DNA from: Helianthus annuus
Taxonomy: Eukaryota; Streptophyta; Magnoliopsida; Asterales; Asteraceae
Assembly: GCF_002127325.2 (NCBI RefSeq)
Contig: NC_035444.2
Span: 78,799,392 to 78,863,391 of the forward strand
Length of the DNA stretch: 64,000 nt
Reading direction: 5' to 3'
Numbering within the stretch: position 1 is the stretch's first letter; every line of letters starts with the position of its first letter. Below, piece by piece: positions 1 to 64,000 of this stretch. The translations under genes were made by a program, and so were the position numbers. A model generated the notes under the pieces. The model was not told the origin of the DNA, did not search any database, and saw only the letters and a list, made by a program, of their open reading frames with translations.

Positions 1-339
1 CTGATGTATAAACACTGATTCTTCGTTCCACTGATGTAGTCAACCATTGTTGTTTGAGCAACAGTGCTTTCTCCAAAGGGTGATCAGGCCTTGAATGGGC
101 AGTGCTTAAATTCTTCAGCAGTGCTTGGATTCTGTCAGTAGATTGAGCTTCAGCCTTTAAACATCATCAGTTCTTTAGTAGCAGTTGTTCTATTAAGCAG
201 TAGTTTGAAGTGTATCAGATGCTAGTTGACCATTGTCAAGGGGAAAGCTTAATGTAAACAACTGCTTATTATGAATCCACTGTATTGATCCGGTTTTGGC
301 TTTCATTATCTATTCCTTTGGTAGGGTTCAATCCCAACA
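1..339 (-). repeat. Element B 3' LTR, partial at window edge
   Basis: Matches 28330-28666 with about 18 substitutions. It ends (plus-strand right side) at CCCAACA, where the match to the other LTR stops. The word CAGTG/CACTG occurs 6 times in 339 bp, far above chance. The rest of this LTR is beyond the left edge. Confidence 0.88.
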
Positions 340-356
340 ATCTCCCCCTGGAACAG
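340..356 (-). other. Element B polypurine tract
   Basis: On the minus strand the bases next to the LTR read CCAGGGGGAGA followed by T and the LTR start TGTTGGG. This is the expected plus-strand primer of a copia-type element and fixes the orientation. Confidence 0.8.
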
Positions 357-414
357 ATAATGCCAAAACCCTTCATTATGCTGGATTTTTATTTCTCATC
401 AGAAGTTCCTTAAC

Positions 415-3400
415 TTATCTTTTAAATTCTACTTCAAAGTCTTTGGAACTTGAGTCGTCCTCATCCCTGCATAGTGTAAGTTCAAGGAGATCCTGTAGAT
501 CTTCAACACCAAGGCATAGTGCTTCTTTCCTTGATATGTACTTCACTTCACCAATTGATCTAACCAGGGTCAATACATGGGTCTTTTGATTAGACATCCA
601 CTTTAGTATTTTTGAACCCAATGGGTTTCTTGGGAGAGATTTATTCACTGATGAGTTTGGAGATTTTGGCCTTGTGAAAAGTTGTGAACTTTCAGTAGAC
701 ATTTGTATGAAGGCCATTTTGATGACATCATTTGCTGCAGCTATATCTTCTGTAGTCTCTTTTTCAATCTGCTCTTGTCTTTTCATTTGATCTAGCTCAA
801 TGGCTGTCATGTCTGCTGAAGTGTTTGGTGATGCAGATTTGGTTAATACCTTTTTGACAAGGTTTTGAAGTTTCACTAAGCTATCTTCTTTTAGATCCAT
901 TTTCTTGATGGCTTCTGTAAAGTACTCAACTTCCTTTTCTTGTTCTTCTTCACTGGTCAACAGTTTTCCCTTTTCTTGGTTTATCACAAGGGTAGGGGTA
1001 TCTGCTGATGTGATCAGTGGTTTAGGAGCACTAATTTGCTATTCTAGCTTTTTGTAGTCAGGCTTCTTTGGAGTGTCAGAATCTGTTATCCTCCTTTTCT
1101 TCAGCCTTTCATAAGCCTCATCAGTATACTGCTTTGTCCATTTTGCTATGGCTGTGGTAGTATCCACCTTTGCATCCACCAGCTCCTGCTTCTTTCTTTT
1201 GTACTCAGATGTAAGGTCAGTAATGAGCTTTTTGTATTTGTTCTAGTTTGGAGCTGTTTTCTTCTTGCTTGGATCATTTTTGATCCTTTCAATTCTGTTT
1301 GCCTCATGCTTTAATGCAACTATTGGCCATTCTTCAAACTGTTTTTCTTTCAGCTGGGTAGAATTTTTCTTTCATGATGTATGCAAGATATTCTTTTCTC
1401 ATTTCTTTTCGTAGATCTGCTTTGGGTGGTAAATTTGACATTTCTTTGCTCAGATCACTTGCATAGTCTTCCATCTGTTTGACTTTAGTGAGCAAGAATT
1501 CCATTTTTTCAGAAATGGCTTTGTCACTTTGATCTTCACATTCAAGTTTGGCTCTTATCTTAGCCTGCCTTGCTTTGAGCTTGAGATATTCATCCATATT
1601 TTCTGGGACTATGAAGCCTATGAGTGAAGGAAATCTTCGTTTTGAAGGATCATCCTCAGTGTAGAATTGTGTCATCTCATTTTTTACAGCCTCCAGTTCC
1701 AGTGGATAATTTGCAGCAATAGGATCATATTTATCTTCATCTGCCTGAGTTGTTTTTCTTTTCTTGGTGTAAAACCTTTTTGGAGAAGGGGAATTTGGTT
1801 GTGATATAGAAGTGTTGAGAGCAGTGGTGGATGGTTGACTAACAGCTATTGGAACCACTGGTGAACCTCTGTTGTCATTACAACTACTGATGTGTCAGTA
1901 GATGTCTTCTGCTGTTGAGCAGGTGTTGAAATGGTAGTGATTTGAGTGGTGGAAAGTGTCTGACTAACAGCTATTGAAACAACTGGTGTTTCAACCACTG
2001 TTCTCATTACAACAGATGTTGTAACATCTGTTGTCTTCTGCTTTTTGGTAGGAGGAGATGATGGGGTGGCTGTTTTTGGTGGTGAGTTTGGTTTTGGTGG
2101 TGGTGATGTGATCATAGATGATGATGGTGGTAGGGCAGTGGTTGTGGTGGTTTGTGGTGAGGTGGTGTGTGTAGGTACGACAGCCTTAGTCTGGCTATCT
2201 TTTTCAGGTTCAATATAAATACCATCTTCAATTCCCTTCTTCTTGCATCTGATTTTCTCCCCCTTTTTGACATTATTTGGAAAGGGTTATTCACGAAGAG
2301 GACAGTGGGATGAACCTTTCCAGTGGTGCTTTGTATATGAGCCTTGATAGCTTTGATATCTGATTGAGTATCCTTAAATCTTGACTCCACCATGTTTGTC
2401 AGCATTTGTGCATGTATTGCATGCTGCTGATCAGCTATTTGTTTTTGTTTTTCAAGTAGGGGTTGAATACATTCCATAGCTCATTTGCAGCAGGTGCAGG
2501 TTGTGCAGGTGTTTGAGCTGGAACAGCAGTGGATTGTGTTGTTTGAGCTTTTAACAGCTGTTGCACCATATCCTTTATTTCAGCAACTGATGTTTCAAGA
2601 TTTTCAACTTTGCCCGTCAATTCCTAATATTTTAAATCATCACCCAAGTTAATGGGATCATCTGATTCCCCACCAGCAGTGGTTGTATCAATGTGTGACT
2701 TAGGAAATGAATCCCAAAAGTCATTCATTGATGCCCCTTCTTCTTGGTACTAGGGACTTATTCCTTCAGCACTTGAAAGCCTTTTGAATGTACTAGTGGG
2801 CATAACAAACTCACTGACGGTTCTCAGAGGTGCTATTGAAGAAATTTCCTTCAAGAGAGTCTTATGAATATAACCACTGTCCAAATGTAAACCAGTGGGT
2901 TCAACATTTGTAGTGGCTGCTCCACTTGAACTACTGTCAGGAATTACTTGTAATCCCTGCAGTGTGACCTCCTCAGTTATTTCTGGGATAGCAGAGCTAT
3001 AGACATCAGACCCAGTCACTTGTGGGAGTATACTCTCAGTGATAGGTGATTGAGAGGAACTGGTTTGTGTCTGAGCTATATCAACTGCATGCAACGAAGG
3101 TATTATGGATTGTGGTAGTGTGAGGGGTGAAGATAAGGGTGTTGAGAGAGACATGTCCTTGGGATTAGGACTAAGGAAGATGGATCCAATTGAATCCAGA
3201 GCTTCATATTGTGGGGTCCCTGTGTTTACAACCTGATCCTTTTGTGTGGATGCAGGAGGAGTTTGAGGCAGTGGTGGAGATCTTTCTTCCATCTGCTGTG
3301 AGGAAGTAGCAGCAGTGGTTATAGGTGACATTTGTGTTGTCACGGGCAGTGGCTCTGGGATCTCATCTTCCAGAGGTACCTTTGTTTTGGGTTTGGTGGG

Positions 3401-4276
3401 CTTTCTGGATGTTTTTTTTTGGTCTTTTTGGTAATGGCAGGTGTGGGTTTCAAAGCAATGGTTGTGCTGCTATGATCACCTGGAGCAGTGGGCTCAGCAG
3501 CGATACCTGAGGAGCAGTGTTATCTGCTAAATTCTGCTTAGTCACCTCTGCTTTTGTTTTTGAAGGTGCCAACATTCTAGAGAATGTTTCAGGTGTTAAA
3601 CCATTTATTTTAAAATAAACACCTTGTTTGAGAAAATTTTCATTTTCTTTTCCAAATTTTTATTCAAAATAGTAACTTAGAAACCTTGGAAAAAGCATAA
3701 ATGCTTTGCTATCAACATTTTTCACCAAATCATCAAAGATCTCCTGGGAAAATTTTCATTATTTAAAATAGCATATCCCAGGCATTGGATCTTTAATGGT
3801 ATTTCGTTAAAAGCAGTTGTTTTATTAGAAACACACATCAAAAGAGTGTGAAATAAAAACCTAGGTGCAGAAGGGAAATAACCTTTTTGTAAGGTATCTC
3901 TTTTTGGTTGTTCTGCATACCCCCTATTCAAGAAATCATTTTTCAACTCGGTTTTAGAAAAAGAAGTTTTACCTTTCTGATCATCGACTTTAATCACTTC
4001 TGAAATGGATTGTGGAGAAATTTTAATCGCTTTACCCTGTATCGAGGAGTTGATGGCTATGACAATATCTCCTTGTTTTTCAAGGGTAGCATTTTTCCAG
4101 AACTCTCTCTGGGTTTGTTGGTAAATTGGAGCATCTGCTGTTAGCAAATTTTTGTACTTTGATGCAGATATTATGTCGATGATGGAATCGAAGGTGTGAT
4201 TGGTAGTAGGTTTTGTGAGTAGACTCAAGTAATTGTGAGGGGATTTATATGGGATCTCAATGGGTTCAGCGGCCAT
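415..4276 (-). pseudogene. Long unrecognised element-B gene, broken by stops and frameshifts
   Basis: Consecutive minus-strand open blocks (4276-3722, 3343-2750, 2620-2435, 2477-2112, 2115-1846, 1858-1334, 987-415) run in order and look like one ancestral reading frame of roughly 1,280 codons split by small lesions. The N-terminal block is globular (starts MAAEPIEIPYKSP). The middle is low-complexity Pro/Ser/Thr/Gln-rich. The later blocks are charged and coiled-coil-like (for example around 1450-1650, rich in Lys/Glu with heptad-like spacing). I see no RT, protease, integrase or CCHC motif. It is the only gene between the primer site and the purine tract, so it occupies the place of gag-pol. 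I do not recognise the family; similar ORFs being common in Asteraceae is an impression only. Confidence 0.6.
3722..4276 (-). CDS. N-terminal block of the element-B gene (184 aa, hypothetical)
   Basis: The longest clean stretch of the element-B gene. The ATG at 4276 is the natural start: upstream sequence is a leader and just before it lies a GATTTT microsatellite. The protein is a mixed alpha/beta-looking domain with motifs such as YLSLLTKP, FWKNATL and QSISEVIKVDD. No catalytic signature is visible. The frame ends at 3722 near a likely frameshift, since Lys-rich sequence of the same style follows. Function unknown. It could be a gag-like or env-like accessory protein, but nothing in the sequence proves either. 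Confidence 0.5.
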   Translation of the reverse strand: MAAEPIEIPYKSPHNYLSLLTKPTTNHTFDSIIDIISASKYKNLLTADAPIYQQTQREFWKNATLEKQGDIVIAINSSIQGKAIKISPQSISEVIKVDDQKGKTSFSKTELKNDFLNRGYAEQPKRDTLQKGYFPSAPRFLFHTLLMCVSNKTTAFNEIPLKIQCLGYAILNNENFPRRSLMIW

Positions 4277-5957
4277 TTGAGTGGCGTCTTTGGAAGATGA
4301 AGATGATTTTGATTTTGATTTTGATTTTGATTTGACTTTGATTTCGTCATTTTGATGATGAAGATCAACGAATGTTTTAGTGAAGAAGAGTGGGAAACTG
4401 CTTTGAGAAGAAAATTTTGGAATTCAATTCGACAGTGTGAGCCCCTGTTTGGGTTTTGATCAGGGTTTTATTTAGGGAAAAAGTAAGTGCTGATGTGGCA
4501 GCAGTCACAAAAGATCTGATGGCTAAAAGCTAACCACATGTCAACCTCTAATGAGAAGATGAATAATGGAGGACAGTTGTTTTGAGAGCCACTGATGAAG
4601 CAAATATCAGTGGTTACAACGGTAACAAATGAAACAGTGGGTGATTTTTACTATCAGTGGATAGCATATCAGTGGATAAAACACTGATTTTGAACAACAG
4701 TGCATATCATGAAAATGAAAGAGCAGAGGTTGACTTTCAGCAGTGGACAGTGTTTAAGAACCAGATGTTTGATCACAACAGTGGTAGGAAAATGGTGAGG
4801 TTTTGAAAGGCTTTTACATTAGCAACTGTTAGTGCAACAGTGATTGAACTTTTGACAAATATTTTGAGCATCTGCTTGTTTAGATGAGGGGATTGATTTT
4901 GTCTTGTGAAAACACAATAACATGTCCAACATCTGTTGATCTGCAGGAATGCTATACTTAACAAAATACATTTTAGATGCAAGTAGTCAATTTTAATTTA
5001 TCATCAGTTTTTCATGGAATTTATGTTCGAGGTTTTACCACATTTTTATTATAAGTTTTGAGGCTTTTATAAATTCATGACAGTGGTTTAGTATCCCTGA
5101 TGATGAAAATCTTTTTACTAAGGCTACTCATTTTGTGCCTAATTATCTGAATTAGAACATGAGTATCTCAGTAGTTTAAGATCTGTTAGTAATCAATTTT
5201 TTATCTGTGATAAAACGAACTTGAGTTTGATATGACCTTGACACATGTACCATTTCCTTTTGATCTATTTTTAAGGATAGTAACTTCACACAAAAATAAA
5301 GAAATTACATCCTGACCGGCGATGAAACTTTTACTATCAAAAATGAGTAAAAGTACAAAATGTATTATTCCAAAAAAAAATGAATAATATATCCGGTTTT
5401 ATTTGAGAAGAACACCTTTCTAAGAAAAATAATTAAAGGTTATTTTGAAAATATCATCAAAAAGGATCTGGTAACTTTCCAAATAAGCTCATAATCACAT
5501 CATTCTCAGGTTTCTATGACCATTGTATGGGACCACTTTTTTTATCAATTGATTGCAAAGTCCTCTTTTAAATTTAATCACTGGAGATACTATTGTTACC
5601 CGAATTTTCCTGAATTAATGAATGCACACAGTTGCTTGATGACCATTGTTTCCCAAATTTTGAACTCTTAAGTGTTTTCCATTTATACTCTTTTCTTTTG
5701 ACTTCAAAAGTTTTGAGATAAACACACTTATGAGTTTTTATGATTTTACTTCTTCCCTTTCTACCCTTCCCATTCATAAGTAATGTAATACTTACTGGGA
5801 GGTATTTATTGAAGAAATACTTAATCCAGAATCATTTTACAGTAATGTTTTGAGAGATCTGGCCACATTTGTATTATCAAATCTCACATTACATATGATT
5901 TGGACTATTTTGACCCCTGATTTTCTTAATGTGTTTTAACAGGTTTGATTTGGTCCT
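4277..5957 (-). other. Element B untranslated leader, CAGTG-rich
   Basis: Lies between the primer site (after removing A-outer) and the ATG at 4276. No convincing ORF; the short open frames are AT-rich chance. 4561-4790 contains ten CAGTG/CACTG words in 230 bp. A GATTTT-type microsatellite sits at about 4302-4335. A-outer inserted at its left-hand GTCCT copy (5953-5957). Confidence 0.6.
5953..5957. repeat. Target-site duplication of A-outer, left copy (GTCCT)
   Basis: GTCCT directly precedes the LTR start TGTTAGGGCTGG. The same five bases follow the 3' LTR at 27471-27475. Confidence 0.93.
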
Positions 5958-6694
5958 TGTTAGGGCTGGATTTTTATGACCTATGATCCTTACATGTGAT
6001 CCTTACACGTGATCCTAATCAGTGATCCTTGTTTCTTTGGCAGATAGTGATCCTCAGAAGAGTTCCAGGATCAGGATCACGGAGCAACCTAGGGATCCTC
6101 ATACTAACGATTGTTCTCTTTGAATTTAATGTTGTCTTGCAGGAATTTCGAGTAGGATCCGCTCTTAACAACGTAAACAAGGAACCTGTCACGCTACTTT
6201 GGCATATGCATAATCAAAGATGGACGTTGTGGACAATATGGAAACTCAGCACAATTTAAGGGCGATAATTTAGGCTAGATTTACTTCTATTCCTAAAGGG
6301 GTAACGAGCTAATAGTTAGGTTATTTACCTAAAATACGACCACACACACTTGTATAAGTAGCACTCTTCAACATTCGGAAAAAACACACGACATATTTCT
6401 CACACGCTTTGACACACGATACTATAGTGATCCTTGTACTTAGCTCGTTACCATCCGAAGTTGTAAAAATATTGTTTGTTATATTGAAGCTTGGTGATCG
6501 GTAGTTGCCATCACCCGAGGTTTTTTATGCCGGAAATCATTCATTGATCAAGGGCTTTTTCCTCGTATAAATCCTTGTGTCACTTGCGTATTTTACATTT
6601 AAGTGATCCTTCACTTTGTTCATCATACCAAGCATCATTCCCCGTTTACATAAAGTTTGGTTGCATTATCCTTGTGTGATTTTTGACCAAAACA
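5958..6694 (+). repeat. A-outer 5' LTR (737 bp)
   Basis: TGTTAGGG...CAAAACA, matching 26734-27470 at all but five positions. GATC words at the start sit 13 bp apart (GATCCTTACATGT, GATCCTTACACGT, GATCCTAATCAGT). A TATAAGTA at 6353-6360 is a possible LTR promoter TATA box. Confidence 0.95.
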
Positions 6695-6695
6695 G

Positions 6696-6715
6696 TTTGG
6701 CGCCCACCGTGGGGC
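6696..6715 (+). other. A-outer primer-binding site
   Basis: TTTGGCGCCCACCGTGGGGC, one base after the LTR. It contains TGG, the complement of a tRNA CCA end. The same 20-mer is present on the other strand in A-inner (17976-17995). Confidence 0.85.
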
Positions 6716-7265
6716 AATTGGTGCTTCATTCATAAGAAAGTTTTTCTGTTGGTGATCATTTCGGAAGTGTTGCATGGCTTCATCATTGAAGAATACTTCC
6801 ACAGCGATGTCTACAGTCAATTCATCTAATGGCATTCCACCTTTGCCTCCACCACCAGCTGGATCTCAGAAAAATGCTGAGAAGAGACCAACTCCTATCT
6901 CCTCTAAACCATCATCTTCTGCTCTAACTTCTTCTATTCCCAGTACTAGTGATATATTTACTTTGATTTTGCAGATGAGGGATCATATGCAGCAGCAGGA
7001 TGAAACTAATGACAGGATCCTCAGGGAAATCGGAGATCTCAAAAGGCAAAAGAAAACGGCAGAGGATCATTCCCCACTAATGCCCAAATCTTTGAATTTT
7101 GATACCCCGATGATTACTTCTCAGCCATCAGAGGTCCCAGACGTTCAACACATGTGTGGATCAAGAGGAGTGCATTTCGGCCCAGCAGTAGTGACTCAGG
7201 CGTCAGGATCATATTTCCGACCGGCAGGATCCTACACTCAGCATATGGGATCCTTCATGAGCTTA

Positions 7266-7409
7266 GGATCCTCCTTTGTTCCAGGATCATCCCAGGTTCA
7301 AGGATCCTCCTTTGTTCCAGGATCATCCCAGGTTCAAGGATCCTCCTTTGTTCCAGGATCATCCCAGGTTCAAGGATCCTCCTTTGTTCCAGGATCATCC
7401 CAGGTTCAA
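7266..7409 (+). repeat. 36-bp tandem repeat x4 inside gag (GSSFVPGSSQVQ)
   Basis: Four head-to-tail 36-bp units starting at 7266, 7302, 7338 and 7374, each encoding GSSFVPGSSQVQ in frame and each starting GGATCC and containing GGATCATCC. A-inner has fewer, more diverged units at the same place (about 17280-17410), so copy number varies between sister elements. Confidence 0.92.
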
Positions 7410-7954
7410 GGATCCCCTCAGATACCAGGATCCTTGAAGAATTTGCAAACAGGAAGTCCAGATGTCCATCAAGGAGATTTTATTCCAATGCAAACCATTG
7501 CTTCCGCTGGTCCCTCCATCATCCCAGAATCCCTGCAACAAGGATTCACATCCAATGTTCCTAATTTGAACCCGATGGGAGGTAACACTTTTAATAATTC
7601 TTATACCACTAACCATGGATTCATGCAGGATACAGGTATCAATCATGTTATGGCCAGAGAGCTACAAAAACTGAAGGATATGATATCAAGTGTTCCAGGG
7701 GTAGTCAAACCTATCCCGGAAATTGCAGATGGAAGCCATAAGGTATCTCGTTTTGCACCACCAATCTGTGATGCTGAGATACCCAAAAGATTCCATATCC
7801 CTACTATGAAGCTGTATGATGGTACAACGGATCCTGAGGAACACATAGCACAATACAGGGAAAGGATGGAGATCAATCCAATTCCAGAAAAGCTAAAGGA
7901 AGCATGCCTATGCAAAGGATTTGGATCCACTCTTACTGGATCAGCTCTTAAATG

Positions 7955-7959
7955 GCTGC
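7955..7959. repeat. Target-site duplication of A-inner, left copy (GCTGC)
   Basis: GCTGC precedes TGTTTTGG at 7960; the same bases follow the right LTR at 18717-18721. Confidence 0.92.
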
Positions 7960-8679
7960 TGTTTTGGTCAAAAATCACACAAGGATAATGTAACCAAACT
8001 TTATGAAAACGGGGTATGATGCTTGGTTAATTATGAAAGTAAAGGATCACTTCCGTGATAAAAGATGCAAAGACACAATGATTTATACTAGGAAAAAGCC
8101 CTTGATCAATGTATGATCTCCGGCATAAAAAACCTCGGGTGATGGCAACTACCGATCACCAACTTCAATATAATAAAAATGTAGTTACAACTTCGGATAG
8201 TAATGAGCTGAGTACAAGGATCACTGAGTGTCTAAGTGTTCGAGAGTTGTGTCGTATGTCGTGTGTGTTCTTCCGAATGAAGAAGAGTGGTACTTATACA
8301 TGTGTGGGTGACCTATTTTAGGTAAAATGACTAAATATCAGCTCATTACCCCTTTAGAAATAAAGATAATCTAGCCTAAATTGCTGCCCATAGATCAAGC
8401 CATGTTTCCATATCTCGTACAACGTCTATCTCTGATTTAGTTCTTGCCATATTTGTGAAGACGCGTCCCTGGATCATGATCTTTAGAGCATATCCTGCTA
8501 GATGTTCCTGCAAAACAATATTGTAGTAAGCGAAGGTGACCGTTAGTATAAGGATCACCATAATGTCCCATGATCCTGATCTTGAAGTCCGACTGAGGAT
8601 CACTGCCTGCCAAAGAAACAAGGATCACTGGTTAGGATCACGTATAAGGATCACTTATAGTAAAAATCCAGCCCTAACA
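7960..8679 (-). repeat. A-inner 3' LTR (720 bp)
   Basis: Matches 17997-18716 with three differences (near 8090 and 8594-8597). I counted 15 GATC in 720 bp, against about 3 expected by chance. Ends CCCTAACA on the plus strand, next to the purine tract. Confidence 0.95.
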
Positions 8680-8692
8680 ATTGCCCCCAAAA
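8680..8692 (-). other. A-inner polypurine tract
   Basis: On the minus strand reads TTTTGGGGGCAAT immediately before the LTR. The identical string is at 26721-26733 in A-outer. Confidence 0.85.
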
Positions 8693-8836
8693 TATAAGGA
8701 GTTAATTGTAAATAGACGAGTTATATTTTGTTATGATCTTATCTCTAACGGGCGATTCCAAGAAACTAGCCGTTATGCTCGGACTAGCCGTTATGATCAT
8801 TACGTCACAGATGTGACAATCCCTGCAAATCATCAT

Positions 8837-8844
8837 TATAAATA
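8837..8844 (+). promoter_or_regulatory. TATA box for the A-inner antisense gene
   Basis: TATAAATA followed by GG, about 170 bp before the ATG at 9006. The same motif is conserved in A-outer (26573-26580, minus), about 150 bp before the equivalent ATG. It lies outside the LTR, so the antisense gene seems to have its own promoter. Confidence 0.65.
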
Positions 8845-9005
8845 GGAGATAGGGTCAGGATCAGTTTGTGTTTTAATTCAAGATACACTCTCCTTATATT
8901 CTGCATCGAAGGTTGTCCAGGTATCCTCTTCTTCTCTCTTTCCTTTCTTTCTTTTCTTTACTCTGTTTTTTCTACTCCGTCTCTGTTTCTATTCCGTCAC
9001 GAAAC

Positions 9006-10644
9006 ATGTTGCTCCGGAATTCTCCACACAAGGATTCCAAGAAGGATAGTCCCTTAAAAAGCCAGGGGATTATCAAGGATTCTCCTACGGAGAGGTGTTG
9101 CTTCAGTGATGCTCACGTAGACAAGATTCGTCATTGCTTTCCGGCGAATGTTGTTTTTAAATCCTTTGATCCTACTGCTTTGAGCGACTTTGTCTCAGAT
9201 GTCTGGGTGGCTTTTCCTGCTACTCCGTTTGCTATAGGTTACTCATATCCTTTTCCAGACTTTACCCAGTCTTTCTTTTCCTTAACCGGCATCTCTTACA
9301 TCCAAGCTATGCCGATGATCTGGAGGGTTCTTTATACCTTCGAGAGGATCATTGAGCAGGAAGGAATTGATCTGGGGATGGCGGAGCTAGCTGAGCTCTA
9401 TGATCTTACTACGTTTGGATCACATCGGTATCTGCTGAAACGGAAAGCTGGGGAGGATCACCCTATCTTCAAAGTTACCAAGAATGATACAAACTGGAAA
9501 CGTCGGTTTTTCTTTGTTAAGAGGGATTCTATCCCGGATGGGAAGGATCTGCCCAAGGAATGGGCCACTCATGGTAGGGTAGAGGATCCTCGAAGGATCA
9601 CTATCAGTCCTGTTCTCATATGATGAGGATCACTGATGTCTTTTTTCTTTTGTCTTTTTTATGCAGCTATCTCCGTTGCTCACTTAAAGTTGACCCCTGC
9701 TGCCAGAGAAAGAGTGTTAGCTTTTAAAAAGCTTGATCCTGAAGTCAGAAGCTTCCAAGTCACCATCCAAGATTCTCAAGAAGTATCCTCTGCATCTGCC
9801 ACTATGTCAAGTAAGTATCCTTACAGAAAATAAATTATATGTAGGATTGTTTGATTAATAAAGCAACTTATCTTGTTTTTTTGATTGTGTAGGTGCTGGA
9901 AAATCTGCCAGGTCTGTTAAATCCGCTTCCAAGTTTGGGATAAGTGATCTTGCCAATGTCACGTCTTCAAAGAAGAAGAAGGCTCCTGCTGCCAGTCCTT
10001 CAGCATCAGCTCCTAAAGCATCTATCCGGGGCAAGGGAAAAAAGAGGAAAACCTCTGAAGATCTCCAAGGATTTCCCCTCCTCCGTCAGCAATTCCTCGA
10101 CTACGTGAATGAGGTAAGGATCACTGCCCCTGTTGGTTATCCGTCTATCATATCCTGTTTGTGTATCCTGCTTTTCTGGAGGATCATCTGATCCTATGCT
10201 TATCTTTTTCTTCTCCTGTTGCAGAAACTTGCTGAGATTGAAACTTATCTTGGCAATGTTGAGGACCAGGAGAGCCAGATTGCCGATCTTCAGCAAATGG
10301 GTGTGTTAAAGGATCTCAAGATAGCGGATCTTGAGAAGGAACTCCAGGCCACCAAGGATGAAGCTGCTCAGAGGCTGACTGATATGGATAACGAGAAGCA
10401 GGAGATCACCCAAGATGCCAAGGTCTCGGCGGCGATTGCTATATACAAGATACAACTTCAGATGGCTGAGGAGGCTCAGGATCCCACCTTTGACAAAAGC
10501 TCATGGGACGTTGAAGGTTGGAAGGCAAGGCTGGCGGACTTGGATGACGAGGAGGATGCTGAGGATATCCCAAGGCTGGAGGGAGGTGATGCTGATAAGG
10601 ATCAGGATGGAGAAGCTGGTGGAGATGGAGCAGCGAAGGAGTAG
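9006..10644 (+). CDS. Antisense accessory gene of A-inner, four exons, gypsy-type transposon protein (Transposase_28-like)
   Basis: Runs opposite to gag-pol between pol and the 3' LTR. Exon 1 starts at the ATG 9006 (MLLRNSPHKD), conserved in A-outer, and carries the domain I associate with Pfam PF04195 'putative gypsy type transposon' (GYSYPFPDFTQSFF, IWRVLYTFERI). Exon 2 is 9667-9810 (144 nt, donor GTAAGT). Exon 3 is 9893-10113 (Lys/Ser-rich, KKKRK-like nuclear signal possible, donor GTAAGG). Exon 4 is 10225-10644, a coiled-coil followed by an acidic Gly/Asp tail, stop TAG. Acceptors ATGCAG, TGTAG and TTGCAG fit. The donor of exon 1 is uncertain (GGTAGG near 9571 is the best candidate); exon 1 otherwise reads to a stop at 9623. 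Function unknown; antisense ORFs are known in Grande-like Tat elements. Confidence 0.75.
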
Positions 10645-12041
10645 GCTGCATGATTGGGCGATGATGGATATTGTTGACTAGGCCGGAGCCCAATTTTTTA
10701 GGTTTGTTAGTGGTTGTGGTTGTGGTATTTGGAACAATTTATGGTCTGTAACTTAAACAATAGTTTCTTAGGGTTAAGGATCCTGGATCCTTTGGACAAT
10801 GGGTAGGATTGCAAAAGGTGGATGGATCCTCTGTTTGGGGGATGAAGCCTTTGTGATCCTGCCGCTTTTACTTTCCTGCAAAAATGCTAAGACCGCATAG
10901 ACAATGGACACCCTTTGCCAACCCATGTGGACGGGCCACGTTTTGCTGGTAGAAACGTGGGTTGGCAATTTTGACAACTTTCTTGAAAGGGTTAATGATC
11001 TTTTTGTTTAATAATATAACTTTAACTTTTGTGGCTTATCTCGTGTTGTTATTCTTATCTTATTGTTTCATAGTTGTTTTTGTAATGTACTTGCAAGAGT
11101 TGAAAACATATTTAATAAATTTAGGATATGATCCCAGATCAAATATCCTGATATTTGAAATTATTCAAAGTATTTTAGTTCAAGGATCATAGGTTCGGTT
11201 GTCAAAGTATAAGGGTTGATTAGGATAAAGAGTATAATCAAAAATAGTCAAGGATCATACCTGAGGATCCACGTTAGGATCCTAACCTTCAATCAAGACA
11301 ACATAGATAAGACTTTGATAATTAATAAGGATTAAGGATCCTTATATGTTTAGACTTCCAAAACCTGAAAAGTGAGATATAACTTGGGACTAAGCCAATG
11401 TAAAAGATAAATTAGTAACTGGGGACATGCCCAAAGTATAACTGAGGATGATCCCAGAGGATCACTGGGGACAAGCCCAAAAAGATAACTGGGGACAAGC
11501 CCAAAGGATAACTGGGGACAAGCCCAAAGGATCGTACGTAAACTGGAGTATGGCCCTTTCTGGCAACTATCCAAACTTAGTGACATGAAAATGTCAAAAC
11601 CTTAGCTAACGTGAAAACGTTAGAAACCTTAGGAACGGATGTATGGTGCGTCCACCATTATACGTAGGATCCTAAATATAGCCAGTACGATGAGGTTGTC
11701 AGCCCCGAAAGTGGGTACTGGTCCCAAAGACGTGAACTATACCAGGATCATCGTGCGCTGCTGGCGGAAACTGGGGATAATCCCAAGGATAACTGGGGTT
11801 GGACCCAAGGATCTGTGGTGCTCTTGGAGATCTTTGACGATTTGCTGAAGATACCTGAACTATCATAACTCAAATGGTTTGTGAGTAGAGGATGAAGGAT
11901 ACATGATCCTTATCCTTAGGCAAAAAGTAAGAAAATGCAATAGTTCTAGGATAAGCATATTACCAGAGTAAGGATCACCGATATCTCCAGGATCCTTCAA
12001 GGATACTTCAATGTAAGGATCACAGGCAGGAAGGATCGTGT
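10645..12041 (-). other. A-inner spacer between pol and the antisense gene
   Basis: Non-coding. Contains GGGGACAAGCCCAAAGGAT-type tandem units at about 11431-11534, other GATC-rich sequence, and a stretch near 10860-10970 where CCAACCCATG and its inverse flank a short loop (possible hairpin and 3' end for the antisense transcript). The same landmarks occur in A-outer and partly in G. Confidence 0.65.
11431..11534 (-). repeat. Tandem repeat of about 23 bp in the A-inner spacer
   Basis: Units of the form ACTGGGGACAAGCCCAAAGGATA, three or four clear copies plus degenerate ones upstream and downstream. The reverse complement is the 23-bp array at 23939-24074. Retand-type elements are known for amplified tandem repeats in this region. 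Confidence 0.8.
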
Positions 12042-15348
<3,307 letters not shown>

Positions 15349-17919
15349 CTATTGCTCCCTTGGCTTCGAGGTTGGCTTCATGGATGAGGTATAGCAATCC
15401 TTAGCCTCTTGCTGGTCACTGTCGATCTTGATTATCCCCCATGGGCTAGGGAGCTTCACACATTGATGGTAGGTAGATGGAACTGCTTTCATGTCATGTA
15501 TCCAAGGCCTGCCAAGGATAACGTTGCAACAAGATAAACAGTCAATAACACAAAATTTTTGGTAATTATGTAATCCTTCCACGTAGATTGGGAGTTTGAT
15601 GTCCCCCAGAGTTTTCTTCGTTTCTCCACTGAATCCTACAAGCACGGAGGATCTTGGTGTGATGTCTGATTCTGGGATTCCCATCTTCTTCAAGACATCA
15701 AGCTGGATAATGTTCACTGAGCTCCCTCCGTCAATAAGGATCCTGCGGACAAAATGGTTAGAGATAAAGAGAGTGATAACTAAGCTATCATGGTGAGGAT
15801 CCTGAACATTAACGCGATCATCCTCATCAAATGTTATCATCTTCCCTTCTGAGACGCTTGAGGTTCTAATAGGCCTTTCTCCATTATCCATTTTTGATTC
15901 TTTTGCATGTCTTTTGGCCGCTGAGAAGGATGTTCCACAAATGTCTGATCCTCCGGATATGAAGTTAATCACTTGTGCGTTTGCCGGAGGTGCTGGAGCC
16001 TTTTCAGGGATCCTTTCAGGATCCTGGGTTCTTTGCTTTTTTCTTCCCAACAATTCTTTTAGATGCCCCTTGCTTAGCTGGTATCCAATTTCTTTTCTTA
16101 AGGCTATGCAATCTTCAGTTAGATGCCCGAAATCCTCATGGTATGCACACCATTTGGACTTGTCTTTAGTCCCGGACGGTTTATCATTCTTCCTGGGCCA
16201 CCTAGCTTTTTCACCTAGATTCTGCATTGCAAGGATCAGTTCATGATTATCAACGGAAAAACAATATTCTGAGATTGGAGGATATTCTTCATCATCCTCT
16301 TCTTGGTCAACAGCATGCACATTCTTGTTCTCGTTTCTATGGTAGGATTTGAACTTGTTGTTTTTGAAGGAGGATCCTTGCTTCTCCTGTTTTGAGGATC
16401 CTACTTGTCTTTCCTGGATCCTCTTGTCATCCTCTAGCCGGATAAACCTGAGTGCTCGAGTTCTTACTTCATCTAAATTCCTGCATGGTGTCATAACAAG
16501 ATCATCATAGAATAATGAATCCTTAAGCAGTCCCATTTTGAAGGCCTCAACAGCCGTAGCCATATCCAAGTTGGGAATGTCCAAGGATTCTTTACTAAAT
16601 TTAGTTATATAATCCCTTAATGATTCGTTATGATTTTGAGTTATCCTGTATAAATCGCTAGTTAATTTTTCAAATTTTCTACTACAAGAGAATTGGTTAT
16701 TGAATAAATTAACTAAATTGGCAAATGAAGTAATAGAGTAAGGGGGAAGACTTAGCAGCCATTTAAGGGCTGATCCAGTAAGAGTAGATCCAAATCCTTT
16801 ACATAGGCATGCTTCCTTCAATTTTTCTGGGATAGGATTGATCTCCATCCTCTCCCTGTATTGTGCTATATGCTCCTCTGGATCCGTCGTGCCATCATAC
16901 AGCTTCATGGTAGGGATATGGAACCTTTTGGGTACCTCTGCATCACAAATTGGTGGTGCAAAGCGAGATACCTTGTGGCTTCCATCTGCAATCTCTGGGA
17001 TAGGCTTGACTACCCCTGGAACACTTGAGATCATGTCCTTTAGTTTCTGTAGTTCCCTGGCCATAACATGATTGGTACCTGTATCCTGCATAAATCCAAG
17101 GTTAGTAGTAGGATAATTATTTAAAGTGTTACCTCCCATTGGGTTCAGGTTAGGGAATCCACATTGCTGGGATTCTGGAACAACGGAGGGACCAGTGGAA
17201 GCAATGGTCTGCATTGGAATGAAGTCCCCTTGATGGACATCTAGACTTCCTGTTTGCAAACTTTTTAGGGATCCTGGCATCTGTAAGGATCCTGGTATCT
17301 GGGATGATCCTGGAACGAAGGAGGATCCTTGAACCTGGGATGATCCTGGAACAAAGGAGGATCCTTGGCCCTGGAATGATCCTGGAACAAAGTAGGATCC
17401 TTGAAACTGCTGTGCCCCCGGATAGGCTCCCGGATTCATGAAGGATCCCGTGTATTGAGGATAGGATCCTATTGGCTGAAAATGTGAATCTGATGTCTGA
17501 GTCATTGCTGCCGAGTTGAAACGTGATCCTCTTGACTCCCCTATGATTTGCACGTCCGGGATCCCTGATGGCTGGGAAGTGATTATTGGAGTATCGAAGC
17601 TCAAGGATTTGGGCATCAGTGGAGAATGATCCTCTGCCGCTTTCTTTTGTCTTTTGAGATCTCCAATTTCCCTGAGGATCCTTTCGTTGGTTTCATCTTG
17701 CCGCTGCATACGATCCTTCATCTGCAAAATTAAAGCAAATACATCACTAGTACTGGGAATAGAAGAATTCATAGCAGAAGAAGATAGAGGTTTAGAGAAA
17801 GTGGGAGTTGATCTCTTCTCAGTATTTTTCTGAGATCCTGCCGGTGGAGGAGGCAAGGTGATCTGTGATGAGGTGACCGCAGACATCGCCGTGGACGTGT
17901 TCTTCAATGATGAAGCCAT
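15349..17919 (-). CDS. gag: A-inner gag-protease
   Basis: Open for 865 codons from an upstream ATG at 17946; the ATG at 17919 (MASSLKNTS) is preferred because A-outer starts there. Regions: Pro/Ser-rich N-terminus with a coiled-coil (LQMKDRMQRQDETNERILRE) near residues 60-90, repeats of GSSFVPGSSQ near 170-215, capsid-like domain near 330-480, a zinc-binding motif WCAYHEDFGHLTEDC near 585, and an aspartic protease with DGGSS near 728 followed by VILGRPW. The gene ends at TAG in the context CAA-TAG-CAA-TTA. Gag forms the particle and binds RNA; the protease matures the polyprotein. The protease is on the Gag side of the stop, so it is made at Gag levels. Confidence 0.93.
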   Translation of the reverse strand: MASSLKNTSTAMSAVTSSQITLPPPPAGSQKNTEKRSTPTFSKPLSSSAMNSSIPSTSDVFALILQMKDRMQRQDETNERILREIGDLKRQKKAAEDHSPLMPKSLSFDTPIITSQPSGIPDVQIIGESRGSRFNSAAMTQTSDSHFQPIGSYPQYTGSFMNPGAYPGAQQFQGSYFVPGSFQGQGSSFVPGSSQVQGSSFVPGSSQIPGSLQMPGSLKSLQTGSLDVHQGDFIPMQTIASTGPSVVPESQQCGFPNLNPMGGNTLNNYPTTNLGFMQDTGTNHVMARELQKLKDMISSVPGVVKPIPEIADGSHKVSRFAPPICDAEVPKRFHIPTMKLYDGTTDPEEHIAQYRERMEINPIPEKLKEACLCKGFGSTLTGSALKWLLSLPPYSITSFANLVNLFNNQFSCSRKFEKLTSDLYRITQNHNESLRDYITKFSKESLDIPNLDMATAVEAFKMGLLKDSLFYDDLVMTPCRNLDEVRTRALRFIRLEDDKRIQERQVGSSKQEKQGSSFKNNKFKSYHRNENKNVHAVDQEEDDEEYPPISEYCFSVDNHELILAMQNLGEKARWPRKNDKPSGTKDKSKWCAYHEDFGHLTEDCIALRKEIGYQLSKGHLKELLGRKKQRTQDPERIPEKAPAPPANAQVINFISGGSDICGTSFSAAKRHAKESKMDNGERPIRTSSVSEGKMITFDEDDRVNVQDPHHDSLVITLFISNHFVRRILIDGGSSVNIIQLDVLKKMGIPESDITPRSSVLVGFSGETKKTLGDIKLPIYVEGLHNYQKFCVIDCLSCCNVILGRPWIHDMKAVPSTYHQCVKLPSPWGIIKIDSDQQEAKDCYTSSMKPTSKPREQ

Positions 17920-17975
17920 GTAATTCTTTGAAATGATTTCGAACAAAAGATTTTCTTATGAATGAAGCACCAATT

Positions 17976-17995
17976 GCCCCACGGTGGGCGCCAAA
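17976..17995 (-). other. A-inner primer-binding site
   Basis: Minus strand reads TTTGGCGCCCACCGTGGGGC one base after the 5' LTR; identical to A-outer. Confidence 0.85.
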
Positions 17996-17996
17996 C

Positions 17997-18716
17997 TGTT
18001 TTGGTCAAAAATCACACAAGGATAATGTAACCAAACTTTATGAAAACGGGGTATGATGCTTGGTTAATTATGAAAGTAAAGGATCACTTCCGTGATAAAA
18101 GATGCAAAGACACAATGATTTATACGAGGAAAAAGCCCTTGATCAATGTATGATCTCCGGCATAAAAAACCTCGGGTGATGGCAACTACCGATCACCAAC
18201 TTCAATATAATAAAAATGTAGTTACAACTTCGGATAGTAATGAGCTGAGTACAAGGATCACTGAGTGTCTAAGTGTTCGAGAGTTGTGTCGTATGTCGTG
18301 TGTGTTCTTCCGAATGAAGAAGAGTGGTACTTATACATGTGTGGGTGACCTATTTTAGGTAAAATGACTAAATATCAGCTCATTACCCCTTTAGAAATAA
18401 AGATAATCTAGCCTAAATTGCTGCCCATAGATCAAGCCATGTTTCCATATCTCGTACAACGTCTATCTCTGATTTAGTTCTTGCCATATTTGTGAAGACG
18501 CGTCCCTGGATCATGATCTTTAGAGCATATCCTGCTAGATGTTCCTGCAAAACAATATTGTAGTAAGCGAAGGTGACCGTTAGTATAAGGATCACCATAA
18601 TGTCCCATGATCCTGATCTTGAAGTCCGGCTGGGGATCACTGCCTGCCAAAGAAACAAGGATCACTGGTTAGGATCACGTATAAGGATCACTTATAGTAA
18701 AAATCCAGCCCTAACA
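17997..18716 (-). repeat. A-inner 5' LTR (720 bp)
   Basis: Same length as 7960-8679 with three differences; next to the primer site, so this is the 5' LTR on the minus strand. Followed by the GCTGC duplication at 18717-18721. Confidence 0.95.
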
Positions 18717-18721
18717 GCTGC
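18717..18721. repeat. Target-site duplication of A-inner, right copy (GCTGC)
   Basis: GCTGC follows CCCTAACA of the right LTR; the A-outer gag frame resumes immediately after it (LLSLPPYS). Confidence 0.92.
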
Positions 18722-20126
18722 TAAGTCTTCCCCCTTACTCTATTACTTCATTTGCTAATTTAGTTAACTTATTCAATAACCAATTTTCTTGTAGTAGAAA
18801 ATTTGAACGATTAACTAGTGATTTATATAGGGTAACTCAGGGTCATAATGAATCATTAAGGGATTATATAACCAAATTCAGTAAAGAATCCTTGGACATT
18901 CCCAACTTGGATATGGCCACAGCTGTTGAGGCCTTCAAAATGGGATTGCTTAGGGATTCATTGTTCTATGATGATCTTGTTATGACACCATGCAGGAACC
19001 TAGATGAAGTAAGAACTCGTGCACTCAGGTTCATCCGGCTAGAGGATGACAAAAGGATCCAGGAAAGACAAATAGGATCCTCAAAACAAGAAAAGCAAGG
19101 ATCCTCTTTCAAAAGCAACAAATTCAAATCCTACAATAGGAATGACAACCAGAACGTGCATGCTGTTGACCAAGAAGAGGATGATGAGGATTATCCTCCG
19201 ATTTCTGAATATTGATTTTCCGTTGATAATCATGAACTAATCCTTGCAATGCAGAGTTTAGGAGAAAAAGCCAGATGGCCCAGAAAAAATGACAAACCAG
19301 CCGGAATTAAAGACAAATCAAAGTGGTGTGCATACCACGAAGATTTCGGGCATTTAACTGAAGAGTGCATCGCATTAAGAAAGGAAATTGGATATCTGCT
19401 AAGAAGGGACATTTAAAAGAGTTGTTGGGAAGAAAAAAGCAAAAGACTCAGGATCCTGAAAGGATCCCTGAAAAAGCTCCAGCCCCTCCGGCAAATGCAC
19501 AAGTGATCAACTTTATTTCTGGAGGATCAGACATCTGTGGTACATCCTTCTCAGCAGCTAAAAGGCATGCAAAGGAAGCTAAAATGGATAACGGAGAAAG
19601 ACCTATTCGAACATCAAGTGTCTCGGAAGGAAAAATCATAACCTTTGATGAGGATGATAGAATCAACATCCAGGATCCTCATCATGATAGTCTAGTCATC
19701 ACTCTCTTTATCTCTAACCGTTTTGTCCGCAGGATCCTTATTGACGGAGGAAGCTCAGTGAATATTATCCAACTCGATGTTCTGAAGAAGATGGGTATCC
19801 CTGAATCAGATATCACTCCAAGATCCTCCGTGCTTGTGGGATTTAGTGGCGAAACTAAGAAAACCCTGGGGGACATCAAACTCCCAATTTACGTGGAAGG
19901 ATTACATAATCATCAGAAATTTTGTGTTATTGACTGTTTGTCTTGTTGTAATGTTATCCTTGGCAGGCCCTGGATACATGATATGAAGGCAGTCCCATCC
20001 ACCTACCATCAATGTGTGAAGCTCCCTAGCCCATGGGGAATAATCAAGATCGACAGTGATCAGCAGGAGGCTAAAGATTGTTACACCTCATCAATGAAAC
20101 CAGCCTCGAAACCAAGGGAGCAATAG
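18722..20126 (+). pseudogene. gag: A-outer gag 3' part and protease
   Basis: Continues the Gag interrupted at 7959. Capsid C-terminal region (ESLRDYITKFSKESLDIPN), basic region, zinc motif WCAYHEDFGHLTEEC near 19326-19370, protease with DGGSS near 19742 and ILGRPW near 19957. Lesions: a TGA at 19213-19215 where A-inner has Cys (ISEY-C-FSV), and a one-base deletion near 19395-19410 (compare GYQLSKGHLKELL in A-inner). The ORF ends at the TAG at 20124-20126 in the readthrough context. Otherwise closely similar to A-inner. Confidence 0.9.
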
Positions 20127-23428
<3,302 letters not shown>

Positions 23429-24835
23429 ACAGGATCCTCCTGGCACATATGATCCTTACATTAAAAGCATCCTCGAAGGATCCCAATGATGTCAATGATC
23501 CTTACTCTGGTAATATCCTAATCCTAAACTATTCCATTTTCTTATTTTTACCTAAGGATAAGGATCATGTATCCTTCATCCTTCTCTCACGAGATTTTGA
23601 GTTCTGATAAGTACAGGTATCCTTAGCACAATGTTGATAGTCTTCAAAAGCATCACAGATCCTTGGGTTCAACCCCAGTTATCCTTGGGCTTGTCCCCAG
23701 TTTTCGCCTGTAGCGCACGATGATCCTGGTATAGTTCACGTCTTTGGGACCAGTACCCGCTTTAGGGGCTGATAACCTCATCATACTGGCTATACCTAGG
23801 ATCCTATGTATAATGGTAGACGTACCATACATCCGTTCCTAAGGTTTCTAACGTTTTCACGTTAGCTAAGGTTTTGGCATTTTCATGTCACTAAGTTTGG
23901 ATAGTCGCCAGTGAGGGCCATACTCCAGTTTACATACGATCCTTGGGCTTGTCCCCAGTTATCCTTTGGGCTTGTCCCCAGTTATCCTTTGGGCTTGTCC
24001 CCAGTTATCCTTCGGGCTTGTCCCTAGTGATCCTTTGGGCTTGTCCCCAGTGATCCTTTGGGCTTGTCCCCAGTTACTAACTTATTTTTATATTGGCTTA
24101 GTCCCAAGTTATATTCCATTTTTTCAGGTTTTCGAAGTTAAACAATTAAGGATCCTTAATCCTTATTATCCATTAAACTTTTACTTATGGTTATCCTGAT
24201 TAAAGGTTAGGATCCTAACTTGGATCCTCAGGTATGATCCTTAACTATTTTTAATTTCATTCATTATTCATTTGAATAACCCTTAGACCTTGACAACTGA
24301 ACCTATGATCCTTAAAATAAACTACTTTGGAAATTTTCGATTATAGGATATTTGATCCAGGATCATATCCTAAATTTCTTAAACATAATTTGCTTAACTG
24401 TTCTTACTCAAACGAATATGTACTAAAACAATTTGAAATTAAAAGGATAACAATACGAGATAAGCCAAAAAGATTAGAGTTATTTTATTAACAAAGGATT
24501 TAAAACCCTTCAAAGTTGTCAAAATCGCCAACCCATGTTTCTACCAGCAAAACGTGGCCCGTCCACATGGGTTGGCAAAGGGTGTCCATTGTTTGTGCGG
24601 TCATAGCATGCAGGTAAATAAAAGGCGGCAGGATCACAATGGCTTCATCCCCCAAACAGAGGATCCCTCCACCATTTGCAATCCTACCTATTGTCTGAAG
24701 GACCCTGGATCCTTAATCCTAAAACTATTGTTCAAAGTTACAGACCATAATTGTTTCTAAAAAACATCAACAACCACAAAAAAAATTGGGCTCCGGCTAT
24801 GTTTAGAAGTTTCCTTCATCGCCTAATCCTGCAGC
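23429..24835 (+). other. A-outer spacer between pol and the antisense gene
   Basis: Non-coding, GATCC-rich, with the 23-bp tandem array at 23939-24074, a CATGTT/AACATG-flanked segment near 24535-24600 like that of A-inner, and AT-rich filler. No gene seen. Confidence 0.65.
23939..24074 (+). repeat. 23-bp tandem repeat x6 in the A-outer spacer
   Basis: Six head-to-tail units of the form TATCCTTTGGGCTTGTCCCCAGT, the first, fifth and sixth starting GATCC. Single related units lie at 23665-23700. Copy number is higher than in A-inner. Confidence 0.88.
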
Positions 24836-26431
24836 TCAAGCCTTCGCTGCACCATCACCACCAGCTCCACTTGCCTCTCCACCCTAATCCTTGCCAATAT
24901 CACCACCCTCAAGCATCGGGACCTCCTCAGCCTCTTCATCATCCTCCAACTCTGCCAGCCTCGCCTTCCAGCCCTCAACGTCCCATGTGCTCTTATCGAA
25001 GGCAGGATCCTGAGCCTCCGAAGCCATCTGCAGCTGGATCTTATACATGGTTATCGCAGCAGAAACCTTAGCATCCTGGGTGATATCATGCTTCTCATAG
25101 TCAAAGTTGATCAGCATTTTGGCAGCTTCATCCTTGGTAGCCCGGAGCTCCTTCTCAAGATCAGCAATCTTGAGATCCTTCAGCACACCCATTTGTTGGA
25201 GGTCAGCAATTTGGCGGTCCTGATCCTCGACGTGACCAACATAAGTCTCTATCTCAGCAAATTTCTGTAAGGAAAACAGGGCATAACGTCAGAAACAAGT
25301 GATCCTCAAAACTGTCAGGATAACAAACAGGGGCAGTGATCCTTACCTCGTTGAAGTAGTCCAAAAACTGTTGGCGGAGCAGGGGCAGGCCTTGTAAATC
25401 CTCAGAGGCCTTTCTCTTCTTTCCTTTACCCCTAATAGGTGCTTTAGGGGCTGAAGCAGTTGGGCTGGCAGCAAGAGTCTTCTTCCTTGCAGATTTGACA
25501 TTAGCAAGATCATCAATACCGAACTTTGAAGCAGACTTAGAGGATTTTCCAGCACCTACACAACCAAAATAAGATAAGTATTCTAATTAAACTTGAAAAT
25601 CCTACCTAGAATTACTTTTTAAATAAGGATACTTACTTGACATTGTGACAGAGGCAGAGGATACTTCTTGGGAATCCTGGGTAGCAACCTGGAAAGTTCT
25701 TGTCTCCGGATCAAGCTTCTTAAAAGCCAAAAGTCTCTCTTTTGCAGCAGGGGTCAACCTAAGACGAGAAATGGATATAGCTGCACAATAAACAAGAAAA
25801 TATCATGATCCTCATCCTAAGGAACAGGTTTTATGGTGATCCTTCCAGGATCCTCTATCCTACCATGAGTAGCCCACTCTTTGGGTAGATCCTTCCCATC
25901 AGGGATGGTGTCTCTACTAACAAAAAAGAACCGTCGCTTCCAGTTCATGTCATTCTTGGTGACTTTGAAGACAGGGTGATCCTCCCCAACTTTTCGCTTA
26001 AACAAATAACGATGGGATCCGAAAGTGGTAAGATCATACATCTCAGCCAGCTCCGCCATACCAAGGTCAATACCCTCTTGTTCAATGATCCTTTCAAGGG
26101 TGTATAACACCCTCCAGATCATGGGCATAGCCTGGATATAGCAGATGCCGGTAAGAGAGAAAAAGGATTGAGTGAACTGTGGGAAAGGATACGAATATCC
26201 AATCAAGAACGGAGTAACCGGGAAAGCTACCCAAGTATGAGAAATAAAATCACTCAAAGCAGTGGGGGTAAAAGACTTGAAGATAGTGTTCGCCGGAAAG
26301 CAATGACGGATTCTGTCGATCTGAGGATCGGTGAAACAACACCTCTCAGTAGGAGAATCCTTGATGATCCCTTGACCCTTCAAGGGACTGTTCTTCTTAG
26401 GATCCTTATGCGGGGAGTTCCGGAGCAACAT
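24836..26431 (-). pseudogene. Antisense accessory gene of A-outer, four exons, premature stop
   Basis: Same gene as 9006-10644. Exon 1 from ATG 26431 (MLLRNSPHKDPKK) to about 25830, with GYSYPFPQFTQSFF and IWRVLYTLERI. Exon 2 is 25637-25780 (144 nt, as in A-inner and G). Exon 3 is 25347-25555. Exon 4 starts 25264 with the coiled-coil (MGVLKDLKIADLEKEL) and reads to a TAG at 24884-24886, earlier than the A-inner stop; the ancestral end would be the TGA at 24836-24838. Splice sites GTAAGT, GTAAGG, TGTAG and TTACAG are intact, so a slightly shortened protein could still be made. Upstream TATAAATA at 26573-26580. Function unknown. Confidence 0.75.
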
Positions 26432-26572
26432 CTTAACAGAAGGATGGAAGGAAGAAGAAAAACAGAGCAAAAGAGACGAAGATGAGAAGGAGAATACCTG
26501 GTTGATCTTCTGAATACGGTTATAAAGGGAGTCGCTTTGAATTTAAATGCATTCGATCCTATCCCTATCTTC

Positions 26573-26580
26573 TATTTATA
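26573..26580 (-). promoter_or_regulatory. TATA box for the A-outer antisense gene
   Basis: Minus strand TATAAATA about 150 bp upstream of ATG 26431; positionally conserved with 8837-8844. Confidence 0.65.
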
Positions 26581-26720
26581 ATGATGATTTGCAGGAGAGT
26601 CACTTCAGTGACGTCAGATTTGCAACGGCTAGTCCGTCTCCAACGGCTAGCTATCCGTTAGCTTGTTACGGATAAGATCAACAAAATACAACTCATTTAT
26701 TTACAATATTACTCCTTATA

Positions 26721-26733
26721 TTTTGGGGGCAAT
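26721..26733 (+). other. A-outer polypurine tract
   Basis: TTTTGGGGGCAAT directly before the 3' LTR start TGTTAAGG. Confidence 0.85.
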
Positions 26734-27470
26734 TGTTAAGGCTGGATTTTTATGACCTATGATCCTTACATGTGATCCTTACACGTGATCCTAATCAGTG
26801 ATCCTTGTTTCTTTGGCAGATAGTGATCCTCAGAAGAGTTCCAGGATCAGGATCACGGAGCAACCTAGGGATCCTCATACTAACGATTGTTCTCTTTGAA
26901 TTTAATGTTGTCTTGCAGGAATTTCGAGTAGGATCCGCTCATAACAACGTAAACAAGGAACCTGTCACGCTACTTTGGCATATGCATTATCAAAGATGGA
27001 CGTTGTGGACAATATGGAAACTCAGCACAATTTAAGGGCGATAATTTAGGCTAGATTTACTTCTATTCCTAAAGGGGTAACGAGCTAATAGTTAGGTTAT
27101 TTACCTAAAATACGACCACACACACTTGTATAAGTAGCACTCTTCAACATTCGGAAAAAACACACGACACATTTCTCACACGCTTTGACACACGATACTA
27201 TAGTGATCCTTGTACTTAGCTCGTTACCATCCGAAGTTGTAAAAATATTGTTTGTTATATTGAAGCTTGGTGATCGGTAGTTGCCATCACCCGAGGTTTT
27301 TTATGCCGGAAATCATTCATTGATCAAGGGCTTTTTCCTCGTATAAATCCTTGTGTCACTTGCGTATTTTACATTTAAGTGATCCTTCACTTTGTTCATC
27401 ATACCAAGCATCATTCCCCATTTACATAAAGTTTGGTTGCATTATCCTTGTGTGATTTTTGACCAAAACA
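26734..27470 (+). repeat. A-outer 3' LTR (737 bp)
   Basis: Matches 5958-6694 except five substitutions; ends GACCAAAACA, followed by the TSD GTCCT at 27471-27475. Confidence 0.95.
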
Positions 27471-27475
27471 GTCCT

Positions 27476-27886
27476 TTTGAGGATTCTCAACCTGCTTTTC
27501 AACACATAAGATTTCATGACTAAAGTTTTTATTTCCCTCTTTTTACATTAGCAAAACACTAATGTTTATATGAACATAGGTTTTATTAATCTGAGGTTCA
27601 TACTTTATCATCAAACATGATGAGATCATCACAAATTTTATAACAACAGTTGATCTGAAAATTATGGGTGATTTGTGCATGACATCACTTGTTGTTTGAA
27701 ATTTTTATGTCTTATGACATCTTGGTTGTTTTACAGAGCTTTAGAATAATCATTTTGAACATGATTACTCGTTACTCTGTTTTTCAATAAAATACAATCA
27801 ACCTTAGTATCAATGAATGTTGAGCTGAACTGTTATGTCAAATTGATTGTTAAATCGAATTTGACTGTCTTGGCTCTGATACCAAT
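27476..27886 (-). other. Element B leader, proximal part, with primer-binding site
   Basis: Continuation of the B leader on the far side of A-outer. At 27871-27884 the minus strand reads TGGTATCAGAGCCA, two bases from the LTR: the initiator-Met tRNA primer site. The rest is AT-rich and non-coding. Confidence 0.8.
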
Positions 27887-28666
27887 TGTTAGGATCGGAG
27901 GCTCTCACAATTGTGCTAGTTTGTATGAATTGAACATTTCATAAGATATAAATTAAGATTAAGTGCAGCAGAAATAAGAACAAACTTTGTAAACACAATC
28001 AAAGAGAAAATAGTTTTGATAAACACATGCTTTTCATTGAGTCGAATGATTGAAATACAAATCAAATGATTACAAGCATGCTTACAAACTAAACTCCCCC
28101 TCAGCCTGATGCTCCAAGGTTGATTGCACAAGATGAAAGGATTAGACATGAGGAGAAGAACTCACTGAGTCAATTAAATTTAACAGTACAGGGTAGTGTT
28201 ACATTTATAGGCAAACCAAACCACTGAGGCATCTCAGCTGACGTCACCATGAAAGTGACATCTAATCACTGATGTATAAACTGTTCTATATCTACTAACC
28301 ATACAGACACTGATTACATTCTAATCACTGATGTATAAACACTAATTCTTCATTCCACTGATGTAGTCAACCACTGTTGTTTGAGCAACAGTGCTTTCTC
28401 CAAAGGGTGATCAGGTCTTGAATGTGCAGTGCTTAAATTCTTCAGCAGCGCTTGGATTCCGTCAGTAGATTGAGCTTCAGCCTTTAAACATCATCAGTTC
28501 TTTAGTAGCAGTTGTTCTATTGAGCAGTACTTTGAAGTCTATCGGATGCTAGTTGACCACTGTAAAGGGGAAAGCTTTATGTAAACAGCTGCTTATTGTG
28601 AATCCACTGTAGTGATCCGGTTTTGGCTTTCATTATCTGTTCCTTTGGTAGGGTTCAATCCCAACA
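27887..28666 (-). repeat. Element B 5' LTR (780 bp)
   Basis: Minus strand TGTTGGGATTG...GATCCTAACA, next to the primer site. Its distal part matches the left LTR at 1-339 with about 5% divergence, so B is older than the A elements it contains. Confidence 0.9.
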
Positions 28667-29341
28667 AACCTCCTGTCAACCACCTGTAGGTTTGTTAACC
28701 ACTATACCACTTATAAAGATAAGATATGACAATTTCAAGAAAATACCACTTGAAGATCGAAATTTCACAGATGTTCTCAAGAAAGATGTCGATTCCTGCT
28801 CCACGATTACCAACTTGGGAGCTCCGGCAAGTCAGGTTTTTCAGTTAAAGAAATTCTCCCAAGCTTGATAGTCCTTGGGGGATTCCAAGTTATCAACACT
28901 CGGTTTCTTTTATTTCATCTTCTTCTCGTAGAATTCTTTTACCCCTTTGGCTTTCCCATCAATCATTTTTCCAAAAATATGTTTCACTTTGGGGTTAAAG
29001 GCTTTTTCAACATCAAATTCTTTCTTTTCAGAAAAGAATTGATTTGAAATCTCAACTTTTCCAATTTTTTGTTTAAAATTTTCAGCCCTCAATGGTGGAA
29101 AATTTGCATCATCCATTGGAGGTACTGATTTTTCATCTTTTGATTCAACATGTGGCTCTTTTGACTTTGTGGAATCAGATTCATCGTCTGAAAATAGCTC
29201 CTCTGATTTTGATGAATCAGAATCATTGCTAGAACTGTTATCAGATTTCTTAACAACCCACTTTTGGTTGTCAAGATTTGATCTTCTTTTGTAAAAACCT
29301 TTTGAACATTCACCAACCTCAAATTTTGAATCTTTGAAAAC
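28667..29341 (-). pseudogene. gag: Element F gag, 3' part
   Basis: Minus-strand fragments 29322-29089 and 29116-28910 continue the gag cut by C: an acidic Ser/Asp-rich stretch (KSEELFSDD-like when read across frames), then MDDANFPPLRAENFKQKIGK and EFYEKKMK, followed by stops. The region to 28667 resembles more of the same protein with several stops (QAWENFF). Decayed. The plus-strand open frame 28623-28868 overlaps it, but reads across the B LTR boundary and is not taken as a gene. Confidence 0.55.
29337..29341. repeat. Target-site duplication of C, left copy (AAAAC)
   Basis: AAAAC before TGATGTGCG; repeated at 36582-36586. Confidence 0.88.
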
Positions 29342-31033
29342 TGATGTGCGTTAGGTGTAATATAATTTAGATGTATTTTTAAGCCCTTTTTACACTTTTA
29401 GCCAAGTTTTAAATTTATAAAACACGATATTTACTAACACTAAACACACATATGGGAGAGTGCACCCATCATGGACGTAGTATAGTGTTGGTAAGATACC
29501 GAGGTCGTCCAAGGACACAAGAGCTTTTAGTACCGGTTTATCCTGAACGTCTAATCAAATCAAAAAGTTAGAAAAGGTTTTAAACTAAGAAAATAAAAAC
29601 TAACTAAATGCTGAAAAATAAAAATAAAAATAAAACATATAGACAAGATGAATCACTTGGATCCGACACGTGTATTAGTATAACCTTTGATTATTTTCGC
29701 ACTTTTGCACTTGTTTAAGAGATTATCTTAGTTATTGTAGTAGGTCCCTCTTTTGAAGGCGACGTTACCCTCAACCCAGTAGTTTGAGTCAGCAAGGATA
29801 CAATCCTAAAGGGTTGGATTATTGGAAGATAATGAATTAAGTTATTAATGCAAATTATGGTAGGCCCCGCTTTTGGCTTTGACGTTACCCTCGACTAAGT
29901 AGTCTGAGTCAGCAGGGATACAGTCCTAAATAGCCGGGTTATAGTATTAATAGTAGTTAACTTATGAGGGGGTCAAAGAGTTTGGATCCCCGCCATCCAA
30001 TACCTATGGGCATTGAAGGAGATCCTACTAAATTTGACCCAGGTCCCTTGCAGGACCTCTAAACGCTGAACAATGGCAAGACCCTTACCAAACCGTTCCC
30101 TTAACCCCCGACCAGGTAGCCAACATACCTCCATATAGACCGTGGACATATGAATGGTGAAAATCTTTTATTTTATATAGACAGTAAAATAATGCCAAGA
30201 CACCACGGACAAACGATAAGGAAAGCTCACCTTCAACATAAGCAACTAGTTATTAAAGTCATTAATACAAAACCAAATAAAAAGTGCAAAAGATTAAAAA
30301 TAAAAAGTATTATACTAAACACTTGTCTTCACCAAGTGATGTAAGAGACTTAGGCAAACATGGCCTTGATTGTCAAGAACTCTTACGATCAATCTTGGAT
30401 CCCGAGACGACTCACACACTCTATGATGGATAATGGATGATGGTGGTGGATGATGGTGTTGTGATGGTGGTGGGTGGTGGATGAAGTGTGAGAGAGGTGG
30501 TGTGCCAAGGGATGAGTTGAAATGGCTCCAAGCACTCCTATTTATAAGCTGAACAGAAGCCTGGGCACGGCCCCGTATCCGCCGGGCACGGCCCCGTGCC
30601 CGTCTGACACTCTCTCTCTTCATTAATTGTAATTCGCAATTACAATTAATGCGCCTGCTGTACTTTCGCCACGCCCCCGTGTTCACTGGACACGACCCCG
30701 TGGTGGGAAATAGAAGCTTCTATAGGTTTGTCTTTTCTGCTGCTTCTTGGGCACGGCCCCGTGCTGGCTGAGCACGGGGCGTGTTCAGTCTTCTGCCTTC
30801 TCTATTTTGCTTGGGAGGATGCCATTGAGGGGTCGGGCAGTCCACTTATGTTCCTTTTCTTGTATTTATGTTAGATTTAGCTGTCTTTTTGCTTCTTTTG
30901 TGAATTTGAGCTCATTTCATCCTGAAAATACAAAAGGAAGACAAAAACATTCTTTTTCCAACGTTAGTACTTAAAAAGGGTTAGTTTTATGCCTTATTTG
31001 ATGTAATTTATATGTTGCATTTTACACACATCA
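29342..31033 (-). repeat. Element C 3' LTR (1692 bp)
   Basis: Matches 34889-36581; bounded by TSD on the left and purine tract on the right. Contains three CACGG doublets (near 30568, 30670 and 30748). The apparent ORFs (30315-30686, 30747-30974) are chance frames over low-complexity and GC-rich words. Confidence 0.93.
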
Positions 31034-31060
31034 AATACCCCCACACTTGAACTTTTGCTT
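31034..31060 (-). other. Element C 3' polypurine tract
   Basis: Minus strand AAGTTCAAGTGTGGGGGTAT directly before TGATGTG, preceded by CTTGAGGACAAG. Conserved in D at 52872-52909. Confidence 0.85.
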
Positions 31061-32868
31061 GTCCTCAAGCAAAACTCTTTAATATGTGGCTTACACTCCC
31101 AAATGGAATGGGTAGAAGAGAAGGTTTTGGCTTGTCATCGAGTGTTGGGAATCCAAGATCTTTTTGGGTTTTATTTTTATTTATTTACAATCCTATTCGT
31201 TATGATTTGGTTAGAACGTTTCATAGGAGAAATTACTTATTTGGGCATAACATGCCTTTTTTAAAATTCCATTTATATACAAGTTCACATACCTCACGGG
31301 AGAAATTACTCACACTCGGCTGAAGGTGTATTTTTAGTGAATCACTCGAGAGCGGCATGGAACTTATTCCTACCATAAGCTTGCCAAGCAATCAATCTTC
31401 CTCCTTTTTAACTTGTTACCTTTGTAAATATCAAGAGGACTTTTTTGGGTAAAGGCTTGGGCTAAAGGTGGGTGAATGGGTTAGTAGAAAAGGGCGAAAA
31501 GCGTAAAAAGCGTCGGTTTTCGTAAGTGACTTTTTATTTTGAAGTATTTCTCCAAACAAACTTTTTGTTTTAAGAGCTTTGTTTGTTTATTTCTAACTTC
31601 ATCATTCATTTTTTTTAGTCACACGAAAAACCGAGCTTGTTACTAAAATAAAGGGTAAAAATGAAAAGGGTTTTTGGTGGGTAAAAGGGTTTTAGGGTAA
31701 AGAAATGAAAGGTTTAGGCTCAAAGGGTTAACTAGGGGGATTTTGGGTAGGTGGTAAAAAAAAATTGAAAAATAATGGTGTAGAAAGGAAAATGGTTAGT
31801 CCTAATGCCTCCATCATTTACTTACTTGGGTTTAAGTTGGTAAGGACCGGGAATGAATCGTCATGGCAAGTTCTAGAGTCGTAAGAACCAAGCGGCTATT
31901 CACACAAGAAACGAAAAATGAGCATTTAGTCTAAAGGTGTAAATTTGTATGCTCCATAAAGGCTCAAAACTCACTTTTTGTGGGAATGGGTTTTTTCTAT
32001 GTGATCAAGTATATATAATCAAATTTTAACTAAGCTTGTCATGCCTTTTCATAATTTTCTTATGTTGGTTCTTGTTATCACGACGCTCTCGGTTGTAAAT
32101 TTGTAAAAATATAACCTTATTAATCTTAGGATTCCTAACTTAAACTTTAGACAAGTAAAAAAAATGAAAATTTTTGAAAAAAAAATTTGGGGTGTTTAGC
32201 GGTTCCAATGGAGTTTTGTGTAAGGCTTGTTATTAGGACTTGCAAAATTTCAAGGTTTTAGCTTCCCCCCACACTTAAATTACACATTGTCCTCAATGTG
32301 TCCCAAAAATAAATTTTTAGGTTGATTAGATGTGTGATATGGTGTTAAAAGCAAAAATTTATGTTACTGGCAGTCTGGACATGGCCCCGTGGGGACCGGA
32401 CACGGCCCCGTGCTCAGGTGCCAGTAACGAAAATTAAAGAAAAGAAACAGAAGCCTGGATACGGGGGCTTGTCTGGTGAACACGGCCCGTGTCCAGTTAC
32501 CTGAACTAGGCATTTTTCTGCAGGGGGTTCAGCACGGGGCCGTGTTGGTTGGACACGGCCCGTGTTGAACCTTTTGTAATGGAGAAATTGATGTCGGACT
32601 GCCTTGTTCTTATGCATGGGGTCATTTTTCTCGTTCCCCTTTTCATCCTTTACCACCATGAGTTTTATTATGAACCATTCAATCCTTAAAACCATCGTTC
32701 CATTTAACAATAGAGAAATACATATAATTCCTAAATAATAATAAAAACTTAACTAACTAGGTCAGGAGGTACACGAGGTTATCATAAAGGGTTCCACTTC
32801 TTAAGAAAATTTCGAGAATAGCTTCCCGATATAGTAGGACCTTCGGCCGATGGTTCGCTAGATGTCGT
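31061..32868 (-). other. Element C non-coding region between ORF2 and 3' LTR
   Basis: About 1.8 kb with no supported gene. Includes CACGG doublets near 32372, 32457 and 32528, and the internal purine-tract-like motif at 32261-32302. Homologous to 50966-52871 in D. Confidence 0.65.
32261..32302 (-). other. Internal second purine tract of C (possible central PPT)
   Basis: Minus strand: ATTGAGGACAATGTG, then TAATTTAAGTGTGGGGGGAA. This copies the layout of the LTR-proximal tract (GAGGACAA, then AAGTGTGGGGG) about 1.23 kb upstream. D has the same at 51575-51614. Confidence 0.6.
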
Positions 32869-33303
32869 TTAAAGCCATTCTTCTATCTCCCTTGGAAGAA
32901 AGAAGGCAGCTTCATTTTCCTCAGTGGCTTGTGGCTGAGGGGGAACATTCACCGGGACTCCTTGCACCACCCTTTGCGGAGGCTCAGGGTGCATGGCGTA
33001 CCATTCGGCCGGAATGATGACTTCGGGCACCACGTTCCACGCCCTTTGGGTTATTACAGGTACCAAGGGCGGGGAGGCGAGAAGGTTTAACCTCTGGTGC
33101 AAGAGGTTTACCTCTCGAAGACAACCCTCCAGTCCCACCGTCAGATGGTTGAGACGGTCGACCAATGCTTCTTCCACTCCCGTCATTTCGTCAATAGCCT
33201 CCCTTAGGGCGTAAACATAGTTCACAAGGGAGTCTTCTGCTGTTGACGATCTCCTCCCTTGTCAGTTATTTCTTGAAGATGCCCCGCTTGTTCTGCTTGC
33301 CAT
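32869..33303 (-). CDS. Element C ORF2, small coiled-coil protein, split by TGA
   Basis: ATG at 33303 (MASRTSGASSRNN), then TGA at 33262-33264, then an open frame without ATG to 32869: YALREAIDEMTGVEEALVDR, coiled-coil-like LHQRLNLLA, Pro-rich middle, and C-terminus FLPREIEEWL. In D the same arrangement exists (ATG 50522, TGA 50570-50572, open to 50965) with 60% or more similar sequence. The open part is conserved enough to suggest it was translated. No known domain. Either the TGA is read through or bypassed, or both copies descend from a defective master. Confidence 0.55.
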
Positions 33304-33909
33304 TTTCTGAGAAAGAAACCGAAGAGAGCTAAATTTTTACAAAACAGTGCCTCGGACACGGCCCTGTGCTCGCTGAGCACGGCCCCGTGTCCATTTGTCT
33401 GCAGGATTTTAGGCTAAGGAGCCTTGGAGTTTTAAATTATTTTCATGATTTTTAGTTGGGTTTTAAGCTTGGATAATTTAAAATAAAGTTATACAACTAA
33501 CTTTAAACAAGAATCCTTAGCAAATAATCTTACAAACTTCACATAGAGAGTTGGAATCATGGGATTTCCAGGCTTCTATGGAGGAAATGTTGAAAAATTT
33601 TGAAAGAAGAGGAAATGAATAAAAGTGGAAGGGACAAGATGGTCCTTGGGAACCTTCTTTTAGTACTTACCTAGGATGGTATGAGTGAAGATCCCAGGAA
33701 TCTCTGTCTATTGAAGTGGTAAAAAATGAGCAGGAATCAGGCTGCATTTATAGAAAACGACAGCACACTGGACACGGCCACGTGTTGACTGGACACGGCC
33801 CCGTGTGCAGAGGAAATCCTGACACATTTTGTCCGTATTCAGCAGGGAATCTTTTAGGTGAGCACGGGGGTGTGTTGACCTGGACACGGCCCCGTGTCTG
33901 GAGGCTGTC

Positions 33910-34599
33910 TTATGGAGTTTTGTTACTTCTAAGGACCTCGTTGATATCGGGTGGTTCCTTACTGGTTGGAACAACCCCAAAGTGCCTAAGATACCTTAAT
34001 TGTCCTAGACTAAGGCGAGAACGCAAGAGGTTGTCGGTGAGGGTAATTCCTATTTTCATTCTAGGTGGACAAGTCCAACCCTTTCCCGGGCTCTTGTTAA
34101 AGAAGGTGTATGCCGAATCGCTCAGGTCTATGTATGCACCGAACGAAGTCGATGGAGAGTCCTTCACGGCACAATCGGCACAGGGACGACTATCGTCCAA
34201 GTCTTCGCTAGGTATGAAGGTATTTTTGGGAGCAACGAGGTTGTCGGAATGCGGTTCCAACATTTCTTCATGGTCATCGTCTTGGGGCGGATCAATAAAG
34301 TCCTTCCTAAGCTCTTTTGACCAATTTAGAATTAGCTCTTCTAGTTGAAATAACTCATCAAGGAGCATTTCCCCTAGAATATCTGGCTGGGCGCATTCGA
34401 GGGAGAGATAGTGCTTATTTTTACTTTCGCCCCTCTTAAGGTTATAAGGAATCGGTGGGTCTATGTAGTGGGGCCTATAGTTTAGAAAGTAACATTCTAA
34501 TTCTTTATGTTCGCCTCCACATAATTGACACCACGTACCATAAGAGTGCCGAAAGTAAAAAGAATTACTATCACTCATGTTTATGTCAGAAATTACCAA
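33910..34599 (-). CDS. Element C ORF1, zinc-knuckle-like protein (about 222 aa)
   Basis: First gene after the primer site. The likely start is ATG 34578 (MSDSNSFYFRHSYG), though the frame is open from 34599. Motif WCQLCGGEHKELEC is a shortened CCHC knuckle (CX2CX3HX4C instead of CX2CX4HX4C). Then comes an acidic region, a conserved block (DSRPCADCAVKDSPSTSFGAY and DLSDSAYTFF) and a C-terminal block (LTDNLLRSRLSLGQLRYLRHF). D has the second half (49467-49917). Probably an RNA-binding Gag-like protein by position and knuckle (inference); I do not recognise the family. Confidence 0.65.
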   Translation of the reverse strand: MVISDINMSDSNSFYFRHSYGTWCQLCGGEHKELECYFLNYRPHYIDPPIPYNLKRGESKNKHYLSLECAQPDILGEMLLDELFQLEELILNWSKELRKDFIDPPQDDDHEEMLEPHSDNLVAPKNTFIPSEDLDDSRPCADCAVKDSPSTSFGAYIDLSDSAYTFFNKSPGKGWTCPPRMKIGITLTDNLLRSRLSLGQLRYLRHFGVVPTSKEPPDINEVLRSNKTP

Positions 34600-34862
34600 C
34601 CGCCGGGATCTAACGGTTCTATTTTCAGTAAGTGAATCTTGGGCACGGGGGCGTGTTGAGTGAGCGCGGCCCCGTGTTCAGCTTACTGTCTGAATTGAAA
34701 CAGGATTGCCAGTTCCAATGATTGAGCACGGGGGCGTGTTCAGCGGGCACCGCCCGTGCTGAGCTCTGCAGAAGCTGAAAACTAAGAAAATCCTAAAAAA
34801 AATTAAAAAGAAAGATAAAAATATGATTAGGCCGTTGATTCCTAACTTTCTTAAAATCCTTG

Positions 34863-34882
34863 TGTCCCCGGCAACGGCGCCA
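34863..34882 (-). other. Element C primer-binding site (tRNA-Asp type)
   Basis: Minus strand TGGCGCCGTTGCCGGGGACA, six bases after the 5' LTR; typical of Athila-like elements. Confidence 0.88.
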
Positions 34883-34888
34883 AAAACT

Positions 34889-36581
34889 TGATGTGCGTTA
34901 GGTGTAATATAATTTAGATGTACTTTTAAGCCCTTTTTACACTTTTAGCCAAGTTTTAAATTTATAAAACACGATATTTACTAACACTAAACACACATAT
35001 GGGCAAGTGCACCCATCATGGACGTAGTATAGTGTTGGTAAGATACCGAGGTCGTCCAAGGACACAAGAGCTTTTAGTACCGGTTTATCCTCAACGTCTA
35101 ATCAAATCAAAAAGTTAGAAAAGGTTTTAAACTAAGAAAATAAAAACTAACTAAATGCTGAAAAATAAAATAAAAATAAAAACAGATAGACAAGATGAAT
35201 CACTTGGATCCGACTCGTGTATTAGTATAACCTTTGATTAATTTCGCACTTTTGCACTTGTTTAAGAGATTATCTTAGTTATTGTAGTAGGCCCCTCTTT
35301 TGAAGGCGACGTTACCCTCAACCCAGTAGTTTGAGTCAGCAAGGATACAATCCTAAAGGGTTGGATTAGTGGAAGATAATAAATTAAGTTATTAATGCAA
35401 ATTATGGTAGGCCCCGCTTTTGACGGTGACGTTACCCTCGACTAAGTAGTCTGAGTCAGCAGGTATACAGTCCTAAATAGCCGGGTTATAGTATTAATAG
35501 TTGTTAACTTATGAGGGGGTCAAAGAGTTTGGATCCCCGCCATCCAATACCTATGGGCATTGAAGGAGATCCTACTAAATTTGACCCAGGTCCCTTGCAG
35601 GACCTCTAAAAGCTGAACAAGGGCAAGACCCTTACCAAACCGTTCCCTTAACCCCCGACCAGGTAGCCAACATACCTCAATATAGACCGTGGAGATATGA
35701 ATGGTGAAAATCTTTTATTTTATATAGACAGTAAAATAATGCCAAGACACCACGGACAAACGATAAGGAAAGATCACCTTCAACATAAGCAACTAGTTAT
35801 TAAAGTCATTAATACAAAACCAAATAAAAAGTGCAAAAGATTAAAAATAAAAATTATTATACTAAACACTTGTCTTCACCAAGTGATGTAAGAGACTTAA
35901 GCAAACATGGCCTTGATTGTCAAGAACTCTTACGATCAATCTTGGATCCCGAGACGACTCACACACTCTATGATGGACAATGGATGATGGTGGTGGATGA
36001 TGGTGTTGTGATGGTGGTGGGTGGTGGATGAAGTGTGAGAGAGGTTGTGTGCCAAGGGATGAGTTGAAATGGCTCCAAGCACTCCTATTTATAGGCTGAA
36101 CAGAAGCCTGGGCACGGCCCCGTGTCCGCTGGGCACGGCCCCGTGCCCGTCTGACACTCTCTCTCTCTTCATTAATTGTAATTCGCAATTACAATTAATG
36201 CGCCTGCTGTACTTTCGCCACGCCCCCGTGTTCACTGGACACGGCCCCATGGTGGGCAATAGAAGCTTCTATAGGTTTGTCTTTTCGGCTGCTTCTTGGG
36301 CACGGCCCCGTGCTGGCTGAGCACGGGGCGTGTTCAGTCTTCTGCCTTCTCTATTTTGCTTGGGAGGATGTCGTTGAGGGGTCGGCAGTCCACTTATGTT
36401 CCTTTTCTTGTATTTATGTTAGATTTAGCTGTCTTTTTACTTCTTTTGCGAATTTGAGCTCATTTCATCCTGAAAATACAAAAGTAAGACAAAAACATTC
36501 TTTTTCCAACATTAGTACTTAAAAAGGGTTAGTTTTATGCCTTATTTGATGTAATTTATATGTTGCATTTTACACACATCA
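34889..36581 (-). repeat. Element C 5' LTR (1693 bp)
   Basis: Near-identical to 29342-31033 (roughly 38 differences by eye), ends TGATGTG/CACATCA, followed by TSD AAAAC (36582-36586). Confidence 0.93.
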
Positions 36582-36586
36582 AAAAC

Positions 36587-39500
36587 CATAAAAGGTTTGG
36601 TTGGTGGTTCATTCTCAACCATCTTTTCTTTCATTTTAAGAAACACTTCCTATTTAGATTGAATTGTCTTGGGACAATTCTTGGCAATATGACCAACTGT
36701 TTTACATTGAAAACAGGTTCTCGTCTCTTTCTTTTGAACAACTTCATTCTTCATTTCTTCTTGCTTCTTTGCAAGGAATTCTTTGTTAGATTGCTTCTAG
36801 AATGAGCTTTTCTCCTCTTCTTCCGAGCTTGCTCCTGAAACAAATACAGTTTTTGGTTTATAAGTTTTCTCATTTTTATGATTTTCTGGTGGTATAAAAC
36901 CTAATTCTTTCTTTTTGTAATTACCATTATGGTTTGAATTCTTTTGGAAACCAGAACCAGAACTCTAACCCTTTTTCTTGTTTTCTCTTTGTTGAACTCT
37001 TGAGGTGTACTTTTTAGGTTTTTTAGAAAGATTTACATCTTTTATTTCAGAAATATTGATTTCTATTAATTTGAAAACCTTTTTGATCATTTCAGTTTTG
37101 ACACCTCTTATTGGAAATTCTTCATCAGAATATAATTTGTCAGAATCATTCAAAGTATAAGCAACTTTGAATGTTTCATCATTCAAATTAGATTTTGATA
37201 AAAGAAATTCTTTATTGTAAACCCGTTTGTCCTTTTTGACTGTTGAACTTGGAGTGCTGGACTCAGACTTTGACTTTGACTTTGACATAGACTCCTCTGT
37301 TTCATCTTTATCTAACACATGATCTACCACTTTCTTCATCAATGGAGATTGTTGATCAGTGTCAGACGCTGTGAAAATGACATCAATGTTTTCTGGCAAA
37401 TTAACTGATGGTTCAGACTCCCACACTAAGTTGGTTGCCTTTTCGACTCTTTCAGAATTTGGATTTCATGGCGAATATCCATTTTCAAGCGGGGGTGAAT
37501 ACTTGTTGTAACTGACACTTTGTCTCTTACCAGAATATTTCACTTCATTTTCTTCTTTTGTTTCAGAATTCTTTTCTTCAGATGTAACTTCCTCAAACGC
37601 CTTGATGCCTTCAACCGTTGGATAAATCCTGTCAATAACATAAGAAGTACATGAGTAACTTTTTAACAACCTATTTACCCTTTCTGTTTCATTCCTTTGA
37701 GTTTCCAGTTTCTGTTCCAGAACAGCACACTTCTCAATATAATTGTTGACGACTTTCTGCTTTGTCATGAAAGCTCCTTGAAGTGTTTTCATGGATGTTG
37801 CTTGTTCACTGCTTGTTTGATTGTACTGATTCATTGCTTTGTTAAGAACATCATAGGACTCCTTCAGTTTGTTCATGTTATGAATCAAAGTACTGTTTTG
37901 CTTTTTAACTGCTTCATAGTTTTCACATTTCACAGGAATATTTCTTGCATCGACTTCTGTTTCAACTGTGAAAGCTGGAACTTCTTTTGCCTTTTTCTTT
38001 ATCACACGAACTTCTTCATCATCACTACTAACTTGTTTTTTAACTTTTTCTTTTTCTTTCGAATCTTTTCATCATCCTTGTCACTCTCTTCTAGCATTCT
38101 TAAGTGTTCTTCCATTCTTTTTGCATAATAATCATCATCATTATCACTGTCTTCAGCAACTCGAGCGACAAAAGCTTGTGCTTTTAACATCTCTTTATCC
38201 GGACAATAATTATCCCAGCTAAAAGCTTCTGGTAATTTTTCATCATCTTGATCTATTATACCATAAAGAGCTCTCTTTGATGATTCTTCCATCGCCTTCT
38301 TAGCATGTGCAGTTTGTGGTTCTTGTTGATGTGATTGTTGAGCAACTTGATGATAAATCGCTTTTCGATAGTAGTTATTGTTGTTGAACGGATTTTGAGC
38401 TCCACTTGCTTCGCGGTTTGTGCACTCTCTCTTGAAGTATCCTTTTTCCCTGCAATGAAAACAAGTAACTTTAGATTTATCAAATCCTAAAGTAGAAACA
38501 TTTGAATCACGGAAGTCATCTCTTCTTGTGATTTGTTTGAATTTCTCAGCTCTTCTTAGCACACTCGCCAAACACCACTTTATATCCATCAATTCCATCT
38601 CCTCAGCATCAATCTGATCGTAATCCTCTTTAGTCAACATTGGATTCCCGATCCTTCCTGTAACTAAGCTCCCAGATGACTCTAATACAGTTACCAACAA
38701 AGGCATGTGACTTTTTGCAACTTCTTCTGTGTAATTCTGATCATTTTCAAGGTTTAATGCAATGTTGCATTGAAGAACTTTGCCATTCTTTGTTGTTGAC
38801 AAGTTTGGATCAAATGATGGATATGATGAAAATCCCGTTTTGTGGTTTGATCCTTTAGATGACCCTCCAGACGAAATCTTAGCATTGAATGCAGTCTCAA
38901 CCTTTGGTCACATGTTGGTCTTATCACTGATACTTCCTTTGTACTAAAGACCGATATCTTGTTCACCATCAAAATCATTCATTCTTGAAATATTCCTTTG
39001 TTCCATCTCTTGAGCTTCAAGTTTTTCAATGAACTTACTCAGTGTTAGATTGCCAAAATCCTTCTTATTTCTCAACATCATAAGGTATGTGCCCCAAGTT
39101 TCATGTGGCAATGCATCAGCCAACTTTTCAATTAATTCTTCATTATCCTTTGTGATGCTCACCCTTTTCATGTTGACTAACAAATTACAATATCTTTCAA
39201 TGATCTGTTTAGTGCTTTCAGTTCTTAGACAACGAAATAGATCAAATTCCTTTTTCAAAATTGATTTTTTGTTCTTGATCATTTCTTTACTTCCAACAAA
39301 CTTTGATTTTAAAGCTTTCCAAATTGACTATGCAGTTCCATTGTGTTGCAATAAAACCAAGATATCTTCGTTAACAGCTTGATGCAAAAGACTAGTGATC
39401 ATCTTTTCATCTTTGTATTTCTTTTTCTCTTCAGCACTAAGATCTTTAATTGCAATAACCACCACATCGTCATTCACCGGTCTAACATATTTTGTTTCAA

Positions 39501-39705
39501 CACATTCCCAAGCATCCAAGTAATTTACTTGAACCCAATTTTCAAATCGCTCCTCCCATCCTTTATACTCCTCGATATTCATGAGCTTTGGCGGTTTTTG
39601 CATAGTGCCTGTTTCATTTTCCAACATTGTGTGCTGTGCAATGGTAATCGGAGTAGCAAATGCGTTGTAAAATTCCTCTTCCATAATTCGGTTACAAAAT
39701 TGCAC
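36587..39705 (-). pseudogene. gag: Element F gag (copia type), many stops
   Basis: Minus-strand blocks 39705-39328, 39282-38944, 38802-38002, 38005-37466 and 37426-36965 read as one Gag. The likely start is MEEEFYNAF near 39684. The N-terminal block has the copia gag style (LMNIEEYKGWEERFENWVQ; KWCLASVLRRAEKF further on). The first knuckle CFHCREKGYFKREC lies near 38420-38465, followed by an acidic region and a coiled-coil (VNNYIEKCAVLEQKLETQ). The second knuckle CFQCKTVGHIAKNC lies near 36676-36720, just before C interrupts. In-frame stops occur at 39328 (TAG) and 38944, with more between blocks. A long Gag with two knuckles resembles the SIRE/Maximus type, held loosely. Confidence 0.75.
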
Positions 39706-40193
39706 AAAAACTGTCTTTCAAACGAAACGAACTATTCAAGCGAAATAGACTTTCACACGGAATACACCTTTCAAACGAAATACACTTCTCAAACGGAATG
39801 AACAACTGATTTCGTGCGAAATAATGATTTGATTTCATGCGAAATGAAAACTGGTTTCGTATGAAATGGAATCTGATTTCGTACGGAATACAATGTTGAT
39901 TTCGTGCGAAATAAATGAAACTAAGTGATTTCGTGCGAAATGAAATCTTCAATTCGTGCGAAATGCTGCTGATGTCATCATCTCGGTCATGTTTTTGTCA
40001 AATTGATCAGGTTTTTGTCCGCTTTTAATTCTGAAACTTTCAAGGCTTTGTTAGAACACAATTTCGCATAACATGTGAGAAAATCAAGTCATTTTAACCG
40101 TGAAAACTTGTTAATTGTGAAAAAGAAGGTGTAGAAATCAAAATTTTGAGCTGAATCGGTAAGAACTCTTCCTCCTGAGCTCTGGTACCAATT
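39706..40193 (-). other. Element F leader with ATTTCGTGCGAAAT words and primer site
   Basis: 39716-39960 holds eleven ATTTCG/CGAAAT words in about 240 bp, several as the near-palindrome ATTTCGTGCGAAAT. The primer site TGGTACCAGAGC (minus, 40180-40191) is one base off the usual initiator-Met site and lies two bases from the LTR. Confidence 0.7.
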
Positions 40194-40397
40194 GTAGGAT
40201 CGTTTTCAAGACCAGACGAGTTGTTCAGAAGAGTTTTTGCTCAATACGAGAGGCGGAAACAAACGTATCGAGTTAATTCAGCTTGCAATTCACTTTAAAT
40301 GTCTTTTTGATTGATATAACAGCAATTTACAGTGAGTAGACACTTCGGCAGCAGTTCGGCACTAAAATCGGAAAGTTACAAATGACAAGGCACATCA
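40194..40397 (-). repeat. Element F 5' LTR, part 1 (before E)
   Basis: TGTAGGATCG... on plus; interrupted by E at CATCA. The same LTR type starts at 63583 (shared TGTAGGATCG, AAAGGCGGAAACA-like and GTAGACACTTCG blocks). Confidence 0.75.
40393..40397. repeat. Target-site duplication of E, left copy (CATCA)
   Basis: CATCA before TGTGACAACCC; repeated at 49333-49337. Confidence 0.9.
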
Positions 40398-42832
40398 TGT
40401 GACAACCCGAACTTTCGAGGGTTGTAACGTTTAAACGAGTGATCCTAGCTCTTCGTTAATTCTCTCCTACGTGTTACATGTTCCGTACTATAATATCCTG
40501 TTAAACGCTAGTAACTTTTATAAACGTGTCTAACGTGTAACGTATCCGAGTATGCTTGTGAGTGTGTCAGATTTCCTTAATTCTTTTATCTCGGCCCTAC
40601 ACTCGCTTAAGTTCGGCCCACACCATTTAAGCCTACAACATTAAACCCAGTTAACATATTTTTTGGTGTCTCAATCTGATCTCGGCCCAAGATGGATCAC
40701 CGGCCCATTTAGCGTTATCTGGGCATTATAATGGCATGTTACGTGACATCTCTATATTCCAAAATCTGCGACACAACAAACCCTACTCCTTAAAACTTGC
40801 GATCGGCAGGAAGGGCCCCCTCTCGTGAAGCTGTACGTTGTGTTCATCTTGGACCCTGACTCGTTCGGTTAGTATAAAAACACTTGTTATAAATCTGTTA
40901 TATGATCACGACTATGTGTGAACTTGTAAATAGAATTGTACGAATAATCATGGAAGTTTAGGTTGACACTCCTGATCTTCGCATAACTGGTATTTGATGT
41001 TGCTACTTGGTTCGATTTACATGAGCATGAATCAAAGTGGAATGATTGATATATTGTTTGAATTGAATAAGTAAATGAAGTTGTCCACTAAATTAGCACA
41101 TGCCCAACAACCGGTTATGATATGGCAGTGGCTTTAGGGGTCCAATAGTTGATGGTAGGTGGTCTGACAAGTAGATAACCTGGAACAAAAGTGGGCGGCC
41201 ATGTGTGTAGTCTCAATCAAATCAGACAAAGTGGAGAATTCTAATAATATTGTCAGTAACTTAAAAGACTTTATGTGCATCATGTCACATGTTAATTAGG
41301 TGGCTTATTATTTTGATATGCAAGAAATCTGTGTGCGATGCCTTGACTTTTTTTTTGAATGGATTCATGTTTATAATTTCAACCATATGTATTGCAATCT
41401 GAATGCATTATGGTGTGTATTGGAATGGTTTAGGGTTGGGTTATACAAATGGGTATTTGACTCCTGGTACAAAAAAATAAAGTGGGCTGCACGTGTAGGG
41501 GGTAGTTGGGCCTGAAGAAACGTATTTGACTTGTGGGCCGAGTACAAAATGATTCCTGTGTATGCACGGTTAGGATAGATTAGATTGATTAAGGTAATAG
41601 TAATAATTGTTGAGGTGATTCTAATCAAATGGTTGTAGAAAGGACATGTTGTTCAATATTCGCTTTGATTTCATTATACCATTACTGTCGATGATAATGG
41701 TGTTATGTATTAGATAAATAGATCACATGTATTGTGTATGGTAGCATGGTAACTATTCTATGAAAATTCACAACATATTAGAGTGGGCTGAAACACTTGT
41801 GTGAGTAACAATTGAGTTGCATGTTAACTGACTTGAGTCTTATTCTCTTGTGATTGGCAAACTCGTAAATGTAATAAAATAAAACATACGTGTACGACCC
41901 TAGCTTGCAATGTGAATGTGTGTCGGTATTGATACTACATGTTTGGTCGTTGTTGCTTGAGCAATACGTGTGACTATATACGAGGATTTTGAATTCATGA
42001 AACTGACTGTATCTGGTAACTACGATAGGGTTTGATGGACCAACTATTTAACGAGCATTTAACTTAACCGAGCAAACCGAAGGTGAGTTCATCTCTTGAG
42101 CATGCGTCCCGGTGGTTGGGACAGTCAGTGGGTATCCTGGGATGGATAAGTCTTTTGGGTAAAAACGGGAATGTTGGATAATATACTCTTCCTATCACCT
42201 TTAAAGTCCCTCCGTGTTGTTTGGTTACCTGGGTTGTAACATGGTATTAGTTAGTAGCGCTACTTAGGTTTGGCAACCTCACCCCGTACCTGGGAGGACG
42301 GGTGTTGAACTAATGACCTAGTCATGACCAATGCTTTGACAGGAGCATTGGAGAAAGGGCAAAATAATCAGAAGCCGTCTTGTATTGGGGTATTATCAAC
42401 ATTGTTTTCAACATTACTTTCGGAATTAAATTCAATGGATTAACTAAACACTTGGTAATCAATGTTTTCGTAAAACTATGAACTCACCAGCGTTGTCTGA
42501 TACACTTGTTGCATGCTCGCAGGTCGTTAGATTATATGGATTTGGAACTTGCTGTCTGAAGTAGCTGGAGTGGTCATGGGTCGTGCTGATTGGATACGAA
42601 TGCTGAGTTTATTGATTACATACATTTATTTTGAAACAGTTAATTATGTTTTCTTTTATTTGCTTCCGCTGAACATGTCGGTTTTCACTCAAACTTATTG
42701 ACGATGTTTTTCAGTAATAAATGATGATTTTATTTATAACTTGAATGGGTTCAATGTAATTAGTGGCTCGTTGTCGGTACATCACACGCCTAACAGGGAC
42801 ATTCCCTAGGTGGTATTTTTGGGGGTGTGACA
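40398..42832 (+). repeat. Element E 5' LTR (2435 bp)
   Basis: TGTGACAACCCG...GGGGGTGTGACA. Long LTR typical of Tekay/Del. A TATAAAA near 40874 may be the promoter TATA box. Short frames inside (41300-41515) are chance. Confidence 0.94.
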
Positions 42833-42835
42833 GTT

Positions 42836-42848
42836 TGGTATCAGAGCC
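42836..42848 (+). other. Element E primer-binding site (initiator Met)
   Basis: TGGTATCAGAGCC three bases after the LTR. Confidence 0.9.
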
Positions 42849-43389
42849 ATTGGTTATAGTGAACTTGGTTTTAGAAAGGGGAAAAACGTTTTTCATAAAA
42901 CCAGACTATAACCGAACAAATCCGAAATCGACCATGACACTCAGCTCCAGACTGCAAGGTTCGTTTCTTATCTACTATTACATAGTATATCTAGTGTACA
43001 CTTATGTATAACATTACACGTGAATGCACACTTGGCACAACAGTATGAGCCCTTATGTTACCGACCCCTGTTATGTGAACTGTTAGCGTGACACTACCCA
43101 TCGACTATTGTGATTCTTGATCATATAAAACCTTTCGCTTGCTATTTGAACGTGGGGAACCTTTTAGCGCAAGTTAAGAGGCGCTGAGATAAGCATGCAA
43201 ATCGCCTTATTATTATGGGTGCACACATAATAATAACGCGAGGTGCATGCAAGTCCCAGTGAGGCTTAACGAGCATGAGAAGGGTTCTGCCCTATTGTGT
43301 GAAAACTTGGTAGATTGTACATTTCAACGTGATACTTGACCTGTACCTCACTTCGACTCGTAACCTTTTCCCTCTTCTCCCATAGAATC

Positions 43390-44712
43390 ATGAGTGGACG
43401 AGGACATGGACGTGGTCACATCGCGATGACCCAAGCTGAGCTGACCAACTTGATCAACACTCGTGTAGCTGAAGCCCTAGCGGCTTACCAGGCTGGTACG
43501 ATATGTGCCAATTACTTTCTATCCTTGTGTCGTATACTCGAATCTTACCTGTGCGTTGAACGTTCTTTCGTCTTAGGTCAATCTGCGAATCAAAACAATC
43601 CACCTGCTCCACCTGCTTGTACGTACAAGATGTTCATGGATTGTAAGCCACAGACCTTTAGCGGGACTGAAGGGGCTGTAGGACTCCTGCGATGGTTCGA
43701 GAAGGCAGAATCAGTATTTGCAATGTGTAACTGTCCAGCTGGGGACAGAGTGAAGTATGCTACGGGCACACTCGAGGATGGTGCCCTTACATGGTGGAAT
43801 GCCCAGGTTCAGATGTTGGGTATTGAGATGGCGAATGCCACTACTTGGGATGATTTCAAGGAGTTGATGCGAGAGGAGTATTGTCCTCGTGATGAGATTC
43901 AGAAACTGGAGAACGAGTTCTACAATCTGAAAATGGAGGGATCTGAGATTGAAGCATACACTAGGAGGTCTAATGATTTAGCAACTTTGTGCCCTAACAT
44001 GTCTCGACCCCCACCTCGGCGAATTGAGTTGTATCTCAAGGGCTTAGCACCAGCTGTTAAGGGGTACGTTACTGCTGCAAACCTAGACAATCTGCCCCGT
44101 ATCGTCCGTTTGGCACATAAGATTACTGACCAAGAGGTCGAACGTGGCAACTTGCCGCCACGTGTTTCTGCTACTATCTCGACTGCTACAGCTACCCCAC
44201 CTGCCAGTGATCACAAGCGAAAATGGAACGATACTGACAAAGCAACCAGTGCCAGCCAATCTCAGAAAAGGGCAGACAACAGTATCCACCGTAGTTTCAG
44301 CCAGTCGTCTTCTGTGAACCAGAATCAGAGCAACAATTCAAATCAGGGTTCTTACGCGGGAAAACTACCAAAGTGTGATAAGTGTATGTTCCACCATCGC
44401 GGACCGTGCACCCGGGTATGTCATAGGTGCAACAAGGTGGGTCATATGGCTAAAGATTGTAGGGTCTGGCTTCCAAGGCAGCCGCAGCAGCAGCCACAGC
44501 AACTGGAGAGGCAACAGCCACAACAGAATCGGGGAAATCAGAAGGGGTGCTTTCAGTGTGGTGAAGAGGGTCATTTTAAGCGGGATTGCCCTCAGCTTAA
44601 TCAGAATGCTGGCAACAACAACAATACTGGGAATGACAACAATGGGAACAATGGTGGGAACGGAGCACGTGGAAGAGCATTTACTATTGGCGCTGGGGGA
44701 AACTCGCAATGA
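43390..44712 (+). CDS. gag: Element E gag, with a possible 81-nt in-frame intron
   Basis: ATG 43390 (MSGRGHGRGH), stop TGA 44710-44712. Retrotrans_gag-type capsid (FSGTEGAVGLLRWFEKAESV, TWWNAQVQ, FKELMREEYCPRDEIQKLE, CPNMSRPPPRRIELYLKGL), then two zinc knuckles (CHRCNKVGHMAKDC near 44419 and CFQCGEEGHFKRDC near 44550) separated by a Gln-rich linker, and an Asn/Gly-rich tail. Residues from TICANYF to SFVLG look foreign to the family; removing 43496-43576 (G|GTACGA ... CTTAG|G) leaves the continuous AAYQAGQSANQN. Fully open, in contrast to the following pol. Gag alone would let it form or join particles (inference). Confidence 0.88.
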   Translation: MSGRGHGRGHIAMTQAELTNLINTRVAEALAAYQAGTICANYFLSLCRILESYLCVERSFVLGQSANQNNPPAPPACTYKMFMDCKPQTFSGTEGAVGLLRWFEKAESVFAMCNCPAGDRVKYATGTLEDGALTWWNAQVQMLGIEMANATTWDDFKELMREEYCPRDEIQKLENEFYNLKMEGSEIEAYTRRSNDLATLCPNMSRPPPRRIELYLKGLAPAVKGYVTAANLDNLPRIVRLAHKITDQEVERGNLPPRVSATISTATATPPASDHKRKWNDTDKATSASQSQKRADNSIHRSFSQSSSVNQNQSNNSNQGSYAGKLPKCDKCMFHHRGPCTRVCHRCNKVGHMAKDCRVWLPRQPQQQPQQLERQQPQQNRGNQKGCFQCGEEGHFKRDCPQLNQNAGNNNNTGNDNNGNNGGNGARGRAFTIGAGGNSQ

Positions 44713-46760
44713 AGGGTAGTGCTGAGGCCGGTACGTCTTCTTTGAATGATCTTTTAGCTTCTGTTTTATTCAACTCTTGTTTCGATTGGAGTTATGTGCC
44801 TCTAGGGTTCAGTTGTCAGATAGAACTGACTCCCACCCCTCTTGTGAATAAGCATGTAGTAGAATTAGCTGATAGTAAAACCATAGAAGCTTCTCATGTC
44901 CTTTTTGGTTGTAAACTTGATCTCATGGGTCAAGTGTTCGACATTGACCCACTTTCCGATATTCTTGTAAGTTTTGACGTAGTCGTTGAGCGAAAAATTC
45001 TCTGTAAAGAGAAAATCGTGCGTATCCCTCTCCCTAGTGGGGAATCCTTATCAGTTCAAGATCATCGTAATGGTGACATTGTTGGCATCGTCTTAGTCAT
45101 GAAAGCCCAGAAGTGTCTACTGAAGGGCTACCCTGCTATTCTAGCTCTCGTCACTGATTCGCCACTTTAAGAAAGGAAGATCGAGTATGTCCCAGTTATT
45201 CGTGAATTTTCTGACGTGTCTTCTGAAGAGTTACCTGGTTTACTTCCACATCGTTAGGTGCAATTTCAGACTGACCTTATGCAAATCCTGATTTCCTTCT
45301 GGGATACAGCAATCTTTTGGATTCGCTGGATACTATCGCAGATTCATCATGAGATTTTCGAAGATGGCGCAACTCCAACCTCCTTAGCACAACAGGGAGC
45401 TGTGAATTCATGGGAAATAAAACAGGGAAACGTTTCTTCAGCTTTTGAAACCCAACCCTACAACGCTTTGAGCATCACTTCTATCCGAGGGTACTGATGA
45501 TCTGGCGGTATACCATGATGGTTCGAATCCGAGTCCCAGTTACACATCAGTGCAACACGAGAAGGAGATCGCCCACGTGGTGGACTTACAGGAAGGACGA
45601 CATGATTCACGACCTGCGATGGAAGCCATGGTCCTTGGAATTAAGATGGAGGCATCACCTGGACGGTACCGAATGCACTACTTAGACCGATCACAAGGGC
45701 CTCCCGTGTACGCTGGTTATGAGGGAGTTAAATCAGTTAATGACATCGCTGGAGGGAACTTTTGTATGAATACAGCTGTGAAACCGGAACGTGCACGAGC
45801 TTTGCAACTCACTATCTACCCTATCATACCTGATCAAACTCGTTTTGTTGAAACTAGGGAATTGAAGGAAGAGAATTTTCAAGTTAAGCCCGTGCGGGGC
45901 ATGGAGAAGCAACCCTTTGCAGGATGGACAATATTCGTTACCTCTTGGAACGAATGTGGGTCTCATTATACAGCAACCGTAGGGAACTCGTGATGAGCAA
46001 AACACGTCGGCCTCGATATTCTAGTCGTCTGGGTTTGATGAGCGATATTAGGATCTATAAATCTTGCATTGGTGATCGGGCATGAAGGCCCACCTAGCTA
46101 TGTGTGCGAACGAAATCCGACATGTGGGAATGTAAATGGAAATGAGAACAGGATGCCATGGATTTTGTCACTAGTCTACTTACAACTCAAAATGGAAACA
46201 TTATCACCTGGGTGATCATTGATAGACTCAAGTTACCAGCACACTTTCTCGCAATCAAGAAAACTGACGAGTTTTCACAGTTGGGAATGTCCCTCTCGGA
46301 GAGGAAGCTTTTAGGCACGAGGTGCCAACTCCTGTCATCCCTGAATTTGATCTATGCATGATCTGTGTTAGGCAATACACAACACCCTGGGAGGGTGTGG
46401 TACGTTTGGGTAGCATGACAAGCTTAATTTACGTTATGTTGGGTTATTCGGAATACTGGAAAGAATCGGTCACGTCGCCTAAAACTCGAGTTACCCGACC
46501 AATTGGGTAACGTTCATTATGTCATCTGCGTCACGAGTCTAAAGCCGTGTTTGTCCGACGAAACGCTTGCGATACCTTCTTAGAGTCTGTGTCTAACGTC
46601 ATGTTGCAATTGTCAAGGTGCTTATTGAAATCATGCCCCAGGAGGTTAGGGTTTGCGAGCACTGCCAAATTCCAACTATGGGAGTTCGTCGGAACTCGAG
46701 ACTAAGTATCCGCAATCGTGCGAATCTGCTGAATCAATTCCGATGCAACTAGTGAATTTC
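44713..46760 (+). pseudogene. pol: Element E pol remnant: protease, RNase H, integrase and chromodomain scraps
   Basis: Block 44709-45170 is protease-like (CKEKIVRIPLPSGESL, MKAQKCLLKGYPAILALVTD) but lacks the DTG/DSG motif: FDWSYV stands where FDSGADFSFV is usual. At 45180-45300 lies the RT entry (IREFSDVSSEELPGLLPHR, then a stop), then an abrupt jump to GFAGYYRRFI-like sequence near 45310; the RT palm is absent. 45480-45690 is a garbled RNase H (LSEGTDDLAVYHDGSN, RWRHHLDGTECT). 46158-46260 is the integrase start (MDFVTSLL, VIIDRLKLPAHFLAIKKT). 46400-46540 resembles the integrase C-terminus in two frames. 46620-46700 may be a chromodomain remnant. Frames change every few hundred bases. Confidence 0.82.
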
Positions 46761-46895
46761 GGGGACGAAATTCCCTTTCAAGTTGGGGATGATGTGGCAC
46801 CCGAGAATAATTCGCAACACTTTTGATTTATCACTTCACTTCTTGGTGCTTATTTGTCAAATTTCGGGACGAAATTTCTTTCAAGTTGGGGATGA
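46755..46895 (+). repeat. Duplicated purine tract and LTR-start fragment in E
   Basis: AATTTCGGGGACGAAATT, CCCTTTCAAGTTGGGGATGA and TGTGGCACCCGAG (about 46755-46805) is nearly repeated at 46858-46900 as AATTTCGGGACGAAATT, TCTTTCAAGTTGGGGATGA and TGTGACAACCCG. The second copy abuts the true 3' LTR. The first is followed by 65 bp of LTR-like sequence. Confidence 0.8.
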
Positions 46896-49332
46896 TGTGA
46901 CAACCCGAACTTTCGAGGGTTGTAACATTTAAACGAGTGATCCTAGCTCTTCGTTAATTCTCTCCTACGTGTTACATGTTCCGTACTATAATATCCTGTT
47001 AAACGCTAGTAACTTTTATAAACGTGTCTAACGTGTAACGTATCCGAGTATGCTTGTGAGTGTGTCAGATTTCCTTAATTCTTTTATCTCGGCCCTACAC
47101 TCGCTTAAGTTCGGCCCACACCATTTAAGCCTACAACATTAAAACCCAGTTAACATATTTTTTGGTGTCTCAATCTGATCTCGGCCCAAGATGGATCACC
47201 GGCCCATTTAGCGTTATCTGGGCATTATAATGGCATGTTACGTGACATCTCTATATTCCAAAATCTGCGACACAACAAACCCTACTCCTTAAAACTTGCG
47301 ATCGGCAGGAATGGCCCCCTCTCGTGAAGCTGTACGTTGTGTTCATCTTGGACCCTGACTCGTTCGGTTAGTATAAAAACACTTGTTATAAATCTGTTAT
47401 ATGATCACGACTATGTGTGAACTTGTAAATAGAATTGTACGAATAATCATGGAAGTTTAGGTTGACACTCCTGATCTTCGCATAACTGGTATTTGATGTT
47501 GCTACTTGGTTCGATTTACATGAGCATGAATCAAAGTGGAATGATTGATATATTGTTTGAATTGAATAAGTAAATGAAGTTGTCCACTAAATTAGCACAT
47601 GCCCAACAACCGGTTATGATATGGCAATGGCTTTAGGGGTCCAATAGTTGATGGTAGGTGGTCTGACAAGTAGATAACCTGGAACAAAAGTGGGCGGCCA
47701 TGTGTGTAGTCTCAATCAAATCAGACAAAGTGGAGAATTCTAATAATATTGTCAGTAACTTAAAAGACTTTATGTGCATCATGTCACATGTTAATTAGGT
47801 GGCTTATTATTTTGATATGCAAGAAATCTGTGTGCGATGCCTTGACTTTTTTTTTTGAATGGATTCATGTTTATAATTTCAACCATATGTATTGCAATCT
47901 GAATGCATTATGGTGTGTATTGGAATGGTTTAGGGTTGGGTTATACAAATGGGTATTTGACTCCTGGTACAAAAAAATAAAGTGGGCTGCACGTGTAGGG
48001 GGTAGTTGGGCCTGAAGAAACGTATTTGACTTGTGGGCCGAGTACAAAATGATTCCTGTGTATGCACGGTTAGGATAGATTAGATTGATTAAGGTAATAG
48101 TAATAATTGTTGAGGTGATTCTAATCAAATGGTTGTAGAAAGGACATGTTGTTCAATATTCGCTTTGATTTCATTATACCGTTACTGTCGATGATAATGG
48201 TGTTATGTATTAGATAAATAGATCACATGTATTGTGTATGGTAGCATGGTAACTATTCTATGAAAATTCACAACATATTAGAGTGGGCTGAAACACTTGT
48301 GTGAGTAACAATTGAGTTGCATGTTAACTGACTTGAGTCTTATTCTCTTGTGATTGGCAAACTCGTAAATGTAATAAAATAAAACATATGTGTACGACCC
48401 TAGCTTGCAATGTGAATGTGTGTCGGTATTGATACTACATGTTTGGTCGTTGTTGCTTGAGCAATACGTGTGACTATATACGAGGATTTTGAATTCATGA
48501 AACTGACTGTATCTGGTAACTACGATAGGGTTTGATGGACCAACTATTTAACGAGCATTTAACTTAACCGAGCAAACCGAAGGTGAGTTCATCTCTTGAG
48601 CATGCGTCCCGGTGGTTGGGACAGTCAGTGGGTATCCTGGGATGGATAAGTCTTTTGGGTAAAAACGGGAATGTTGGATAATATACTCTTCCTATCACCT
48701 TTAAAGTCCCTCCGTGTTGTTTGGTTACCTGGGTTGTAACATGGTATTAGTTAGTAGCGCTACTTAGGTTTGGCAACCTCACCCCGTACCTGGGAGGACG
48801 GGTGTTGAACTAATGACCTAGTCATGACCAATGCTTTGATAGGAGCATTGGAGAAAGGGCAAAATAATCAGAAGCCGTCTTGTATTGGGGTATTATCAAC
48901 ATTGTTTTCAACATTACTTTCGGAATTAAATTCAATGGATTAACTAAACACTTGGTAATCAACGTTTTCGTAAAACTATGAACTCACCAGCGTTGTCTGA
49001 TACACTTGTTGCATGCTCGCAGGTCGTTAGATTATATGGATTTGGAACTTGCTGTCTGAAGTAGCTGGAGTGGTCATGGGTCGTGCTGATTGGATACGAA
49101 TGCTGAGTTTATTGATTACATACATTTATTTTGAAACAGTTAATTATGTTTTCTTTTATTTGCTTCCGCTGAACATGTCGGTTTTCACTCAAACTTATTG
49201 ACGATGTTTTTCAGTAATAAATGATGATTTTATTTATAACTTGAACGGGTTCAATGTAATTAGTGGCTCGTTGTCGGTACATCACACGCCTAACAGGGAC
49301 ATTCCCTAGGTGGTATTTTTGGGGGTGTGACA
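46896..49332 (+). repeat. Element E 3' LTR (2437 bp)
   Basis: Matches 40398-42832 with about ten changes including an A-run and a T-run indel. Followed by TSD CATCA at 49333-49337. Confidence 0.94.
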
Positions 49333-49337
49333 CATCA

Positions 49338-49466
49338 AGTATATATAGGCTGGGGTATTTCACATGAAATCATTCATGCGAAATGACCAAGCTCATTTCG
49401 TACGAAATGACAAAGTCATTTCGTGCGAAATAGCTGTTTCATTTCGTGCGAAATCAACCCTTAACA
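49338..49466 (-). repeat. Element F 5' LTR, part 2 (after E)
   Basis: Resumes F after the CATCA duplication. Contains seven ATTTCG/CGAAAT words in 106 bp; successive ATTTCGTRCGAAAT units are 23 bp apart. Ends TTAACA at 49466; total LTR about 333 bp. Confidence 0.65.
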
Positions 49467-49917
49467 TGTTATCTCGTTTTTCGTGCCCTGATCTATCTAA
49501 TTTAATACAAGACGAAGTCGACAGACATATGCATCAACAAGAAGAATTGTTGGGATCTCATTCGAATAAAAACAACTTCTTTGTTCCTGATATTACCTCG
49601 AACTCTAGCGAAGACTTGGGCGATAGTCGTCCTTGTGTCGATTGTGCCGTGAAGGACTCTCCATCGACTTCGTTCGGTGCATACGTAGACCTGAGTGATT
49701 CGGCATACACCTTCTTTAACGAAAGCCGGGAAAGGGTTGGACTTGTCCACCTACATTTAGCATAGGAATCACCCTCACCGACAACCTCTTGCGTTCTCGT
49801 CTTAATCTAGAGCAATTAAGGTATCTTAGACACTTTGGGGTTGTTCCATCCAGTAAGGACCCATCCGATCCGGATAAGTTCCTAAAAAATAGACGAAACT
49901 TCATAAACAGCCTCTAG
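49467..49917 (+). pseudogene. Element D ORF1, 3' half, frameshifted
   Basis: Homologous to 33910-34260 of C: conserved DSRPCVDCAVKDSPSTSFGAY and DLSDSAYTFF, then a frameshift near 49728 (one frame ends GLVHLHLA at 49765), and in the next frame ITLTDNLLRSRLNLEQLRYL and LRHFGVVPSSKDPSD to a TAG at 49915-49917. The 5' half with the zinc knuckle is removed by the F insertion. Confidence 0.7.
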
Positions 49918-50521
49918 ACACGGGGCCATGTACAGGTTAATATGCCCCTGTGTCCACCAAAAGATTCCTTTCTGACTTTTTGTCAGAATACGGACAAAAT
50001 GTGTCAGGATACTGTCTGCACACGGGGCCGTGTCCAGCCGACACGGGGCCGTGTGCAGCGTGCTGTCATTTTCTATAAATGCAGCCAAGAATCCTGCACA
50101 TTTGGACCATTCCAGGGACATAGATTTGAGAGGATCTTCACATATACCATCCTAGGTATTTTCTAAAAGAAGGTTCTAACAACCATCTTGTCCTTTCATC
50201 TTTTGTCCATTACCTTCTTCTCTATTTCTTTTACCTCAACACCTCCTTTAGAGCTTGAAATTATCATGATTCCAAGCTTTATTGTGATGTTTGTTAAGAT
50301 TTTGTTCAAGGAATCTTGTTAAAAATAAGTTTTGCAACATTGTTTTAAGTTATTTTTGCTAAAAAAAGCTTTAAAAGTTGGAAAAATAATTTAAAACTCC
50401 GAGATTCTTTGTTCCAAAAATCTGCAGAAAGGTGAACACGGGGCCATGCTCATTGAGCACGGGGTCGTGTCCGAGGTTACTGTTTCATTAAAATAAACTC
50501 TTTTCCATTTATTTTCGTAGA
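49918..50521 (+). other. Element D intergenic region with CACGG doublets
   Basis: Two doublets near 49915-49960 and 50020-50060 plus one at 50430-50475; the rest AT-rich. Same positions as in C. No gene. Confidence 0.6.
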
Positions 50522-50965
50522 ATGTCAAGCCAAAACAGTGGAACTTCTTTTGCGCACTCTAGAAACAGTTGAAGGGAAAGAAAGTCTTCAATTGAAACAA
50601 CTTTCGTACGCTACGTAATGGCATTACGTGAGGCGTTGGATGAGATGACATCGGTAGAGGAGGTCCTCATAGACCTTATAAATTATCTTACGGTGGGGTT
50701 GGAAAACAGTTTTCAAGAAATCAACCTCTTGCACCAGAGGTTGAACATTCTTGTGACACCTCCCATGGAACCAATCCTCCCTCAAGAGGATTGGAACCTA
50801 GCACTTGGAGTCAATAATCCTACCGGATGGGATGACATTCCAGTGGAGTCTCCTCTTGAAGATCTACAAGAAGTCCCGATGGAGGTTGCACCCCCTCAAA
50901 CCGATGCCAATGAGCCCGCCTTTCTTCTCCCAAGGGAGATAGAGGAATGGCTCGCCGACGTGTGA
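50522..50965 (+). CDS. Element D ORF2, coiled-coil protein split by TGA
   Basis: ATG 50522 (MSSQNSGTSFAHSRNS), TGA 50570-50572, then open in the same frame to the stop at 50963-50965. An internal ATG at 50618 (MALREALDEMTSVEE) could start a 115-residue protein with FLPREIEEWLADV at the end. The residues align with C ORF2, including the coiled-coil LHQRLNILV and the C-terminus; the TGA is at the equivalent codon. Function unknown. Confidence 0.55.
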
Positions 50966-52909
50966 GGGGCCCATGTCCAGAGGAAAAAGTTCTTCGAGCC
51001 GCATCCAACCGAGAGAATTATCTAATCGGAAATTTTGCTAATAAAATAAACTTTAGGCTAGAACTTCTTGGTTTGAACTTCTTGTGTTTCTTTTGACCTA
51101 TTTATCTAAAGTTTTAAATTATTAGGAATATTATGTAAGTTTCTCTATTAAATGGAATGAAGATTTTAGTTAAATTGGTGTTTGGATGATGTTGTAATGG
51201 GTAAACACACTCGGGATAGTGAAGGATACCAAGGGAAACTTGAACCAGCACCCCATGCAAAAAAAACAGGGCCATCCGACAAATTTTTCTTCATTACAGC
51301 AAGTTCAACACGGGGCCATGCTCACCCAACACGCCCCGTGGCCAACCATTTGCAGAAAATGCTCAGTTCAGGTAACTGGACACGGGGCGTGCTCACTGAA
51401 CACGCCCCCGTGCCCAGGCTTCTGTTTCTTTTTACTAATTTCTGTTCCTGGCAATCTGAACACGGGGCCGTGCCCGGACACCACGGGGCCGTGTCCAGAC
51501 GCCCAGTAACATAAATTTTTGCTTTTCACACCTTTTTACACATTCAAACAAGCTAAAAACTTATTTTTGGGACACATTGAGGACAATGTGTAATTTAAGT
51601 GTGGGGGGGGGGGATACTAAAACTTTGAATCTTGCAAGTCCTAATTACAAGCATTACACAAAACTCTATTGGAACCGCTAATCACCCCAATTGTTTTCAA
51701 AAAAAATTTCAATTTTTTTTACTTGTCTAGGTTTGATTTGGGAATTTCAAATTCTAAAAAGGTTTTTTACAAATTTACAACCGATAGCGTCGTGATAAAA
51801 AGAAACAACATAAGAAAATTATGAAACGGCATGACAAGTTTAGTTAAAATTTGATTATATATACTTGATCACATAAAAACCCATTCCCACAAAAAAATGA
51901 GTTTTGAGCCTTTATTGAGCATACAAATACATATCTTTAAACTAAATGCTCATTTTTCGTTTCTTGTGTGAATAGCCGCTTGGTTGTTACGACTCTAGAA
52001 CTTGCCACGACGATACATTCCCGGTCCTTACCAACTTAAACCCGAGTAAGTAAATGATGGAGGCATTAGGACTAACTGTTTTTGCTGCACCATTATTTTT
52101 TTTACCACCTACCCAAAATCCCCCTAGTTAACCCCTTTGAGACTAAACCTTTTCATTTCTTAACCCAAAACAAACACCCTTTTACCCACCAAAACCCTTT
52201 TTTATTTTAAACCCTTTGTTTTAGTAACAAGCTCGGTTTTTCTTATGACTTCCTTGTCAAAAAAAAGAAAAAAAAAAAATGAGGATGAAGCTAAAAGAAA
52301 TAAACAAACAAGTCTATCAAAAATAACTTTGTTTGAAGAATGACTTCATCAAAATAAAAAGTTACAGAAAAAAATAAAAAAAATAAAAAAATAAAAGGTG
52401 TTACGAAAACCGACGCTTTTTACGCCTTTCGCCCTTTTACTAACCACTAACCCAACCACCTACCTTTAACCCAAGCCTAACCCTTCACCCCAAAAGTCCT
52501 CTTGATATTTACAAAGGTGTATGTATAGTTAAAAAGGAGGAGGATTGATTGCTTGGCAAGCTTATGGTAGGAGTAAGTTCCATGCCACTCTCGAGTGATT
52601 CACTAAAATACAACTTCGGCCGAGTGTTGAGTGATCCCCCGTGAGGTATGTGAACTTGTATATAAATGGAATTTTAAAAAGGCATGTTATGCCCTAATAA
52701 GTAATTTATCTTATGTAACGTTTTAAATAAATCATGACGAATAGGATTGTAAATAAATAAAAATAAAACTTAACTAAGAATCTTGGAAATCCCGACACTC
52801 TATGACAAGCCCAAAAACCTTCTCTTCTACCCATTCCATTTGGGAGTGTAAAGCCACATTATAAAGGGTTTTGCTTAAGGACAAACAAAGATTCAAGTGT
52901 GGGGGTATT
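50966..52909 (+). other. Element D non-coding region with two purine tracts
   Basis: No gene supported; the open frames 51182-51514 and 51219-51509 read through CACGG doublets (51305, 51378 and 51458) and are not credited. Purine motifs: 51575-51614 (GAGGACAATGTG, then AAGTGTG and a G-run of about ten) and 52872-52909 before the LTR. Confidence 0.6.
51575..51614 (+). other. Internal second purine tract of D (possible central PPT)
   Basis: ATTGAGGACAATGTGTAATT, then TAAGTGTGGGGG; mirrors the LTR-proximal tract at 52872-52909 and the internal tract of C. Confidence 0.6.
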
Positions 52910-54634
52910 TGATATGTGCAAAATGCAACATATAAATTACATATGGCATAAAACTAACCCCTTTTTTAGTACTAATGTTGGAAAAGGTGTGTTTTTGTCT
53001 TCCTTTCGTATTTTCAGGATTAAATGAGCTCAAATGAACAAAAGAAGCCAAAAGGCAGCTAAATCTAGCATAAATACAAGAAAAGGAACAAACGTGGCAT
53101 GCCCGACCCCCCGACAGCATCTTCCGAAGCAAAAACAAGAGAACAGAAGGCTGAACACGCCCTGTGCTGAGTGAGCACGGGGGCGTGCCCAAGTGTCTGT
53201 AGAAAAGACAAAGTTGTAGAAGCTTCTATCACCCACCACGGGGGCGTGCCCAGTGGACACGGGATGGTGGTCAACTCTAAGATTCGCAGAATCTAGGGAA
53301 ATCTTGATATACGCTTCTGCACACGGGATCGTGCACAGCGGACACGGAGGCGTGGTCAACTAATGCAGACAAACTGCAATTAATGAAGAAAGAGAAGGAG
53401 GATGGACACGGGGCCGTGCCCGAGCTGCTGTTCAGGCTATAAACAGGGGTGCTTGGCTCATTTGCAAACCATCCCTTGGCACACCACCTCTCTCACACTT
53501 CACCCACCCACCACCACCATCACAACACCATCATCCACCACCATCATCCATCATAGAGTGTGTGAGTCATCTAGGGATCCAAGATTAATCGTCAGAGTTC
53601 TTAACAATCAAAGGCCATGTTTGCCTAAGTCTCATACATCACTTGGTGAAGACAAGTGTTTAGTGTAATACTTTTTATTTTTAATCTTTTCGCACTTTTT
53701 ATTTGGTTATGTATTAATGACTTTAATAACTAGTTTCTTATGTTGAAGGTGATTCTTCCTTATCGTTTGTCCGTGGTGTCTTGGCATTATTTTACTGTCT
53801 ATATAAAATAAAAGATTTTCACCATTCATATCTCCACGGTCTATATGGAGATATGTTGGCTACTTGGTCGGGGGTTAAGGGAATGGTTTGGTAAGAGTCT
53901 TGCCTTGTTCAGTGTATAGATCCTGCAAGGACCTGGGTCAAATTTAGTAGGACCTCCTTCAATACCCACCGGTATTGGATGGCGGGGGTCCAAACTTTTT
54001 GATCCCCTCATATGTAAGCTACTATTAAAACTTTAACCCGACTACTTAGGACTGTATCCCTGCTGACTCAGACTACTTAGCCGAGGGTAACGTCACCTCC
54101 AAAAGAGGGGCCTACCACATTATGCATTAATAACTAAATTAATCATCTTTCAATAATCCGACCCTTTAGGATTGTATCCTTGCTAACTCAAACTACTGGG
54201 TTGAGGGTAACATCACCTTCAAAAGAGGGGCCTACTACAATAACTAAGATAATCTCTTAAAAAGTGCAAAAGTGCGGAAATAATCAAAGGTTACCACTAC
54301 ACATGAGTCGGATACAAGTGATTCATCTTGTCTATCTGTTTTTACTTTTATTTTATTTTTCAGCATTTTAGTTAGTTTTATTTTTCTAGTTTAAAAACCT
54401 TTTTCTAACTTTTGATTTGATTAGAAGTTGAGGATAAACAGGTACTAAAAGCTCTTGTGTCCTTGGACGACCTCGGTATCTTACCGGCACTATACTACGT
54501 TCACGATGCGTGCACTTGCCCATATGTGTGTTTAGTGTTAGTAAATATCGTGATTTATAAATTTAAAACTTGGCTAAAAAGTGTTAAAGGGCTTAAAATA
54601 TACATCAAAAATATATCACACCTAACGCACATCA
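52910..54634 (+). repeat. Element D 3' LTR (1725 bp)
   Basis: Starts TGATATGTGCAAAATGC and ends ACGCACATCA; homologous to both C LTRs throughout, clearly more diverged than those are from each other. Preceded by the purine tract AAGTGTGGGGGTATT. CACGG doublets near 53150, 53235, 53325 and 53403. Confidence 0.9.
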
Positions 54635-56030
54635 ATTTGCAATATTGGTTGTACAGATGCAATTGAACCTGAAACGTTTGAGAAGAAGTGACAAGAAATA
54701 ATGAGTGAATTTGGTCTTATACATAATATTTGGATAGCAACTAAGTTTGGCTTAAGATCAATGTGGATTCCTGCGTTTTATCATGATGAGCATATGTCAG
54801 GGCTTATGCGTACTACCTCAAGGTCTGAAAGTGAAAATCAATTGTTTATTCTTGTTTCAAACTCGCAATTGACTCTTGTTGAGTTTTTTTACTCATTTCG
54901 ATACGACAATTGAAGCTAAAAAATATACACATAAAAAAACGATCATGATAAGCGTAATACAATACCTAATTTTCGGATTGATTCACCTCTTGAACGACAT
55001 GCTGCTAAGTTGTATACCAGGCAATACTTTTACGCTCAAGATGAGATACTTGCCAGTTTTGAAATATATTGTTTAGTTAACGTCAAAGAAGAATAAGAGT
55101 ATGCAAGGTTCTTTATTAGAGACACTTCAGCTTTTGGAAAAGGTTTCTTGGAGGTATTTTTTTTTTTTAAATTCTAGTACCTATCATATATGTAGAGTAA
55201 TTATGTAAGTAAATTTGTATTATCTATCAGTAGAGTAATATTATCTATTTGTACAGTAACAAAGAGTTAATACTACTCTAATTTCAAAAGTGTCATTTTA
55301 TTCACAACAAAACATATATGTATAGTAATTTGGTTTATTTTTTATAGGTACTAGCTAAATCTGATGATGATTTTTTTGCTTAATGTACTTGTAAAAGGTT
55401 TGAACAATATGGTTTGTTATGTCGACATGTTTTCCTTGTCATTAGAATGTTTGAAATAGAGGTAATTCCTGAAAAGTATATTTTGAGGTGTTGGAAAAGG
55501 AAGCAGTCACAAACAGAGCCAATTGTTCTTTTTTTTTGTTGAAGATTGTACGTGAGATTATGTTTGCTAGCAAATGCCTTTGTAGTCGATATTTTTCAAA
55601 TAATGAAGAATTGATCAAGCTTAGATATCAACTAAAAGAAATGATTGAAAAAGCAGATGAGAGTGGTAAGACTAGACCAATTTTGAAGAAAAAAGATATG
55701 TTAGCTTCTCTTTTTGGATATAATCAACCATCAACCTCAACTGTGAAACTTCATCCTAGTACTATAAAATATTTTTACTTTCTGATCTTTTATTTGAAAA
55801 AAAATAAGAAAAAGGGCCATGGTTCACAAAGGAGAATTAAATCTAAAAAGAAAAAAAAAACAGCCAGTTGTGTTGGGAAAAGACATCGAGGATGCAGTGT
55901 ATGTAAGAAGCTTGGTTATGATACTTGAACTTGCCAGTGACTTTTTGGTCAAGTTGGAGAGAGTGCAGTGTCTAAAGGAAGCTGGCTTATTATATTTGAT
56001 TTTTTGTAAAATAGCTTTTTAGTGTTTGAT
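54635..56030 (+). pseudogene. FAR1/FHY3-like (MULE-type transposase-derived) relic, C-terminal half
   Basis: Begins mid-protein at the D insertion. Blocks in order: IWIATKFGLRSMWIPAFYHD and GLMRTTSRSESENQLF (54730-54850); after a frameshift, DSPLERHAAKLYTRQYFYAQ (near 54980-55035); an AT-rich break 55150-55345 (intron or decay); SWIM-type zinc finger CTCKRFEQYGLLCRHVFLVI (near 55387-55445); ILRCWKRK; then 55540-55930 coiled and basic, with CSVCKKLGYDT. Stops and frameshifts throughout. These are the C-terminal MULE transposase and SWIM signatures of FAR1-related proteins (family knowledge). Whether it was a host gene or a transposon is open; the surrounding repeats of GTAGAGTAAT suggest a transposon. 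Confidence 0.75.
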
Positions 56031-56167
56031 ACTAAATCTACTATCATCGATCTAAAGGATTTTTGGATTTGCACTTTTTATACTTGAATATAGTTTGATT
56101 GTAGAGTAATTATCTTGATATGTAGAGTAATTCATGAATAAGAGGAATTGTTGCTTAATTATACAAA
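56031..56167. other. Flank of the FAR1 relic, GTAGAGTAAT words, up to the Mutator MITE
   Basis: AT-rich with TTGTAGAGTAATTATC and ATGTAGAGTAATTCAT; ends with TTATACAAA (56159-56167), the left TSD of the MITE. Confidence 0.6.
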
Positions 56168-57861
56168 GAGTAAATTACAAGTTTTGTCCTTTATTTTTAT
56201 ACCAAATTTCAGGTGGTGTCCTTTGTCTTTAAAATTGATGAATTTTGTACTTAAAGTTTCAAAATTCTGCACGTTATGTTCTTTGTATCTAACCCAGTTA
56301 GTTTTTTGGTTAAATTTAGTCATGTGACTTGCATGTGAGTGCATTTTTATCCTTTCACCTTTACAGGGACTAAATATATAAATAATTCAAATATCCAACC
56401 ATTATTTAAAAGATAAGAGATTTAAATAAATAAATGTTATCTATCTCTCTCACTATACATCACTTACCACCACACCACCACCACCACCACTTACCACAAC
56501 CTGCTTCCATCACCTCCAACCCTACCCAACCATCTCTCTCCCTCCTAGTCGTAATCCACATAAACATAAACCCTGAAATCAAACCTGCAACAAGATTATC
56601 TTATACTCAAAATCAAACAACTTAAAGGTTTTCTCGACAATTTCAAACAACTTAATGGTTTTCTGTTATGAATTTGTGAAATAATCATGAAATTGGTGTA
56701 ATTTCATGTTCAGTGTTAGTTGTTAAAGCTTTGTTTTCTTCCTAAATTAGGCTTTTTAGCTTCAATTTCTCTTTTGCAGGTGCAAATATACTCAATTTCA
56801 CAAGCTTTTGGTGAATTTGCCATTAATTTCGAAGGTGAGCTAACTGTCAAATGTAATAAAATTCAGAAAAAGTTAACCGTATATTGTTAAGAGTTTTTCT
56901 AATTTTACAATAAAGCATCTCTGCACCTCTAATTTGGGGAAAGTGCTCTTAACAAAACTTGTTTTTCCCTCCCCTTAAATTATCAAGTTAACGTGCTTAA
57001 CTGTAAACATATATGAGTTGTCAAATTTTCATCATTTGTCCTATTACTCATCAAACTTGCTTTATCTTGGTAAATTCAGAGGGCATTGATGCGTTGACTT
57101 GGAGTTGGGGTTTTGATGCAACGAATCAATATTTTCATCAAAATCATAAAAATAGATCAGTTCACAACGATTTCGAAGAATCGTGCAACATAAATGTGAG
57201 AACGATGATGTATAACAGAGAGTGTTGGAGGATGGTGGCCGAAGGTGGTTGGGTGTCTATAGAGAGAGAGAGAGAGAGAGCTAGAGAGTAGAGAGAGAAA
57301 AAAGGGAGTTTATATTATATTAATTTTTGTTTATTTGGTAACATTTTTATAATTAAATAGGTAAAAGACTAAACTACCCTTATCTAATATGATTTAACAG
57401 AAAAATCTAACTGGGTTTGGGTAAAAGAACATAACATGCAGGATTTTAAAATACTAAGGAGCTGTTTGTTTACCTCTTAATGAGGCTCTTAATGGTTCAG
57501 ACCTCTTACTCTTACTGGTTCAGCACTTAATGGTTCAGACTGTTTGTTTCACGAGCAGATGTATGATGGTTCAGACATTTGCCTCGGAATAGCTAAGATT
57601 TATACAGAGTCTGAATGGTTAAGACCTCTAATCTGAATTGGTCAGACATTTGCCTCTGAACGGTTAAGTATTATAAAGGCTCTTAATGGTTCAAACCTCT
57701 TCCTGGTTCAGCACTTAATAGTCCAGACCTCTTACTGGTTCAGCACTAACCATTCAGATATTGCCAAACAACCCCTAAGTACAAAACTCATCAATTTTAA
57801 AGACAAAGGACACCGTCTGAAATTTGGTATAAAGATAAAGGACAAAATTTGTAATTTACTC
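56168..57861. mobile_element. Mutator-like MITE with long terminal inverted repeats
   Basis: Left end GAGTAAATTACAAGTTTTGT and right end (reverse) GAGTAAATTACAAATTTTGT; the arms match for about 100 bp without a break and continue to about 200 bp once the Tourist insertion in the right arm is removed. A perfect 9-bp TSD TTATACAAA flanks it (56159-56167, 57862-57870), as expected for Mutator-type elements. The interior has no transposase; it includes a GA microsatellite (about 57259-57298) and weak open frames (56434-56625, 57013-57291) I do not credit. Confidence 0.85.
57458..57775. mobile_element. Tourist-like (PIF/Harbinger) MITE, copy 1
   Basis: Starts GGAGCTGTTTGTTTACC and ends GCCAAACAACCCC, flanked by TAA on both sides (57455-57457, 57776-57778). 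Rich in the word GGTTCAGAC. Inserted in the right inverted repeat of the Mutator MITE, whose left arm shows the uninterrupted version. 318 bp. Confidence 0.85.
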
Positions 57862-57870
57862 TTATACAAA

Positions 57871-58008
57871 TATAAGTAAACGTGCAACAAAAGCAGATTG
57901 AGATGTATAAGAAGAGTAATTATACAGTAAAACATTAAATTATAGTAACTATGTAAAAAGAATGATCATTTTATAGATTTAGGGTAACTATTGAATAAGC
58001 AAGGTAAT
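57871..58008. other. Resumed FAR1-element flank
   Basis: AT-rich, again with AGAGTAATTATACAGTAAAA-type words like 55190-55330 and 56100-56150, suggesting it is the same old element on the far side of the MITE. No gene. Confidence 0.45.
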
Positions 58009-58647
58009 TGTTTTGGTCAAAAATCTGTTTAAGGATAACGTAACCAAATGTGTTTGTCAGGTAGAGTGCTTGATTGAATGAACGATTTTTTTAGCTAATG
58101 CACGATGATTTATATGAGGAAAACCCTTTGATCACTAGTAGATCTCCAGCACAAAAATCTCGGGTGGTGAAAACTATCAACCACCAACCACATTGAACAA
58201 TAAAAATGAGTACAACTTCGGACGTTGATCAAGTGTATTACAATGATTGTATGATCGTTAAGAGTACTTGAGTGTAAGCTTTCTGCTTGTTGTGTGTGTA
58301 TACGAATATGAATTGTTTCTAATAACACTCGATCAGCCCTTTTTGAATAACAATAACAACTAAGTCCAAAAATATTGCTTGACCGACGTCCTCTCCCCAT
58401 GACCGTTATGGAATAAGCACGCGTAGCCTTATAACGAATTCCTAGCGAGATTCCAGCTTAGACTTGGTCTACCATATTGCTACCCTACACATAAACATAA
58501 GAAAATATCGAGAACAATTTTTAGAAACTATAAGAAATAATAAGGATCCTTGATCCTCTGAGACCCTGCACTATCCGCTAAGGATAACTTATCCAACCGA
58601 CACCTCGGGATATGGGATCCATCATAATAAAAATCTAGTCCCTCACA
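58009..58647 (-). repeat. Element G 3' LTR (639 bp)
   Basis: TGTTTTGGTCAAAAATC start as in A-inner, end CCCTCACA; shares GGTTAGTTTTCACCACCC-like and TCCGAAGTTGTACTC-like blocks (minus strand) with A. Purine tract on the minus strand: TTAGGGGAAAT. Confidence 0.85.
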
Positions 58648-58840
58648 ATTTCCCCTAATATGGCAGTTGTGATAGAGGATCACAGCTGTCATATTGCCAT
58701 TAAAATCAAACTAGCCATTGCACTTCTGACGGATGGGACTTGAGTAGCTATAACCGTCATTGCGGATTCTAGGGTAGAGATAACTCTTCATTTTCTTTAA
58801 AGATCAGAAGATCTGCTTGTATATCTTCATTCTAGAGACG

Positions 58841-59092
58841 CGGGTCAGGTATTATTCTTTCTCTTTCTCTCTACATTATTCTTTCTCTTTCTCTCTACTT
58901 TCTTCACCAAATTCTTCAACTCTTTAATGGCGAAGATGGATACAAGATCCTTTCCCGGTACTAGCCCGGGTCAGGTATTATTCTTTCTCTTTCTCTCTAT
59001 ATTATTCTTTCTCTTTCTCTCTACTTTCTTCACCAAATTCTTCAACTCTTTAATGGCGAAGATGGATACAAGATCCTTTCCCGGTACTAGCC
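58841..59092 (+). repeat. 126-bp tandem duplication over the start of the G antisense gene
   Basis: 58841-58966 and 58967-59092 are two copies with one difference seen (CTACATT versus CTATATT). 126 is divisible by three, and each copy carries the ATG of MAKMDTRSFPGTSP, so the reading frame stays open through both. Confidence 0.9.
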
Positions 59093-60693
59093 CGGATAAA
59101 GATAACGGACTCAGGACCCAGAATCTCTTGATGAATCCTTCATCGGAGATATGCAAATTTACTGATCCTGAAATCGAAAACCTCACTCCTTGTTTCCCGC
59201 CGGAGACTATTTTCCGACCATTTGACCCGTCAGCTCACAACCATGCGATATCCCCGGTGTGGTTCTGCTTTCCTGCTCTTCCGTTCATCCTAGGCTTTTC
59301 TTACCCCTTCCTAGACCTCACTCAGAGGTTCTTCACCCAGACTGGTATCAACCACAGTCAGGCCATGTCAATGCTGTGGAGGGCACTCTTCACTATCAAA
59401 GAGATCCTGAAATGTGAAGACCTTGAGTTTGGCTTGTCGGAGCTTTCATACCTTTACCTCTTTGGTTACCCACGGTTCTAGTCGCCTCTTGTTCAAAGCA
59501 AAACCTCATCATCCACTACCGATCGTCAAAACTACCCAAAATGAATCCACTTGGAAGAATCAGTTCTTCTTTGTGATAAGGGATTCAATCCTCAATGGGG
59601 ATTCTTTACCCAAAAAAGTGGATCCTTAAGGGTAGGATATATGATCCTTAGATACCCTGTATATGACTTTACCATACCATAACTTATCTTTTGTGTTTAC
59701 ATGTAGTGACGAACTTTGTTCGTTTGGCTGAGCTCCCTGGAACAGAAGAAATAGTTAAAGCTTTCCTAGCACTCGATCCATCAGTGAGGACTTTCAGATT
59801 GAGAGTCAAGGATTCAGAAGAAAATGCTTCCATCTCCTAGAACATGTTAAGTAAGTAATTGTATAGATTATAATTTGAAGTTAGTAAAGTGCAAAAAATG
59901 AAACACTTATCTGTTTGTCTTTTGGACAGGCGCTCAAAAATTTGCTAACAAGTCAGCAACCAAGTTTGGCCTCGACGAAATCGATAACATTCTCTCCCCT
60001 AGATCCCCACCAAGAAGGAGCCTTCCAAGAGCCCGAACATCACGGAGCCAAGGGCTGTTACCACCAGAGCCAAAGCAGGCTCAAAAAGAAAGAAGCTTGC
60101 TGAGCACAAGGGTGACGCCTTTGATGCGGAGAGGCAGCTCCACGAGTCTGTGACTGAGGTAAGGATCCTTTATCCTAAACCTGTTACTTTGCATATCTTC
60201 AAGGATCTTATATTCTAACTTTCTATGTTGTTATTTGTAGAGCTTTGCTCGTGTGAAAGCCCACTATGAGAGGAGCTTGGCTGAGATGGAAGAGAACTTG
60301 GTCGACATGCGATCCATCGCTTCCGCAAAGGACATAACCTTCTCAAAGCTGGAGAAGGACAAGAATGTCTTGGAAGAGCAGCTACACATTGCCGAGGTGG
60401 GCACTCACGAGGCTGTCATGGTGGCAACGGACGAGGCTCAAGTCTGTGCTGCCTGAACCGTGCTGCAGGCTAGGATCAAAATGGTTTAGGAAGCCATTGA
60501 TCCTGACTTCGACATGTCCGCTTGGGATGTGGCTTCCTGGAAGCAAACCCTGGTAAATCTTGGCGGATAAGAAAAGCCAGAGCCGGTGGTGAAGAAGACA
60601 GCTGAGGTCGGGACGAGCGGAGCGAAGGAGGTGGCTGGTGGAGATGGTGGTGAAGCAGCAGTGGAGGCTGCGGCAGTGGGTAATGAAGGATAA
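58927..60693 (+). pseudogene. Antisense accessory gene of element G (Transposase_28-like)
   Basis: Exon 1 has ATGs at 58927 and 59053 because of the tandem duplication; domain motifs FCFPALPFILGFSYPFLDLT and MLWRALFTIKEIL; frameshift near 59455, continuing as LLFKAKPHHPLPIVKT and FFFVIRDSI to a TAA near 59627. Exon 2 is 59707-59850 (144 nt, same as A-inner and A-outer; TAG inside near its end). Exon 3 is 59930-60158 and exon 4 is 60241-60693, a coiled-coil with TGA at 60453-60455 and TAG near 60487, ending GNEG. Splice sites GTAAGT, GTAAGG, GACAG and TTGTAG are preserved. Dead, but it confirms the exon structure. Confidence 0.75.
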
Positions 60694-61568
60694 TGATGCC
60701 TAAGCCTGAGCCCACTTTTTAATGTTTTTGGTGATGTTTTTTGTTGAACAATTTGGTTTGTAATAACTTTAGACAATAGCTGCTAGGTTTAAGGATCACT
60801 GATCCTTTAGACAATTTGGAGGGTGAGAAAGGTGGATGAGTCCTCTTGTTTGTGGGGGATGAAGCCTTTGTCACCCTTCTCCTTTTTACTTTTCCTACAA
60901 ACAGTATTAACCGAAAACACCCTACTTCAACCCGGGTTGATAATTTTGGTAACTTTGGCGGTGTTTTAAATAAAACTTTAAGTTTTTAACTATACCTTGT
61001 ATTTGATCTTTTTAAAGTTTTTATTATTTAAAAACATGTATAGCATTAGCAAAAATTAGGTTGTGTAAATGAATAAGGATCATAGATCCTTGTTTGTAAA
61101 AACGTAGAATGAAGTTAATCAATAAAATAAGGCAAAGGTAAGACATACCATAAAATCCAAGTTAGGATTATATATTCTAGATCATTACCATAATGTAGAT
61201 AGACTAGTCATCAAAATTTAAACCTCGGGGATCCTTGATCCTTCTCAGAAAGATTTGTGAATCTGCAATTTTCCTGAAAATCTGTTAAGATAAACTTGGG
61301 ACTAAACCAAACAATCTGAGGACAAGCCCATAATAACTGGGGACAAGCCCAAAGATACTGAGGACAAGCCCAAATATAAGTGACATGAAATGCCAAAACT
61401 TTAGCTAATATGAAAATGTTAGAAACCTTAGGATAACGGATGTATGGTACGTCTACCATTATACTTAGGATTCTGCATATGGCCAACAACAATGAAATTG
61501 TCAGCCAATAAACGTGTACTGGTCACATTACCTCGAACCATACTTGGATAACGTGCGCTACTGGCGGG
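60694..61568 (-). other. Element G spacer with GGGGACAAGCCC repeats
   Basis: Non-coding. 61294-61375 has four units of the GGACAAGCCCA type, fewer and shorter than in A. Ends where homology to A stops. Confidence 0.65.
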
Positions 61569-62182
61569 GTGTCAAATCCCAATTCGTGTAAAAGGTGAAA
61601 ACTATTAAACCTTAGAAGGTATTAGATACCTTAAACGTGGGAGAGGTGTGGGCAACCCCTTAGACCTCTGTTGATGCAAATGATGCTAGTTATTTCTGTA
61701 AAATCTTAAAACTTGGTGAAAGTGGATGTTAAACGTATTAACACCTTTTTCTAATAGAATATTAAGTATAAAATAAAGCAAGCAGTAAAGTGAAATGTTA
61801 ATGACATTAGGATCCATTTTATTGTTAGCATAGTATTTTAGGTTTTCGGGTTGGATCGAGTCAGGTGGTTTTTTTCCTTGGTGTTGTTGTGGAAAATATG
61901 TCTAGCATCTTGCTAGGCTTTTTAATTTTTTAATGACATTTTGTTGGCCGATAAAAAAAGGAAATCCATTGCCTTAACGAAATGCCTAATGTTAAATCCT
62001 TGACATAGTTTGTGAAGATTTGGGTTTGAGCCCTTATGTCTCAAGTTTGAATCCACTCCTAAGCGGGTTTTACCGTAGTGGGTTTTTGAGCGATGAGTTT
62101 ACCTCGAAACTGGAGATGGTGGGTTTGGGCAACTCAACACTGTCTGCGGTCGCAAGCGTATTGGTAACTTTTTATTATTGGA
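61569..62182. other. Unassigned sequence, possible LINE 3' tail
   Basis: No gene seen. 61853-61966 has a T-rich stretch, GTCTAGCATCTTGCTAGGC, and ends GGCCGATAAAAAAAGG, which resembles the 3' end of a plant non-LTR retrotransposon; held weakly because no ORF accompanies it. A tRNA B-box-like AGTTTGAATCC at about 62043 is not enough to call a SINE. Confidence 0.35.
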
Positions 62183-62185
62183 TTA

Positions 62186-62499
62186 GGGGCTGTTTGACAA
62201 CATCTGAATGATTAAGTGTTGAACCAGTAAGAGGTCTGAACCATTAAGTGCTGAATCAGTAAAAGGTCTGAAACATTATGAACCTGTATAATTCTTAACC
62301 GTTCAGAGGCAAATGTCTGACCAATTCAGATTAGAGGTATTAACCATTCAGACTCTGTATAAATCTTAACCATTCAAAGGCAAATGTCTGAACCATTCAG
62401 ACATCTACTTATGAAACAAACAGTTTGAACCATTAAGTGCTGATCCAGTAAGAGGTCTGAACCATTAAGAGTCTCATTAAGAGGTAAACAAACACTCCC
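62186..62499. mobile_element. Tourist-like (PIF/Harbinger) MITE, copy 2
   Basis: GGGGCTGTTTGACAACATC ... AAACACTCCC, flanked by TTA (62183-62185, 62500-62502). Inverted relative to copy 1 and homologous along its length (TTACCTCTTAATGAG block at the other end). 314 bp. Confidence 0.87.
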
Positions 62500-62502
62500 T
62501 TA

Positions 62503-63582
62503 CCCCGGATAGCTGAAATTTTATTTCATTGGCATTAACAAAAGTAACTTGTAATTATTATGTTCATTATTTAGGTCTCTAGATGAATAAGTTAAACATG
62601 CCCTAAATATACTTTACATAGCTTAGAAAATAGGCTTAGAGGTATTTGGTGCGCAAAAATAAACTTATTTGATCAACAGGGACTAAAAGCGTCAAAAAGT
62701 GCATAAGTTTGCATTTTCGCGCATATCTTACGTTCTGAACATATCCGGAAATCCAAAACTTTATGTTATCACTAAAATATTTTATTTTAGTGTTTGGCAT
62801 GATAAAATTCCATTCTTCGCGTAATTTGGATCGTTTTTCGCGTCCGTTCGTGTTTCATCGTAATTAGCCGAACAACGCAACCGTACGACCAAACGAACCG
62901 ACATCCGGCATATTTTTGAGCATGTTTTATGTTCCCTACGTTTAGACATCATTGTAGAGCCTTGAGAATGGCTTAACGGGATTTAAACGGGTCAAATATG
63001 AGCTTAAACACATACAAGGACCAAAACTGCAACTTCTGAAAGTTTATTTGATCTGTGCAGGCCGTAGCCTACGCCCCCTGCAGCGTATCCTACGCCCAGG
63101 TCTAGGCAGATTCTTATTTTCAGCATTCTTGTCGTCTTTCAAGGGCTTTTATGTAAAATTCTCAATACCATGAGCTGGTTTTCAACCTCCATTGTATTTA
63201 GAAACCATGGGCACACATGGAGGGCCAAGATTGAAGCACGGGTTACGAGAAACGATCCTAACGGTTCTTAATCGTAATTAGGTAGATATTAAACCCTCAA
63301 AAGGGCACCTCCTAATTACCACGTTTGCTTAGTTAATTGTCGGGTCAAAGTAATTAAAATAAAAGTCAAGCGAGTCGGTTTTTAAAAAAAATTCATAACT
63401 AATGATGTAAAGGCAATAAAATCAGTTTTGTCACTTTAATAACATGGTAAATATTAATTGAACATGTCTAGGCATGTTCAACCCGACAATTCTAAGTTTA
63501 GGCTCGGTTCGGAATCGAAAGTCGCAAAAGTAGACCTTTGCTTTGACTTTCCGTTCTGACCTGATTTAGCTTAGTTTAGATA
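62503..63582. other. Unassigned AT-rich sequence with a TACGCC cluster
   Basis: No gene supported. 63060-63100 carries GTAGCCTACGCCCC and GCGTATCCTACGCCC, two related words about 20 bp apart, reminiscent of the word doublets in C and D. May be part of an LTR whose ends I could not define. Confidence 0.4.
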
Positions 63583-64000
63583 TGTAGGATCGGCGCGGAC
63601 CCGAAACGAGTCGATCAGAGGCGTTCTACACAATATGAAAGGCGGAAACAGACATATCGTGTGTGATTCAACAAGATGTTCATTTTAACTGTCTGTTATA
63701 TTGATTCTGATACGATTACAGATCTGTAGACACTTCGACAGAGCTTCGCCGTCGGAAACACTCTTCTTAATTCCATTTCAAATGAACCGGAATGACTCCT
63801 ATTTATAGACTTCTTAATTCCACACGAAACATACTTACACAGAATCAATACAAGCGAAATTACATACTCACACGGAATTACCTTGTAATTCCGTGCGCAA
63901 TTACATATTAACATTTCAAGCGGAATTAGTCCTTCTCAAGTGGAATTAACTTTTTTGCATGATTTCTCGATCTTTGTGCCATGAACAATGCAAGACTCGA
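63583..64000 (-). repeat. F-like copia LTR, outer edge, cut by the window
   Basis: TGTAGGATCGG starts a block that follows the F 5' LTR in order (AAAGGCGGAAACAGACATAT, GTAGACACTTCGACAG). No primer site lies to its left, so it is the outer end of a minus-strand element (3' LTR) or a solo LTR. 63820-63960 is rich in CGGAATT/CGAAATT words. The minus-strand frame 63914-63696 inside it is not credited. Confidence 0.65.

Follow-up and report, generated by a model that had tools for sequence, protein, structure and literature searches.

A short family-specific word and a candidate reader in a Retand-type retrotransposon family of sunflower

Introduction

VANDAL transposon families of Arabidopsis carry many copies, partly in tandem, of their own motif YAGTATTAY (9 bases), which is bound by an accessory protein encoded by the transposon, and related VANDAL families carry other motifs (PMC5735166, PMC10398659). 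Element-specific palindromes at high copy number are described for Sireviruses, and in the sections of that report consulted 12 of 13 motifs have a CGG-CCG core, Tnd-1 being without it (PMC2829016). In 97% of recent Retand clusters, according to the parts of a survey covered here, there are TRP28 antisense ORFs, which are predicted to be DNA-binding (PMC11963269).

Here we analysed a window of 64,000 nucleotides of the Helianthus annuus genome. An initial annotation of the window had proposed that every repeat family in it is saturated with its own short word and knew of no description of this. The latter was partly wrong, since VANC targets (PMC5735166) and the repeated motifs of Sireviruses, as presented in the sections consulted (PMC2829016), are close precedents. 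It holds in so far as the literature searched contained no single word that covers an entire LTR element and its coding sequence and is constrained at silent sites.

Results

Two nested copies and a relic of family A

The elements of family A and their parts are located in the window as follows.

5958..27470, forward strand: A_outer, a Retand-type Ty3/gypsy element, interrupted by A_inner
About 5958-6696 and 26733-27470: LTRs of A_outer, 99.3% identical; target duplication GTCCT
7960..18716, reverse strand: A_inner, of the same family, nested in the gag of A_outer
7960-8679 and 17996-18716: LTRs of A_inner, 99.6% identical; target duplication GCTGC
15352..17955, reverse strand: gag reading frame of A_inner (Pfam Retrotrans_gag)
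12793..15348, reverse strand: pol of A_inner (RT, RNase H, RVT_3 RNase H, integrase zinc domain; Pfam)
17252..17469, reverse strand: 18-bp tandem array built on the family word, in A_inner gag (A_outer equivalent 7265-7434)
11416..11532, forward strand: 23-bp tandem array between A_inner pol and 3' LTR (A_outer equivalent 23939-24076)
9006..10641, forward strand: A_inner antisense gene, divided into about four exons as judged from database proteins P0001, P0005 and P0013
About 9006-9578 (frame open to 9617), 9666-9813, 9895-10111 and 10228-10641, forward strand: exons of this gene
24887..26431, reverse strand: A_outer antisense gene, with exon 1 from 26431 and the frame of the last exon ending near 24887
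57779..62182, forward strand: A3, a diverged relic of a related element, with a 3' LTR start near 58009 and an antisense gene

Pfam identified gag, RT, RNase H, RVT_3 and integrase domains in A_inner. RVT_1, RT_RNaseH, RVT_3 and Integrase_H2C2 lie in the pol frame, gag in the preceding frame and the integrase core in the next; an RT domain is present in the 20427-21332 part of A_outer. An extra RNase H of the RVT_3 type is a mark of the Retand/Tat branch. Because this domain accompanies the Ty3/gypsy domains, and because the region between POL and the 3' LTR is long (about 3.4 kb) and holds an antisense ORF, family A fits this branch; judged by these features, it is a Retand-type (Tat) Ty3/gypsy family with a constrained antisense gene. 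A_inner is alike in size to the Retand clusters Helianthus annuus 4 and 5, for which the parts of the survey covered give LTRs of 719-720, internal regions of 9310-9313, POL-3'LTR regions of 3327-3343 and two tandem arrays (PMC11963269). The identity between A_inner and A_outer is 83-85%, though the LTR pairs within each copy are 99.3-99.6% identical.

A family-specific word recurs along the whole of family A

GATC had been put forward as the word of this family. It is frequent, with 15 in each A_inner LTR where about 4 are expected (scaled shuffle rate, 721 bp), and our recount agrees with the 10 reported in antisense exon 1, but the actual word is AGGATC[C/A][T/C]. This word occurs about once per hundred letters along the whole element, genes included, at 8-14 per kb across LTR, gag-pol, antisense exons and spacers (9.8 per kb in gag-pol and 10.4 per kb in the LTR). 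AGGATC/GATCCT was counted 117 times in A_outer and 113 times in A_inner, compared to 9.2 and 10.6 expected. With a single LTR and the arrays left out, AGGATC exceeded dinucleotide shuffles in A_outer (88 vs 8.8) and A_inner (88 vs 9.7), as it did in the A3 relic (58-62 kb) with arrays left out (20 vs 2.3). The enrichment is about tenfold (P about 10^-52 to 10^-84). Among the 18 one-mismatch neighbours of AGGATC the highest was AGGATA (91 vs 18.9 expected) and the next was 2.7-fold; GGATA words were enriched alongside AGGATA. AGGATCAC was found 50 times (1.0 expected) and AGGATCCT 43 times (0.8 expected), and AGGATCTT twice (2.1 expected). AGGATC is rare elsewhere, in line with the proposal that the word belongs to the family: 252 are located in the 25.9 kb of A and A3 and 19 in the other 38.1 kb of the window.

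Codon shuffles of A_inner gave 9.4 words in gag compared to 36 observed, 5.2 compared to 21 in gag outside the 18-bp array, and 6.2 compared to 20 in pol, a count reached in 0 of 1000 shuffles. For a short piece of integrase the enrichment was not significant (2 words vs 0.84 expected). Codon usage as the cause of the word in gag and pol is refuted. The earlier claim that composition is not the cause was upheld for family A, in which the enrichment survives dinucleotide shuffles, codon shuffles of gag and pol, and removal of the arrays.

The word is conserved between copies

Conservation was determined from A_inner and A_outer, the two alignable copies. With both LTRs and the arrays counted, 93 word sites were common, 20 were specific to A_inner and 23 to A_outer. 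AGGATC ranked 1 of 224 testable hexamers, with 81% conserved compared to a mean of 41%. Substitutions were fewer in word columns than in columns of the same trinucleotides in the LTR (10 vs 38.7), gag-pol (14 vs 38.8) and the 3' region (24 vs 71.5). The footprint is sharp-edged, conservation being back at background one or two bases out, which argues against the word-templated gene conversion that the initial annotation had considered.

The comparison of synonymous sites, to which that annotation had also pointed, revealed that silent sites in words differ less than those elsewhere. In gag-pol, 7 of 92 silent sites in words differed vs 405 of 1625 elsewhere with the array included, and 7 of 69 vs 397 of 1587 without the 18-bp array (P 0.004). 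In the antisense exons the counts were 1 of 18 vs 109 of 235 in one direction (P 0.0004) and 2 of 21 vs 108 of 232 in the other (P 0.0009).

Orientation differed between regions. In the 3' LTR and 3' region of A, sense GATCCT was commoner and was conserved at 25 of 26 and 24 of 26 sites (92-96%), compared to 4 of 8 and 5 of 9 for sense AGGATC. The A3 relic leans the opposite way (8 sense GATCCT, 14 sense AGGATC). In gag-pol the word is present in both orientations and as a palindrome, and sense AGGATC was conserved at 7 of 14 sites in one direction and 8 of 9 in the other (other hexamers 48%). RNA folding predicted pairing at 78% of word positions vs 56% elsewhere; over 22 windows, folding energy differed little from that of shuffled sequence (mean z -0.6), and its correlation with words was 0.1.

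Collectively, the enrichment, the excess over codon shuffles, the conservation and the silent-site constraint suggest selection on a short recognition site, so that the family-specific binding site envisaged earlier is supported for A.

The antisense gene of family A

The antisense gene is conserved between copies, with a dN/dS of 0.04 in exon 1 and 0.08 in exon 4. By eye, the A_inner product has a conserved N-terminal part, a KKRK basic stretch, a coiled-coil-like part and an acidic end. Antisense exon 1 of A3 is 42% identical to that of A_inner over 139 codons. Despite this divergence the word is kept in A3 at other positions, 18 of its 22 AGGATC/GATCCT lying outside DNA that can be aligned to A_inner.

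No match of PF04195 (TRP28) to A_inner antisense exon 1 was found, and 1 of 45 aligned sequences had one (E 0.065). The parts of the survey covered list no TRP28 for the two size-matched sunflower clusters, Helianthus annuus 4 and 5, whereas A_inner, of like size, has a conserved antisense gene; no family word was seen in these parts or in a term search of the survey (PMC11963269). A Foldseek search of the PDB found nothing below E 6. Profile comparison gave no link between the antisense protein and the protein of family B described below, whose structural model is poor (pLDDT 50).

Words in the other families

The remaining elements are as follows.

1..5956, reverse strand: B, an LTR element with word CAGTGG (T/A)T, interrupted by A_outer; the left LTR (1-340) is truncated where the window begins
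27473..28667, reverse strand: remainder of B; 5' LTR about 27887-28666 (ends by eye), LTR match 94.7%
3725..4423, reverse strand: B open reading frame, a relative of PF20167 (Transposase_32)
29334..36587, reverse strand: C, an LTR element; LTRs 29334-31039 and 34884-36587
49572..54642, forward strand: D, related to C but inverted, and sharing its word
39716..39960, reverse strand: F palindrome cluster ATTTCGTGCGAAAT, adjoining a copia-type gag and resuming at 49333-49571 past the E insertion
40394..49332, forward strand: E, a Ty3/gypsy-type element (Pfam Retrotrans_gag, Ty3_capsid, zf-CCHC), an internal negative control

In B, CAGTGG was found 29 times with one LTR and arrays left out, compared to 2.9 expected from dinucleotide shuffles, and 31 are located in its 7.2 kb vs 14 in the other 56.8 kb. 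The reported 10 CAGTG/CACTG in 4561-4790 agreed with our recount (about 0.6 expected by scaling). Codon shuffles of B were frame by frame only, with small counts. The primer-binding site is TGGTATCAGAGCC, and no gag or pol domain was found in the four frames scanned. The reading frame matched PF20167 at 5.1e-7 (30.2 bits, under the 45-bit cut-off), a family precomputed in 26 of 63 of its homologues.

The C word, CACGG-2 nt-CCGTG, is present in the LTRs and internal region. CACGGGGCCGTG or its reverse complement occurred 10 times in C, a figure that includes both LTRs, and 5 times in D; CACGGGG, with one LTR and arrays left out, 15 times in each (0.4 and 0.3 expected from dinucleotide shuffles). 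CACGG was counted 71 times in the 12.3 kb of C/D vs 29 in the other 51.7 kb. The footprint is weaker than that of A and the word ranks only 30 of 225, so selection for a recognition word in C/D is supported less strongly than in A. No pol domain was found in three frames scanned of C; the C/D primer-binding site TGGCGCCGTTGCCGGGG (near 34876 in C) we take to be Athila-type.

In F, ATTTCG/CGAAAT was found 10 times in 39716-39960, one fewer than the 11 reported, and 7 more times in 49333-49571; enrichment is confined to these clusters, the rest of F not being enriched. The F gag is Pfam Retrotran_gag_2 at 38947-39327. The FAR1 relic word has 4 copies and the MITE words are partly within tandem repeats; across the whole window GTAGAGTAAT occurs 4 times and GGTTCAGAC 7 times.

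No saturating word was detected in E, whose best 6- or 7-mer reached 10^-3.8, a value uncorrected for the thousands of words compared. GGGCCGA seemed stronger with both LTRs of E included (8 vs 0.33). The internal region of E is only about 4 kb, and no accessory protein of the antisense-gene kind was seen in frames of 90 or more residues.

In A, B and C/D the words are thus genuine and specific to the family, but this does not apply to every family: the earlier generalisation is strong for A, good for B and C/D and local for F, and fails for E. Nor is one common process demonstrated for all families, E being without a word and F and the MITEs showing local clusters or tandem repeats. It is further made doubtful by the resemblance of the C/D and F palindromes to the LTR palindromes of Sireviruses, as the sections consulted describe them (PMC2829016).

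Discussion

The explanation towards which we lean, with slightly less than even confidence, is that the A word is a recognition site under selection whose reader is most likely the product of the element's own antisense gene, marking the element as self against silencing. Selection would keep AGGATC[C/A][T/C] at about ten sites per kb in LTRs, gag-pol, antisense gene and spacers. The reader would most likely be a sequence-specific protein, and the antisense product, with its basic stretch and coiled-coil-like part, is the best candidate. This choice is based on the low dN/dS of the antisense gene (0.04-0.08), on the predicted DNA binding of TRP28 in the parts of the survey covered (PMC11963269), and on E, which has no word and in whose frames of 90 or more residues no accessory protein was seen. 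Bound throughout the element, whether in the chromosome or as cDNA, the product may label it as self and keep its expression possible; most likely it would oppose silencing, in the manner of VANC proteins on VANDAL transposons. New copies would inherit the sites, sites would be gained and lost, and tandem arrays would form from the word. In C/D, and perhaps in B, a comparable scheme may operate with a different word and another putative reader. It is possible, but somewhat more doubtful, that an antisense-encoded protein reads the element's own word, which selection maintains throughout, structural genes included, and that A, C/D and perhaps B arrived at this independently with different words. 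Such self-recognition in retroelements is not described in the literature searched.

Instead, the word may be recognised by a DNA-binding protein of the host and exploited by the element as an enhancer or a chromatin boundary at many points along its length. We consider this unlikely, yet all evidence of constraint applies to it equally, the enriched AGGATA and GGATA words could reflect a looser host motif, and Sirevirus palindromes have been discussed as regulatory cis elements in the sections consulted (PMC2829016, PMC10760457); however, near-equal density in gag-pol and LTR is unusual for an enhancer, and the words differ among A, B and C/D. The orientation bias towards well-conserved sense GATCCT in the 3' LTR and 3' region is not what a strand-blind site would predict and keeps alive a role in RNA, as a site bound on transcripts of either strand or as pairing words that condense or co-package RNA. 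The higher predicted pairing of word bases agrees with this, but both orientations and the palindrome in gag-pol, the shuffle-like folding energy and the A3 orientations speak against it, and we regard it as improbable. Biased gene conversion or word-templated recombination could spread and preserve the word, as its presence in tandem arrays might suggest, but is very improbable given word flanks no more conserved than background and the A3 words outside alignable DNA. Least credible of all is that the counts reflect composition, codon usage, repeats in the peptides or tandem duplication: this suits the words of FAR1 and the MITEs and some of the gag array, and the codon shuffles of B leave it some room, but A, B and C/D exceed dinucleotide shuffles without arrays, and in A codon shuffles fall short in gag and pol and silent sites are constrained.

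Under the reading that the antisense product recognises the word, a word selected along the whole element provides a concrete ligand to test for antisense TRP28-type ORFs. If true, sequence-specific self-recognition would reach beyond a single class of DNA transposons to retrotransposons that are abundant in a large plant genome. Family A also shows that a second code can be written into the silent sites of the structural genes of a retrotransposon.

As far as the sections consulted describe Sirevirus motifs, the C/D word CACGG-GG-CCGTG has the same CGG-CCG core, many copies and a location in the LTR, and F, which is copia-type, likewise has clustered palindromes adjoining gag, but ATTTCGTGCGAAAT is without the core. 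Sirevirus motifs are concentrated in the LTR and in the stretch upstream of env, whereas A words are dispersed everywhere. Sireviruses are Ty1/copia; in C no pol domain was found in the three frames scanned, and the primer-binding site is presumed to be Athila-like. Bacterial DNA uptake sequences, at about one per kilobase and tied to transformation, resemble the A word as a short self word through coding and non-coding DNA, an analogy of distribution only. Like VANDALs with VANC, family A has a family-specific short motif in many copies. VANDALs, however, are Mutator-like DNA transposons and A is an LTR retrotransposon; VANC21 binds non-coding regions, whereas the A word is also in coding sequence; and binding and anti-silencing are known for VANDALs, whereas for A the likeness is one of sequence.

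Nested elements and their short words

The window is plant DNA with nested LTR elements:

5958-27470 (+): A_outer, a family A element with its gag interrupted by A_inner; LTR pair 99.3% identical, target duplication GTCCT
7960-18716 (-): A_inner, the family A copy inside the A_outer gag; LTR pair 99.6% identical, target duplication GCTGC
9006-10641 (+) in A_inner and 24887-26431 (-) in A_outer: antisense gene, under strong purifying selection
58-62 kb: A3, a diverged relic related to A
1-5956 and 27473-28667: B, an LTR element flanking A_outer on both sides
29334-36587 and 49572-54642: C and D, two mutually inverted relatives
E: Ty3/gypsy-type element, inserted into F
F: copia-type element, host of the E insertion

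Family A encodes domains for gag, RT, RNase H, integrase and an additional RNase H of the RVT_3 type, and the 3.4-kb region from pol to the 3' LTR holds the antisense gene. Gag and pol of A_inner lie in one frame, split by a single in-frame stop codon (15349-15351, -). The primer site of B is of tRNA-Met type, that of C/D looks Athila-type, and F may belong to the Sirevirus lineage. A gag or pol domain was not found in the four frames of B scanned. In size, family A matches two Retand clusters, Helianthus annuus 4 and 5, in an excerpt of PMC11963269.

The initial annotation had proposed that every repeat family here is saturated with its own short word. This held for A, A3, B, C and D, but not for E, which has no saturating word (best candidate 10^-3.8 with one LTR counted; GGGCCGA 8 vs 0.33 with both), or for F, where enrichment is confined to clusters. 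The FAR1 and MITE words are in few copies or in tandem. All of its counts were reproduced, except that ATTTCG/CGAAAT occurs 10 rather than 11 times in 39716-39960. GATC, its word for A, was surpassed against dinucleotide shuffles by AGGATC/GATCCT (A_outer 117 vs 9.2 expected, A_inner 113 vs 10.6; GATC alone, 135 vs 56 and 147 vs 61). With one LTR counted and tandem arrays removed, the A word remained at 88 vs 8.8 in A_outer and 88 vs 9.7 in A_inner, CAGTGG in B at 29 vs 2.9, and CACGGGG at 15 vs 0.4 in C and 15 vs 0.3 in D; A3 without arrays had 20 A words vs 2.3. The logo of 230 A sites was AGGATC[C 50%, A 43%][T 55%, C 29%]. Among the 18 one-mismatch neighbours, AGGATA was highest (91 vs 18.9, 4.8-fold), followed by AGTATC (2.7-fold) and ATGATC (2.5-fold), and changes at positions 4 or 5 gave counts close to expectation or lower (0.4- to 1.1-fold).

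The A word is conserved between copies

The divergence between A_inner and A_outer is about 15-18%, gaps included. The constraint data comprise these two copies and one relic in a single window, and many conservation counts pool both directions of one alignment. In the long aligned piece, AGGATC was identical in the other copy at 69/85 and 69/83 sites (same-composition hexamers, 582/1365), and in the short piece at 24/28 and 24/33 (other hexamers, 180/353). Over all pieces, with the 18-bp array removed, 81% of the words were conserved (n=196, both directions), ranking first among the 224 hexamers that occur 20 times or more (mean 41%). Substitutions in word columns, partly non-independent because both directions and both LTRs are counted, numbered 10/216 in the LTR (38.7 predicted from matched trinucleotides), 14/400 in gag-pol (38.8) and 24/434 in the 3' region (71.5). 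With arrays removed, mismatch was 15% at position -1, then 7, 3, 4, 2, 3 and 5% across the word, 9% at +6 and 24% at +7, against a background of 14.9%; this footprint was alike within and outside gag-pol. While 93 sites are common to both copies, 20 are inner-only and 23 outer-only, so word gain and loss are ongoing. In A3, 18 of the 22 words lie in DNA without a blastn alignment to A_inner, and three of the four in alignable DNA are identical there.

Between C and D, CACGG was kept at 36/52 sites, compared to 54% for other CG-containing 5-mers, and ranked only 30 of 225. The C/D word nevertheless left a footprint, the seven bases of CACGGGG showing 0-10% mismatch (background 13%; left flank 13-33%, right flank 8-29%). 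In B, two of the four right-LTR words (28371 and 28557) are missing from the left LTR (pair 94.7% identical), which is compatible with absence of selection after insertion.

The word lies atop the protein code

Word density in A_inner is 10.4 per kb for the LTRs, 9.8 for gag-pol, 8.3 for the open parts of the antisense gene and 13.9 for the remaining 3' region; a 40-bp leader has none. Synonymous codon shuffling gave 9.4 words in gag against 36 observed (5.2 against 21 without the array) and 6.2 in pol against 20, and none of 1000 shuffles reached the observed number in any of these cases. The short integrase piece was not significant (2 vs 0.84; reached in 206/1000). When the codons of five B frames were shuffled, seen and expected counts of CAGTGG were 1 vs 0.3, 3 vs 0.32, 2 vs 0.31, 5 vs 1.15 and 0 vs 0.14, and 20 of the 31 B words lie outside those frames.

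Scored where the amino acid is conserved, silent third positions of gag-pol differed at 7/92 in words and 405/1625 elsewhere (P 4.5e-5); with the 18-bp array removed the difference was weaker and still stood (7/69 vs 397/1587, P 0.004). Silent differences in antisense exons 1 and 4 were 1/18 vs 109/235 for A_inner words and 2/21 vs 108/232 for A_outer words. Amino acid differences occurred at similar rates in word codons and others (gag 7/80 vs 86/783; pol 2/44 vs 48/802). Collectively, these results show that selection keeps a short word at ~10 sites per kb along the whole of retrotransposon A, atop the protein code.

Orientation and possible readers of the word

The simplest cause of this upkeep would be a protein-binding site. 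A simple strand-blind site is counted against by an orientation bias: with the 3' LTR and 3' region taken once, sense GATCCT was conserved at 25/26 (inner to outer) and 24/26 (outer to inner), compared to 4/8 and 5/9 for sense AGGATC (P 0.007 and 0.03) and 30-34% for other hexamers. Over all regions, the two directions gave P 0.001 and 0.24. Palindromes in gag-pol were conserved at 9/10 and 9/9, sense GATCCT at 7/9 and 7/9, sense AGGATC at 7/14 and 8/9, and other hexamers at 48%. A3 has 8 sense GATCCT and 14 sense AGGATC, palindromes counted. On these orientation results, the A word could still be an oriented DNA site or work in RNA.

Judged from reading frames, with joins inferred from database proteins, the antisense gene comprises some four exons. 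Exons 1 and 4 gave dN/dS values of 0.04 and 0.08, with dS (1.96 and 1.43) near saturation. The N-terminal part of the protein is conserved; read by eye, the protein also contains a stretch of basic residues and a part resembling a coiled coil, and its end is acidic. An AlphaFold model (mean pLDDT 69) has a partly confident core at residues 31-120 (block means 76-97), and Foldseek gave no match below E 6 in the PDB. A search with this protein gave 105 matches. B encodes a PF20167-type protein with 63 relatives; no relation to the A antisense protein was detected. Across both sets, the species-labelled relatives were Helianthus, except a partial record labelled Salmonella (P0128), which makes sunflower the most likely host.

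The stretch from the 3' LTR to the antisense gene contains a TATA-like box, TTATAAATAG (8836-8845, +), possibly part of the gene's own promoter. In A3, a 126-bp tandem duplication (99%; 58841-59095) doubles the ATG region at the gene start. Silent divergence between A_inner and A_outer was 46% of third positions in the antisense exons (8877-9623, +, against 25817-26542, -) and 25% in gag-pol, which suggests a separate history of the 3' region, such as recombination between subfamilies.

Comparison with known systems

By analogy with VANC (from parts of PMC5735166 and PMC10398659), the antisense protein is a candidate reader of the A word, and countering silencing a candidate purpose. In the excerpt of a sunflower methylation study (PMC12844716), Retand shows local dips in CG along with weak CHH, yet CHG is high, and other lineages have dips too; given the latter two, the study speaks neither for nor against anti-silencing. 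Antisense TRP28 ORFs, predicted DNA binders, are described as near-universal in recent Retand elements, while both size-matching sunflower clusters are reported without TRP28 (PMC11963269, in part); a nuclear product is noted for maize Grande (PMC7264820, in part). Possibly, the A antisense product is a TRP28 relative that has diverged beyond the reach of Pfam PF04195; it gave no match to that profile, and one of 45 aligned sequences gave E 0.065. For the C/D and F words, the closest precedent in the sources as excerpted is the repeated motif of Sireviruses, which shares the CGG-CCG core of the C/D words (PMC2829016); palindromes of this type are described as cis-regulatory and small-RNA-rich (PMC10760457, in part).
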